DNA of 64,000 bases from Owenia fusiformis (Eukaryota; Annelida; Polychaeta; Sabellida; Oweniidae), in the NCBI GenBank assembly GCA_903813345.2, contig CAIIXF020000009.1:23709759-23773758 (forward strand), given 5' to 3'. The position numbers and the translations under genes were made by a program. The notes under the pieces are model-generated. The model did no database searches, was not told the DNA's origin, and saw only the letters and a list, made by a program, of their open reading frames with translations. Shown piece by piece: positions 1 to 64,000 of the stretch. Position 1 is the stretch's first letter. Each line of letters begins with the position of its first letter.

Positions 1-601
1 GCTATATGGGGTTTGTTTTTCTTGACTGGTATGCACTTAGAGTTTGCTTTTTCTTGCTAAGTTCCATTACAACTTTTGGTCCTTTCCCTTTGGCACTAGT
101 GCTTATATATTTATGTAAAAAAATCAAATTTGTCCGAAGCAGGGATAATGCTAATTTAGATTGATGAACTTCGTTCTCCAAACCGAGAATCGTCCTTTCC
201 GTATTTTGTCTGATCTCCATGTATCCTTTGCGTAGAGTCTAGCTCTAAACTACCCTCACAAATGTTAAAGGGTAGTCTGTATTATGTGCATTGGCTTAAC
301 ATTTGGTATATCATTAGCACAAGCCAAATGGTATGCATTATTACAAATGAATCCAGTCACATGGCAGAACGTATAAAAACATATATATTTGTTAACAAAA
401 AACAATCATGTTTCACGATCTAAATTAGATTTTGTTTGGGTGTTGAGCACAATGATGCTGGAAGTGTTAGCCATATAACGAACTGGACCATGGTATTCAC
501 ACTTAATACCCATGTGGTAGCAGAGAGTGGTAGACTGCTTTATGCAATTCTGCAAGTGGTGTATGGTATATGCACTTAGACCATCATTTATTTTTGAACT
601 A
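1..601. other. No gene seen
   Basis: AT-rich intergenic sequence. No coding frame with recognisable similarity, no RNA gene and no clear repeat structure was found here. Confidence 0.5.
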
Positions 602-606
602 ATATT

Positions 607-1128
607 TACCCCGGAATAGCCTGACTACAGTAAAGTCAGATACCGTTGTCACAAATGGCGGACATAACCGTCGCTTCAATTAGATTTTCCTGATCTGTAT
701 GTTTAATAGAGCACCTAGACTAAATTCCTTTCGAAAAACAATCAATCAAAGTGTCTTAATACTCATTGTACAGTTAATAATGTTCTATCATCAAAATAAA
801 GTCTTCAATTTAACCGATCAAAATGAGATACGGGACAACGGACACTGTAATTACCATATGCCGTTGTCTTTCTAAATTACTCAAATTCAGATTCCGTTGT
901 CATTGACGATATCGAAGAAGCTATATTGTTGCGATTCACGACCCAATTTGATCGAAAATGGGATTTCCTATGATCACATTATCACAAGAGCTTGATGCAT
1001 GCACAGAATTAGCGACGATAAAATCCCATGAAATGAGGACCAAGTGATTAAACAATTGAAGCGACGGTTATGTCCGACATTTGTGACAACGGTATCTGAC
1101 TTTACCGTAGTCAGGCTATTCCGGTGTG
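607..1128 (+). mobile_element. MITE with ~70 bp inverted repeats and 5-bp target duplication (copy 1)
   Basis: A 522 bp element with no coding capacity. Its ends are inverted repeats of about 70 bp; the right end, read inward on the minus strand, starts CACACCGGAATAGCCTGAC, and the left end matches with a few changes (it starts TACCCCGG). The element is flanked by ATATT on both sides (602-606 and 1129-1133), a 5-bp target-site duplication. The interior matches a second copy at 8271-8778 in the opposite orientation. Seen directly: inverted ends, duplication, second copy. Inference: a non-autonomous DNA transposon. Ends starting CAC plus 5-bp duplications are the hallmark of Transib, but no transposase is present to prove the family. 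Confidence 0.85.
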
Positions 1129-1133
1129 ATATT

Positions 1134-1570
1134 GGACTTCCAATTCTGTTCGGTTAGAGAAATAGATACATACTGTAGCCTCTGAGAGAAATTATTTGTA
1201 TTTGGTTTCTTCAAATGTTGCCCTTTATCCTTTTCAAACAATCGAAATGTTGTTTGATTTGAGTTATCCAAATTATAGAAAGTATCTTTTCAAGACATAT
1301 ATCATATTTCTCTAAGATAGGATTCCATCGAGTTGATCTTTTGAAATGTCAAAAGGTCGTAGAGGGTCAACACAACCGAACCGAACTGAGATTTAATCTG
1401 ATTTGAAATTGGTAATCCCGAGAAAGTTTTGAAACATTCAATTCGGAGTTTTTATGACGTAGAAAAAAGGAAAAACACTGAAAATACAAGATTTGACCTA
1501 GATTTAAGGCCTACTCTTTGGATTAGAGAGAATAGATGATCTGATTTCCGAGCATAGCAGATAAATTTAA
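1134..1570. other. No gene seen
   Basis: AT-rich sequence between two repeats; nothing recognisable. Confidence 0.5.
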
Positions 1571-1729
1571 GGAATAAATAATGATAGGCCATTCAATATG
1601 GTGAAATTCAGCACGAGTTGGACAGAATGTTGTACAAAGCACGAACCGAAGGTGAGTGCATTTGTGCTAACATTCTGTCCAACGAGTGCTGAATTTCACC
1701 ATATTGAATGGCCTATCATTATTTATTCC
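1571..1729. repeat. Fold-back element, 61-bp near-perfect inverted arms
   Basis: Left arm 1571-1631 and right arm 1669-1729 are reverse complements over 61 bp with a single two-base mismatch, separated by a 37-bp loop. As single strand or RNA it would form a very stable hairpin. No target duplication is obvious. A 114-codon frame (1598-1942) runs through it but is an effect of the palindrome, not a gene. Likely a MITE or the footprint of an inverted duplication. Confidence 0.8.
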
Positions 1730-2969
1730 GATTCAAACATAAAAATTAGTAAAAGCCGTGTCTGTGGAACGGGCATGAAGGAAGAATACGAACAGCTATC
1801 CCCGGACAGAGCCCCAGATGTGCAGCTGAGATGTGACGTCACTCAAAACAATGCAAATTGCAGATTGAATAGAGCATGGTCGTGCATCTATGGAGAATTA
1901 GAGAACGTTCTATATTGGCTATGCTGCATTCTGATTGGTTGAGAAATTCGAATAGAGCACGGTCATGTTTGAATTCTTAACAAAGTATGATTCTAATCAA
2001 GAAAGCTTTTGAGAAAAATAATGTATATTACAAGTCAACTGGCAACAATATATTTCATCTAGTAGAGTCTAATAACAGTATTTTAGAATGTAAATAAACT
2101 AAAGTGGTTAAAACGCCTCATTAGGGAAATCATTGTGAGTAGTTTTGACGGTGTGTTATCTCGAAGAAAGTGTCTATCTGATTTATTTAGTAATTCGCAA
2201 CCAGTTGGAAAGGAAGTCTGGCTTATAATATATTTGGCCCTGAATAAAGTGACGAAGAAGAGGGAAAGCCCCGGAGCTTTAGAGATCAGCCATGCTTACG
2301 TCTCTTGCTTACCAACTTTCGTTTGTTCGAGTTTTCACAGACTAGTTTCCAAATACTACTCTTCGATGTGATATTTATATTTTACTTGATGCAGGCATAA
2401 TCCGTACACCTTTCTTTTTAATATGAAATAAGAAAGGAACGTAATATTATTCGAAGCGTATTTCGAAAATTTTGAGGCCGCCATTTTTGTTTGTCGATTT
2501 TGACCAATCAGAGCCGTAGGTCAACTCAATACAGGTTTACATTACAAGTGGGTCATCTTTGAACCCTGGGGTTAACCCCCCCCCCCCGAAAGTGACGAAA
2601 GGTTACACTGCATTTTCGAATACGATCAGTTATACCTCAATGTGTGATATATTGGAAAATAAATGTGGCAAAAGTGATGTTCCATCTCTTACCCCTCCCT
2701 TGGACCCTTTCAATTTGCTTCATCTTTTTGCAAGGGAAGTCGCAGAAGTGTTTGATTTAATTACGGAACGTCATCAAGGCACCACTATTTGATTTTGGAC
2801 TATATATTCCTCAAAATACACTTACCAGACTTTTTAGCCTAGAAACTTATATATTCAAATGAAAATTATGTTGCTGCACATGTGGCATCCCTGATAACTA
2901 GAACTATCGCTAGCTACACGACATTACCTTTAATTATTGAAAGCAATATATCTATTTATTTTCAATTAG
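1730..2969. other. Probable opsin intron or upstream sequence, no exon recognised
   Basis: This stretch precedes the opsin exon at 2970 and, by the splice acceptor there, at least its end is intron. I looked for an exon coding TM1 of the opsin and did not find a convincing hydrophobic segment ending in a donor of the right phase. It holds a 12-C run at 2576-2587 and otherwise only AT-rich sequence. Confidence 0.4.
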
Positions 2970-5900
2970 GTACAAGACACTGAGAACGACAGCCCATCTA
3001 CTGATCTTCAATCTGTGCTTCGCCTGCCTTGTTATTTCCATATGCAGTACATTCCTCACTGCCTCTACATACCATGGCTCATGGGTATATGGCCCATCGG
3101 GTAAGATTCCATTTAAAATATAATATTAAACACATATAGTAACAAAAGTGTATAAGAATGCTACAAATCATTGGGGTAGCAAAACTCCTATATCCCAATG
3201 TAACGCACTCAAAACAATGTCTGACAGTCCCAGCATTCAGAACTCGTTTTAGCAAATCAAAAACCTGAGACCTGGGGAATTCCCTTTTGTCCCCACCACA
3301 TAGTGTGGGGCCATATTGTCGGCCTAGGCGCGTCCGTTTGTCTGTCCGTCCGTCTGTCCATCCGTCCGTCCGTACGTCCGTTTTCTCCAAAACCGCTACA
3401 GATATCACCTTCAAATTTTCAGTGATAGCTTATGAGTGCATACAGATGTGGATGAAATTTTTTTAACTCGAAACCTACTTCCTGTCGGCCATTTTGTCAA
3501 ATGCTAAAATCCTTGTCTGCAAACTTTAAGAAAAACGGCTTCACAGTTGCAATTAAAACTTTAACATCTTGTTCAGCTCACTTCATTCTAGATCTGATTA
3601 GGTTTTGTATGGTGTTAAAACTGTATCAAAATTGGACATCTTATATTTATGTGATATCTCTAACACATAGAATAGCGTTTAGTAGAATACATACACAATC
3701 CGTGTGATTTCATACACGGTTTGTTCGAGTTTGCACACTTTATGTTTGTAAAATCACACTTGTACATGCGTATTTGTGTATGCATTATTTAAAAATGACA
3801 TCGAACAGGGACACAAGTCGAACAAATGCTTATTCGGCTCGCACAAAAGTTTTTCCCTTCACAAACCATGATGCACCGATCACACACCTTGATGTACCGA
3901 TCACACACCTTGATGTAACATAAATTGCTTTCCAGAGATGTTCGAGATTTTATGATGCGAGTTTCGAATCATATGGTTCGAGTATCCCATCATATAGTTC
4001 GATTTTTCCCATACATCATGTAATGTCCAATTTTGATACAAAATAAATTCCATAGTTTTGAACCTGTTAGCTCAGTCATGGCAGCCATTTTGAATGTCTT
4101 AAGAAAAGTTAGCGCGCGATAATACTTTGTATCATATCGAATGGTGTTTTTGAGTTTTCATACTTTAACTATTTAGTAGCTTTATAAATAATTTCAGATG
4201 TTCTTTCTTGTAAAAGCCTATGTTGTTGTTAACAGTAGTTATATGTGATCATTTTGTAAAAAGAAATCAGCAAAAACTCATATTCACTTTTTTATTGTCG
4301 GCCATTTTGGATTTTTCCGTCCTAAAATCTTGTCTGTGAAGTCTTGTCTGCATGTTTTCAGGTGAACCGTTTGGTGGATCAATTTCAAATTTTCAGGGAT
4401 GATCCTTAGTATAAAAATCTAGATCTGATTAGTTTTTTGGCATTCTGGGTAAATGCCAAGGTAGCCATTTTGGATTTTCCGTCCTAAAATCTTGTCTCTA
4501 AAGTCTTGTCTACGCATTTTCAGGTGAACCGTGTGGTAGAATTTCAAATTTTTAGGGATAATTCTTAATATGAAAATCTAGAACTGATTAGTTTTTTAGC
4601 ATTCTGGGTAAATGTCAAGGCAGCCATTTTGGATTTTCCGTCCTAAAATCTTGTCTGTAAAGTCTTGTTTACATGTTTTCTGGTTAACTGTGACGGATCA
4701 ATTTCAAATTTTCAGGGGTGCTTCTTAGTATGGAAATCTAGAACTGACTAAATTTTGGGCATTCTGGGTAAATTTTAAGGTGGCCATTTTGGATTTTCCG
4801 TCCTCAAATTGTGTTGGTAAAGTCTTGTCTACTCATTTTCAGGATAACCATTTGATGAGATCACCCATTGGTGGGGACATTTTGTACACATTTGTGTTCT
4901 TGAATCTTTATGCATTAAACCAGTGTAGTCGAGTGGATCACCAGTGAAGGAGCGCGCCTCGAAGCTCCATTTTGCGCACAAGTAATTCATTCACGCATGT
5001 AATTCATGCGAGATTACTTCATTCATACATGAGTCCTCATAAATTGATATGAATAGTGTTTTTTATATTCCGTTTCATACAAGATTATAATCTTTTTCGA
5101 GTAATTACAAGTTACGTATTCCATTCATCTAAAAATGGTTGTGCATCATGCGGTATATTCTTGTAGTTCATTTATAGTAGAGGTTAATTTAAATCTCTAA
5201 GGGGCAACTTGAAAGTAAACGTGTAAAAGGCTCTTTTGGGATTAGTTCTCCACTGTAGTATTATTGTATTCGTTCGATTGAAAATAGAGGTAAGACTGAG
5301 CCAAAAATGTTAACCCAAACAAATCTTAATGACTCGGTCATCCAGTATGGGTTTTAAGTCATATTTAGTTGACCCTTGTTCAATGTTCGTTTATTCTACA
5401 AAGTGAAATTGGTCCGGACCCCTATTGATAAATAGTATTTTCCCCTCTCCTATTAACGGTTTTCTAGATATAACGCCGAGATAGCCACATGTATAAGAAA
5501 TGCATAAACGCAACATTAGGCAAGTTAACATAAAGACCAGCGTACGGAATCATACAATTTTCACACATTGGACTTTTTTGTTTCAGGCTGCATAACTTAT
5601 GCCTTTACGATGGCTAGCATGGGCTACATGTGCATGAACACTTTAGCAGCGATGGCATGGGAGAGAGCTCAAGTCTTAACAAGGCCATTCACTAGTTACA
5701 AAAGGAACAATGGCGAGAGGTGCATCCAAGTCATCGTCCTCGTTTGGTTATATTCAATTACTCTCGCTTTGCCCCCACTTCTAGGTTGGAGCAAATATAT
5801 CTTAGATGGCTATGGCGTCAGTTGCACATTTGACTATCTCACCCAGAGCCCAGCCAATATAGCATATATAGCTACTATATATGCAGGAGGTTTCTTCCTA

Positions 5901-6458
5901 CCGCTTCTTATTATCGTGTATAACTATACAAAGATTATGCGGTATTTAGGAAAACACAACAAAGAACTGGACCAGGCATCAAAAGAAATGTGTTCCCTCA
6001 GAAAGGACAGTATAAAAAGAATAGACTCTCGTCGCCCATGTTCTGCCAGTTCAAACGACTCTGGAAGAACTCACGTGCACATGTACTCTTTCAAGGGAAG
6101 TTCGAGGAAAAGAAAAGTTTCTATAGGTTTGAACGTTAGAAAGAACGAACTTAAAGTTCTTAAAATTTCAATTGCAGCTGTATTTTTATTTTGTCTGGCG
6201 TGGTTCCCGTACGCGATTGTTTGTCTTATATCAATAACAGGTCATTACGATTTGATCAGTCCCTCTAGCGCCGCCATTCCTGGTCTATTTGCCAAAGCAT
6301 CGGCTATCTACAATCCATTCCTTTATGGCGTATTTCACCCCCGGATACAACCTAATTTGCGGCGCTCCTGGAAAGCGCTAGTATACGCTTGTATTGACGC
6401 AAAAGGAGTAGCGGTTCATGTTTCCAGTTGGTCAAGATCTCGCTCACTTTCACGGTAA
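2970..6458 (+). CDS. Rhabdomeric-type opsin (r-opsin), 5' exon missing; exons 2970-3100 and 5587-6458
   Basis: Retinal-binding G-protein-coupled receptor, expected to signal through Gq in a photoreceptor membrane. Exon 2970-3100 encodes ICL1-TM2-ECL1; its donor GTAAGA at 3101 joins in phase 1 to exon 5587-6458 (acceptor TTTCAG), which runs from TM3 to a TAA stop. About 333 residues are visible; TM1 and the N-terminus are not found. In bovine rhodopsin numbering: disulphide cysteines C110 and C187 (in SCTFDYL), Y113 as in r-opsins, Schiff-base K296 in FAKASAIYNPFLY with NPxxY, and HPR at 310-312 where r-opsins usually carry HPK. TM6 has AWFPYA. Odd points: the DRY triplet is ERA, position 181 (usually the Glu counterion) is Asp, and the third cytoplasmic loop is long (~75 residues) and Ser/Arg/Lys rich. 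The C-tail is short, with a Cys soon after helix 8. Assignment to r-opsins is firm; a non-canonical r-opsin subgroup is inference. Confidence 0.9.
3289..4879. mobile_element. Pearl/HINE-like element with ~160 bp tandem units inside the opsin intron
   Basis: The block is bounded by perfect 11-bp inverted ends, TGTCCCCACCA at 3289 and its complement ending at 4879. It contains a (CCGT)n-like tract at about 3330-3380 and, from about 4301 to 4870, three to four imperfect units of ~160 bp, each opening with GCCATTTTGGATTTTCCGTC (4301, 4464, 4623, 4783). Central tandem units of this length beside a CCGT/ACGG microsatellite are the described layout of pearl/HINE elements, non-autonomous relatives of Helentrons. 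No coding sequence. The tandem units are seen directly; the family name is inference. Confidence 0.65.
4880..5586. other. Remainder of opsin intron, nothing recognised
   Basis: AT-rich sequence between the repeat block and the 3' splice site of the opsin intron (acceptor ends at 5586). No exon or RNA gene seen. Confidence 0.5.
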
Positions 6459-8265
6459 TATAATTGTCAGGTGATAGTGACGTACACTCCCAAATGGATT
6501 GTTTGACTTATTCGTTTTTGACTGAAGCTAGTAATTTGCCTGAACATGCAGTGTGAACATAGAGACAGAGTCAAAAACTGCGCGCTCATGTTAGGACACA
6601 AAATAACCTAGAGAAGAATTGGCACTCATGAAAGTAAGGGAGAATAAATTATGAAATGTAGAATTTGTTAACGATGCTAAACTTCGTGCACTGGTTGAAA
6701 ACCTAAAATAAGAAAAATCAAGTCATACTTTGCCCAAGGGTAATATTCATTGTATTACATGAGCTGTTATATGAAAGTAGTGGAGGACCCATCTTGAGGG
6801 ATGAATTAAAACTCTCGTTCTACATTAATAAGACAAATGTATCTAATGTAATGCAAAGCGCTCCATGTATTATTATAAATTATCAATTATAGATAACACA
6901 ACTACTCCAGGTATTGAGTAATATGTCTTGTTTTGCTTCAATTTGTGATTAAATTATCCTATAAGTTCAATAGTGCACAGACACATTTAATAACTAGAAT
7001 TACGTAATGAGGACTGATAAGGGATTACTGTTACCATTATCAGGGTGAACTTACTGTAATTATCTTTCTCATTATCAATACAATAATTAAAATTTTGCTC
7101 TCTTGTTTCTGTCTTCATATAGATGAAATTTATTTGACAAAGTAATTGTTCTTGTGTTTCTCATAATGCAAAATCACACCTCAAACACCAAAGTTATTTT
7201 TAATAACACCTTCATTGCCCTGTCCATTTCATTCCATTGTTAAAACATACGGATATGATTAATAAAAAATAGACTGCTTTCCTATAAATGATAATTCTAA
7301 TTATTTATCAGAGGAATAATTTGGTCACTGTGCTGGTGCTATTTTACGTGTTTCGCTATAACTGGAAAAGTAAAGAAGCGAGTTTTTAAAATTTTGTTAA
7401 TACTCGAAAGCATTATAACATTATACTGTCTTTATGACTCTAACCTAGGAGGCGGCAATACTGAAAAATAACGGCGATTTGTATATGTGTTATTTCACAT
7501 TTTTGTTTTAAAATTGGAAAATTAGTATCTAGCGATTTTGGAAACATGCGACATTGGCCTAAGAAAAATAACTGCCGTTTTCAAGCTATGTAACATTTTT
7601 TACTCCGATCCAAAAGTAAATGAAGGACTCTGTTGATATTCTATATGCAAGAACTTAGAAGCATGTGACATTGTCACAGTTTGTTCAATAAGTTGGTCAT
7701 ACGGAAGGCCATTTTTGTATGTTTCATTTTACATTTTTGTTATATCTCGAAAAGTAATTAGTAAAGGCTATGTTAATGAATGCAAGAATGTAACATTCTT
7801 TTTGGCAATACGCCTTTGGTGATACGTGGTGTTTGCTACGCCGTAGCGTTGCTGTTATCTAGTCTAAAGTTTACGGTTATTCAATGTAAATTGTAAGTAC
7901 AAGCAGTTGCTTTATCATTATCAAGAAAAATCTATGAAAATTGTTCATATGTTTATTACTTTTCTTATACAGTTCATCAAGTGACATCTGATAATCCAAA
8001 TATTCAATAGTGACATAACTGAAATAATTCATGGTTTAAACACTTATTTCCTAGTCGGTAAATGAATATGGGTTTTCTGTGACATCATTTTGGTCCTCGG
8101 TGTAAAACCCATATTCTGTTTATACAGTAATTTGCTTGAACCCATATTCTTACTTTTGAAAATGGATTCTAGCAATACTATCGAAGATGAAGCTTAACTG
8201 AGCCCTTTTAAAATTGTTGTTTTGAACATTCACGTTTGTGTGTACAGCAATATGCCAACGTCATC
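6459..8265. other. Downstream of opsin: 3' UTR and intergenic, no gene
   Basis: Apart from the candidate poly(A) signal, only AT-rich sequence is seen. Between about 7350 and 7800 a few phrases recur loosely (ATTTTACATTTTTGTTATATC-like), perhaps a very old repeat; too degenerate to define. Confidence 0.45.
6643..6648 (+). terminator. Candidate polyadenylation signal of the opsin gene
   Basis: AATAAA lies 185 bp after the opsin stop codon, a usual 3' UTR distance. Such hexamers are frequent by chance in AT-rich DNA, so this is only a candidate. Confidence 0.4.
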
Positions 8266-8270
8266 TCAAT

Positions 8271-8778
8271 CACACCGAAATAGCCTGACAACGGTAAAGT
8301 CAGACACCGTTGTCACAAATGGCGGACATAACCGTAGCTTCAACTCTTTAATCACTTGATTTTCATTTCATTTTATCGTCGCTAATTCCGTGCATGTATT
8401 AAGCTGTTGTGATGATGTATCATATAAAATCCCAATTTCGATCAAATTGGGTCGTGGATCGCCATAATATAGCGTCTTCGATATCGTCAATGACGACGGA
8501 ATCTGAATTTGAAATAATTTACAAAGACAACGGCATATGGTAATACAGTCTCCATTGTCCCGGATCTCATTTTGATCGGTTAAATTAAAGACTTTGTTTC
8601 GATGGTAGAACACTACTAACTGAACAATGAGTATAAAGACACTTTGATTGATTGTTGTTCCGAAGAAATTTAGTCTAGGTGCACATACAGTTCATGAAAA
8701 TCTAATTGAAGCGACGGTTATGTCCGCCATTTGTGACAACAGTATCTGACTTTACCGTCGTCAGGCTATTCCGGTGTG
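8271..8778 (-). mobile_element. MITE with ~75 bp inverted repeats and 5-bp target duplication (copy 2)
   Basis: Second copy of the family at 607-1128, in inverse orientation and 508 bp long. Ends are CACACCGAAATAGCCTGAC (left) and the complement of CACACCGGAATAGCCTGAC (right), similar over about 75 bp. TCAAT flanks both sides (8266-8270 and 8779-8783), so the boundaries are exact. The 81-codon minus-strand frame inside (8368-8613) has no counterpart kept open in copy 1 and is not a gene. Confidence 0.88.
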
Positions 8779-8783
8779 TCAAT

Positions 8784-9547
8784 GCCAATTCTTTTCCCAT
8801 ACTCCAAGAGTTGTCCTAGTTCAAAAAGTCAATACTCACTCTTGCAATTTTCCCCGGCTTTTATCTTTAATTTAGCTAAATTCAACATTAGACATTGGAC
8901 ATGCTGAACACTGTCCCTAATGCTTGAAGCTAGGTAACAAATTGGAATTACATTGATGATATTATCCTATCTGCATAAGTATGTGCCCACACTTGTGAGT
9001 TCCAGTATTTTGTTGAATTATCTTGTACTATCAATCAAGGTTGAGATTAAACTCCACTAACACCAAATTGATGTAAGAATATAGGCTACGGATAACGTTA
9101 TGTTTTCAAATCACCTGTGATCATCCAGGATGACATTGAAATGTAAACAAAATACAATAGTACCCCAGACAGGTTCAATCATGCAATCTTTTTTACTCTA
9201 TATTTGCAATGAAACAACCATTTTATAATTAATGACACTTTAAAGATTGATTCTGGAGATAATTCCAATTCCAACATGGAAATTAAATATTTATCATAAG
9301 TCTTGGTGCAGATTTAAACGTATAAACGGAACTGTTAAAATGTGCAGGTGGTATCAGCTTTTTTACCGTACCGTTCACTACGTAACAAACTTAAAATTGA
9401 GGAATAATATTAATAATGATTCTGGCGTGTCGTGTCTATAAGTAGCTATGGGGAGTTTAAGCTAGCGATATTTTTCACAACATGAATGCATTTGTATAGT
9501 GCAACTTGTGCATACAGGTTGACGATTCGATAGTAATGAGGGAAAAG
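8784..9547. other. No gene seen
   Basis: AT-rich intergenic sequence. The last ~30 bp may already belong to the mariner relic, whose similarity fades upstream. Confidence 0.4.
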
Positions 9548-10066
9548 ATGTTCATAGTTTTCATAGACTTTTCTGGTATCCCGATAGTCAATGCTGAACC
9601 AGAGGGCCAGAAAATCAACAAATAGTATTATGCTATGGTAAGTTGATAAAACTTAACCATTCTCTAAATTTTTCCACCGGCGTGATAATGCACCCAAGTC
9701 ACACTGCTAATATTGTGAAGGACACCATTACAAATAACTGGCAAAATAGATGGCAAAACTGCCCCAAGCTCCATACTCTCCAGAAGAGACAATCCTTGAT
9801 TTTGCTGTTTTCAACATGATGGAAGATCAACTAAGAAGTGCACATTATGAAAAAATGCAACAACTTTCGACTGCAGTCTAGATTGACCTTCAGACAAGTT
9901 TTCCTGATGGCTTCAGAGCACAGTTTCCTACTGAACATCAGCGATTGTACATTAACATGGGGGAGAAAACTTCGAACACCGTATGGGACAATAGTTATGA
10001 CTATTCTATTAAGTTACATCACCTTCACATTGAAAGTGGAGAAGAGAAAATGCAGGTGATACACTC
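9548..10066 (+). pseudogene. Decayed Tc1/mariner-type transposase (C-terminal two thirds)
   Basis: Three pieces in different frames recall the catalytic core of mariner transposases in the right order. At 9548: MFIVFIDFSGIPIVNAEPEG, with the first catalytic Asp at 9566, followed by QKIN and then a stop at 9623. At 9684: the DNAPSHTA-like block holding the second Asp, reached only by ignoring an extra C. At about 9765-9805: the PYSP...LDF block holding the third acidic residue at 9798, then a further stop at 9879. At least two frameshifts and two stops make it non-functional. No terminal inverted repeats were located. Recognition rests on motif order and residues, not on a search. Confidence 0.7.
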
Positions 10067-11874
10067 ATAAATCTCCCTACTATTCTGTTTTTTTTCTATT
10101 GAATAATGTGACTTAAGTAGTGCCCCGCCTACCCAAAAGTCAATTTACCATGGTAACCATTATTTTTTACCATTCAAATTAGAGATGCTGATATCTAATG
10201 AATCAATAAAAACATGTTTTTTACACATGATGTGAAACTTTCATGAGAAAACATCAAAAATCTTTGAAATGAAATCATTTTTCTGTGAACTTATTGAACG
10301 ACCTGGTGTATGCATTGCTTAATATTGTTGTGTTCTACTCGGAAAACAACGAAATACGAGTAGTTCAACTGTCAACATCTTTAGATATAGCATGGGTGCT
10401 GGCAGGCCAAGAATACATAGAAACATAAACAAGAGTCACTTTTCTTGATCTAACAAGTTGTTCCATTCGCGATCGATCAATTTAACATCATTGTAATGAG
10501 CTTATTGACATGTGGATTGTGATTTAACATTAGAATTGTGATCCTTATAAGAGTAATTGATCTGCTTTTTGAACAATGTGTCAATGGGGATTTACCCCGA
10601 CCTTTTTCAGAGAATTTCAAAAAAATTAAACAAAGGCACATAACTGTGCAAATCAAAGTTGTTTTGCTAGAAAATTACACCCAAAATTCAAACATGCCAT
10701 CGAATAAAAGAAAATATTGGTCTTTAATGGTTAAAGTGCAGATCTTCCAAAACCTCATTAAAACAAGACTTTAACGATATTTCAAAGCTATATGGAAAAT
10801 ACTCTATTGCCCGTGTTTATAACCGCCAGTTTGTTAGCTGATCCTGACATGTAACAGTTAAGGTTGCCCCATCTTTTCATTTCGTTTATTGACCCTAGTT
10901 AAGGTTTAATTAAATAAGTTTGATTAATTAGATATTTATATCATCTCTATTTATCTGAGAAGATCTCAAATCTAGCAAATCGTTGCTATAATTGCTTTTT
11001 GCATCATCATTTATTTATTTTTATTTACGTAAAAAAGTACGGTTATCGTGACCTTGGTGAGCAGGCTGTGGGCGTTTCAGACAATTTCCAGACAAACCTT
11101 TTGTTGGCTGATTGATATGTAACAAATGATTTTTCTTGGTATGAAAATCATGATTGGATATTTTTAAGATCACAATAACATTTAATTGGTAATTGTTTTT
11201 AAATTAAAAATGTTGTCATTGTTATTCAATTTTATTCTTTTCTCAGTGGACAAACTATTCATAAAATTTGCTATTCCTCTCATTTTAACGCTCAATCATA
11301 TCGACACGAATGTTTTATAATTATGCAATTATAATCCAACGCAACTGTCCAACGACGCCAACTGGAAATCTTCGATTCACTAATCTTATTCCCGTATTCC
11401 TTGATTAAATTTTTTAGTGTTAACTACTGAATTGCATTTGGTATTAGGCTTCATTCGATTGTGTTTGCTCAGTATGTTTCTGTCATTGATCAGACCTAGA
11501 GATCACATTAAAGGACGGACGGTTGGTGTCGATTTCCATATTTCTTAGTTTTCATCGAATTAAACCATTTTATAGTTAACATAAGGCTTTAAAATTTGTA
11601 CCACACCAGGCTTATATGACATAGTAATTCTGGGAGTACCATAAATTGTTCTAATATCAGAATGGGCATGGGTGTCACAGTTTAACGATATCTTCATCGT
11701 TTAAGGGAAGGTACTCACAAAAAGCAGCTTAACAAGAAGCCAAAAGAATGTTTCGAAGTAAAATTCACCACGTGATCACTCTAGGTCAAGGCCAGGTCAA
11801 TCAATTGTCATCCATCTGCCAAAACCCTGGCCAATGCTTTAAAAGCTTTAAGGTATTTTTGTCACACTTTCACA
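10067..11874. other. No gene; one short dispersed repeat
   Basis: AT-rich. Positions 10741-10791 resemble 25603-25655 (shared phrase close to TCATTAAAACAAGACTTTAA), so a dispersed repeat passes through here; its limits are unclear. Otherwise nothing recognised. Confidence 0.45.
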
Positions 11875-12575
11875 ACACGGATAGTGGGAAGTCCTCCATC
11901 TAGGAGGTATATATACAGCAGGTAATGTTAGTAAAAATTAAAAAAATATGAAAAAAATATGGTCACCTGTACTCTAGATTCAATTTTTGAATGAATCGTA
12001 GCATAATGTACAGATTATTTGATATCATGCTATTCTTGAATCATTTATACGCAAAAATAACTGGGTCGCTCACCTCCCATGCCTATATGTGTTCAGTAAT
12101 CATCAATTATCGTGAGTAGAATTTCTCCAGGCCATTGAAGGGTTCGCTCAGTAAATTGACAATTTCTACTGCGCATGTGTGAAACACTGGACGAAATGGT
12201 TTGGTAAATTTCAAGCTATTTGATTGGTCGAAAAAATCACGCGCCTTTGCGTGATTTGCTTTATTCTCGCGAGATGGTGCGTGATTTGCTTTATTCTCGC
12301 GATATAAGGCGGAGCGTCCCCTTAAATCTTTATTTTGAGCAACCATTATGATTTGGTGCATTATCTGACCAATAAAGCAGATTTGGAGGTATGCATATTT
12401 TTTTTATTTTTCTGTTTAGTGTTTTCTACAGGCCCTATGTGTCTCAGGATATTTGTTTAACGAAAACTAGACAAATGATTTATTTTAAAAATACATATTT
12501 TTTATTTTGGATGGAAGATGCGTAACCTGAGAAATATAATATAAGTAATATATGGAGGACTTCCCATAACCGTGT
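11875..12575. mobile_element. Inverted-repeat element, ~25-bp ends
   Basis: A 701 bp segment whose ends are inverted copies: left ACACGGATAGTGGGAAGTCC, continuing into TCCAT, and right the complement of ACACGGTTATGGGAAGTCC, continuing the same way. The interior has no coding frame of note. A target duplication could not be identified. Probably a non-autonomous DNA transposon. Confidence 0.65.
12249..12303. repeat. Two direct copies of a ~32 bp unit
   Basis: The unit beginning GCGTGATTTGCTTTATTCTC and ending in CGCGA is present twice back to back, inside the 11875-12575 element. Confidence 0.75.
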
Positions 12576-13129
12576 TTCACAACTACTGTAGCTAGGATGA
12601 ACAGTGGAACTTTATGAAATAAGAAGTTTCTTGTTTTTTTTCGACACAAGTATCATTAGGAATTGTAAAAGGTATTTCTAGATTTAATACAATACTACAC
12701 TTATAGCCTATCGTAAAGAGATACTTCATTTCCTCCCTCATTATGGGAATTAAATATTTATATTTCCGTTACATTTCCGTTAAAATGCCATAAGAAAAAG
12801 AAGTTCGTGCAATAAAATGAAAATAGTTTAGACCTTGACTATACGCTATAGACTATAATTGGTCAATAACTTTTATAAGTGTTTAAAATTTGATAGCAGA
12901 GACATCTTTCAAATAAATGGCCTCACAAATGTTTTTCGTGAACACCAATAAAAGCATACCATGCGACAAGCAATTCATCCACATCATCTCCTGAACAAAT
13001 ATTGAACATTCTTTTTATTTTTTGGGAACATTGAATGACAAAATGTATAATTTTAGTCACTCTAAAACGAATTATCAACACAGAAACATGTGATCAAATC
13101 TACAGCATTGCTCTTTTAATTTTTAATTC
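12576..13129. other. No gene seen
   Basis: AT-rich intergenic sequence without recognisable structure. Confidence 0.5.
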
Positions 13130-13275
13130 TAATGCCTTGGTCACATTTGCTGCGATTCATCGGCCGGCGCCCGGCCGATTGAGTATTTTGTTCAAAATTG
13201 AATACATTTCTGAACAAAATACTCAATCGGCCGGGCGCCGTAGTGAAAATCGGAGCTAATGTGACCAATGCATTA
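13130..13275. repeat. GC-rich fold-back element
   Basis: Arms of about 65 bp face each other around a short AT-rich loop at roughly 13196-13210. The inner parts, CGGCCGATTGAGTATTTTGT on the left and its complement on the right, are perfect; the outer parts, starting TAATGC and TTGGTCACATT, match with scattered changes. It stands out by GC content from its neighbours. MITE-like; no transposase. Confidence 0.75.
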
Positions 13276-14613
13276 CAACAGCTCAAAATAATGAAAGTGA
13301 GGAGAAAGTGGAAACGAAGAGAAAATGAAAATGAAACGAAACGAAAGAGGATACATCATTCAAGAAGAATCATTCATGAAAAGTCATTGCAAAAATCGGA
13401 CTCTGCGTGGTTGGTGAGTAGATGGAAATATACCTTGGTCCAAGCGGTAAATTAACAAGCTCACAATTTATTCAGAGAATTACAGGCTTTATTTTTCAAA
13501 AAGTGAGTATGACCCGTGATTGTTGCATATGCTGTATGTTCAAGAGTACGTGGCAAATGATGATAGATAACTAGATGAGAGAATGAATTGAAAATACAAC
13601 TTTTGGGCAATTCCGATTCTGTAATTGTTCCTGAACAATATTGACTTGTTCGTCTTTAATAGATCCGCTGTAAAAGGGTAGGTGGTCCTATCAAATTTTG
13701 GTCCTACTCTCTGATTTATATGGTTTGTCCAAGTAGAACTACACATGTTTACAAAGTGAAGTTATTGAGCTCCCATGATGCAGGTTGGCAAGAGGCTTTA
13801 AAGAGCGGTTAATGAGGAAACTATTTGATATGCAATACGTGCAACTCTTTTGACATCAAGTTGGATTGATATACAAAAGACTTTATCTATTTATATACGC
13901 CCTTCGACTTACATTACGTTAGGGAATCGCAAAATTGAAAAGCTACGATTCTCATTGTATGGCAGAAAGGGAGAAGTCTCTCTAAATTGAACGAGTAGGA
14001 GTAGCTAAGCCAAGAGAGAGCACGTCTCTTCAATAGGCATTGTTTTACTTGCAATCCCAAATAGCTACATAGGCTCAATGGTTTGAGACAGGACATAATT
14101 TATTGTGAATGTATTCTGCCCTTGGATCGAATCAATGGTCTCCATCCATTATCAAAAGAAAAGCATTGAGAATGATTATTTAGTCAATCACGTGCATATT
14201 ATTCTATAATGGAGGGCAGAGGGGAGATAAATGAGAAAATAACAATGAATGATAGCATTTAATCTAGATTTTTTCCAACAGAGATTCAAAGTATTTTCAC
14301 ACGATTGACTAGTAAACTTTCTTATAAAAAATCAAATCTTGCAGTTTTGTTGAATTCTCTAGCAGAATTCGTTCCCCTCGATGACTTAATTATATTGTTT
14401 CGATTGACGACGGTGATTATTCTTCTCTTATATTATATTTTTCAAATAAGGACTCCACTTTTTAACTCCTACGTTGACAACCACGCACCCCTTTCATATT
14501 GTGCAACTATGTTACAGACGGTTTTGGCAAACAAAAATATTATCCTTTTAAGAATGAACCGTTTTTTATTTTAATTGCAATTTTTACTGGGTTTTGATTA
14601 CTTTGTTTATATA
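13276..14613. other. No gene seen
   Basis: Several short open frames on both strands, none resembling a known protein and none with supporting splice sites. AT-rich intergenic sequence. Confidence 0.45.
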
Positions 14614-14936
14614 ATACTCTAGTAGCTCATGCTGGTTGAGTATGCACTTCTATGTCCAGAGATTTTCTCTTCAGAAATCATCTATGTGAAGGTCATTGAT
14701 CAATTTTGGCTTGGTAACATATTTGCCACTGAAGGCGAAATAGGTCAAATGGCCAGCACGCCCTTTTTAACGCGAATACTCCCCCCCCCCATTTTTGCAT
14801 CTCCGGAACCGTTGGACATAGAAGGTTGTGTGACCACTCAAAATGTCCGGAATGGCCCGATTATAGGGGGTCAATAATACATATGTATTTAAAAAAGTCA
14901 ATGGTTCTCAAGATATTTGCAAAAAACTGATTTTAG
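14614..14936 (+). repeat. Left long inverted repeat of the 3.6 kb element
   Basis: Starts ATACTCTAGTAGCTCATGC and pairs with 17925-18244. A 62 to 82 codon frame is open in both arms, but it only reflects their common descent. Confidence 0.8.
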
Positions 14937-15482
14937 AATGAAAACTCCACTATTTTCTCCTTTGATCCTGTCCCTAGCTCCGATTTCGTTACTTGGCTGG
15001 GAAAAATGGTTTGTTGGTATCATTTTGTTCCAGACACTCTCTAGAATAAATTCATCTTGGTTGGAACAAAAATGTGTGGTAAACGAATTCGCTATGGGCA
15101 GTTAAAGAGGCGCCATCTGTTCATTTTCAAACAGGGGGTAGGGGTATAAAATAATTTTTTAACACATTTTAATAGTAAAATGACATTGAAATACTAATAA
15201 AATCTTATCAAAAACATTATTTACAATCAGTATGAATTTTCTTGTGTGGATTAGGGTGAAAATAAGGGCATATCTTGAAATTCACTACAGGGGCGCCACC
15301 TATTTCTGTACGTGTAATAACTTACTTTAGATTCGTTAAGGTACCAAATGTACTGAAAAAATTCATTCTGAAGGACCTATACATGTTCATACCACATACT
15401 TAAAATTAGATCAATAGCTTATGTACCAGCGGAGAAAAAATTTATTGAAATCTAAAATTGTGGTATCATGCAGGATAGGGGT

Positions 15483-15930
15483 GACCATATCTCACATTAT
15501 TAACTTCCAAAATATGAAGCATATGCATCTCAAATGTGCTCAAAATGTTGTATGTACTCTTGCTTTGTCATAATATTACTAATAAGAAGTAGAAAAAAAA
15601 ATGATTGTACATTTTAGAAATTATTAATTCTCATTTTGGCTTCTGACGTCCCAGGGATGACCATATCTCACCTTTATAACTTCCAAAATATGCAGCATAT
15701 GTTTCTCAAATGTGGTCAAAATGGTGTATGTACTCTTGCTTTGTCATAATATTAGTAATAAGAAATAAGAAAATGATTGTACATTTAAAAAAATATTAAT
15801 TCTCATTTTGGCTTCTGACGTCCCAGGGGTGACCATATGTCACCTTAATAACTTCCAAAATATGGAGCATATGTATCTCAAATGTGCTCAAAATGGTGTA
15901 TGTACTCTTTCTTTGTCATAATATTAGTAA
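15483..15930. repeat. Tandem ~175 bp units
   Basis: Three units spaced 172-176 bp, each with CTTCTGACGTCCCAGGGG-like and CTTTGTCATAATATTA phrases. A further one to two units lie at 17612-17800 on the far side of the ~140 bp block. Confidence 0.75.
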
Positions 15931-16164
15931 TAAGAAGTAGAACCAGAACAACGGCAACGCCAAAGCGTAGCAAATCCCATCGAACAGAAATGGCTGGCAT
16001 TTTTACAAACGAATAGCAAATATCATAAAACAACACACCAGAAACGCCACCATTTTCAAAATGGTTGCTCACTAGCCAAGTTGTCATCAGAAGAAATAAT
16101 ATGCTTTTAAGTAGCCACCTCTAAAATTTTTGAAAAATCATACACGTACTTGTAAAATAACACA

Positions 16165-16740
16165 CATAAAAATGGTGGCCATTTTTCGAAATGGCCGACT
16201 ACTCCCCAAAGTTTTATTATTAGACAATGTGCCATGCTTAAAGCATTCACATATCAAATATGAACAAAATCGCTCCACTACTTTTCGAGTTATAGTAAAA
16301 AAAGTTAAAATGGCAGCCATTTTTCAAAATGGCCACCTTCTACCAAAAGTGTCATTAGAAATAGACAGTGTGCCATGCTTATAGTATTCACATACCAAAT
16401 ATGAACAAAATTGCTCCACTACTTTTCGATAATAATAGTAAAATACGTTAAAATGGCGCTCATTTTTCAAAATTTTTTTCAAAATGGCCGCCTTCTACCA
16501 AAAGTGTCAAAGGACAGTGTGCCATGCTTATAGTATTCACATACCAAATATGAACAAAATCGCTCCACTACTTTTCGAGTTATAGTAAAATATGTTAAAA
16601 TGGTGGCCATTTTTCAAAATGGCCGCCTTCTACCAAAAGTGTCTTAAGACAGTGTACAATGCTTATAGTATTCACATACCAAATATGAACAAAATCGCTC
16701 CACTATTTTTTGAGTTATAGCAAAAATCGTTAAATGACGA
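16165..16740. repeat. Tandem ~140 bp units rich in GGCCGCCATTTT
   Basis: Four imperfect units with the phrase GTGCCATGCTTA at about 16229, 16371 and 16519, and a variant near 16652. Each holds an AAAATGG...CCATTTT palindrome. Confidence 0.75.
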
Positions 16741-17540
16741 GTAAAGGCCACCATTTTTCAAGATGGCTGCCATGTGCTTCTTTAATATCTACATTTGTAG
16801 CATTATTAATGTCCTTTATAATTTTTTTACATTTAAAACATATTGCTATAACAGTTTTACATATTGCACCTAAATTACTGTAAAATCGGCACTAAAATGG
16901 CCGCCATTTTGAAATGAGTGGCCATTTTGAAAATCGGCTTTTGCGCAGAACTTCTACCCCCATAAGGTATATGTGTACAAAATATGAACAAAATCGGGCC
17001 AACGGTATTTGAGTTATTGCCCAGACGGACGGACGGACATCTTGTAATATATAGATACACTGTCCCACATGTTTTGTTAAAGAGCAACTGAAGCATACAA
17101 TTTGGATATCTACATCATATAGGTAGATTATAATTGATTTTATTTACTTGTCATATCCAGTATTTAATACATTATAGGTTTAAACCCATATTAATATTGA
17201 AGTCATATTTGGTAAGTTAAAATCCAGTATATATTAATTATAGGAAATACCCATATTAATATTTAAGTCATGATTGGTAAGATAAAAATCCACATTAGAT
17301 ATAAAAGCAGGTTCCTCAGGCTTGTGACTGGGCATAGGTGGGTTTAACGTTTTAGTCCATGGAAACACTCCCCTTCCCTGCATGGATTCAATAAATAAGA
17401 CATAACTGGGTCCCTGGACTATATTAACAAGTCCATGAACGCTTCAGTGTACGGTGTATTTTTATAGTTAACATTTTTAATTTGTTTTCCATTTTTATAG
17501 TTAACATTTTTATTTATTTCATTTTTTATTTTTTATTTCA

Positions 17541-17573
17541 GACGGACGTACGTACGGACGGACGGACGGAGGC
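17541..17573. repeat. (GGAC)n microsatellite
   Basis: CAGACGGACGTACGTACGGA and further GGAC units; a sister tract is at 17031-17045. It sits beside the tandem units, as in pearl-like elements. Confidence 0.8.
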
Positions 17574-17924
17574 GTTCCCTATATCCCTCCGAACTTCGTT
17601 CGATGGGATAAAAATGATTGTACATTTTAGAAATTATTAATTCTCATTTTGGCTTCTGACGTCCCAGGGGTGACCATATGTCACCTTAATAACTTCCAAA
17701 ATATGGAGCATATGTATCTCAAATAAACTCAAAATGGTGTATGTACTCTTGCTTTGTCATAATATTATACTAATAAGATGTAGGAATATGATTATACATT
17801 TAAAAAATTTTAATTTTCAATTCAACAACCAAAAAAGTTTGTTTCCTTCTAGATAGACTAGATAGAAGCTGCGGATTCAGTCTTAAATGATGCAGGATAG
17901 ATGAAAACTGTTGTGCGTAACATG

Positions 17925-18244
17925 CTAAAATCAGTGTTTGGCAAATATCTTGAGAACCATAGACTTTTTTAAATACATATGTATTATTGACCCCCTTTAA
18001 TGTGGCCATTCTGGACATTTTGAGTGGTCACACAACCTTCTATGTCTAACGGTTCCGGAGATACAAAAATGGGGGGGGGGAGTATTCGCATAAAAAAGGG
18101 CGTGGCCATTTGACCTATTTCGCCTTCAGTGGCAAATATGTTACCAAGCCAAAATTGATCAATGACCTTCACATAGATGATTTCTGAAGAGAAAATCTCT
18201 GGACATAGAAGTGCATACTCAACCGGTATGAGCTACTAGAGTAT
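17925..18244 (-). repeat. Right long inverted repeat of the 3.6 kb element
   Basis: Reverse complement of 14614-14936 with scattered differences, which shows the two arms have diverged since insertion. Confidence 0.8.
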
Positions 18245-18718
18245 AAATACTTCATAACCCTCGTTAGTAATCGTATTCCAGGTCTATGACATTGTACATG
18301 CAAATTCATTCAGCACATGTTTTTGCGCGTGCATATGATGGTGTCAAGAACATCAAGACAGACACAAAATAATTATCGTAAAGGGACCATAAGCTGTAGG
18401 CTATGTATACTTACGAATTCTAATTACTTACAGCCAGCTCAATTGCAATGCGAGGTCGCTGAATTTGTATATTGTAACTCCGTATATAGGATCTCGTCAG
18501 GTAAGTATTCTAAATTAGGGCGAGACATATCTACACAGGACAGGCGATGAATTAACAGATGAATTTCATTTCCAAATCTAAAGTAGATTACAAAACGTCG
18601 GTGACGAAGTTACTTAACCTGCCTAAGTGATTCTCCCATACACTTTAGATTTTTGAAAAAATTAAAATCGAATCCCCTGAAAATCCAATGGACCATGCCT
18701 TTGTCCTTGTATCTTTTG
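18245..18718. other. No gene seen
   Basis: AT-rich sequence between two elements; nothing recognised. Confidence 0.5.
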
Positions 18719-18733
18719 CAGACTTGCCAACCT

Positions 18734-19045
18734 CCCGTTTTTTTACGGGAATCTCCCGTAAATTTTTTGTTTTTCCGTAAAAAATACCAAACTCCCGTAC
18801 CGTTTTCTCCCGTAAAAACTACCGTAAACTCCAGTACCGTATTTCTACTAAAATCTCCCGTAATTCTTTTAAAAATATGGCCGTAAAATCTCCCGTATTC
18901 TGGTATAACTCCCGTAAAATCTCCCGTATTCTTGGTATAACTCCCGTAAAATCTCCCGTTTTCTGGTATAACTCCCGTAAAATCTCCCGTATTCTTGGTA
19001 TAACTCCCGTAAAATCTCCGTTTTTTGCTGTCGAAATCTACCGTA
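18734..19045 (-). repeat. CTCCCGTAAAA minisatellite, left block
   Basis: Irregular units of about 30 bp of the form CTCCCGTAAAATCTCCCGT with ATTCTTGGTATAA spacers. A 172-codon minus-strand frame (18610-19128) reads through it and yields a repetitive Gly/Tyr/Thr peptide; this is a product of the repeat. Confidence 0.8.
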
Positions 19046-19372
19046 TTTAAAAGGAATTTGACAAATTTGTGACCTTGATTATTGCAGGCACGCTTCTTTC
19101 TTTTACTCCAAGAAGGATTGTCTCCCATGGTTCACTATCGATACTTTCATAAATAACTTAAAAGTACTTCATTCCCATGATTCAAATTGCTTTTCTGCGA
19201 ACAGTTCGGTATAAGTTTGCACACCAAATGTCCACAAACGGGGGCCAGTTCATATTCTGTCATTCTTCTGTCGGGAGAATAGATTTTGTTTTTATATGGC
19301 GCTAAACAAAATATTCCCGCAATATAAGGCCCATTATGGGTAGGGACTGCTGTGAAATAATGAACGTAAGTT

Positions 19373-20730
19373 TATGTTTTATGTTTATGTATCTTTATTT
19401 CCACCTATGCAGATGAGTACATAATGATTATAAAGTTAATGTGGCAATATTAAAAATATAAAAATAAAAAAATATTGCCCAGTTGTGCCAAAGAAGCTTC
19501 GTTATGCACATTACATGGCAATTGTTGAATACGTTTTGCTATTTGTCTATGTGTCAATTCAAGGGTATCATAATCACATTGTTTCAATGGCAGGATATCC
19601 ATACCGTATGTCATGGATGGTACCGATATGGACCAATATAAAATAGAGGCCGTCAGTGGATTGTATTCGAAGGAGTCACTGCTGAGAAGCCCCACCCCCA
19701 CGTTGATAGCCCTTCTAGCCTTTCCCATTGCATTATCAATATGTTGTTTCAAGTTACCATTTGTATTTAAAATGAGACCCACATGTGTACATTCTCTGAC
19801 ACGATCCATTTTATCTGGTCCAAGGTAAAAACACAAGTCTTTGCGGCCCTGTCTCTCTTTAGTGCTAACCATCAACGTTTTTGACTTCCCAGGATGGAAG
19901 GTGAAACGCCATCGCGTACTGAAACGATATGCTATGTCCAGTAATGTTTGTAAGGACCTTGGGAACACAGCCATGAGGATCAGGTCATCGGCGTATGTGG
20001 GTGAGGTTACATTAATATTGCCGATTCTGCATCCAGCATTGCTCTGTTCGAGTTCCTTTAAGAGGCTATTTGTGAAACGCATAAAGAGCATCAAACTACA
20101 GACACCCCCCTGATGGACTCCCTGGTTAACTAAGAAAGGATCAGACATAGTTTTTCCCACTCTAACACTGCATTTATAATCCGAATACCAAATTTTCAAA
20201 ATTCTCCATATTTTCCCCTTGAAACCTTGGTTAAAGAGTGTGTACAACAACCCATCTATCCAGACAGAATCGTAACATTTTTTAATGTCCAATGATGCTA
20301 TATATGTATCACTACCCCTGTCCGCATTATGCGCAACAGTCTACCGCACGACCATCGATGTGTGGATACAAGAAGTACCATCTATTGCTGCCCCTTGCAG
20401 ACAATGTATCGGTTCAATGTTATTATCGGCCTTAACTCGTGCTATGTATAAATTTTCAAATAGTTTGCTAAATATGGTCATTAACGTGATACCCCTATGG
20501 TTATCTTTTTCAAAAATATCTTTGTTCCCTCCTTTGAATAACGTTATTAAGACCCCTATTTTAAAAGAATCTGGAAAGAACTCATTTTCGATTAAAGCAT
20601 TGAATAGATACGTTAAGACCGAGATTAACCTTGTACCACTGTACCTTATATGCTCTGGGGTGACAAGATCGTGCCCCGGTGCTTTATTTAATCTCAATCT
20701 ATCTATAGCAGCGATAAGTGACATCTATCT
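19373..20730 (-). pseudogene. Non-LTR retrotransposon reverse transcriptase, 5'-truncated and broken
   Basis: Read on the minus strand, 20724 to 19450 encodes much of a LINE reverse transcriptase domain in one frame: an NKAPGHD motif, the DNHRGITL block, motif A SLDIKKCYDSVW with the first catalytic Asp, a GVHQGGVCSLMLF motif B (normally closer to RQGCxLSPxLF) and motif C YADDL. One in-frame TAG at 20341-20343 splits it; the frame continues on both sides, so a single base change explains the break. A stop just upstream of 20724 and the absence of an endonuclease show 5' truncation. The 3' end is probably near 19373, after an AATAAAGATACATAAAC-like tail. The clade was not determined. Confidence 0.85.
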
Positions 20731-20870
20731 TAGATTATAAGTTCTAATTTATTTATTAACTGCGCATGCGTCATAATAATATCAACCAATTAAGTCGCTG
20801 GATTTAATGCTCATGCGCGAAAAACCGAACCTAAAAAAGGAACCTCACGCAGATTATAAAAGTAAAGTGA

Positions 20871-21310
20871 ACTCCCGTTTTTTCATAAATCTACCGTAAA
20901 AACTCCCGTTTTTTCAGAAATCTACCGTAAAAACTAACGTTTTTTCAAAATCTACCGTAAAAACACCCGTTTTTCAGAAACCTGCCGTAAGAACTCCCGT
21001 TTTTTTAGAAATCTACCGTAAAAACTCCCGTTCTTTCAAAATCTACCGTAAAAACTCCCGTTTTTTCAAAATCTAAAGTAAAAACTACAGTTTTTTCAAA
21101 AATCTGCCGTAAAAACTCCCGTTTTTTCAAAATCTACCGTAAAAACTCCCGTTTTTCCGAAATCTACCGTAAAAACTCTCGTTTTTTCAGAAATCTACCG
21201 TAAAAACTCCCGTTTTTTCAGAAATCGAACGTAAAAACTCCCGTTTTTTCAGAATTCTACCGTAAAAACTCCCTTTTTTTAAATCTACCGCAAAAACCCC
21301 CGTTTTTTTC
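20871..21310 (+). repeat. ACCGTAAAAACTCCCGTTTTTT minisatellite, central block
   Basis: About fifteen units of close to 30 bp, each with CTACCGTAAAAACTCCCG and a TTTTTTCAGAAAT spacer. Same family as 18734-19045 but in the opposite sense relative to the TCCCG phrase arrangement. Confidence 0.85.
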
Positions 21311-21735
21311 AAAGCCTACCTATGACGTGCACGGACCTGGGGACAATTCGGGAAATACGGGCTAATCTCAGCTTCGAGCGTTAATCTCTGCCTTATTAAA
21401 AAATCTAGCTATGTGTTTTATATATCGTAAAAACTCCAGTTTTTTCAGAAATCTACCGTAAAAACTCCAGTTTTTTCCGAAATCTACCGTTCCGAAATCT
21501 ACCGTAAAAACTCCCGTTTTTTCAGAAATCGAACGTAAAAACTCCCGTTTTTTCAGAATTCTACCGTAAAAACTCCCTTTTTTTTTAAATCTACCGCAAA
21601 AACCCCCGTTTTTTCAAAGCCTACCTATGACGTGCACGGACCTGGGGACAATTCGGGAAATACGGGCTTATCTCAGCTTCGAGCGTTAATCTCTGCCTTA
21701 TTTAAAAACCTAGCTATGTGTTTTATATATCATTT
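21230..21735 (+). repeat. Direct duplication of a segment, offset ~305 bp
   Basis: The phrase GCCTACCTATGACGTGCACG and about 110 bp after it occur at 21314 and again at 21619 with few changes, and the minisatellite preceding each is copied too. A local tandem duplication. Confidence 0.85.
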
Positions 21736-22534
21736 TGAAGTATTTTTATTTGCATTTCAGTGAAATTATTTTTCCTTCAAAATTTTGAAGGGATCCAACA
21801 TATTTTTAAAGTTAAATATATCCCGACATCGTCAAATACGCTGTAAGACGTAACACTTTACGCTTACAGGGCTCGTTGAGATTGGGATAACTTTTGAAAT
21901 AATGATCAAAATCCCACTGAAATTTCAAAATTTATTCAATGGAACATGTTCATTTATGACGTCACAATTGCTTAACGGCTTCAGCTCAAATTATCTTATA
22001 TAAACGCTTTTAAAATTTTCAAAATTCTGTAAGGTTTTGAAGGCGAATGGGAAGAGCAATAAGTTTACCTTCATTTAACCCTCTAATTTAAGTCAGATTT
22101 GAAAGAAAAATTAACTGCACAATATTGTCATGGCGAAATTTACAAAACAATAACCAGTTTGTTTATTTTGCAAATAATTTTAAAATAAGAGCTGGTTTTC
22201 GAGACTTAGAAAAAATGTGACGCATCGATTTTTTACCACAAATTCCATACACATCAATTTTTACCAACGCCCCAAGTGGATTTCTTGACCGTTTTTCAAA
22301 ATTCAAAAACATTTTAGAAAAATTGTCTTCGAGATCTTGCTACCCTGTGAATTTTGTCATGATTAGATAAGGATAAAGTGTTTTATTTTTAGGTTGACTT
22401 AACTTGACAAAAATGTGACGCTTGTCGTTTTTGACGTTGTAAGGCTGTTTGCGCCCTATTCTGCTCATTGTTTTGTCTTGGTTTTTGTCGCCATAATGTT
22501 ACGCTAATTGTCCCCAGTTTCGTGCGACGTGTAA
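21736..22534. other. Interior of the composite element, no gene
   Basis: AT-rich sequence without a recognisable frame. It may be the original interior of the transposon, but nothing identifies it. Confidence 0.4.
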
Positions 22535-22848
22535 CCGTAAAAACTCCCGTTTTTTCAGAACCTACCGCAAAAACTACCGTTTTTTCTGAAATCTTCCGTA
22601 AAAAAAGTTACGTTTTTTTAAATTTAGCGCGAAAAATACCTTTTTTAAAAAATCTCCCGTAAAAACTCCCGTTTTTTCAAAATTTACCGCAAAAACTCCC
22701 GTTTTTTTAAATCTCCCGTAAAAACTACAGTTTTTTCAAAAATCTCCCGTAAAAACTCCCGCTTTTTTCAAAAAACTACCGGATTTGTAAAAAAACTCCC
22801 GTAAAAGTACCGCAATTTTTTTTAAATCTCCCGAAAAATTTTCATTTT
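22535..22848 (+). repeat. CTCCCGTAAAA minisatellite, right block
   Basis: Eight to ten degenerate units of AACTCCCGTTTTTTCAAAAT type, ending at the right 15-bp inverted end. Confidence 0.8.
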
Positions 22849-22863
22849 AGGTTGGCAAGTCTG

Positions 22864-24075
22864 TTTTGTCTTCATATTTGATTTTCCAGATTTGAAAGAA
22901 AGATTGCGTGTACTGGGAAAGCTAGGATAACGCGTAACTCTCATTTTTTTATCTATTATGGGGAAGCATCAAAAGTTCAATGTTCGATAGGAAACTAAAT
23001 AAATCTAGTTTTGAGTTTGAACCCTTTCCCTAAAAACTGAGTGCCATGAATGTTGATCGTGGACTTTTTGCGTGTTTTTGTGGACTTTGGACTTTCGTGG
23101 GGCCATTTCCGTAACTCATTTCCAAAACGTAGCCTTCTGAAAACATGTGACGACAACATTAGGCATAATATTCCATGTTGCATGCATCTTGGCGAAGAAA
23201 GCATCAGGTGACATTTTTATTTTGAAACCATTCCAAGACATTCCGAGTCAAAATTGTAAAAAAATGAAATGTTAAAATTTGTCAAATAGCAAACTGAATG
23301 GCTTTGACGCCCACACCCTTGATTAGATTTATTTAGCTTCCTTTCAGACATTGATATGTTGATGCCTCTCCTCAGGGGCATCTACCTACTCCATGTCATT
23401 TAGTGAAGATTAGACAGATTTGATACTTATAAGGATACTGAGAAGATATGCAAAAAATTTTTTCTGGTCACACTTCGAAACAGGCATTACGATGTCCGTT
23501 TAGACGAGCTCAGCAAACACATCCCATCAGAACAAACCAACTGATATCAAAATTAAACTGTCTCTTTTGTACAAGGTGACCCAAAAGTTCCTGGTGACAT
23601 CAAAATAAATAAACCTAGGTTCCTGTTAATTTCAGAACGGACGTGTTACACTTAAGGTAATGATTGTGCTGACTCATATGTCTTCTAGCGAAACAGCGAT
23701 AAAGGCTGCGCACGTGCGTGTGTTTCTCGTGATTGAATCACTGTTCTCTTGCACGCGTACGCATTGTATAAGGTCAGAGCAGAGGCGGCAAGATCATCCT
23801 TCATTTTCCTGTGGTCGTGAAGTCTGCAAATTAAAACTGGATATAATAAGCAGATGTGGTAATCATAATGTGAACACTTTAAGTTTTCATTACTTGTAAG
23901 TTGTAATAAAACACTAATTAACTAACTTATCTAAAAATGCGAACAAATAATCAGCAACCGCCGACGTGATTAATTTGTCATCGCATTCTATTCACTTTTA
24001 TAAATATAAAAAAAACATCAAATTATTTTGTAATATTAATCTTAATTACTTTTTAAATCCAACTATTTCTAACTT
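22864..24075. other. No gene seen
   Basis: AT-rich intergenic sequence; short frames on both strands without recognisable products. Confidence 0.45.
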
Positions 24076-24257
24076 AGCTTGTATTCGCAAATGCAACTAA
24101 CGCATGTCGGCTACCGGATTTACCTGCTATTTTATGGGCAACTCATTTAAACATGAATAGTACCTGCCACGATCCATTCATATTCAAATGAATCGTCATG
24201 AAATATTAGGTTAATCCGGTAGTCGATAGGCGTTAGTTGTATTCGCGAATGCAAGCT
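24076..24257 (+). mobile_element. Short palindromic MITE
   Basis: A 182 bp element whose ends AGCTTGTATTCGCAAATGCA and the complement of AGCTTGCATTCGCGAATACA continue as inverted arms of about 70 bp through CTACCGGATT. A related partial copy lies at 31777-31876. Non-coding. Confidence 0.75.
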
Positions 24258-24568
24258 TAGAGTGACATAGTTATAGTTATGTAGTGAACTCATAAACCAT
24301 TTGCTATATCGATATATGGAGATGGAGGAACAGATGGCAGAATGGTGTTGGTAAGGCCAGAATGGCAGAAATCTATCAGAAAATCACCTTATTTCGTTAT
24401 TTATCAAGTACGTTTTGGCATGTAACTATATAGGATATTGTTAATATATGAATTGTGATTTAACATTTAAAAGTATGAGCCCTAAAAAGAGTAAATGGAC
24501 GTTTTAAGCTTATTAATTTTGTCAATGTCTAAAAAACACTTTTTTACCTAAAAAATCCTGGAAATAAA
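24258..24568. other. No gene; edge of a dispersed repeat
   Basis: Together with 25559-25660 it resembles parts of 10490-10800, as if the palindromic block 24569-25558 had inserted into a copy of that repeat. Confidence 0.35.
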
Positions 24569-25173
24569 GGTTATTTCATGATTAATTTTCAATATGAATT
24601 TTATTCCAGGATAATATGATATTGACCGAGGGAAATATGATATTGACCGATACTGTTTTCCCTGGGAAATAAAATCATATTATCCCTATTAAAATCATAT
24701 ATACTCGAAAAATCATATTGTCCCTGGAAAAAATCATATTATCCCTCTTAAGATCATATATACTCGAAAAATCATATTGTCCCTATTTTTTTTTAAAAAA
24801 AGTTCATTTTTCAAAAAATTAGTTTTTCCAATTTTTCATTTTTAAAAAAAACCTTGATTTTTCCCAAAATTTTCATTTTTTCCAAGAATTTTCATTTTTC
24901 AATTTTTTGATATTTCTTTTTCCTTGAATTCTCAAAAATTAATGGGATAAAAAGGACATTTCATGGTTGATTTTCAATATGGATTTTATTTCACGGAAAA
25001 CATGACATTGACCTCGGTAAATATTTATAGGATATCCTATGATTTTGAGGAATATCATTTTTATCTACGAGGTGATATTGATATCTGCACAAGAGAGCGA
25101 AGCGAACGAGTGCATATATCAATATCACCGAGTAGATTAAAATCATATTCTGAAAAAAATCATAGGATGTTCT

Positions 25174-25446
25174 TATTATCCTACACTTACAAGGAGTGTA
25201 CTAAATGTATAATATCATTGCAAAATGAATTTCATGCCAAATAGAGTCAATTTGGCGGGAAATCAACAAGCGGAGTATATCGTCACAATATCCTCCGCAT
25301 TTTGGGTTTTCCGGAGTATATCGTCACGATATCCTCCGCCCGGAGTATATCGTGACGATATCCTCCGGATATTCATTTTGCCCATAAATATCAAATTTAT
25401 TTTTTAATGTTATTATACATTTAGTACACTAAGTGTAGGATAATAG
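25174..25446. repeat. Inner inverted-repeat element
   Basis: Arms 25174-25214 and 25411-25446 share TATTATCCTACACTTA and GTACTAAATGTATAATA. Encloses three palindromes. Confidence 0.75.
25271..25367. repeat. Three 27-bp palindromes
   Basis: CGGAGTATATCGTCACGATA followed by TCCTCCG, at 25271-25297, 25312-25338 and 25341-25367. Each copy is itself self-complementary apart from the centre. Confidence 0.85.
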
Positions 25447-25558
25447 CTTATATTGACACTCACTCGCTACGTTCGTTCGGTCAATATCATATTTCCCTCG
25501 GCCAATATCATATTACCCTGGAATGAAATTCATATTGAAAATCAAGCATGAAATAACC

Positions 25559-26636
25559 TATATATAGAGAAGAAAATAACGGTTTTTATTACTTAAAAAT
25601 GTAGATCTCCTGAAATCTCACTAAAACGTGACTTCAACGAGATTTCAAAGCTAATTAGCAAACACTAAGAGAAAGAAAGGAAAATAAGGACGTTTAAATT
25701 TTAACTGCTTCACCTAAATTTTACAGAAATATGTTTATTCAGGCGTTCTTTCAACTAAAACTGAGGAAATGAAATAGTAATATACCTCCTTAAACCATTA
25801 TCATTGCCTGTTTGTAGCTGCCTTCCAAACTATTTGAACCTGGCTATGTCCTTGTACGTGAGAAATTTTTGAGGGCTGGGGGTGTCGGGGTTAGCCTACT
25901 AAGTAAAAAAGCAATATTTATCTCAAGAGTCTGCTGTAAAAACTGACAACTTATACATGACAAATTATAGCCCAATCTTAATTTATTTTGTTCATCCATA
26001 TCATGTCGCAGTGTTTATTGAGTCCCGCTTCATCACTTATGGATTCCATCATCCAGGATTACACTGGTCATTCGCCTTCTGTACCATCGACGGTAATAAC
26101 ATTGGGGCCTGGAAGATCATCTATTAAACACATGATGGGTTCAACAGCAGGGCACACAGTTGTTTGCAATTGAAATTCACAAAGTTCTTAGGTTACACAG
26201 ATTGACAACTTTATTTCTAAACTGACCGCACGGACACTTTTATCTTGCGACATTTATTGTGTTAACACAATATTATTACTTTAATTTGATAAATTAATCA
26301 CTCCTCTTGAACTTTGTACGCTTATATCTGTATCAAATATTATAATAGTGATAAAACTGAAAATACAAATCTAAATTTTTTATACTACTATGTGTGCGGT
26401 ATATTTAGGAGCTGACTCAATTTCAATGTTCAAAATATAATTGGGAGGGTTTGAACTTTGAAAGCTCAAAAGTCAGCTCACGCAAGTGGTAGTATCATCT
26501 TTAATCAATTTGGGAACACATTTTAATTAACCGTGTAGTATACGAATACATAGTTCATTTAGCAATCATATAATACATTATTTATAGTGAAATATATTAG
26601 ATATTCGAGGAACAAGGATCTAGAGAGACAATAAAA
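25559..26636. other. Upstream of the claudin-like gene, no clear gene
   Basis: Mostly AT-rich. Around 25979-26170 two + strand frames stay open for 50-60 codons; neither product was recognised and no good splice sites frame them. The promoter of the downstream gene should lie near the end of this stretch, but no core element was identified. Confidence 0.4.
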
Positions 26637-29600
26637 ATGAAGACTGTACAAACTGAAACGACTGTTCACGACATCGGATTCCGAGGATTAGTCGGGGGAA
26701 TTCTAGGAACCGTTGGGCTTTCCCTGGTTGCCATAGTAATGGGATTCATCAGTCCCGGATGGACTATAATGCGGCCGAGTTATATTGGACTGTGGGAATC
26801 CTGCGTTTGTACAGGACCTCAAACCCGTATGTATTAATAAATTGATTTTTTACATTTAAAGGATCACCCCGTGCAGACTGATCGCCTAAAATTACATTCG
26901 TGTGATGCGAGACTCGACATTCACCTGGAAACTAGCTAGAAACACTTTGTCACTCATGAAGCAAATTATTTTTTACTGCTTAATAAATGGTGAATGAGAG
27001 TCACATTAAGTTCTAAGTATGAAAATAGCATGAAGTCTTGATATTTCAAGGTAACTAGTTTGAAAGTGATGGTGATTGAAAATTGAAATTACGATGTAAA
27101 CATAAATTTTGCAAAAAAGATTAAATTCTCTATAGAAAAATATTTTTCGATGAAGCATTTACGAAATAGATATCCAGAAATCTTATCAAGTCAAGTCACA
27201 TTTCCACATTTATCATACGTATTCTAATCGCTGGTTATTCAAATAAAAATTGAAACATAAAGCGACTTGAACACGTCTAATGATGGAGTTGGGGTTGCCA
27301 AACTTATGGAGGGGAGTGTATCTTCATGAATCACGTGGATTCGATCTATATCCACGTAACCATGGGATAAATGCAGTATCAGCTCGTCAATAGAACTAAT
27401 GTCCATTCATCTGATATTTTGTATATACTGCCGAGGAGGATTGGCTCCCAGAGTGCAACATCGATATTCTGTCCCATGTATATTGGCGTGTCGTGATAAA
27501 AAATTCGAATTCAAAAAGCCGGCATTTTGTTCACTTCAACATTTGAAACGTGAATTTTGGTCTTTTTCAGAACAAAAAATTCCAAAAATCACAAGAAATG
27601 ATGAGATGTTGGTCCTTTTGAACCTTTTTTTAAATTTATAGTCGGCTGTAATTTCGGAAAATAACGACATTTCTGTTACGCGGAATATGGCATATATTCA
27701 TGGTTGTGCGGTATTTGTGATACGGGTGAATATGCCATACTCACCTGCGGTGTATGGCATATTCCGCTGGTGAGTATGGGATATTCCGCAGTGAATATGC
27801 GATACATTAATTTCAGTAAATACCCGATATTCACCTGCGGAATATGTCAAACTCACTTGCAGAATATGCCATATACCGCGGGTGAGTATGACATATACCG
27901 CAGGTGAAAACGTGATACAGAAAGCCTTAATTTGATTGGTTGCCAGAATCAACTCTAAATGTTAAACTAAATGGCTAAACTACGCTGGATTTCCAAGAAA
28001 GATAGTGATTCGGGTAGTAATGTATGAATATTGGATTTATTGAATAAGTTTACCACGTGAGATTGCTGAGTGATACTTCTGCATTAGTTGATATATTCAA
28101 TGCATTGTACTGATGATTCAGTAATCATTTCAATAGTTCATAAACTTTTACTCGTTTGTTCAATCGATGGAATTGACAATTACGTAGTTCCGTATCACGT
28201 TCTCATTTGTTAGTGAGTATGCCATACACCCCAGGTGAATCTGTCATACACCGCAAGTGAATATGCCACATTCGTTGCGGAATATGACATATATTTGTAT
28301 CGTGTTTACCGCGTAACAATTTCGACGTTTTCATTGTTGGAACATACCGAGTTTCGATCCTGGGAGACAATCCTCCTTGATATATTGCAAAATTACTTTG
28401 GTTGCGTTGAAATACCTTCAGACAACTTTATATGCAGCTCTCATGCAATACTAAATGTACTTTTCACCATCAGCTGAATGTTAATTTTATCAAAATTGAC
28501 AAATCGATCATTTTACACAAGAAAAGGAATCTAACAGTTCCTATATATAATTATATGAACATTAATCACACCTCCAATTATCAAAAGTTTTTAAAGGTTT
28601 CCCGTCTATCAGACAGTACATCTTTAGATCGCCATAAATCAATTTGTCAATAATTAATTCTTACTTGTCTAAGGATGAGTTATGTGAAATGACTTATATA
28701 TCCGTTGATTGGGGATGGTTAGCCTTGCCAAAGTCGGTATTGTTTTACTTATCTGATCTTGAATTATTACCGGCGGTCATGATAGAAATCAAGATAAGTA
28801 AAAGAGACCGACTTGGGCAAGGCTAGGGGATGGTGTCAAAATCAAAATGTGAATAATTAGAGAATAGCCGGGAATGAAAAACTGGTTTTAACTAAGAGTT
28901 GTTTTTACATCTATTGAGTAACAATACGTGTGATGATAATATATGTTTCCTTTTTGATTTGTACGTTTATAGCCAACAAAGTTTCTTTTAGATTGTCTAA
29001 TTTGCATATCAGGTAGTCTACTGAGGAAATACGAAAATAAGGATAACTCCAAATGAATAAATCATTATCTGAGATATCGTTATATTTCCTTAATTTCACG
29101 GTCAGTACTAGAGTGATACAGTTATTACCTTGATATCTTATCTCAAATTGATTACGACTTGAGTAGTGACGGTAAGTAAGGGATGGTATTATTTATCGAT
29201 CTAAGTGAAAAGTGGAATAATGCACTGCATTTACCTCATTTACTGCATTTACCGGAGATTTTTGAAAACTAAGCAAAAAGTAACCCAAACAAGTATTACT
29301 TAATTCTCGGGACTTCATTCCTTTCGTATTAAGTATATTTAATAGATTCGTTTTCAAATGTCACACGATTCATCTTTCAGAGCCTTGGTTCAGAGCTGTG
29401 CAAGCTATGGTGACTATTGGCTTGATATTAATGGTATTCGCCCTGATAGCAGTCCTCGTCTACATGTGTGTCCTTCACTTCAAGAATATAACTCTTATAG
29501 CCATGGCCGCCTTGACGTTCGGAGGAGGTGAGTCTCATCGCGGCAAGCAAAGGCCCATAGTCCGAGAGTTGTCAATTGGCCTAGGATTTAACTTTTCTAT

Positions 29601-30103
29601 TTCCCATGAATTTCATAAGTTTCAATCTCCCTGGCCTTTATTTTAATTTCACAATCTTCAGTGTAAAAGATTCGTCATGATGTTTTACATATGTTGATGT
29701 AAACACATCTGTGTTAAAATTGCCGAATCTCTTTAGCCTCTATAAGTCTATAAGCCATTTGTAATAGGATTGCTGAAGCTTCTTGTACATACTAACTGGA
29801 ACAAACTGAGTGCCAACGGAGACAGCAGTTATCGTTGTTCACACTGATGGACATTTGTCTGAAGTGACCGTCACTAAGCTATATATTCTTGAGTGTAATA
29901 CCCACTTTCTTGTGTAAACGCTCAGCTTAGTTTTAAATGTACTTTTGTTTGCAGCCGTATTCTTGATGATAGGACTAATAGTGTACGCAGCACGGGCACC
30001 GAACGTACATTGGTCGTTCGTTCTCACTGTGATTGGAAACATATTATGCTTTGCCTCGGGGATCCTATGTGCGCTCCAGATTAGAAAATCAAGACAACCT
30101 TAA
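26637..30103 (+). CDS. Claudin/PMP22-family four-transmembrane protein, 161 aa; exons 26637-26826, 29381-29527, 29955-30103
   Basis: Small tetraspan membrane protein of the PMP22/EMP/claudin superfamily, expected at the plasma membrane or cell junctions. Three exons join cleanly in phase 1 twice: donors GTATGT at 26827 and GTGAGT at 29528, acceptors TTTCAG (ends 29380) and TTGCAG (ends 29954). ATG 26637 has A at -3. TM1 is about residues 17-38; the first loop has the family signature W42...GLW(51-53)...C56-V-C58, followed by PWFRAVQAM (65-73), matching the family's R-A motif at the loop/TM2 border. TM2 is about 74-95, TM3 about 100-125, TM4 about 133-154, and the tail is short and basic (RKSRQP). 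The first loop is short, and its two cysteines are almost adjacent rather than 8-10 apart as in claudins, so PMP22-like is as good a name as claudin. Function beyond the family is unknown. Confidence 0.85.
27679..27909. repeat. Minisatellite of ~22 bp units in alternating orientation (intron 1)
   Basis: Units such as GAATATGCCATACTCACCTG and their reverse complements alternate, so frames stay open on both strands. A smaller block of the same family is at 28213-28310. Both lie in intron 1 of the claudin-like gene. Confidence 0.8.
28213..28310. repeat. Second block of the ~22 bp alternating minisatellite
   Basis: Three to four degenerate units of the 27679-27909 family (GAGTATGCCATACACC, GAATATGCCACATTCG). 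About 300 bp of unrelated sequence separates the blocks. Confidence 0.65.
28720..28825. mobile_element. 106-bp MITE with 9-bp target duplication (hAT- or Mutator-like)
   Basis: TAGCCTTGCCAAAGTCGGT at the left and ACCGACTTGGGCAAGGCTA at the right are near-perfect inverted ends, continuing through a TTTTACTTATC stem. GGGGATGGT flanks both sides (28711-28719, 28826-28834). Duplications of 8-9 bp fit hAT or Mutator-type transposases. Lies in intron 1 of the claudin-like gene. Confidence 0.85.
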
Positions 30104-32494
30104 GAAATGACGACATGAGGAGAGAGTACTAAGTCACAATAAGGATGCCGACTCATTGCATGCTCCATAAGGGAATAAGGACATTATTTGGAATTTATAC
30201 GCTCTACGCACTATGTATTATGTAAACTGTTCTAAATCCCCACAAGTGCAGATTCGTTCAAAGCACTCTCAATAGTATACAGAACTTATGTGTCACAAAA
30301 GCAATTTTTGATTAATATTATTTATTTCATATTTGGTATATAATGCTGACTTGCTCATAGTTTTCACTTATATAATATCCTTTATTATATCATTTAAATA
30401 ATATGCAATGTATGTTTAATTCGTATAATTCACCTCGTTTACAATCGGTCTGTCCCTTTAAGATAACGTGCATGTAGTTGTTTGTTTCACATGTGCTCTC
30501 AAGAATCTAAGGGTGATGACGGCCTTCCAGTTGTTGATAAAAAGAAGTAGGTGAAGAAGGAGGGTCTGAAGACCGATTTAAAGTAGCGTAGTACTGTACT
30601 AAAATACCTACGTTACACCCTGATAAATATAGTTGATTTATGATGTGTACTCATTGAGACACTTTAAAAATGCCAATCGTTAAAATTTACTCATTTATTT
30701 TCATACTTTTCATAGCTCTACATCTGTAATATATTATCAATCATAGGCACATGTGACATTTTTGAACTTCACGGACGACTTGTATTGTTATTTAAGGATT
30801 CAAGCCCTGGACTCAGTGCAGTGCAGAGCCTTTAATTAATTCAGGCGTTGCTTACTAGAATTAACACTCGATGCTGGCGAATCTCGTGCAAATTTTGGAA
30901 AGCAACACCTTCAATGAATGGTCATTCCACAATGCTTTGAGTATTGGGCTTAAATTCTTTTCACACATTGGAAAATATTTTATACAATATCACTAAAAAG
31001 ATATGAAATGACCTAAAAGAATATATTTTCCAGTAAACTTTTTGCAGGGGTCAATTTGTCACCTCTATTTGTGTCAGTCAGTGTCATGGATTCTCACCAT
31101 GGCAACAATACAACACTTAACATTTAACCTGCATAAGCACATAGCTTGTTATTCACTATGAGACTATTTCTAGAATTTTGCTCAAATGTGAACTCCTCAG
31201 CTTATGAGTTTCATTAGTAATTCAATAGAATCTAGAATGAGTGACCTTGGGTGAATTGCTGGTTATATAATAGCATGCAGTTATTTGAAATAGTGTGTTC
31301 GGATTGGCTGGAAAAGGATACACCTTGCCAAGCTATGTGTGAATACTATTCTAGTATCTGAACTGTCGATATTACAGAATTGAAAAAATAAATAAAAAAC
31401 ACAGATTTTGTTGTTGCACACATTTTAGTTGTTTTAAAAATCAGAAATTCATATTGCTGATAGTATTTATTTATTTATTCATTCATTTATTTAAGTGTCA
31501 CCTATCTAAAATAGTCAGCCCTACCTAAGCTTATGAGACACATTTTACATTAGTTACATTTTTTACAATACAAATATAAAAGTGCAATTCAGTTCAATAT
31601 CATCATTGGTTTTGATTTTTAAATATGAAACTGACTTGATATTGAAAATTCATTACGATTTGCAATCAGCTACATGTAACATGCAAGCTTAAGATGAAAG
31701 CTTAGCAATTCATGCATTTTTGATTGGAGGAGAGATCTAATTGATTGTCAATCTAAGACCTCCCAAAATATATTAAGTGGCAGGTATATTATTCATAATT
31801 AAATGAGTTACCCATAAAATAGTAGGTTAATCCGGTAACTGCGACAGGCGTTACTTGCATTCGCGAATACAAGCTAAGATAAGTGAGAGACCTGTCCAAT
31901 GAACATCGGATAGAATATAGATGGAGCTAGAAGGGCTGGGAGTAAAACATTACATATTGGGAAAAATTCATGAAAAGTAAGCACATGGACGGGTTAACCT
32001 AAAGGCCTCCTAACATATGAACGAAAGCCCGCCGACGTCAACTTGCGTGTAATGGCGAATAGGAGATCGCTCTCAACAGTATATGTACGCTGTACATCGT
32101 AAGGGTGTTCGTACGTGTACGTTTCCATTCGGACATCTTCGGAAGCATGCGAAAAGATGCGCTTCGGTTCGCATATTCACGTTCCCATCATATTAAAATG
32201 TGTAGAATGAATTCAAATGTGTAGAATTTTCACAATGCATTGCGCTGCCATCTTTAAATAATAGTATAAACATTTTGATGTTAAAAAAGAAATATAAGTG
32301 TAGGGATTTTACAAGTTGTTATTGACATTAAGGAATGAGCATAAAAAATACTCTAAACAGGAAGCAATTGATACAAAGATAACACATCATACTGATTAAA
32401 CATACTTCACATTGACTAATTTTCACAATATTGACATGAATAATAATAACAATATTTCATGAATAAATATGCTATTATTCTGATTTCTACAGGA
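30104..32494. other. Downstream of the claudin-like gene, no gene
   Basis: Holds the 3' UTR of the claudin-like gene (no convincing poly(A) signal picked), a (TTTA)n-like tract at about 31464-31496 and the MITE fragment at 31777-31876. Nothing else recognised up to the edge of the U1 array. Confidence 0.45.
31777..31876 (-). mobile_element. Partial copy of the 24076-24257 MITE family
   Basis: On the minus strand it begins AGCTTGTATTCGCGAATGCA and follows the left half of the other copy through CTACTATTTTATGGG to TACCTGCCAC. The other arm is absent. Confidence 0.7.
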
Positions 32495-32959
32495 TACTGT
32501 CTGCGTATGAAATGTTTTGAGATAATTATCAAATGAAAAAGACGATTTATTGGGAGAATTTCATGAAAACTAAGCAAATGATCGAACCGTTTGTTTCTTA
32601 GCAATAAAAGGAAAGTCTCCAGTCTATCTCCTTTGCTCAATTGGCTGTTCAGCACAACCTTGCATGCGAGTTTTTAGTATTTAGACACTTTTCGAAGCAA
32701 AATTATTTCCAGGCCATGCATCAAATACATGGCACTATAAGGCGTTTGGACAAAAATGACAGACTCATACATGGTCGTGCATTGCTAGCTGATCGGCAGA
32801 ATGTGCTTCTTGCTAAGCTTATATCACTATACAGGGCGTTACAGGCGCAGTAGTGTTTCTGAAATGCAAGAAAAAAGAGCAGAGAACTGCTACCATTATT
32901 ACGAATTCATCTGAATTTGTGACCTCTCTAAGATGCACACTGTCCCCGTATGCCATGTT
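32495..32959. repeat. Diverged edge monomer of the U1 array, lacking the U1 gene
   Basis: From about 32495 the sequence follows the spacer of the 750-bp monomer at reduced identity up to GGCGCAG at 32850, then jumps directly to GTGTTTCTGAAATGC, which in full monomers lies on the far side of the U1 gene. About 280 bp, including the whole 164-nt U1 gene and its proximal promoter, are missing. The stretch then enters the start of the next monomer and is cut by the gap. It marks the left border of the array. Confidence 0.85.
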
Positions 32960-33481
32960 NNNNNNNNNNNNNNNNNNNNNNNNNNNNNNNNNNNNNNNNN
33001 NNNNNNNNNNNNNNNNNNNNNNNNNNNNNNNNNNNNNNNNNNNNNNNNNNNNNNNNNNNNNNNNNNNNNNNNNNNNNNNNNNNNNNNNNNNNNNNNNNNN
33101 NNNNNNNNNNNNNNNNNNNNNNNNNNNNNNNNNNNNNNNNNNNNNNNNNNNNNNNNNNNNNNNNNNNNNNNNNNNNNNNNNNNNNNNNNNNNNNNNNNNN
33201 NNNNNNNNNNNNNNNNNNNNNNNNNNNNNNNNNNNNNNNNNNNNNNNNNNNNNNNNNNNNNNNNNNNNNNNNNNNNNNNNNNNNNNNNNNNNNNNNNNNN
33301 NNNNNNNNNNNNNNNNNNNNNNNNNNNNNNNNNNNNNNNNNNNNNNNNNNNNNNNNNNNNNNNNNNNNNNNNNNNNNNNNNNNNNNNNNNNNNNNNNNNN
33401 NNNNNNNNNNNNNNNNNNNNNNNNNNNNNNNNNNNNNNNNNNNNNNNNNNNNNNNNNNNNNNNNNNNNNNNNNNNNNNNNN
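32960..33481. other. Assembly gap (522 N)
   Basis: Run of N. The flanks are in repeat register: only about 6 bases of monomer are missing between them, so the true gap should be about 6 bp plus a whole number of monomers, which 522 is not. Confidence 0.99.
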
Positions 33482-33896
33482 GTATCAAATGAAAAAGACA
33501 GTGTTTTAGACCATCGGCGAATTATTGGGAGAATTTCATGAAAACTAAGCAATGAACCGTCGTTTGGCATAATTCTTAGCAATAAAACGAACGTCTCCAG
33601 TCTATTCCTTTGCTGAATTGGCTGAAGTGCACAAGCATGCGCTTGCATGCGAATTTTCGTATTTAGACACTTTTTCGAAACAAATGCATTTCCAGGCATG
33701 CATCAAATGCATGGTACTATCAGGCGTTTGGACAATAATGACAGTCTCATGCATGGTCGTGCATTGCTAGCTGATCGGCAGGATGTGCTTCTTGCTGAGC
33801 TTATGGCACTAAACAGGGCGTTGCAGGCGCAGTCGTCGCCTTCGGAAGCTTAAGAGTGGAGATGGAAGAGCTGGGAGTGATTTTTGTTTGTTAGAT

Positions 33897-34058
33897 CAGG
33901 GAGAGCGCGAACGCAGTCCCCCACTATCATAAATTACGCATCGAGTAACCCACATTTGGGTTATCGCAGCGGTCAGCCCATCCGATGTGCAATGGACAGG
34001 CCTCGCACTGGAGAAACCTCCATCTTGACCAAGGTGTTTCTCTATGCCAGGTAAGTAT
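33897..34058 (-). ncRNA. U1 snRNA, copy 1 (162 nt, with indels)
   Basis: First copy after the gap. Relative to the reference copy at 39135 it lacks three bases (one G of the stem-loop IV run, one C near the Sm side, one G in stem-loop III) and has one extra T near the 5' stem, all as read on the + strand. Either a slightly damaged gene or consensus errors beside the gap. Confidence 0.88.
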
Positions 34059-34644
34059 GCCAATGTTCGGCAGTTGTACAAACCCCTATCAGCATCATTT
34101 TGAGATGCGCAAGTGTTTCTGAAATGCGAGTTGCAAGAACAGAGAACTGCTACCATCATTACGAATTTATCTGAATTGGTGACCTCTCTAAGATGCACAC
34201 TGTCCCCGTATGAAATGTTTTGAGATTATCAAATGAAAAAGACAGTGTTTTAGGACCATCGGCGAATTATTGGGAGAATTTCATGAAAACTAAGCAAATG
34301 AACCGTCGTTTGGCCTAATTCTTAGCAATAAAACGAACGTCTCCAGTCTATTTCCTTTGCTGAATTGGCTGAAGTGCACAAGCATGCGCTTGCATGCGAA
34401 TTTTCGTATTTAGACACTTTTCGAAACAAAATGCATTTCCAGGCCATGCATCAAATGCATGGTACTATCAGGCGTTTGGACAATAATGACAGTCTCATGC
34501 ATGGTCGTGCATTGCTAGCTGATCGGCAGGATGTGCTTCTTGCTGAGCTTATGGCACTAAACAGGGCGTTGCAGGCGCAGTCGTCGCCTTCGGAAGCTTA
34601 AGAGTGGAGATGGAAGAGCTGGGAGTGATTTTTGTTTGTTAGAT

Positions 34645-34809
34645 CAGGGGAGAGCGCGAACCGCAGTCCCCCACTATCATAAATTACGCATCCGAGTAAC
34701 CCACATTTGGGGTTATCGCAGCGGTCAGCCCATCCGATGTGCAATGGACAGGCCTCGCACTGGAGAAACCTCCATCTTGACCAAGGTGTTCTCTATGCCA
34801 GGTAAGTAT
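34645..34809 (-). ncRNA. U1 snRNA, copy 2 (165 nt)
   Basis: One extra C (+ strand) in the stem-loop IV region; otherwise as the reference copy. Confidence 0.9.
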
Positions 34810-35394
34810 GCCAATGTTCGGCAGTTGTACAAACCCCTATCAGCATCATTTTGAGATGCGCAAGTGTTTCTGAATGCGAGTTGCAAGAACAGAGAACTGC
34901 TACCATCATTACGAATTTATCTGAATTGGTGACCTCTCTAAGATGCACACTGTCCCCGTATGAAATGTTTTGAGATTATCAAATGAAAAAGACAGTGTTT
35001 TAGACCATCGGCGAATTATTGGGAGAATTTCATGAAAACTAAGCAAATGAACCGTCGTTTGGCCTAATTCTTAGCAATAAAACGAACGTCTCCAGTCTAT
35101 TTCCTTTGCTGAATTGGCTGAAGTGCACAAGCATGCGCTTGCATGCGAATTTTCGTATTTAGACACTTTTTCGAAACAAAATGCATTTCCAGGCCATGCA
35201 TCAAATGCATGGTACTATCAGGCGTTTGGACAATAATGACAGTCTCATGCATGGTCGTGCATTGCTAGCTGATCGGCAGGATGTGCTTCTTGCTGAGCTT
35301 ATGGCACTAAACAGGGCGTTGCAGGCGCAGTCGTCGCCTTCGGAAGCTTAAGAGTGGAGATGGAAGAGCTGGGAGTGATTTTTGTTTGTTAGAT

Positions 35395-35558
35395 CAGGGG
35401 AGAGCGCGAACGCAGTCCCCCACTATCATAAATTACGCATCCGAGTAACCCACATTTGGGGTTATCGCAGCGGTCAGCCCATCCGATGTGCAATGGACAG
35501 GCCTCGCACTGGAGAAACCTCCATCTTGACCAAGGTGTTCTCTATGCCAGGTAAGTAT
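35395..35558 (-). ncRNA. U1 snRNA, copy 3
   Basis: 164 nt, identical to the reference copy at 39135. Confidence 0.95.
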
Positions 35559-36141
35559 GCCAATGTTCGGCAGTTGTACAAACCCCTATCAGCATCATTT
35601 TGAGATGCGCAAGTGTTTCTGAAATGCGAGTTGCAAGAACAGAGAACTGCTACCATCATTACGAATTTATCTGAATTGGTGACCTCTCTAAGATGCACAC
35701 TGTCCCCGTATGAAATGTTTGAGATTATCAAATGAAAAAGACAGTGTTTTAGACCATCGGCGAATTATTGGGAGAATTTCATGAAAACTAAGCAAATGAA
35801 CCGTCGTTTGGCCTAATTCTTAGCAATAAAACGAACGTCTCCAGTCTATTTCCTTTGCTGAATTGGCTGAAGTGCACAAGCATGCGCTTGCATGCGAATT
35901 TTCGTATTTAGACACTTTTTCGAAACAAAATGCATTTCCAGGCCATGCATCAAATGCATGGTACTATCAGGCGTTTGGACAATAATGACAGTCTCATGCA
36001 TGGTCGTGCATTGCTAGCTGATCGGCAGGATGTGCTTCTTGCTGAGCTTATGGCACTAAACAGGGCGTTGCAGGCGCAGTCGTCGCCTTCGGAAGCTTAA
36101 GAGTGGAGAGGAAGAGCTGGGAGTGATTTTGTTTGTTAGAT

Positions 36142-36306
36142 CAGGGGAGAGCGCGAACGCAGTCCCCCACTATCATAAATTACGCATCCGAGTAACCCAC
36201 ATTTGGGGTTATCGCAGCGGTCAGCCCATCCGATGTGCAATGGACAGGCCTCGCACTGGAGAAAACCTCCATCTTGACCAAGGTGTTCTCTATGCCAGGT
36301 AAGTAT
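36142..36306 (-). ncRNA. U1 snRNA, copy 4 (165 nt)
   Basis: One extra A (+ strand) in the stem-loop I region; otherwise as the reference. Confidence 0.9.
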
Positions 36307-36891
36307 GCCAATGTTCGGCAGTTGTACAAACCCCTATCAGCATCATTTTGAGATGCGCAAGTGTTTCTGAAATGCGAGTTGCAAGAACAGAGAACTGCTA
36401 CCATCATTACGAATTTATCTGAATTGGTGACCTCTCTAAGATGCACACTGTCCCCGTATGAAATGTTTTGAGATTATCAAATGAAAAGACAGTGTTTTAG
36501 ACCATCGGCGAATTATTGGGAGAATTTCATGAAAACTAAGCAAATGAACCGTCGTTTGGCCTAATTCTTAGCAATAAAACGAACGTCTCCAGTCTATTTC
36601 CTTTGCTGAATTGGCTGAAGTGCACAAGCATGCGCTTGCATGCGAATTTTCGTATTTAGACACTTTTTCGAAACAAAATGCATTTCCAGGCCATGCATCA
36701 AATGCATGGTACTATCAGGCGTTTGGACAATAATGACAGTCTCATGCATGGTCGTGCATTGCTAGCTGATCAGCAGGATGTGCTTCTTGCTGAGCTTATG
36801 GCACTAAACAGGGCGTTGCAGGCGCAGTCGTCGCCTTCGGAAGCTTAAGAGTGGAGATGGAAGAGCTGGGAGTGATTTTTGTTTGTTAGAT

Positions 36892-37055
36892 CAGGGGAGA
36901 GCGCGAACGCAGTCCCCCACTATCATAAATTACGCATCCGAGTAACCCACATTTGGGGTTATCGCAGCGGTCAGCCCATCCGATGTGCAATGGACAGGCC
37001 TCGCACTGGAGAAACCTCCATCTTGACCAAGGTGTTCTCTATGCCAGGTAAGTAT
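36892..37055 (-). ncRNA. U1 snRNA, copy 5
   Basis: 164 nt, identical to the reference; one base is missing from its upstream flank. Confidence 0.95.
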
Positions 37056-37638
37056 GCCAATGTTCGGCAGTTGTACAACCCCTATCAGCATCATTTTGAG
37101 ATGCGCAAGTGTTTCTGAAATGCGAGTTGCAAGAAGAGAGAACTGCTACCATCATTACGAATTTATCTGAATTGGTGACCTCTCTAAGATGCACACTGTC
37201 CCCGTATGAAATGTTTTGAGATTATCAAATGAAAAGACAGTGTTTTAGACCATCGGCGAATTATTGGGAGAATTTCATGAAAACTAAGCAAATGAACCGT
37301 CGTTTGGCCTAATTCTTAGCAATAAAACGAACGTCTCCAGTCTATTTCCTTGCTGAATTGGCTGAAGTGCACAAGCATGCGCTTGCATGCGAATTTTCGT
37401 ATTTAGACACTTTTTCGAAACAAAATGCATTTCCAGGCCATGCATCAAATGCATGGTACTATCAGGCGTTTGGACAATAATGACAGTCTCATGCATGGTC
37501 GTGCATTGCTAGCTGATCGGCAGGATGTGCTTCTTGCTGAGCTTATGGCACTAAACAGGGCGTTGCAGGCGCAGTCGTCGCCTTCGGAAGCTTAAGAGTG
37601 GAGATGGAAGAGCTGGGAGTGATTTTTGTTTGTTAGAT

Positions 37639-37801
37639 CAGGGGAGAGCGCGAACGCAGTCCCCCACTATCATAATTACGCATCCGAGTAACCCACATTT
37701 GGGGTTATCGCAGCGGTCAGCCCATCCGATGTGCAATGGACAGGCCTCGCACTGGAGAAACCTCCATCTTGACCAAGGTGTTCTCTATGCCAGGTAAGTA
37801 T
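37639..37801 (-). ncRNA. U1 snRNA, copy 6 (163 nt)
   Basis: One A (+ strand) fewer, falling within the U run of the Sm region; otherwise as the reference. Confidence 0.9.
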
Positions 37802-38385
37802 GCCAATGTTCGGCAGTTGTACAAACCCCTATCAGCATCATTTTGAGATGCGCAAGTGTTTCTGAAATGCGAGTTGCAAGAACAGAGAACTGCTACCATC
37901 ATTACGAATTTATCTGAATTGGTGACCTCTCTAAGATGCACACTGTCCCCGTATGAAATGTTTTGAGATTATCAATGAAAAAGACAGTGTTTTAGACCAT
38001 CGGCGAATTATTGGAGAATTTCATGAAAACTAAGCAAATGAACCGTCGTTTGGCCTAATTCTTAGCAATAAAACGAACGTCTCCAGTCTATTTCCTTTGC
38101 TGAATTGGCTGAAGTGCACAAGCATGCGCTTGCATGCGAATTTTCGTATTTAGACACTTTTTCGAAACAAAATGCATTTCCAGGCCATGCATCAAATGCA
38201 TGGTACTATCAGGCGTTTGGACAATAATGACAGTCTCATGCATGGTCGTGCATTGCTAGCTGATCGGCAGGATGTGCTTCTTGCTGAGCTTATGGCACTA
38301 AACAGGGCGTTGCAGGCGCAGTCGTCGCCTTCGGAAGCTTAAGAGTGGAGATGGAAGAGCTGGGAGTGATTTTTGTTTGTTAGAT

Positions 38386-38549
38386 CAGGGGAGAGCGCGA
38401 ACGCAGTCCCCCACTATCATAAATTACGCATCCGAGTAACCCACATTTGGGGTTATCGCAGCGGTCAGCCCATCCGATGTGCAATGGACAGGCCTCGCAC
38501 TGGAGAAACCTCCATCTTGACCAAGGTGTTCTCTATGCCAGGTAAGTAT
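38386..38549 (-). ncRNA. U1 snRNA, copy 7
   Basis: 164 nt, identical to the reference. From here on all copies are uniform. Confidence 0.96.
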
Positions 38550-39134
38550 GCCAATGTTCGGCAGTTGTACAAACCCCTATCAGCATCATTTTGAGATGCG
38601 CAAGTGTTTCTGAAATGCGAGTTGCAAGAACAGAGAACTGCTACCATCATTACGAATTTATCTGAATTGGTGACCTCTCTAAGATGCACACTGTCCCCGT
38701 ATGAAATGTTTTGAGATTATCAAATGAAAAAGACAGTGTTTTAGACCATCGGCGAATTATTGGGAGAATTTCATGAAAACTAAGCAAATGAACCGTCGTT
38801 TGGCCTAATTCTTAGCAATAAAACGAACGTCTCCAGTCTATTTCCTTTGCTGAATTGGCTGAAGTGCACAAGCATGCGCTTGCATGCGAATTTTCGTATT
38901 TAGACACTTTTTCGAAACAAAATGCATTTCCAGGCCATGCATCAAATGCATGGTACTATCAGGCGTTTGGACAATAATGACAGTCTCATGCATGGTCGTG
39001 CATTGCTAGCTGATCGGCAGGATGTGCTTCTTGCTGAGCTTATGGCACTAAACAGGGCGTTGCAGGCGCAGTCGTCGCCTTCGGAAGCTTAAGAGTGAGA
39101 TGGAAGAGCTGGGAGTGATTTTTGTTTGTTAGAT

Positions 39135-39298
39135 CAGGGGAGAGCGCGAACGCAGTCCCCCACTATCATAAATTACGCATCCGAGTAACCCACATTTGGG
39201 GTTATCGCAGCGGTCAGCCCATCCGATGTGCAATGGACAGGCCTCGCACTGGAGAAACCTCCATCTTGACCAAGGTGTTCTCTATGCCAGGTAAGTAT
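39135..39298 (-). ncRNA. U1: U1 spliceosomal snRNA, copy 8 (reference copy described in full)
   Basis: RNA core of the U1 snRNP, which pairs with 5' splice sites in the nucleus. The minus strand starts AUACUUACCUG, the exact 5' end that pairs with CAG|GTAAGTAT, and is 164 nt long, the same as human U1. Stem-loop II carries AUUGCACAUC (U1A site core AUUGCAC kept) on a fully paired stem. Stem-loop III is AACCCCAAAUGUGGGUU, where human has UU/AA, a compensatory exchange. Helix H keeps pairing (CAGUG with CGCUG). Stem-loop IV is GGGGGACUGCGUUCGCGCUC. Odd points: loop I is GGUCAAGAUG instead of the U1-70K consensus GAUCANGAAG, and the Sm region is AAUUUAUGA rather than AAUUUGUGG. The identification is by recall of U1 sequences and is very strong; whether these copies are all expressed is unknown. 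Confidence 0.97.
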
Positions 39299-39335
39299 GC
39301 CAATGTTCGGCAGTTGTACAAACCCCTATCAGCAT

Positions 39336-39355
39336 CATTTTGAGATGCGCAAGTG
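39336..39355 (-). promoter_or_regulatory. Candidate PSE of the U1 gene (same position in every monomer)
   Basis: At -57 to -38 from the U1 start the minus strand reads CACTTGCGCATCTCAAAATG. Proximal sequence elements that bind SNAPc sit at this distance, and vertebrate ones also end in an A-rich AAAG/AAAT phrase. PSEs diverge between phyla, so the assignment rests mainly on position. Confidence 0.4.
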
Positions 39356-39884
39356 TTTCTGAAATGCGAGTTGCAAGAACAGAGAACTGCTACCATCATT
39401 ACGAATTTATCTGAATTGGTGACCTCTCTAAGATGCACACTGTCCCCGTATGAAATGTTTTGAGATTATCAAATGAAAAAGACAGTGTTTTAGACCATCG
39501 GCGAATTATTGGGAGAATTTCATGAAAACTAAGCAAATGAACCGTCGTTTGGCCTAATTCTTAGCAATAAAACGAACGTCTCCAGTCTATTTCCTTTGCT
39601 GAATTGGCTGAAGTGCACAAGCATGCGCTTGCATGCGAATTTTCGTATTTAGACACTTTTTCGAAACAAAATGCATTTCCAGGCCATGCATCAAATGCAT
39701 GGTACTATCAGGCGTTTGGACAATAATGACAGTCTCATGCATGGTCGTGCATTGCTAGCTGATCGGCAGGATGTGCTTCTTGCTGAGCTTATGGCACTAA
39801 ACAGGGCGTTGCAGGCGCAGTCGTCGCCTTCGGAAGCTTAAGAGTGGAGATGGAAGAGCTGGGAGTGATTTTTGTTTGTTAGAT

Positions 39885-40048
39885 CAGGGGAGAGCGCGAA
39901 CGCAGTCCCCCACTATCATAAATTACGCATCCGAGTAACCCACATTTGGGGTTATCGCAGCGGTCAGCCCATCCGATGTGCAATGGACAGGCCTCGCACT
40001 GGAGAAACCTCCATCTTGACCAAGGTGTTCTCTATGCCAGGTAAGTAT
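39885..40048 (-). ncRNA. U1: U1 snRNA, copy 9
   Basis: 164 nt, identical to the reference copy. Confidence 0.96.
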
Positions 40049-40634
40049 GCCAATGTTCGGCAGTTGTACAAACCCCTATCAGCATCATTTTGAGATGCGC
40101 AAGTGTTTCTGAAATGCGAGTTGCAAGAACAGAGAACTGCTACCATCATTACGAATTTATCTGAATTGGTGACCTCTCTAAGATGCACACTGTCCCCGTA
40201 TGAAATGTTTTGAGATTATCAAATGAAAAAGACAGTGTTTTAGACCATCGGCGAATTATTGGGAGAATTTCATGAAAACTAAGCAAATGAACCGTCGTTT
40301 GGCCTAATTCTTAGCAATAAAACGAACGTCTCCAGTCTATTTCCTTTGCTGAATTGGCTGAAGTGCACAAGCATGCGCTTGCATGCGAATTTTCGTATTT
40401 AGACACTTTTTCGAAACAAAATGCATTTCCAGGCCATGCATCAAATGCATGGTACTATCAGGCGTTTGGACAATAATGACAGTCTCATGCATGGTCGTGC
40501 ATTGCTAGCTGATCGGCAGGATGTGCTTCTTGCTGAGCTTATGGCACTAAACAGGGCGTTGCAGGCGCAGTCGTCGCCTTCGGAAGCTTAAGAGTGGAGA
40601 TGGAAGAGCTGGGAGTGATTTTTGTTTGTTAGAT

Positions 40635-40798
40635 CAGGGGAGAGCGCGAACGCAGTCCCCCACTATCATAAATTACGCATCCGAGTAACCCACATTTGGG
40701 GTTATCGCAGCGGTCAGCCCATCCGATGTGCAATGGACAGGCCTCGCACTGGAGAAACCTCCATCTTGACCAAGGTGTTCTCTATGCCAGGTAAGTAT
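40635..40798 (-). ncRNA. U1: U1 snRNA, copy 10
   Basis: 164 nt, identical to the reference copy. Confidence 0.96.
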
Positions 40799-41384
40799 GC
40801 CAATGTTCGGCAGTTGTACAAACCCCTATCAGCATCATTTTGAGATGCGCAAGTGTTTCTGAAATGCGAGTTGCAAGAACAGAGAACTGCTACCATCATT
40901 ACGAATTTATCTGAATTGGTGACCTCTCTAAGATGCACACTGTCCCCGTATGAAATGTTTTGAGATTATCAAATGAAAAAGACAGTGTTTTAGACCATCG
41001 GCGAATTATTGGGAGAATTTCATGAAAACTAAGCAAATGAACCGTCGTTTGGCCTAATTCTTAGCAATAAAACGAACGTCTCCAGTCTATTTCCTTTGCT
41101 GAATTGGCTGAAGTGCACAAGCATGCGCTTGCATGCGAATTTTCGTATTTAGACACTTTTTCGAAACAAAATGCATTTCCAGGCCATGCATCAAATGCAT
41201 GGTACTATCAGGCGTTTGGACAATAATGACAGTCTCATGCATGGTCGTGCATTGCTAGCTGATCGGCAGGATGTGCTTCTTGCTGAGCTTATGGCACTAA
41301 ACAGGGCGTTGCAGGCGCAGTCGTCGCCTTCGGAAGCTTAAGAGTGGAGATGGAAGAGCTGGGAGTGATTTTTGTTTGTTAGAT

Positions 41385-41548
41385 CAGGGGAGAGCGCGAA
41401 CGCAGTCCCCCACTATCATAAATTACGCATCCGAGTAACCCACATTTGGGGTTATCGCAGCGGTCAGCCCATCCGATGTGCAATGGACAGGCCTCGCACT
41501 GGAGAAACCTCCATCTTGACCAAGGTGTTCTCTATGCCAGGTAAGTAT
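41385..41548 (-). ncRNA. U1: U1 snRNA, copy 11
   Basis: 164 nt, identical to the reference copy. Confidence 0.96.
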
Positions 41549-42134
41549 GCCAATGTTCGGCAGTTGTACAAACCCCTATCAGCATCATTTTGAGATGCGC
41601 AAGTGTTTCTGAAATGCGAGTTGCAAGAACAGAGAACTGCTACCATCATTACGAATTTATCTGAATTGGTGACCTCTCTAAGATGCACACTGTCCCCGTA
41701 TGAAATGTTTTGAGATTATCAAATGAAAAAGACAGTGTTTTAGACCATCGGCGAATTATTGGGAGAATTTCATGAAAACTAAGCAAATGAACCGTCGTTT
41801 GGCCTAATTCTTAGCAATAAAACGAACGTCTCCAGTCTATTTCCTTTGCTGAATTGGCTGAAGTGCACAAGCATGCGCTTGCATGCGAATTTTCGTATTT
41901 AGACACTTTTTCGAAACAAAATGCATTTCCAGGCCATGCATCAAATGCATGGTACTATCAGGCGTTTGGACAATAATGACAGTCTCATGCATGGTCGTGC
42001 ATTGCTAGCTGATCGGCAGGATGTGCTTCTTGCTGAGCTTATGGCACTAAACAGGGCGTTGCAGGCGCAGTCGTCGCCTTCGGAAGCTTAAGAGTGGAGA
42101 TGGAAGAGCTGGGAGTGATTTTTGTTTGTTAGAT

Positions 42135-42298
42135 CAGGGGAGAGCGCGAACGCAGTCCCCCACTATCATAAATTACGCATCCGAGTAACCCACATTTGGG
42201 GTTATCGCAGCGGTCAGCCCATCCGATGTGCAATGGACAGGCCTCGCACTGGAGAAACCTCCATCTTGACCAAGGTGTTCTCTATGCCAGGTAAGTAT
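42135..42298 (-). ncRNA. U1: U1 snRNA, copy 12
   Basis: 164 nt, identical to the reference copy. Confidence 0.96.
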
Positions 42299-42884
42299 GC
42301 CAATGTTCGGCAGTTGTACAAACCCCTATCAGCATCATTTTGAGATGCGCAAGTGTTTCTGAAATGCGAGTTGCAAGAACAGAGAACTGCTACCATCATT
42401 ACGAATTTATCTGAATTGGTGACCTCTCTAAGATGCACACTGTCCCCGTATGAAATGTTTTGAGATTATCAAATGAAAAAGACAGTGTTTTAGACCATCG
42501 GCGAATTATTGGGAGAATTTCATGAAAACTAAGCAAATGAACCGTCGTTTGGCCTAATTCTTAGCAATAAAACGAACGTCTCCAGTCTATTTCCTTTGCT
42601 GAATTGGCTGAAGTGCACAAGCATGCGCTTGCATGCGAATTTTCGTATTTAGACACTTTTTCGAAACAAAATGCATTTCCAGGCCATGCATCAAATGCAT
42701 GGTACTATCAGGCGTTTGGACAATAATGACAGTCTCATGCATGGTCGTGCATTGCTAGCTGATCGGCAGGATGTGCTTCTTGCTGAGCTTATGGCACTAA
42801 ACAGGGCGTTGCAGGCGCAGTCGTCGCCTTCGGAAGCTTAAGAGTGGAGATGGAAGAGCTGGGAGTGATTTTTGTTTGTTAGAT

Positions 42885-43048
42885 CAGGGGAGAGCGCGAA
42901 CGCAGTCCCCCACTATCATAAATTACGCATCCGAGTAACCCACATTTGGGGTTATCGCAGCGGTCAGCCCATCCGATGTGCAATGGACAGGCCTCGCACT
43001 GGAGAAACCTCCATCTTGACCAAGGTGTTCTCTATGCCAGGTAAGTAT
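42885..43048 (-). ncRNA. U1: U1 snRNA, copy 13
   Basis: 164 nt, identical to the reference copy. Confidence 0.96.
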
Positions 43049-43634
43049 GCCAATGTTCGGCAGTTGTACAAACCCCTATCAGCATCATTTTGAGATGCGC
43101 AAGTGTTTCTGAAATGCGAGTTGCAAGAACAGAGAACTGCTACCATCATTACGAATTTATCTGAATTGGTGACCTCTCTAAGATGCACACTGTCCCCGTA
43201 TGAAATGTTTTGAGATTATCAAATGAAAAAGACAGTGTTTTAGACCATCGGCGAATTATTGGGAGAATTTCATGAAAACTAAGCAAATGAACCGTCGTTT
43301 GGCCTAATTCTTAGCAATAAAACGAACGTCTCCAGTCTATTTCCTTTGCTGAATTGGCTGAAGTGCACAAGCATGCGCTTGCATGCGAATTTTCGTATTT
43401 AGACACTTTTTCGAAACAAAATGCATTTCCAGGCCATGCATCAAATGCATGGTACTATCAGGCGTTTGGACAATAATGACAGTCTCATGCATGGTCGTGC
43501 ATTGCTAGCTGATCGGCAGGATGTGCTTCTTGCTGAGCTTATGGCACTAAACAGGGCGTTGCAGGCGCAGTCGTCGCCTTCGGAAGCTTAAGAGTGGAGA
43601 TGGAAGAGCTGGGAGTGATTTTTGTTTGTTAGAT

Positions 43635-43798
43635 CAGGGGAGAGCGCGAACGCAGTCCCCCACTATCATAAATTACGCATCCGAGTAACCCACATTTGGG
43701 GTTATCGCAGCGGTCAGCCCATCCGATGTGCAATGGACAGGCCTCGCACTGGAGAAACCTCCATCTTGACCAAGGTGTTCTCTATGCCAGGTAAGTAT
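43635..43798 (-). ncRNA. U1: U1 snRNA, copy 14
   Basis: 164 nt, identical to the reference copy. Confidence 0.96.
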
Positions 43799-44384
43799 GC
43801 CAATGTTCGGCAGTTGTACAAACCCCTATCAGCATCATTTTGAGATGCGCAAGTGTTTCTGAAATGCGAGTTGCAAGAACAGAGAACTGCTACCATCATT
43901 ACGAATTTATCTGAATTGGTGACCTCTCTAAGATGCACACTGTCCCCGTATGAAATGTTTTGAGATTATCAAATGAAAAAGACAGTGTTTTAGACCATCG
44001 GCGAATTATTGGGAGAATTTCATGAAAACTAAGCAAATGAACCGTCGTTTGGCCTAATTCTTAGCAATAAAACGAACGTCTCCAGTCTATTTCCTTTGCT
44101 GAATTGGCTGAAGTGCACAAGCATGCGCTTGCATGCGAATTTTCGTATTTAGACACTTTTTCGAAACAAAATGCATTTCCAGGCCATGCATCAAATGCAT
44201 GGTACTATCAGGCGTTTGGACAATAATGACAGTCTCATGCATGGTCGTGCATTGCTAGCTGATCGGCAGGATGTGCTTCTTGCTGAGCTTATGGCACTAA
44301 ACAGGGCGTTGCAGGCGCAGTCGTCGCCTTCGGAAGCTTAAGAGTGGAGATGGAAGAGCTGGGAGTGATTTTTGTTTGTTAGAT

Positions 44385-44548
44385 CAGGGGAGAGCGCGAA
44401 CGCAGTCCCCCACTATCATAAATTACGCATCCGAGTAACCCACATTTGGGGTTATCGCAGCGGTCAGCCCATCCGATGTGCAATGGACAGGCCTCGCACT
44501 GGAGAAACCTCCATCTTGACCAAGGTGTTCTCTATGCCAGGTAAGTAT
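44385..44548 (-). ncRNA. U1: U1 snRNA, copy 15
   Basis: 164 nt, identical to the reference; the spacer above it has one extra T near 44905, so the next copy is 751 bp away. Confidence 0.96.
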
Positions 44549-45135
44549 GCCAATGTTCGGCAGTTGTACAAACCCCTATCAGCATCATTTTGAGATGCGC
44601 AAGTGTTTCTGAAATGCGAGTTGCAAGAACAGAGAACTGCTACCATCATTACGAATTTATCTGAATTGGTGACCTCTCTAAGATGCACACTGTCCCCGTA
44701 TGAAATGTTTTGAGATTATCAAATGAAAAAGACAGTGTTTTAGACCATCGGCGAATTATTGGGAGAATTTCATGAAAACTAAGCAAATGAACCGTCGTTT
44801 GGCCTAATTCTTAGCAATAAAACGAACGTCTCCAGTCTATTTCCTTTGCTGAATTGGCTGAAGTGCACAAGCATGCGCTTGCATGCGAATTTTCGTATTT
44901 AGACACTTTTTTCGAAACAAAATGCATTTCCAGGCCATGCATCAAATGCATGGTACTATCAGGCGTTTGGACAATAATGACAGTCTCATGCATGGTCGTG
45001 CATTGCTAGCTGATCGGCAGGATGTGCTTCTTGCTGAGCTTATGGCACTAAACAGGGCGTTGCAGGCGCAGTCGTCGCCTTCGGAAGCTTAAGAGTGGAG
45101 ATGGAAGAGCTGGGAGTGATTTTTGTTTGTTAGAT

Positions 45136-45299
45136 CAGGGGAGAGCGCGAACGCAGTCCCCCACTATCATAAATTACGCATCCGAGTAACCCACATTTGG
45201 GGTTATCGCAGCGGTCAGCCCATCCGATGTGCAATGGACAGGCCTCGCACTGGAGAAACCTCCATCTTGACCAAGGTGTTCTCTATGCCAGGTAAGTAT
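45136..45299 (-). ncRNA. U1: U1 snRNA, copy 16
   Basis: 164 nt, identical to the reference copy. Confidence 0.96.
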
Positions 45300-45885
45300 G
45301 CCAATGTTCGGCAGTTGTACAAACCCCTATCAGCATCATTTTGAGATGCGCAAGTGTTTCTGAAATGCGAGTTGCAAGAACAGAGAACTGCTACCATCAT
45401 TACGAATTTATCTGAATTGGTGACCTCTCTAAGATGCACACTGTCCCCGTATGAAATGTTTTGAGATTATCAAATGAAAAAGACAGTGTTTTAGACCATC
45501 GGCGAATTATTGGGAGAATTTCATGAAAACTAAGCAAATGAACCGTCGTTTGGCCTAATTCTTAGCAATAAAACGAACGTCTCCAGTCTATTTCCTTTGC
45601 TGAATTGGCTGAAGTGCACAAGCATGCGCTTGCATGCGAATTTTCGTATTTAGACACTTTTTCGAAACAAAATGCATTTCCAGGCCATGCATCAAATGCA
45701 TGGTACTATCAGGCGTTTGGACAATAATGACAGTCTCATGCATGGTCGTGCATTGCTAGCTGATCGGCAGGATGTGCTTCTTGCTGAGCTTATGGCACTA
45801 AACAGGGCGTTGCAGGCGCAGTCGTCGCCTTCGGAAGCTTAAGAGTGGAGATGGAAGAGCTGGGAGTGATTTTTGTTTGTTAGAT

Positions 45886-46049
45886 CAGGGGAGAGCGCGA
45901 ACGCAGTCCCCCACTATCATAAATTACGCATCCGAGTAACCCACATTTGGGGTTATCGCAGCGGTCAGCCCATCCGATGTGCAATGGACAGGCCTCGCAC
46001 TGGAGAAACCTCCATCTTGACCAAGGTGTTCTCTATGCCAGGTAAGTAT
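45886..46049 (-). ncRNA. U1: U1 snRNA, copy 17
   Basis: 164 nt, identical to the reference copy. Confidence 0.96.
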
Positions 46050-46635
46050 GCCAATGTTCGGCAGTTGTACAAACCCCTATCAGCATCATTTTGAGATGCG
46101 CAAGTGTTTCTGAAATGCGAGTTGCAAGAACAGAGAACTGCTACCATCATTACGAATTTATCTGAATTGGTGACCTCTCTAAGATGCACACTGTCCCCGT
46201 ATGAAATGTTTTGAGATTATCAAATGAAAAAGACAGTGTTTTAGACCATCGGCGAATTATTGGGAGAATTTCATGAAAACTAAGCAAATGAACCGTCGTT
46301 TGGCCTAATTCTTAGCAATAAAACGAACGTCTCCAGTCTATTTCCTTTGCTGAATTGGCTGAAGTGCACAAGCATGCGCTTGCATGCGAATTTTCGTATT
46401 TAGACACTTTTTCGAAACAAAATGCATTTCCAGGCCATGCATCAAATGCATGGTACTATCAGGCGTTTGGACAATAATGACAGTCTCATGCATGGTCGTG
46501 CATTGCTAGCTGATCGGCAGGATGTGCTTCTTGCTGAGCTTATGGCACTAAACAGGGCGTTGCAGGCGCAGTCGTCGCCTTCGGAAGCTTAAGAGTGGAG
46601 ATGGAAGAGCTGGGAGTGATTTTTGTTTGTTAGAT

Positions 46636-46799
46636 CAGGGGAGAGCGCGAACGCAGTCCCCCACTATCATAAATTACGCATCCGAGTAACCCACATTTGG
46701 GGTTATCGCAGCGGTCAGCCCATCCGATGTGCAATGGACAGGCCTCGCACTGGAGAAACCTCCATCTTGACCAAGGTGTTCTCTATGCCAGGTAAGTAT
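46636..46799 (-). ncRNA. U1: U1 snRNA, copy 18
   Basis: 164 nt, identical to the reference copy. Confidence 0.96.
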
Positions 46800-47385
46800 G
46801 CCAATGTTCGGCAGTTGTACAAACCCCTATCAGCATCATTTTGAGATGCGCAAGTGTTTCTGAAATGCGAGTTGCAAGAACAGAGAACTGCTACCATCAT
46901 TACGAATTTATCTGAATTGGTGACCTCTCTAAGATGCACACTGTCCCCGTATGAAATGTTTTGAGATTATCAAATGAAAAAGACAGTGTTTTAGACCATC
47001 GGCGAATTATTGGGAGAATTTCATGAAAACTAAGCAAATGAACCGTCGTTTGGCCTAATTCTTAGCAATAAAACGAACGTCTCCAGTCTATTTCCTTTGC
47101 TGAATTGGCTGAAGTGCACAAGCATGCGCTTGCATGCGAATTTTCGTATTTAGACACTTTTTCGAAACAAAATGCATTTCCAGGCCATGCATCAAATGCA
47201 TGGTACTATCAGGCGTTTGGACAATAATGACAGTCTCATGCATGGTCGTGCATTGCTAGCTGATCGGCAGGATGTGCTTCTTGCTGAGCTTATGGCACTA
47301 AACAGGGCGTTGCAGGCGCAGTCGTCGCCTTCGGAAGCTTAAGAGTGGAGATGGAAGAGCTGGGAGTGATTTTTGTTTGTTAGAT

Positions 47386-47549
47386 CAGGGGAGAGCGCGA
47401 ACGCAGTCCCCCACTATCATAAATTACGCATCCGAGTAACCCACATTTGGGGTTATCGCAGCGGTCAGCCCATCCGATGTGCAATGGACAGGCCTCGCAC
47501 TGGAGAAACCTCCATCTTGACCAAGGTGTTCTCTATGCCAGGTAAGTAT
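47386..47549 (-). ncRNA. U1: U1 snRNA, copy 19
   Basis: 164 nt, identical to the reference copy. Confidence 0.96.
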
Positions 47550-48135
47550 GCCAATGTTCGGCAGTTGTACAAACCCCTATCAGCATCATTTTGAGATGCG
47601 CAAGTGTTTCTGAAATGCGAGTTGCAAGAACAGAGAACTGCTACCATCATTACGAATTTATCTGAATTGGTGACCTCTCTAAGATGCACACTGTCCCCGT
47701 ATGAAATGTTTTGAGATTATCAAATGAAAAAGACAGTGTTTTAGACCATCGGCGAATTATTGGGAGAATTTCATGAAAACTAAGCAAATGAACCGTCGTT
47801 TGGCCTAATTCTTAGCAATAAAACGAACGTCTCCAGTCTATTTCCTTTGCTGAATTGGCTGAAGTGCACAAGCATGCGCTTGCATGCGAATTTTCGTATT
47901 TAGACACTTTTTCGAAACAAAATGCATTTCCAGGCCATGCATCAAATGCATGGTACTATCAGGCGTTTGGACAATAATGACAGTCTCATGCATGGTCGTG
48001 CATTGCTAGCTGATCGGCAGGATGTGCTTCTTGCTGAGCTTATGGCACTAAACAGGGCGTTGCAGGCGCAGTCGTCGCCTTCGGAAGCTTAAGAGTGGAG
48101 ATGGAAGAGCTGGGAGTGATTTTTGTTTGTTAGAT

Positions 48136-48299
48136 CAGGGGAGAGCGCGAACGCAGTCCCCCACTATCATAAATTACGCATCCGAGTAACCCACATTTGG
48201 GGTTATCGCAGCGGTCAGCCCATCCGATGTGCAATGGACAGGCCTCGCACTGGAGAAACCTCCATCTTGACCAAGGTGTTCTCTATGCCAGGTAAGTAT
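48136..48299 (-). ncRNA. U1: U1 snRNA, copy 20
   Basis: 164 nt, identical to the reference copy. Confidence 0.96.
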
Positions 48300-48885
48300 G
48301 CCAATGTTCGGCAGTTGTACAAACCCCTATCAGCATCATTTTGAGATGCGCAAGTGTTTCTGAAATGCGAGTTGCAAGAACAGAGAACTGCTACCATCAT
48401 TACGAATTTATCTGAATTGGTGACCTCTCTAAGATGCACACTGTCCCCGTATGAAATGTTTTGAGATTATCAAATGAAAAAGACAGTGTTTTAGACCATC
48501 GGCGAATTATTGGGAGAATTTCATGAAAACTAAGCAAATGAACCGTCGTTTGGCCTAATTCTTAGCAATAAAACGAACGTCTCCAGTCTATTTCCTTTGC
48601 TGAATTGGCTGAAGTGCACAAGCATGCGCTTGCATGCGAATTTTCGTATTTAGACACTTTTTCGAAACAAAATGCATTTCCAGGCCATGCATCAAATGCA
48701 TGGTACTATCAGGCGTTTGGACAATAATGACAGTCTCATGCATGGTCGTGCATTGCTAGCTGATCGGCAGGATGTGCTTCTTGCTGAGCTTATGGCACTA
48801 AACAGGGCGTTGCAGGCGCAGTCGTCGCCTTCGGAAGCTTAAGAGTGGAGATGGAAGAGCTGGGAGTGATTTTTGTTTGTTAGAT

Positions 48886-49049
48886 CAGGGGAGAGCGCGA
48901 ACGCAGTCCCCCACTATCATAAATTACGCATCCGAGTAACCCACATTTGGGGTTATCGCAGCGGTCAGCCCATCCGATGTGCAATGGACAGGCCTCGCAC
49001 TGGAGAAACCTCCATCTTGACCAAGGTGTTCTCTATGCCAGGTAAGTAT
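48886..49049 (-). ncRNA. U1: U1 snRNA, copy 21
   Basis: 164 nt, identical to the reference copy. Confidence 0.96.
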
Positions 49050-49635
49050 GCCAATGTTCGGCAGTTGTACAAACCCCTATCAGCATCATTTTGAGATGCG
49101 CAAGTGTTTCTGAAATGCGAGTTGCAAGAACAGAGAACTGCTACCATCATTACGAATTTATCTGAATTGGTGACCTCTCTAAGATGCACACTGTCCCCGT
49201 ATGAAATGTTTTGAGATTATCAAATGAAAAAGACAGTGTTTTAGACCATCGGCGAATTATTGGGAGAATTTCATGAAAACTAAGCAAATGAACCGTCGTT
49301 TGGCCTAATTCTTAGCAATAAAACGAACGTCTCCAGTCTATTTCCTTTGCTGAATTGGCTGAAGTGCACAAGCATGCGCTTGCATGCGAATTTTCGTATT
49401 TAGACACTTTTTCGAAACAAAATGCATTTCCAGGCCATGCATCAAATGCATGGTACTATCAGGCGTTTGGACAATAATGACAGTCTCATGCATGGTCGTG
49501 CATTGCTAGCTGATCGGCAGGATGTGCTTCTTGCTGAGCTTATGGCACTAAACAGGGCGTTGCAGGCGCAGTCGTCGCCTTCGGAAGCTTAAGAGTGGAG
49601 ATGGAAGAGCTGGGAGTGATTTTTGTTTGTTAGAT

Positions 49636-49799
49636 CAGGGGAGAGCGCGAACGCAGTCCCCCACTATCATAAATTACGCATCCGAGTAACCCACATTTGG
49701 GGTTATCGCAGCGGTCAGCCCATCCGATGTGCAATGGACAGGCCTCGCACTGGAGAAACCTCCATCTTGACCAAGGTGTTCTCTATGCCAGGTAAGTAT
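49636..49799 (-). ncRNA. U1: U1 snRNA, copy 22
   Basis: 164 nt, identical to the reference copy. Confidence 0.96.
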
Positions 49800-50385
49800 G
49801 CCAATGTTCGGCAGTTGTACAAACCCCTATCAGCATCATTTTGAGATGCGCAAGTGTTTCTGAAATGCGAGTTGCAAGAACAGAGAACTGCTACCATCAT
49901 TACGAATTTATCTGAATTGGTGACCTCTCTAAGATGCACACTGTCCCCGTATGAAATGTTTTGAGATTATCAAATGAAAAAGACAGTGTTTTAGACCATC
50001 GGCGAATTATTGGGAGAATTTCATGAAAACTAAGCAAATGAACCGTCGTTTGGCCTAATTCTTAGCAATAAAACGAACGTCTCCAGTCTATTTCCTTTGC
50101 TGAATTGGCTGAAGTGCACAAGCATGCGCTTGCATGCGAATTTTCGTATTTAGACACTTTTTCGAAACAAAATGCATTTCCAGGCCATGCATCAAATGCA
50201 TGGTACTATCAGGCGTTTGGACAATAATGACAGTCTCATGCATGGTCGTGCATTGCTAGCTGATCGGCAGGATGTGCTTCTTGCTGAGCTTATGGCACTA
50301 AACAGGGCGTTGCAGGCGCAGTCGTCGCCTTCGGAAGCTTAAGAGTGGAGATGGAAGAGCTGGGAGTGATTTTTGTTTGTTAGAT

Positions 50386-50549
50386 CAGGGGAGAGCGCGA
50401 ACGCAGTCCCCCACTATCATAAATTACGCATCCGAGTAACCCACATTTGGGGTTATCGCAGCGGTCAGCCCATCCGATGTGCAATGGACAGGCCTCGCAC
50501 TGGAGAAACCTCCATCTTGACCAAGGTGTTCTCTATGCCAGGTAAGTAT
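50386..50549 (-). ncRNA. U1: U1 snRNA, copy 23
   Basis: 164 nt, identical to the reference copy. Confidence 0.96.
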
Positions 50550-51135
50550 GCCAATGTTCGGCAGTTGTACAAACCCCTATCAGCATCATTTTGAGATGCG
50601 CAAGTGTTTCTGAAATGCGAGTTGCAAGAACAGAGAACTGCTACCATCATTACGAATTTATCTGAATTGGTGACCTCTCTAAGATGCACACTGTCCCCGT
50701 ATGAAATGTTTTGAGATTATCAAATGAAAAAGACAGTGTTTTAGACCATCGGCGAATTATTGGGAGAATTTCATGAAAACTAAGCAAATGAACCGTCGTT
50801 TGGCCTAATTCTTAGCAATAAAACGAACGTCTCCAGTCTATTTCCTTTGCTGAATTGGCTGAAGTGCACAAGCATGCGCTTGCATGCGAATTTTCGTATT
50901 TAGACACTTTTTCGAAACAAAATGCATTTCCAGGCCATGCATCAAATGCATGGTACTATCAGGCGTTTGGACAATAATGACAGTCTCATGCATGGTCGTG
51001 CATTGCTAGCTGATCGGCAGGATGTGCTTCTTGCTGAGCTTATGGCACTAAACAGGGCGTTGCAGGCGCAGTCGTCGCCTTCGGAAGCTTAAGAGTGGAG
51101 ATGGAAGAGCTGGGAGTGATTTTTGTTTGTTAGAT

Positions 51136-51299
51136 CAGGGGAGAGCGCGAACGCAGTCCCCCACTATCATAAATTACGCATCCGAGTAACCCACATTTGG
51201 GGTTATCGCAGCGGTCAGCCCATCCGATGTGCAATGGACAGGCCTCGCACTGGAGAAACCTCCATCTTGACCAAGGTGTTCTCTATGCCAGGTAAGTAT
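51136..51299 (-). ncRNA. U1: U1 snRNA, copy 24
   Basis: 164 nt, identical to the reference; the spacer above it lacks one A near 51479, so the next copy is 749 bp away. Confidence 0.96.
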
Positions 51300-51884
51300 G
51301 CCAATGTTCGGCAGTTGTACAAACCCCTATCAGCATCATTTTGAGATGCGCAAGTGTTTCTGAAATGCGAGTTGCAAGAACAGAGAACTGCTACCATCAT
51401 TACGAATTTATCTGAATTGGTGACCTCTCTAAGATGCACACTGTCCCCGTATGAAATGTTTTGAGATTATCAAATGAAAAGACAGTGTTTTAGACCATCG
51501 GCGAATTATTGGGAGAATTTCATGAAAACTAAGCAAATGAACCGTCGTTTGGCCTAATTCTTAGCAATAAAACGAACGTCTCCAGTCTATTTCCTTTGCT
51601 GAATTGGCTGAAGTGCACAAGCATGCGCTTGCATGCGAATTTTCGTATTTAGACACTTTTTCGAAACAAAATGCATTTCCAGGCCATGCATCAAATGCAT
51701 GGTACTATCAGGCGTTTGGACAATAATGACAGTCTCATGCATGGTCGTGCATTGCTAGCTGATCGGCAGGATGTGCTTCTTGCTGAGCTTATGGCACTAA
51801 ACAGGGCGTTGCAGGCGCAGTCGTCGCCTTCGGAAGCTTAAGAGTGGAGATGGAAGAGCTGGGAGTGATTTTTGTTTGTTAGAT

Positions 51885-52048
51885 CAGGGGAGAGCGCGAA
51901 CGCAGTCCCCCACTATCATAAATTACGCATCCGAGTAACCCACATTTGGGGTTATCGCAGCGGTCAGCCCATCCGATGTGCAATGGACAGGCCTCGCACT
52001 GGAGAAACCTCCATCTTGACCAAGGTGTTCTCTATGCCAGGTAAGTAT
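51885..52048 (-). ncRNA. U1: U1 snRNA, copy 25
   Basis: 164 nt, identical to the reference copy. Confidence 0.96.
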
Positions 52049-52634
52049 GCCAATGTTCGGCAGTTGTACAAACCCCTATCAGCATCATTTTGAGATGCGC
52101 AAGTGTTTCTGAAATGCGAGTTGCAAGAACAGAGAACTGCTACCATCATTACGAATTTATCTGAATTGGTGACCTCTCTAAGATGCACACTGTCCCCGTA
52201 TGAAATGTTTTGAGATTATCAAATGAAAAAGACAGTGTTTTAGACCATCGGCGAATTATTGGGAGAATTTCATGAAAACTAAGCAAATGAACCGTCGTTT
52301 GGCCTAATTCTTAGCAATAAAACGAACGTCTCCAGTCTATTTCCTTTGCTGAATTGGCTGAAGTGCACAAGCATGCGCTTGCATGCGAATTTTCGTATTT
52401 AGACACTTTTTCGAAACAAAATGCATTTCCAGGCCATGCATCAAATGCATGGTACTATCAGGCGTTTGGACAATAATGACAGTCTCATGCATGGTCGTGC
52501 ATTGCTAGCTGATCGGCAGGATGTGCTTCTTGCTGAGCTTATGGCACTAAACAGGGCGTTGCAGGCGCAGTCGTCGCCTTCGGAAGCTTAAGAGTGGAGA
52601 TGGAAGAGCTGGGAGTGATTTTTGTTTGTTAGAT

Positions 52635-52798
52635 CAGGGGAGAGCGCGAACGCAGTCCCCCACTATCATAAATTACGCATCCGAGTAACCCACATTTGGG
52701 GTTATCGCAGCGGTCAGCCCATCCGATGTGCAATGGACAGGCCTCGCACTGGAGAAACCTCCATCTTGACCAAGGTGTTCTCTATGCCAGGTAAGTAT
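52635..52798 (-). ncRNA. U1: U1 snRNA, copy 26
   Basis: 164 nt, identical to the reference copy. Confidence 0.96.
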
Positions 52799-53384
52799 GC
52801 CAATGTTCGGCAGTTGTACAAACCCCTATCAGCATCATTTTGAGATGCGCAAGTGTTTCTGAAATGCGAGTTGCAAGAACAGAGAACTGCTACCATCATT
52901 ACGAATTTATCTGAATTGGTGACCTCTCTAAGATGCACACTGTCCCCGTATGAAATGTTTTGAGATTATCAAATGAAAAAGACAGTGTTTTAGACCATCG
53001 GCGAATTATTGGGAGAATTTCATGAAAACTAAGCAAATGAACCGTCGTTTGGCCTAATTCTTAGCAATAAAACGAACGTCTCCAGTCTATTTCCTTTGCT
53101 GAATTGGCTGAAGTGCACAAGCATGCGCTTGCATGCGAATTTTCGTATTTAGACACTTTTTCGAAACAAAATGCATTTCCAGGCCATGCATCAAATGCAT
53201 GGTACTATCAGGCGTTTGGACAATAATGACAGTCTCATGCATGGTCGTGCATTGCTAGCTGATCGGCAGGATGTGCTTCTTGCTGAGCTTATGGCACTAA
53301 ACAGGGCGTTGCAGGCGCAGTCGTCGCCTTCGGAAGCTTAAGAGTGGAGATGGAAGAGCTGGGAGTGATTTTTGTTTGTTAGAT

Positions 53385-53548
53385 CAGGGGAGAGCGCGAA
53401 CGCAGTCCCCCACTATCATAAATTACGCATCCGAGTAACCCACATTTGGGGTTATCGCAGCGGTCAGCCCATCCGATGTGCAATGGACAGGCCTCGCACT
53501 GGAGAAACCTCCATCTTGACCAAGGTGTTCTCTATGCCAGGTAAGTAT
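53385..53548 (-). ncRNA. U1: U1 snRNA, copy 27
   Basis: 164 nt, identical to the reference copy. Confidence 0.96.
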
Positions 53549-54134
53549 GCCAATGTTCGGCAGTTGTACAAACCCCTATCAGCATCATTTTGAGATGCGC
53601 AAGTGTTTCTGAAATGCGAGTTGCAAGAACAGAGAACTGCTACCATCATTACGAATTTATCTGAATTGGTGACCTCTCTAAGATGCACACTGTCCCCGTA
53701 TGAAATGTTTTGAGATTATCAAATGAAAAAGACAGTGTTTTAGACCATCGGCGAATTATTGGGAGAATTTCATGAAAACTAAGCAAATGAACCGTCGTTT
53801 GGCCTAATTCTTAGCAATAAAACGAACGTCTCCAGTCTATTTCCTTTGCTGAATTGGCTGAAGTGCACAAGCATGCGCTTGCATGCGAATTTTCGTATTT
53901 AGACACTTTTTCGAAACAAAATGCATTTCCAGGCCATGCATCAAATGCATGGTACTATCAGGCGTTTGGACAATAATGACAGTCTCATGCATGGTCGTGC
54001 ATTGCTAGCTGATCGGCAGGATGTGCTTCTTGCTGAGCTTATGGCACTAAACAGGGCGTTGCAGGCGCAGTCGTCGCCTTCGGAAGCTTAAGAGTGGAGA
54101 TGGAAGAGCTGGGAGTGATTTTTGTTTGTTAGAT

Positions 54135-54298
54135 CAGGGGAGAGCGCGAACGCAGTCCCCCACTATCATAAATTACGCATCCGAGTAACCCACATTTGGG
54201 GTTATCGCAGCGGTCAGCCCATCCGATGTGCAATGGACAGGCCTCGCACTGGAGAAACCTCCATCTTGACCAAGGTGTTCTCTATGCCAGGTAAGTAT
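54135..54298 (-). ncRNA. U1: U1 snRNA, copy 28
   Basis: 164 nt, identical to the reference copy. Confidence 0.96.
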
Positions 54299-54884
54299 GC
54301 CAATGTTCGGCAGTTGTACAAACCCCTATCAGCATCATTTTGAGATGCGCAAGTGTTTCTGAAATGCGAGTTGCAAGAACAGAGAACTGCTACCATCATT
54401 ACGAATTTATCTGAATTGGTGACCTCTCTAAGATGCACACTGTCCCCGTATGAAATGTTTTGAGATTATCAAATGAAAAAGACAGTGTTTTAGACCATCG
54501 GCGAATTATTGGGAGAATTTCATGAAAACTAAGCAAATGAACCGTCGTTTGGCCTAATTCTTAGCAATAAAACGAACGTCTCCAGTCTATTTCCTTTGCT
54601 GAATTGGCTGAAGTGCACAAGCATGCGCTTGCATGCGAATTTTCGTATTTAGACACTTTTTCGAAACAAAATGCATTTCCAGGCCATGCATCAAATGCAT
54701 GGTACTATCAGGCGTTTGGACAATAATGACAGTCTCATGCATGGTCGTGCATTGCTAGCTGATCGGCAGGATGTGCTTCTTGCTGAGCTTATGGCACTAA
54801 ACAGGGCGTTGCAGGCGCAGTCGTCGCCTTCGGAAGCTTAAGAGTGGAGATGGAAGAGCTGGGAGTGATTTTTGTTTGTTAGAT

Positions 54885-55048
54885 CAGGGGAGAGCGCGAA
54901 CGCAGTCCCCCACTATCATAAATTACGCATCCGAGTAACCCACATTTGGGGTTATCGCAGCGGTCAGCCCATCCGATGTGCAATGGACAGGCCTCGCACT
55001 GGAGAAACCTCCATCTTGACCAAGGTGTTCTCTATGCCAGGTAAGTAT
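54885..55048 (-). ncRNA. U1: U1 snRNA, copy 29
   Basis: 164 nt, identical to the reference copy. Confidence 0.96.
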
Positions 55049-55634
55049 GCCAATGTTCGGCAGTTGTACAAACCCCTATCAGCATCATTTTGAGATGCGC
55101 AAGTGTTTCTGAAATGCGAGTTGCAAGAACAGAGAACTGCTACCATCATTACGAATTTATCTGAATTGGTGACCTCTCTAAGATGCACACTGTCCCCGTA
55201 TGAAATGTTTTGAGATTATCAAATGAAAAAGACAGTGTTTTAGACCATCGGCGAATTATTGGGAGAATTTCATGAAAACTAAGCAAATGAACCGTCGTTT
55301 GGCCTAATTCTTAGCAATAAAACGAACGTCTCCAGTCTATTTCCTTTGCTGAATTGGCTGAAGTGCACAAGCATGCGCTTGCATGCGAATTTTCGTATTT
55401 AGACACTTTTTCGAAACAAAATGCATTTCCAGGCCATGCATCAAATGCATGGTACTATCAGGCGTTTGGACAATAATGACAGTCTCATGCATGGTCGTGC
55501 ATTGCTAGCTGATCGGCAGGATGTGCTTCTTGCTGAGCTTATGGCACTAAACAGGGCGTTGCAGGCGCAGTCGTCGCCTTCGGAAGCTTAAGAGTGGAGA
55601 TGGAAGAGCTGGGAGTGATTTTTGTTTGTTAGAT

Positions 55635-55798
55635 CAGGGGAGAGCGCGAACGCAGTCCCCCACTATCATAAATTACGCATCCGAGTAACCCACATTTGGG
55701 GTTATCGCAGCGGTCAGCCCATCCGATGTGCAATGGACAGGCCTCGCACTGGAGAAACCTCCATCTTGACCAAGGTGTTCTCTATGCCAGGTAAGTAT
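55635..55798 (-). ncRNA. U1: U1 snRNA, copy 30
   Basis: 164 nt, identical to the reference copy. Confidence 0.96.
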
Positions 55799-56384
55799 GC
55801 CAATGTTCGGCAGTTGTACAAACCCCTATCAGCATCATTTTGAGATGCGCAAGTGTTTCTGAAATGCGAGTTGCAAGAACAGAGAACTGCTACCATCATT
55901 ACGAATTTATCTGAATTGGTGACCTCTCTAAGATGCACACTGTCCCCGTATGAAATGTTTTGAGATTATCAAATGAAAAAGACAGTGTTTTAGACCATCG
56001 GCGAATTATTGGGAGAATTTCATGAAAACTAAGCAAATGAACCGTCGTTTGGCCTAATTCTTAGCAATAAAACGAACGTCTCCAGTCTATTTCCTTTGCT
56101 GAATTGGCTGAAGTGCACAAGCATGCGCTTGCATGCGAATTTTCGTATTTAGACACTTTTTCGAAACAAAATGCATTTCCAGGCCATGCATCAAATGCAT
56201 GGTACTATCAGGCGTTTGGACAATAATGACAGTCTCATGCATGGTCGTGCATTGCTAGCTGATCGGCAGGATGTGCTTCTTGCTGAGCTTATGGCACTAA
56301 ACAGGGCGTTGCAGGCGCAGTCGTCGCCTTCGGAAGCTTAAGAGTGGAGATGGAAGAGCTGGGAGTGATTTTTGTTTGTTAGAT

Positions 56385-56548
56385 CAGGGGAGAGCGCGAA
56401 CGCAGTCCCCCACTATCATAAATTACGCATCCGAGTAACCCACATTTGGGGTTATCGCAGCGGTCAGCCCATCCGATGTGCAATGGACAGGCCTCGCACT
56501 GGAGAAACCTCCATCTTGACCAAGGTGTTCTCTATGCCAGGTAAGTAT
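56385..56548 (-). ncRNA. U1: U1 snRNA, copy 31
   Basis: 164 nt, identical to the reference copy. Confidence 0.96.
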
Positions 56549-57134
56549 GCCAATGTTCGGCAGTTGTACAAACCCCTATCAGCATCATTTTGAGATGCGC
56601 AAGTGTTTCTGAAATGCGAGTTGCAAGAACAGAGAACTGCTACCATCATTACGAATTTATCTGAATTGGTGACCTCTCTAAGATGCACACTGTCCCCGTA
56701 TGAAATGTTTTGAGATTATCAAATGAAAAAGACAGTGTTTTAGACCATCGGCGAATTATTGGGAGAATTTCATGAAAACTAAGCAAATGAACCGTCGTTT
56801 GGCCTAATTCTTAGCAATAAAACGAACGTCTCCAGTCTATTTCCTTTGCTGAATTGGCTGAAGTGCACAAGCATGCGCTTGCATGCGAATTTTCGTATTT
56901 AGACACTTTTTCGAAACAAAATGCATTTCCAGGCCATGCATCAAATGCATGGTACTATCAGGCGTTTGGACAATAATGACAGTCTCATGCATGGTCGTGC
57001 ATTGCTAGCTGATCGGCAGGATGTGCTTCTTGCTGAGCTTATGGCACTAAACAGGGCGTTGCAGGCGCAGTCGTCGCCTTCGGAAGCTTAAGAGTGGAGA
57101 TGGAAGAGCTGGGAGTGATTTTTGTTTGTTAGAT

Positions 57135-57298
57135 CAGGGGAGAGCGCGAACGCAGTCCCCCACTATCATAAATTACGCATCCGAGTAACCCACATTTGGG
57201 GTTATCGCAGCGGTCAGCCCATCCGATGTGCAATGGACAGGCCTCGCACTGGAGAAACCTCCATCTTGACCAAGGTGTTCTCTATGCCAGGTAAGTAT
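57135..57298 (-). ncRNA. U1: U1 snRNA, copy 32
   Basis: 164 nt, identical to the reference copy. Confidence 0.96.
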
Positions 57299-57884
57299 GC
57301 CAATGTTCGGCAGTTGTACAAACCCCTATCAGCATCATTTTGAGATGCGCAAGTGTTTCTGAAATGCGAGTTGCAAGAACAGAGAACTGCTACCATCATT
57401 ACGAATTTATCTGAATTGGTGACCTCTCTAAGATGCACACTGTCCCCGTATGAAATGTTTTGAGATTATCAAATGAAAAAGACAGTGTTTTAGACCATCG
57501 GCGAATTATTGGGAGAATTTCATGAAAACTAAGCAAATGAACCGTCGTTTGGCCTAATTCTTAGCAATAAAACGAACGTCTCCAGTCTATTTCCTTTGCT
57601 GAATTGGCTGAAGTGCACAAGCATGCGCTTGCATGCGAATTTTCGTATTTAGACACTTTTTCGAAACAAAATGCATTTCCAGGCCATGCATCAAATGCAT
57701 GGTACTATCAGGCGTTTGGACAATAATGACAGTCTCATGCATGGTCGTGCATTGCTAGCTGATCGGCAGGATGTGCTTCTTGCTGAGCTTATGGCACTAA
57801 ACAGGGCGTTGCAGGCGCAGTCGTCGCCTTCGGAAGCTTAAGAGTGGAGATGGAAGAGCTGGGAGTGATTTTTGTTTGTTAGAT

Positions 57885-58048
57885 CAGGGGAGAGCGCGAA
57901 CGCAGTCCCCCACTATCATAAATTACGCATCCGAGTAACCCACATTTGGGGTTATCGCAGCGGTCAGCCCATCCGATGTGCAATGGACAGGCCTCGCACT
58001 GGAGAAACCTCCATCTTGACCAAGGTGTTCTCTATGCCAGGTAAGTAT
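57885..58048 (-). ncRNA. U1: U1 snRNA, copy 33
   Basis: 164 nt, identical to the reference copy. Confidence 0.96.
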
Positions 58049-58634
58049 GCCAATGTTCGGCAGTTGTACAAACCCCTATCAGCATCATTTTGAGATGCGC
58101 AAGTGTTTCTGAAATGCGAGTTGCAAGAACAGAGAACTGCTACCATCATTACGAATTTATCTGAATTGGTGACCTCTCTAAGATGCACACTGTCCCCGTA
58201 TGAAATGTTTTGAGATTATCAAATGAAAAAGACAGTGTTTTAGACCATCGGCGAATTATTGGGAGAATTTCATGAAAACTAAGCAAATGAACCGTCGTTT
58301 GGCCTAATTCTTAGCAATAAAACGAACGTCTCCAGTCTATTTCCTTTGCTGAATTGGCTGAAGTGCACAAGCATGCGCTTGCATGCGAATTTTCGTATTT
58401 AGACACTTTTTCGAAACAAAATGCATTTCCAGGCCATGCATCAAATGCATGGTACTATCAGGCGTTTGGACAATAATGACAGTCTCATGCATGGTCGTGC
58501 ATTGCTAGCTGATCGGCAGGATGTGCTTCTTGCTGAGCTTATGGCACTAAACAGGGCGTTGCAGGCGCAGTCGTCGCCTTCGGAAGCTTAAGAGTGGAGA
58601 TGGAAGAGCTGGGAGTGATTTTTGTTTGTTAGAT

Positions 58635-58798
58635 CAGGGGAGAGCGCGAACGCAGTCCCCCACTATCATAAATTACGCATCCGAGTAACCCACATTTGGG
58701 GTTATCGCAGCGGTCAGCCCATCCGATGTGCAATGGACAGGCCTCGCACTGGAGAAACCTCCATCTTGACCAAGGTGTTCTCTATGCCAGGTAAGTAT
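58635..58798 (-). ncRNA. U1: U1 snRNA, copy 34
   Basis: 164 nt, identical to the reference copy. Confidence 0.96.
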
Positions 58799-59384
58799 GC
58801 CAATGTTCGGCAGTTGTACAAACCCCTATCAGCATCATTTTGAGATGCGCAAGTGTTTCTGAAATGCGAGTTGCAAGAACAGAGAACTGCTACCATCATT
58901 ACGAATTTATCTGAATTGGTGACCTCTCTAAGATGCACACTGTCCCCGTATGAAATGTTTTGAGATTATCAAATGAAAAAGACAGTGTTTTAGACCATCG
59001 GCGAATTATTGGGAGAATTTCATGAAAACTAAGCAAATGAACCGTCGTTTGGCCTAATTCTTAGCAATAAAACGAACGTCTCCAGTCTATTTCCTTTGCT
59101 GAATTGGCTGAAGTGCACAAGCATGCGCTTGCATGCGAATTTTCGTATTTAGACACTTTTTCGAAACAAAATGCATTTCCAGGCCATGCATCAAATGCAT
59201 GGTACTATCAGGCGTTTGGACAATAATGACAGTCTCATGCATGGTCGTGCATTGCTAGCTGATCGGCAGGATGTGCTTCTTGCTGAGCTTATGGCACTAA
59301 ACAGGGCGTTGCAGGCGCAGTCGTCGCCTTCGGAAGCTTAAGAGTGGAGATGGAAGAGCTGGGAGTGATTTTTGTTTGTTAGAT

Positions 59385-59548
59385 CAGGGGAGAGCGCGAA
59401 CGCAGTCCCCCACTATCATAAATTACGCATCCGAGTAACCCACATTTGGGGTTATCGCAGCGGTCAGCCCATCCGATGTGCAATGGACAGGCCTCGCACT
59501 GGAGAAACCTCCATCTTGACCAAGGTGTTCTCTATGCCAGGTAAGTAT
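59385..59548 (-). ncRNA. U1: U1 snRNA, copy 35
   Basis: 164 nt, identical to the reference copy. Confidence 0.96.
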
Positions 59549-60134
59549 GCCAATGTTCGGCAGTTGTACAAACCCCTATCAGCATCATTTTGAGATGCGC
59601 AAGTGTTTCTGAAATGCGAGTTGCAAGAACAGAGAACTGCTACCATCATTACGAATTTATCTGAATTGGTGACCTCTCTAAGATGCACACTGTCCCCGTA
59701 TGAAATGTTTTGAGATTATCAAATGAAAAAGACAGTGTTTTAGACCATCGGCGAATTATTGGGAGAATTTCATGAAAACTAAGCAAATGAACCGTCGTTT
59801 GGCCTAATTCTTAGCAATAAAACGAACGTCTCCAGTCTATTTCCTTTGCTGAATTGGCTGAAGTGCACAAGCATGCGCTTGCATGCGAATTTTCGTATTT
59901 AGACACTTTTTCGAAACAAAATGCATTTCCAGGCCATGCATCAAATGCATGGTACTATCAGGCGTTTGGACAATAATGACAGTCTCATGCATGGTCGTGC
60001 ATTGCTAGCTGATCGGCAGGATGTGCTTCTTGCTGAGCTTATGGCACTAAACAGGGCGTTGCAGGCGCAGTCGTCGCCTTCGGAAGCTTAAGAGTGGAGA
60101 TGGAAGAGCTGGGAGTGATTTTTGTTTGTTAGAT

Positions 60135-60298
60135 CAGGGGAGAGCGCGAACGCAGTCCCCCACTATCATAAATTACGCATCCGAGTAACCCACATTTGGG
60201 GTTATCGCAGCGGTCAGCCCATCCGATGTGCAATGGACAGGCCTCGCACTGGAGAAACCTCCATCTTGACCAAGGTGTTCTCTATGCCAGGTAAGTAT
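60135..60298 (-). ncRNA. U1: U1 snRNA, copy 36
   Basis: 164 nt, identical to the reference copy. Confidence 0.96.
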
Positions 60299-60884
60299 GC
60301 CAATGTTCGGCAGTTGTACAAACCCCTATCAGCATCATTTTGAGATGCGCAAGTGTTTCTGAAATGCGAGTTGCAAGAACAGAGAACTGCTACCATCATT
60401 ACGAATTTATCTGAATTGGTGACCTCTCTAAGATGCACACTGTCCCCGTATGAAATGTTTTGAGATTATCAAATGAAAAAGACAGTGTTTTAGACCATCG
60501 GCGAATTATTGGGAGAATTTCATGAAAACTAAGCAAATGAACCGTCGTTTGGCCTAATTCTTAGCAATAAAACGAACGTCTCCAGTCTATTTCCTTTGCT
60601 GAATTGGCTGAAGTGCACAAGCATGCGCTTGCATGCGAATTTTCGTATTTAGACACTTTTTCGAAACAAAATGCATTTCCAGGCCATGCATCAAATGCAT
60701 GGTACTATCAGGCGTTTGGACAATAATGACAGTCTCATGCATGGTCGTGCATTGCTAGCTGATCGGCAGGATGTGCTTCTTGCTGAGCTTATGGCACTAA
60801 ACAGGGCGTTGCAGGCGCAGTCGTCGCCTTCGGAAGCTTAAGAGTGGAGATGGAAGAGCTGGGAGTGATTTTTGTTTGTTAGAT

Positions 60885-61048
60885 CAGGGGAGAGCGCGAA
60901 CGCAGTCCCCCACTATCATAAATTACGCATCCGAGTAACCCACATTTGGGGTTATCGCAGCGGTCAGCCCATCCGATGTGCAATGGACAGGCCTCGCACT
61001 GGAGAAACCTCCATCTTGACCAAGGTGTTCTCTATGCCAGGTAAGTAT
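60885..61048 (-). ncRNA. U1: U1 snRNA, copy 37
   Basis: 164 nt, identical to the reference copy. Confidence 0.96.
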
Positions 61049-61634
61049 GCCAATGTTCGGCAGTTGTACAAACCCCTATCAGCATCATTTTGAGATGCGC
61101 AAGTGTTTCTGAAATGCGAGTTGCAAGAACAGAGAACTGCTACCATCATTACGAATTTATCTGAATTGGTGACCTCTCTAAGATGCACACTGTCCCCGTA
61201 TGAAATGTTTTGAGATTATCAAATGAAAAAGACAGTGTTTTAGACCATCGGCGAATTATTGGGAGAATTTCATGAAAACTAAGCAAATGAACCGTCGTTT
61301 GGCCTAATTCTTAGCAATAAAACGAACGTCTCCAGTCTATTTCCTTTGCTGAATTGGCTGAAGTGCACAAGCATGCGCTTGCATGCGAATTTTCGTATTT
61401 AGACACTTTTTCGAAACAAAATGCATTTCCAGGCCATGCATCAAATGCATGGTACTATCAGGCGTTTGGACAATAATGACAGTCTCATGCATGGTCGTGC
61501 ATTGCTAGCTGATCGGCAGGATGTGCTTCTTGCTGAGCTTATGGCACTAAACAGGGCGTTGCAGGCGCAGTCGTCGCCTTCGGAAGCTTAAGAGTGGAGA
61601 TGGAAGAGCTGGGAGTGATTTTTGTTTGTTAGAT

Positions 61635-61798
61635 CAGGGGAGAGCGCGAACGCAGTCCCCCACTATCATAAATTACGCATCCGAGTAACCCACATTTGGG
61701 GTTATCGCAGCGGTCAGCCCATCCGATGTGCAATGGACAGGCCTCGCACTGGAGAAACCTCCATCTTGACCAAGGTGTTCTCTATGCCAGGTAAGTAT
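61635..61798 (-). ncRNA. U1: U1 snRNA, copy 38
   Basis: 164 nt, identical to the reference copy. Confidence 0.96.
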
Positions 61799-62384
61799 GC
61801 CAATGTTCGGCAGTTGTACAAACCCCTATCAGCATCATTTTGAGATGCGCAAGTGTTTCTGAAATGCGAGTTGCAAGAACAGAGAACTGCTACCATCATT
61901 ACGAATTTATCTGAATTGGTGACCTCTCTAAGATGCACACTGTCCCCGTATGAAATGTTTTGAGATTATCAAATGAAAAAGACAGTGTTTTAGACCATCG
62001 GCGAATTATTGGGAGAATTTCATGAAAACTAAGCAAATGAACCGTCGTTTGGCCTAATTCTTAGCAATAAAACGAACGTCTCCAGTCTATTTCCTTTGCT
62101 GAATTGGCTGAAGTGCACAAGCATGCGCTTGCATGCGAATTTTCGTATTTAGACACTTTTTCGAAACAAAATGCATTTCCAGGCCATGCATCAAATGCAT
62201 GGTACTATCAGGCGTTTGGACAATAATGACAGTCTCATGCATGGTCGTGCATTGCTAGCTGATCGGCAGGATGTGCTTCTTGCTGAGCTTATGGCACTAA
62301 ACAGGGCGTTGCAGGCGCAGTCGTCGCCTTCGGAAGCTTAAGAGTGGAGATGGAAGAGCTGGGAGTGATTTTTGTTTGTTAGAT

Positions 62385-62548
62385 CAGGGGAGAGCGCGAA
62401 CGCAGTCCCCCACTATCATAAATTACGCATCCGAGTAACCCACATTTGGGGTTATCGCAGCGGTCAGCCCATCCGATGTGCAATGGACAGGCCTCGCACT
62501 GGAGAAACCTCCATCTTGACCAAGGTGTTCTCTATGCCAGGTAAGTAT
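62385..62548 (-). ncRNA. U1: U1 snRNA, copy 39
   Basis: 164 nt, identical to the reference copy. Confidence 0.96.
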
Positions 62549-63134
62549 GCCAATGTTCGGCAGTTGTACAAACCCCTATCAGCATCATTTTGAGATGCGC
62601 AAGTGTTTCTGAAATGCGAGTTGCAAGAACAGAGAACTGCTACCATCATTACGAATTTATCTGAATTGGTGACCTCTCTAAGATGCACACTGTCCCCGTA
62701 TGAAATGTTTTGAGATTATCAAATGAAAAAGACAGTGTTTTAGACCATCGGCGAATTATTGGGAGAATTTCATGAAAACTAAGCAAATGAACCGTCGTTT
62801 GGCCTAATTCTTAGCAATAAAACGAACGTCTCCAGTCTATTTCCTTTGCTGAATTGGCTGAAGTGCACAAGCATGCGCTTGCATGCGAATTTTCGTATTT
62901 AGACACTTTTTCGAAACAAAATGCATTTCCAGGCCATGCATCAAATGCATGGTACTATCAGGCGTTTGGACAATAATGACAGTCTCATGCATGGTCGTGC
63001 ATTGCTAGCTGATCGGCAGGATGTGCTTCTTGCTGAGCTTATGGCACTAAACAGGGCGTTGCAGGCGCAGTCGTCGCCTTCGGAAGCTTAAGAGTGGAGA
63101 TGGAAGAGCTGGGAGTGATTTTTGTTTGTTAGAT

Positions 63135-63298
63135 CAGGGGAGAGCGCGAACGCAGTCCCCCACTATCATAAATTACGCATCCGAGTAACCCACATTTGGG
63201 GTTATCGCAGCGGTCAGCCCATCCGATGTGCAATGGACAGGCCTCGCACTGGAGAAACCTCCATCTTGACCAAGGTGTTCTCTATGCCAGGTAAGTAT
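63135..63298 (-). ncRNA. U1: U1 snRNA, copy 40
   Basis: 164 nt, identical to the reference copy. Confidence 0.96.
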
Positions 63299-63884
63299 GC
63301 CAATGTTCGGCAGTTGTACAAACCCCTATCAGCATCATTTTGAGATGCGCAAGTGTTTCTGAAATGCGAGTTGCAAGAACAGAGAACTGCTACCATCATT
63401 ACGAATTTATCTGAATTGGTGACCTCTCTAAGATGCACACTGTCCCCGTATGAAATGTTTTGAGATTATCAAATGAAAAAGACAGTGTTTTAGACCATCG
63501 GCGAATTATTGGGAGAATTTCATGAAAACTAAGCAAATGAACCGTCGTTTGGCCTAATTCTTAGCAATAAAACGAACGTCTCCAGTCTATTTCCTTTGCT
63601 GAATTGGCTGAAGTGCACAAGCATGCGCTTGCATGCGAATTTTCGTATTTAGACACTTTTTCGAAACAAAATGCATTTCCAGGCCATGCATCAAATGCAT
63701 GGTACTATCAGGCGTTTGGACAATAATGACAGTCTCATGCATGGTCGTGCATTGCTAGCTGATCGGCAGGATGTGCTTCTTGCTGAGCTTATGGCACTAA
63801 ACAGGGCGTTGCAGGCGCAGTCGTCGCCTTCGGAAGCTTAAGAGTGGAGATGGAAGAGCTGGGAGTGATTTTTGTTTGTTAGAT

Positions 63885-64000
63885 CAGGGGAGAGCGCGAA
63901 CGCAGTCCCCCACTATCATAAATTACGCATCCGAGTAACCCACATTTGGGGTTATCGCAGCGGTCAGCCCATCCGATGTGCAATGGACAGGCCTCGCACT
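63885..64000 (-). ncRNA. U1: U1 snRNA, copy 41 (cut by the window end)
   Basis: The 3' 116 nt (stem-loops II to IV) are present; the 5' part lies beyond the window. Confidence 0.93.

Follow-up and report, generated by a model that had tools for sequence, protein, structure and literature searches.

Tandem U1 Gene Clusters in Animals

The U1 snRNA is transcribed by RNA polymerase II, capped, fitted with an Sm ring and used to mark the 5′ splice site. In the sea urchin, its genes form head-to-tail tandem repeats with one gene per unit, the units being longer than the one described here.

A clustered organization is described for the tapeworm Caryophyllaeus laticeps, in which the satellite-like repeat ClatSat13-761 likewise contains a U1 gene and is found to be clustered by FISH (PMC12274263). 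Among vertebrates, Xenopus likewise concentrates a large number of U1 copies on a single chromosome arm, the counts per chromosome being about 20 in X. tropicalis and, for X. laevis, 11 and about 35 (PMC10361878), and clustered U1 genes are likewise described for fishes, including the European hake and cichlids (PMC4696792). These precedents in a tapeworm, frogs and fishes bear out the remark, made in the first-pass annotation of the present locus, that U1 arrays are known in animals.

The window considered here, by which the whole 64,000-base stretch of Owenia fusiformis DNA is meant, contains a further array of this kind (Table 1). Judged from its letters, it very probably represents an expressed, homogenized animal U1 snRNA gene cluster arranged in head-to-tail units of 750 bp. 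This reading, which upholds the earlier view of the locus as a U1 gene array, is supported by the matches to the U1 model, the recognition motifs, the large majority of standard base pairs (44 of 46), the stable fold, the near-identity of the units, the decayed copy at the edge and the precedents named above.

Table 1. Coordinates of the array, its edge and its reference features within the window
Feature	Position	Strand	Basis or remark
Possible inverted relic of U1 stem-loop II	31882..31911	+	score 40 vs shuffle maximum 34
Short monomer relic (monomer positions 373-408)	31955..31990	+	score 47 vs shuffle maximum 34
Diverged monomer without U1 and near flanks	32496..32959		monomer 305-690 joined to ~221-325
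Assembly gap inside the repeat region, 522 N	32960..33481		
Tandem array, 750-bp monomers, one U1 gene each	33482..64000	-	RF00003 matches, spacing
Seven leftmost monomers	33897..39134	-	1-7 steps each, mostly single-base indels
Representative U1 snRNA gene, 164 nt	39135..39298	-	151.2 bits, model 1-166; letters as in 36/40 complete copies
Loop I of the representative copy, GGUCAAGAUG	39262..39271	-	Rfam alignment; bases 29, 36: A -> G, U
41st U1 copy, cut by window end	63885..64000	-	116 bases, exact match to reference copy

Identity and Extent of the Array

The full 64,000 bases were scanned on both strands with cmscan against Rfam 15, with the gathering score as the cut-off. All 41 matches at this cut-off belong to RF00003 and lie on the minus strand between positions 33896 and 64000; counting the matches to the Rfam U1 model had been suggested in the first-pass annotation and was here extended to the whole window. 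The matches correspond to 40 complete copies plus a further one that the window end truncates, by which the "more than 40 copies" claimed earlier are just barely reached. The complete copies cover model positions 1-166 and all exceed the gathering score of 69.5 bits, 36 of them with 151.2 bits and the remaining four with 136.2-144.8 bits, and the partial copy at the window end scores 93.7 bits. With E-values from 1e-38 to 3.8e-22 there is no room left for chance, and the covariance model identifies the minus-strand genes decisively as U1.

The successive U1 copies follow each other at distances of 747-751 bp on a single strand, in a head-to-tail order with one intact gene per unit, and the array exits the right end of the window. 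No other RNA family reaches its Rfam cut-off on either strand of the 64,000 bases, and no tRNA or tmRNA was found in the window. The array is absent from the report of Tandem Repeats Finder because the longest period that this program handles is 500.

The units are nearly identical to each other. Letter-identical 750-mers make up 31 of the 40 complete monomers, which confirms the monomer length first proposed, and one and the same 164-mer accounts for 36 of the 40 complete U1 copies. The earlier claim of a full-length 164-nt U1 in every monomer is therefore right for these 36 and slightly overstated with regard to the other four, which depart from the common 164-mer by one single-base step in three cases and by five in the fourth, a boundary base being among the five. 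Across the nine differing monomers, 25 alignment steps were counted, of which 23 are single-base indels and two are substitutions; one indel in the first monomer is an effect of the position at which the match was cut. Seven of these nine are the leftmost seven, located by the assembly gap, with 23 of the 25 steps among them, and the remaining two fall in monomers 15 and 24, one in each. The indels of the leftmost seven look to us less like biology than like a contig end that was left unpolished. It has to be noted that the near-perfect identity elsewhere may reflect real homogenization, an assembly effect, or both, and the copy number is therefore only what this assembly shows. This possible contribution of the assembly to the identity, along with the clustering of the single-base indels at the gap, counts against the reading of the array as a homogenized cluster.

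The Left Edge of the Array

The start of the array at 33482, as given in the first-pass annotation, is no more than the right edge of the gap of N, and a diverged repeat is found further to the left. The same account was correct as to the identity of U1 and silent on this U1-less copy, on the indels at the side of the gap and on the double change in loop I, which is discussed below. The diverged monomer agrees with the array monomer at 81.8% over 391 columns and at 88.7% over 115, and in the alignment position 690 of the array monomer runs directly into approximately position 221, so that U1 is absent together with the sequence close to it on both sides. A GCGCA stretch is present at both borders of the missing piece, which would be weakly consistent with a deletion. 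Further left, two short segments look like relics, their scores being above the maximum of 34 reached in 200 mononucleotide shuffles; against this, the U1 model run at E-values of up to 5 reports nothing at the possible inverted piece of stem-loop II. Seven weak matches to other RNA families to the left of the array, with E-values of 0.38-4.5, were all far below their cut-offs and were discarded.

The diverged copy also contains an open frame of 81 residues (32608-32853), a 47-codon stretch of which aligns to the array monomer without indels, and this could be taken to mean that the repeat is mainly a plus-strand unit of protein-coding or transposon nature, with U1 being carried along as a passenger. 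In the array monomer, however, the matching letters do not stay in one reading frame but fall into two, and of the 47 codons compared 12 are changed, 9 of them non-synonymously. None of the three frames compared with Pfam (two from the monomer and one from the diverged copy) reached the cut-off, the searches giving sub-threshold matches or none. A plus-strand protein was accordingly rejected, Pfam being negative and the codon comparison being without sign of constraint, and a coding or transposon unit as the main element deserves practically no credence.

Recognition Motifs and Secondary Structure

The 5′ end AUACUUACCUGG is present in all 40 complete copies and corresponds to the U1 5′-end feature ACUUACCUG, which is complementary to 5′ splice sites. 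The AUUGCAC motif of loop II, recognized by protein U1A, occurs as CCAUUGCACAUCGG in 41 of 41 copies. The stretch UAAUUUAUGAUAG, found in 40 of 41 copies and aligned to the consensus AUAAUUUgUGgUAG, is by its sequence a candidate Sm site, and it is positioned between stem III and stem IV. The motifs that had been named at first are all there and in order, as seen both in the Rfam alignment and in a copy-by-copy check.

The four stem-loops and helix H are present, with 44 of the 46 consensus pairs being standard. Of the 46 pairs in the Rfam consensus structure, 27 are unchanged, 14 are changed on both sides and three on one side with pairing kept, and two are non-standard, this tally being one of a single sequence against the family consensus and not of independent changes. 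One of the two non-standard pairs is a U-U in stem IV, which is also found in the letters of human stem IV. The fold of the U1 copy is more stable than that of 199 out of 200 dinucleotide shuffles (z -2.44). Of the stem changes relative to human U1 that were listed earlier, AA/UU for UU/AA in stem III is right when the human letters are compared, whereas the "U-G for G-C in helix H" was mislabeled: helix H has U-A at pair 15/119, and the U-G belongs to stem II, at whose foot it forms pair 51/88.

These features also bear on the possibility that the array is a dead satellite, i.e., an unexpressed U1 pseudogene that was amplified along with the sequence around it. The relics at the edge show that the unit does decay, the departure of loop I from the consensus could be counted in the same direction, and homogenization would keep even a dead unit uniform, which means that function cannot be read from identity by itself. 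Against a dead unit stand the recognition motifs, all of which are intact, and the 14 pairs changed on both sides, which are expected for a gene long under selection, and a dead satellite is accordingly considered very improbable.

Model of a Homogenized Gene Cluster

In the model favored here, that of an expressed cluster, each unit would have an snRNA-type promoter of its own, from which RNA polymerase II would transcribe U1, and the RNA would be capped and would acquire the Sm ring and the U1-specific proteins. The units would jointly supply the U1 snRNP for the recognition of 5′ splice sites, presumably as the species' main U1. The near-identity of the units would be maintained by unequal exchange and gene conversion, with copies at the edge escaping homogenization, losing their U1 and decaying. 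TATAA is absent from the minus strand of the monomer, as expected for snRNA genes transcribed by RNA polymerase II, and in the unit flanks, considered on their own, neither a proximal sequence element nor a 3′ box can be assigned, a point that tells against the model.

Loop I and the Contact with U1-70K

Loop I is GGUCAAGAUG in all 40 copies that cover it, the Rfam consensus being GAUCAaGAAG, so that 8 of its 10 bases are as in the consensus and only bases 29 and 36 differ (G29 and U36). Three standard forms of loop I that were looked for have zero occurrences in the window. The human loop I has the letters GAUCACGAAG (stem-loop I, PMC5041995), and in the human crystal structure A29 and A36 form a trans Watson-Crick/Hoogsteen pair that closes the loop, which is almost completely buried by U1-70K (PMC4383343). 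Since A29-A36 is the closing pair in human, both partners of that pair are changed in the array. This departure at 2 of 10 bases, which are the two partners of a contact-forming pair in human, speaks against the expressed-cluster reading. Folding software pairs bases within the naked loop I, which is uninformative with regard to the bound state. A nucleomorph U1 without an apparent U1-70K site has also been described (PMC6461891), which implies that loop I can change; it is treated here as a conserved, not a defining, element of U1.

For comparison, contigs of prokaryote genomes were scanned with a pattern reaching from the U1 5′ end to loop II, which gave eight loci. The U1 model matches two of these (L006 and L007), and the other six give no U1 model match at the cut-off. 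A complete U1 gene is present at L006:1121-1283 (151.7 bits) in a bin labeled Flavobacteriaceae, and another one at L007:1527-1690 (131.2 bits) in a bin labeled Trichormus, where part of a U2 gene is found as well; both U1 genes probably come from eukaryote DNA that contaminates prokaryote assemblies. Viral contigs, scanned three times, and plasmids and phages, searched with blastn, gave no U1 sequences for comparison. A29 and A36 are retained in both contaminant genes, and the loop I of L007 is off the consensus elsewhere (GAUCAGCAAG), from which it follows that loop I is not invariant. The basis of the loop I comparison consists of the Rfam consensus, the two contaminant U1s and the human letters from two papers. 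Among the literature matches listed, as given by titles and the starts of abstracts, the loop I string GGUCAAGAUGG is absent, and the string GGTCAAGATGG occurs in many, none of which is by its title about U1. The double change appears to be the one surprising feature of the array, though related species may turn out to share it widely.

That bases 29 and 36 are off the consensus in 40 of 40 copies covering loop I could also be understood if the cluster encoded a secondary, for example stage-specific, isoform with an altered loop I, the standard U1 being located elsewhere, and variant and developmental U1 isoforms are indeed described (PMC4291461, PMC5159530). The rest of the gene is standard, however, and a cluster this large would fit a main gene; within the 64,000-base window, the Rfam scan found no second U1 type. 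A cluster of variant U1 genes is thus regarded as unlikely.

The expressed-cluster reading also has a bolder form, which does not compete with it and is put forward as a doubtful, though conceivable, extension. It is that, in the main U1 of this lineage, the loop on which U1-70K docks may have been remodeled, with A29-A36 replaced by G29 and U36 throughout the homogenized array, gene conversion fixing both changes together, and U1-70K co-evolving or relaxing the contact. The loop I change makes it testable whether a strongly conserved splicing RNA-protein contact can re-pair under the homogenization of a gene family.

Other Features of the Window

Outside of the repeat region, a large opsin-like receptor exon is located on the plus strand at 5529-6458 (Pfam 7tm_1, E 1.8e-30). 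Its best matches among solved structures are the rhodopsin entries 4ww3, 2ziy and 2z73, which we take to be squid rhodopsin, and the exon points to an animal that has an opsin of the rhabdomeric type. On the minus strand at 19450-20724 there is a reverse transcriptase, of the non-LTR type by its look and in two open frames, of which the piece at 19453-20340 matches Pfam RVT_1 (E 5.5e-23). A tandem array of a 31-bp unit in about 14.5 copies occupies 20870-21320 on the plus strand, with similar pieces extending to approximately 22800, and smaller tandem arrays with units of 159, 172 and 135 bp are found at 4301-4843, 15477-15937 and 16169-16734, each with between 2.7 and 4 copies. At 27753-28268, a 22-bp motif around GGTGAATATGCCATAC recurs in several short rows that run in either orientation, and this region also gives weak microRNA matches below the cut-off.

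Comparison with Known U1 Clusters

Set beside the systems described above, the array is an ordinary kind of U1 cluster, with loop I as its one feature worth following up. Its novelty was at first estimated too high, tandem U1 genes being known and a U1 satellite of 761 bp being in print for the tapeworm. The grouped U1 copies of Xenopus differ in belonging to a vertebrate. In hake, the U1 genes are described on most chromosome pairs and are partly linked to U2 (PMC4696792), whereas in the window with the present array no other RNA family reaches its Rfam cut-off. ClatSat13-761 is close in the length of its unit (761 bp compared to 750 bp here) and differs in its U1 sequence, which was annotated by similarity to the U1 of Echinococcus and sea urchin (PMC12274263). 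As in the tapeworm case, what would pass for a 30-kb "satellite" is an intact-looking U1 cluster that would be hidden by repeat masking.
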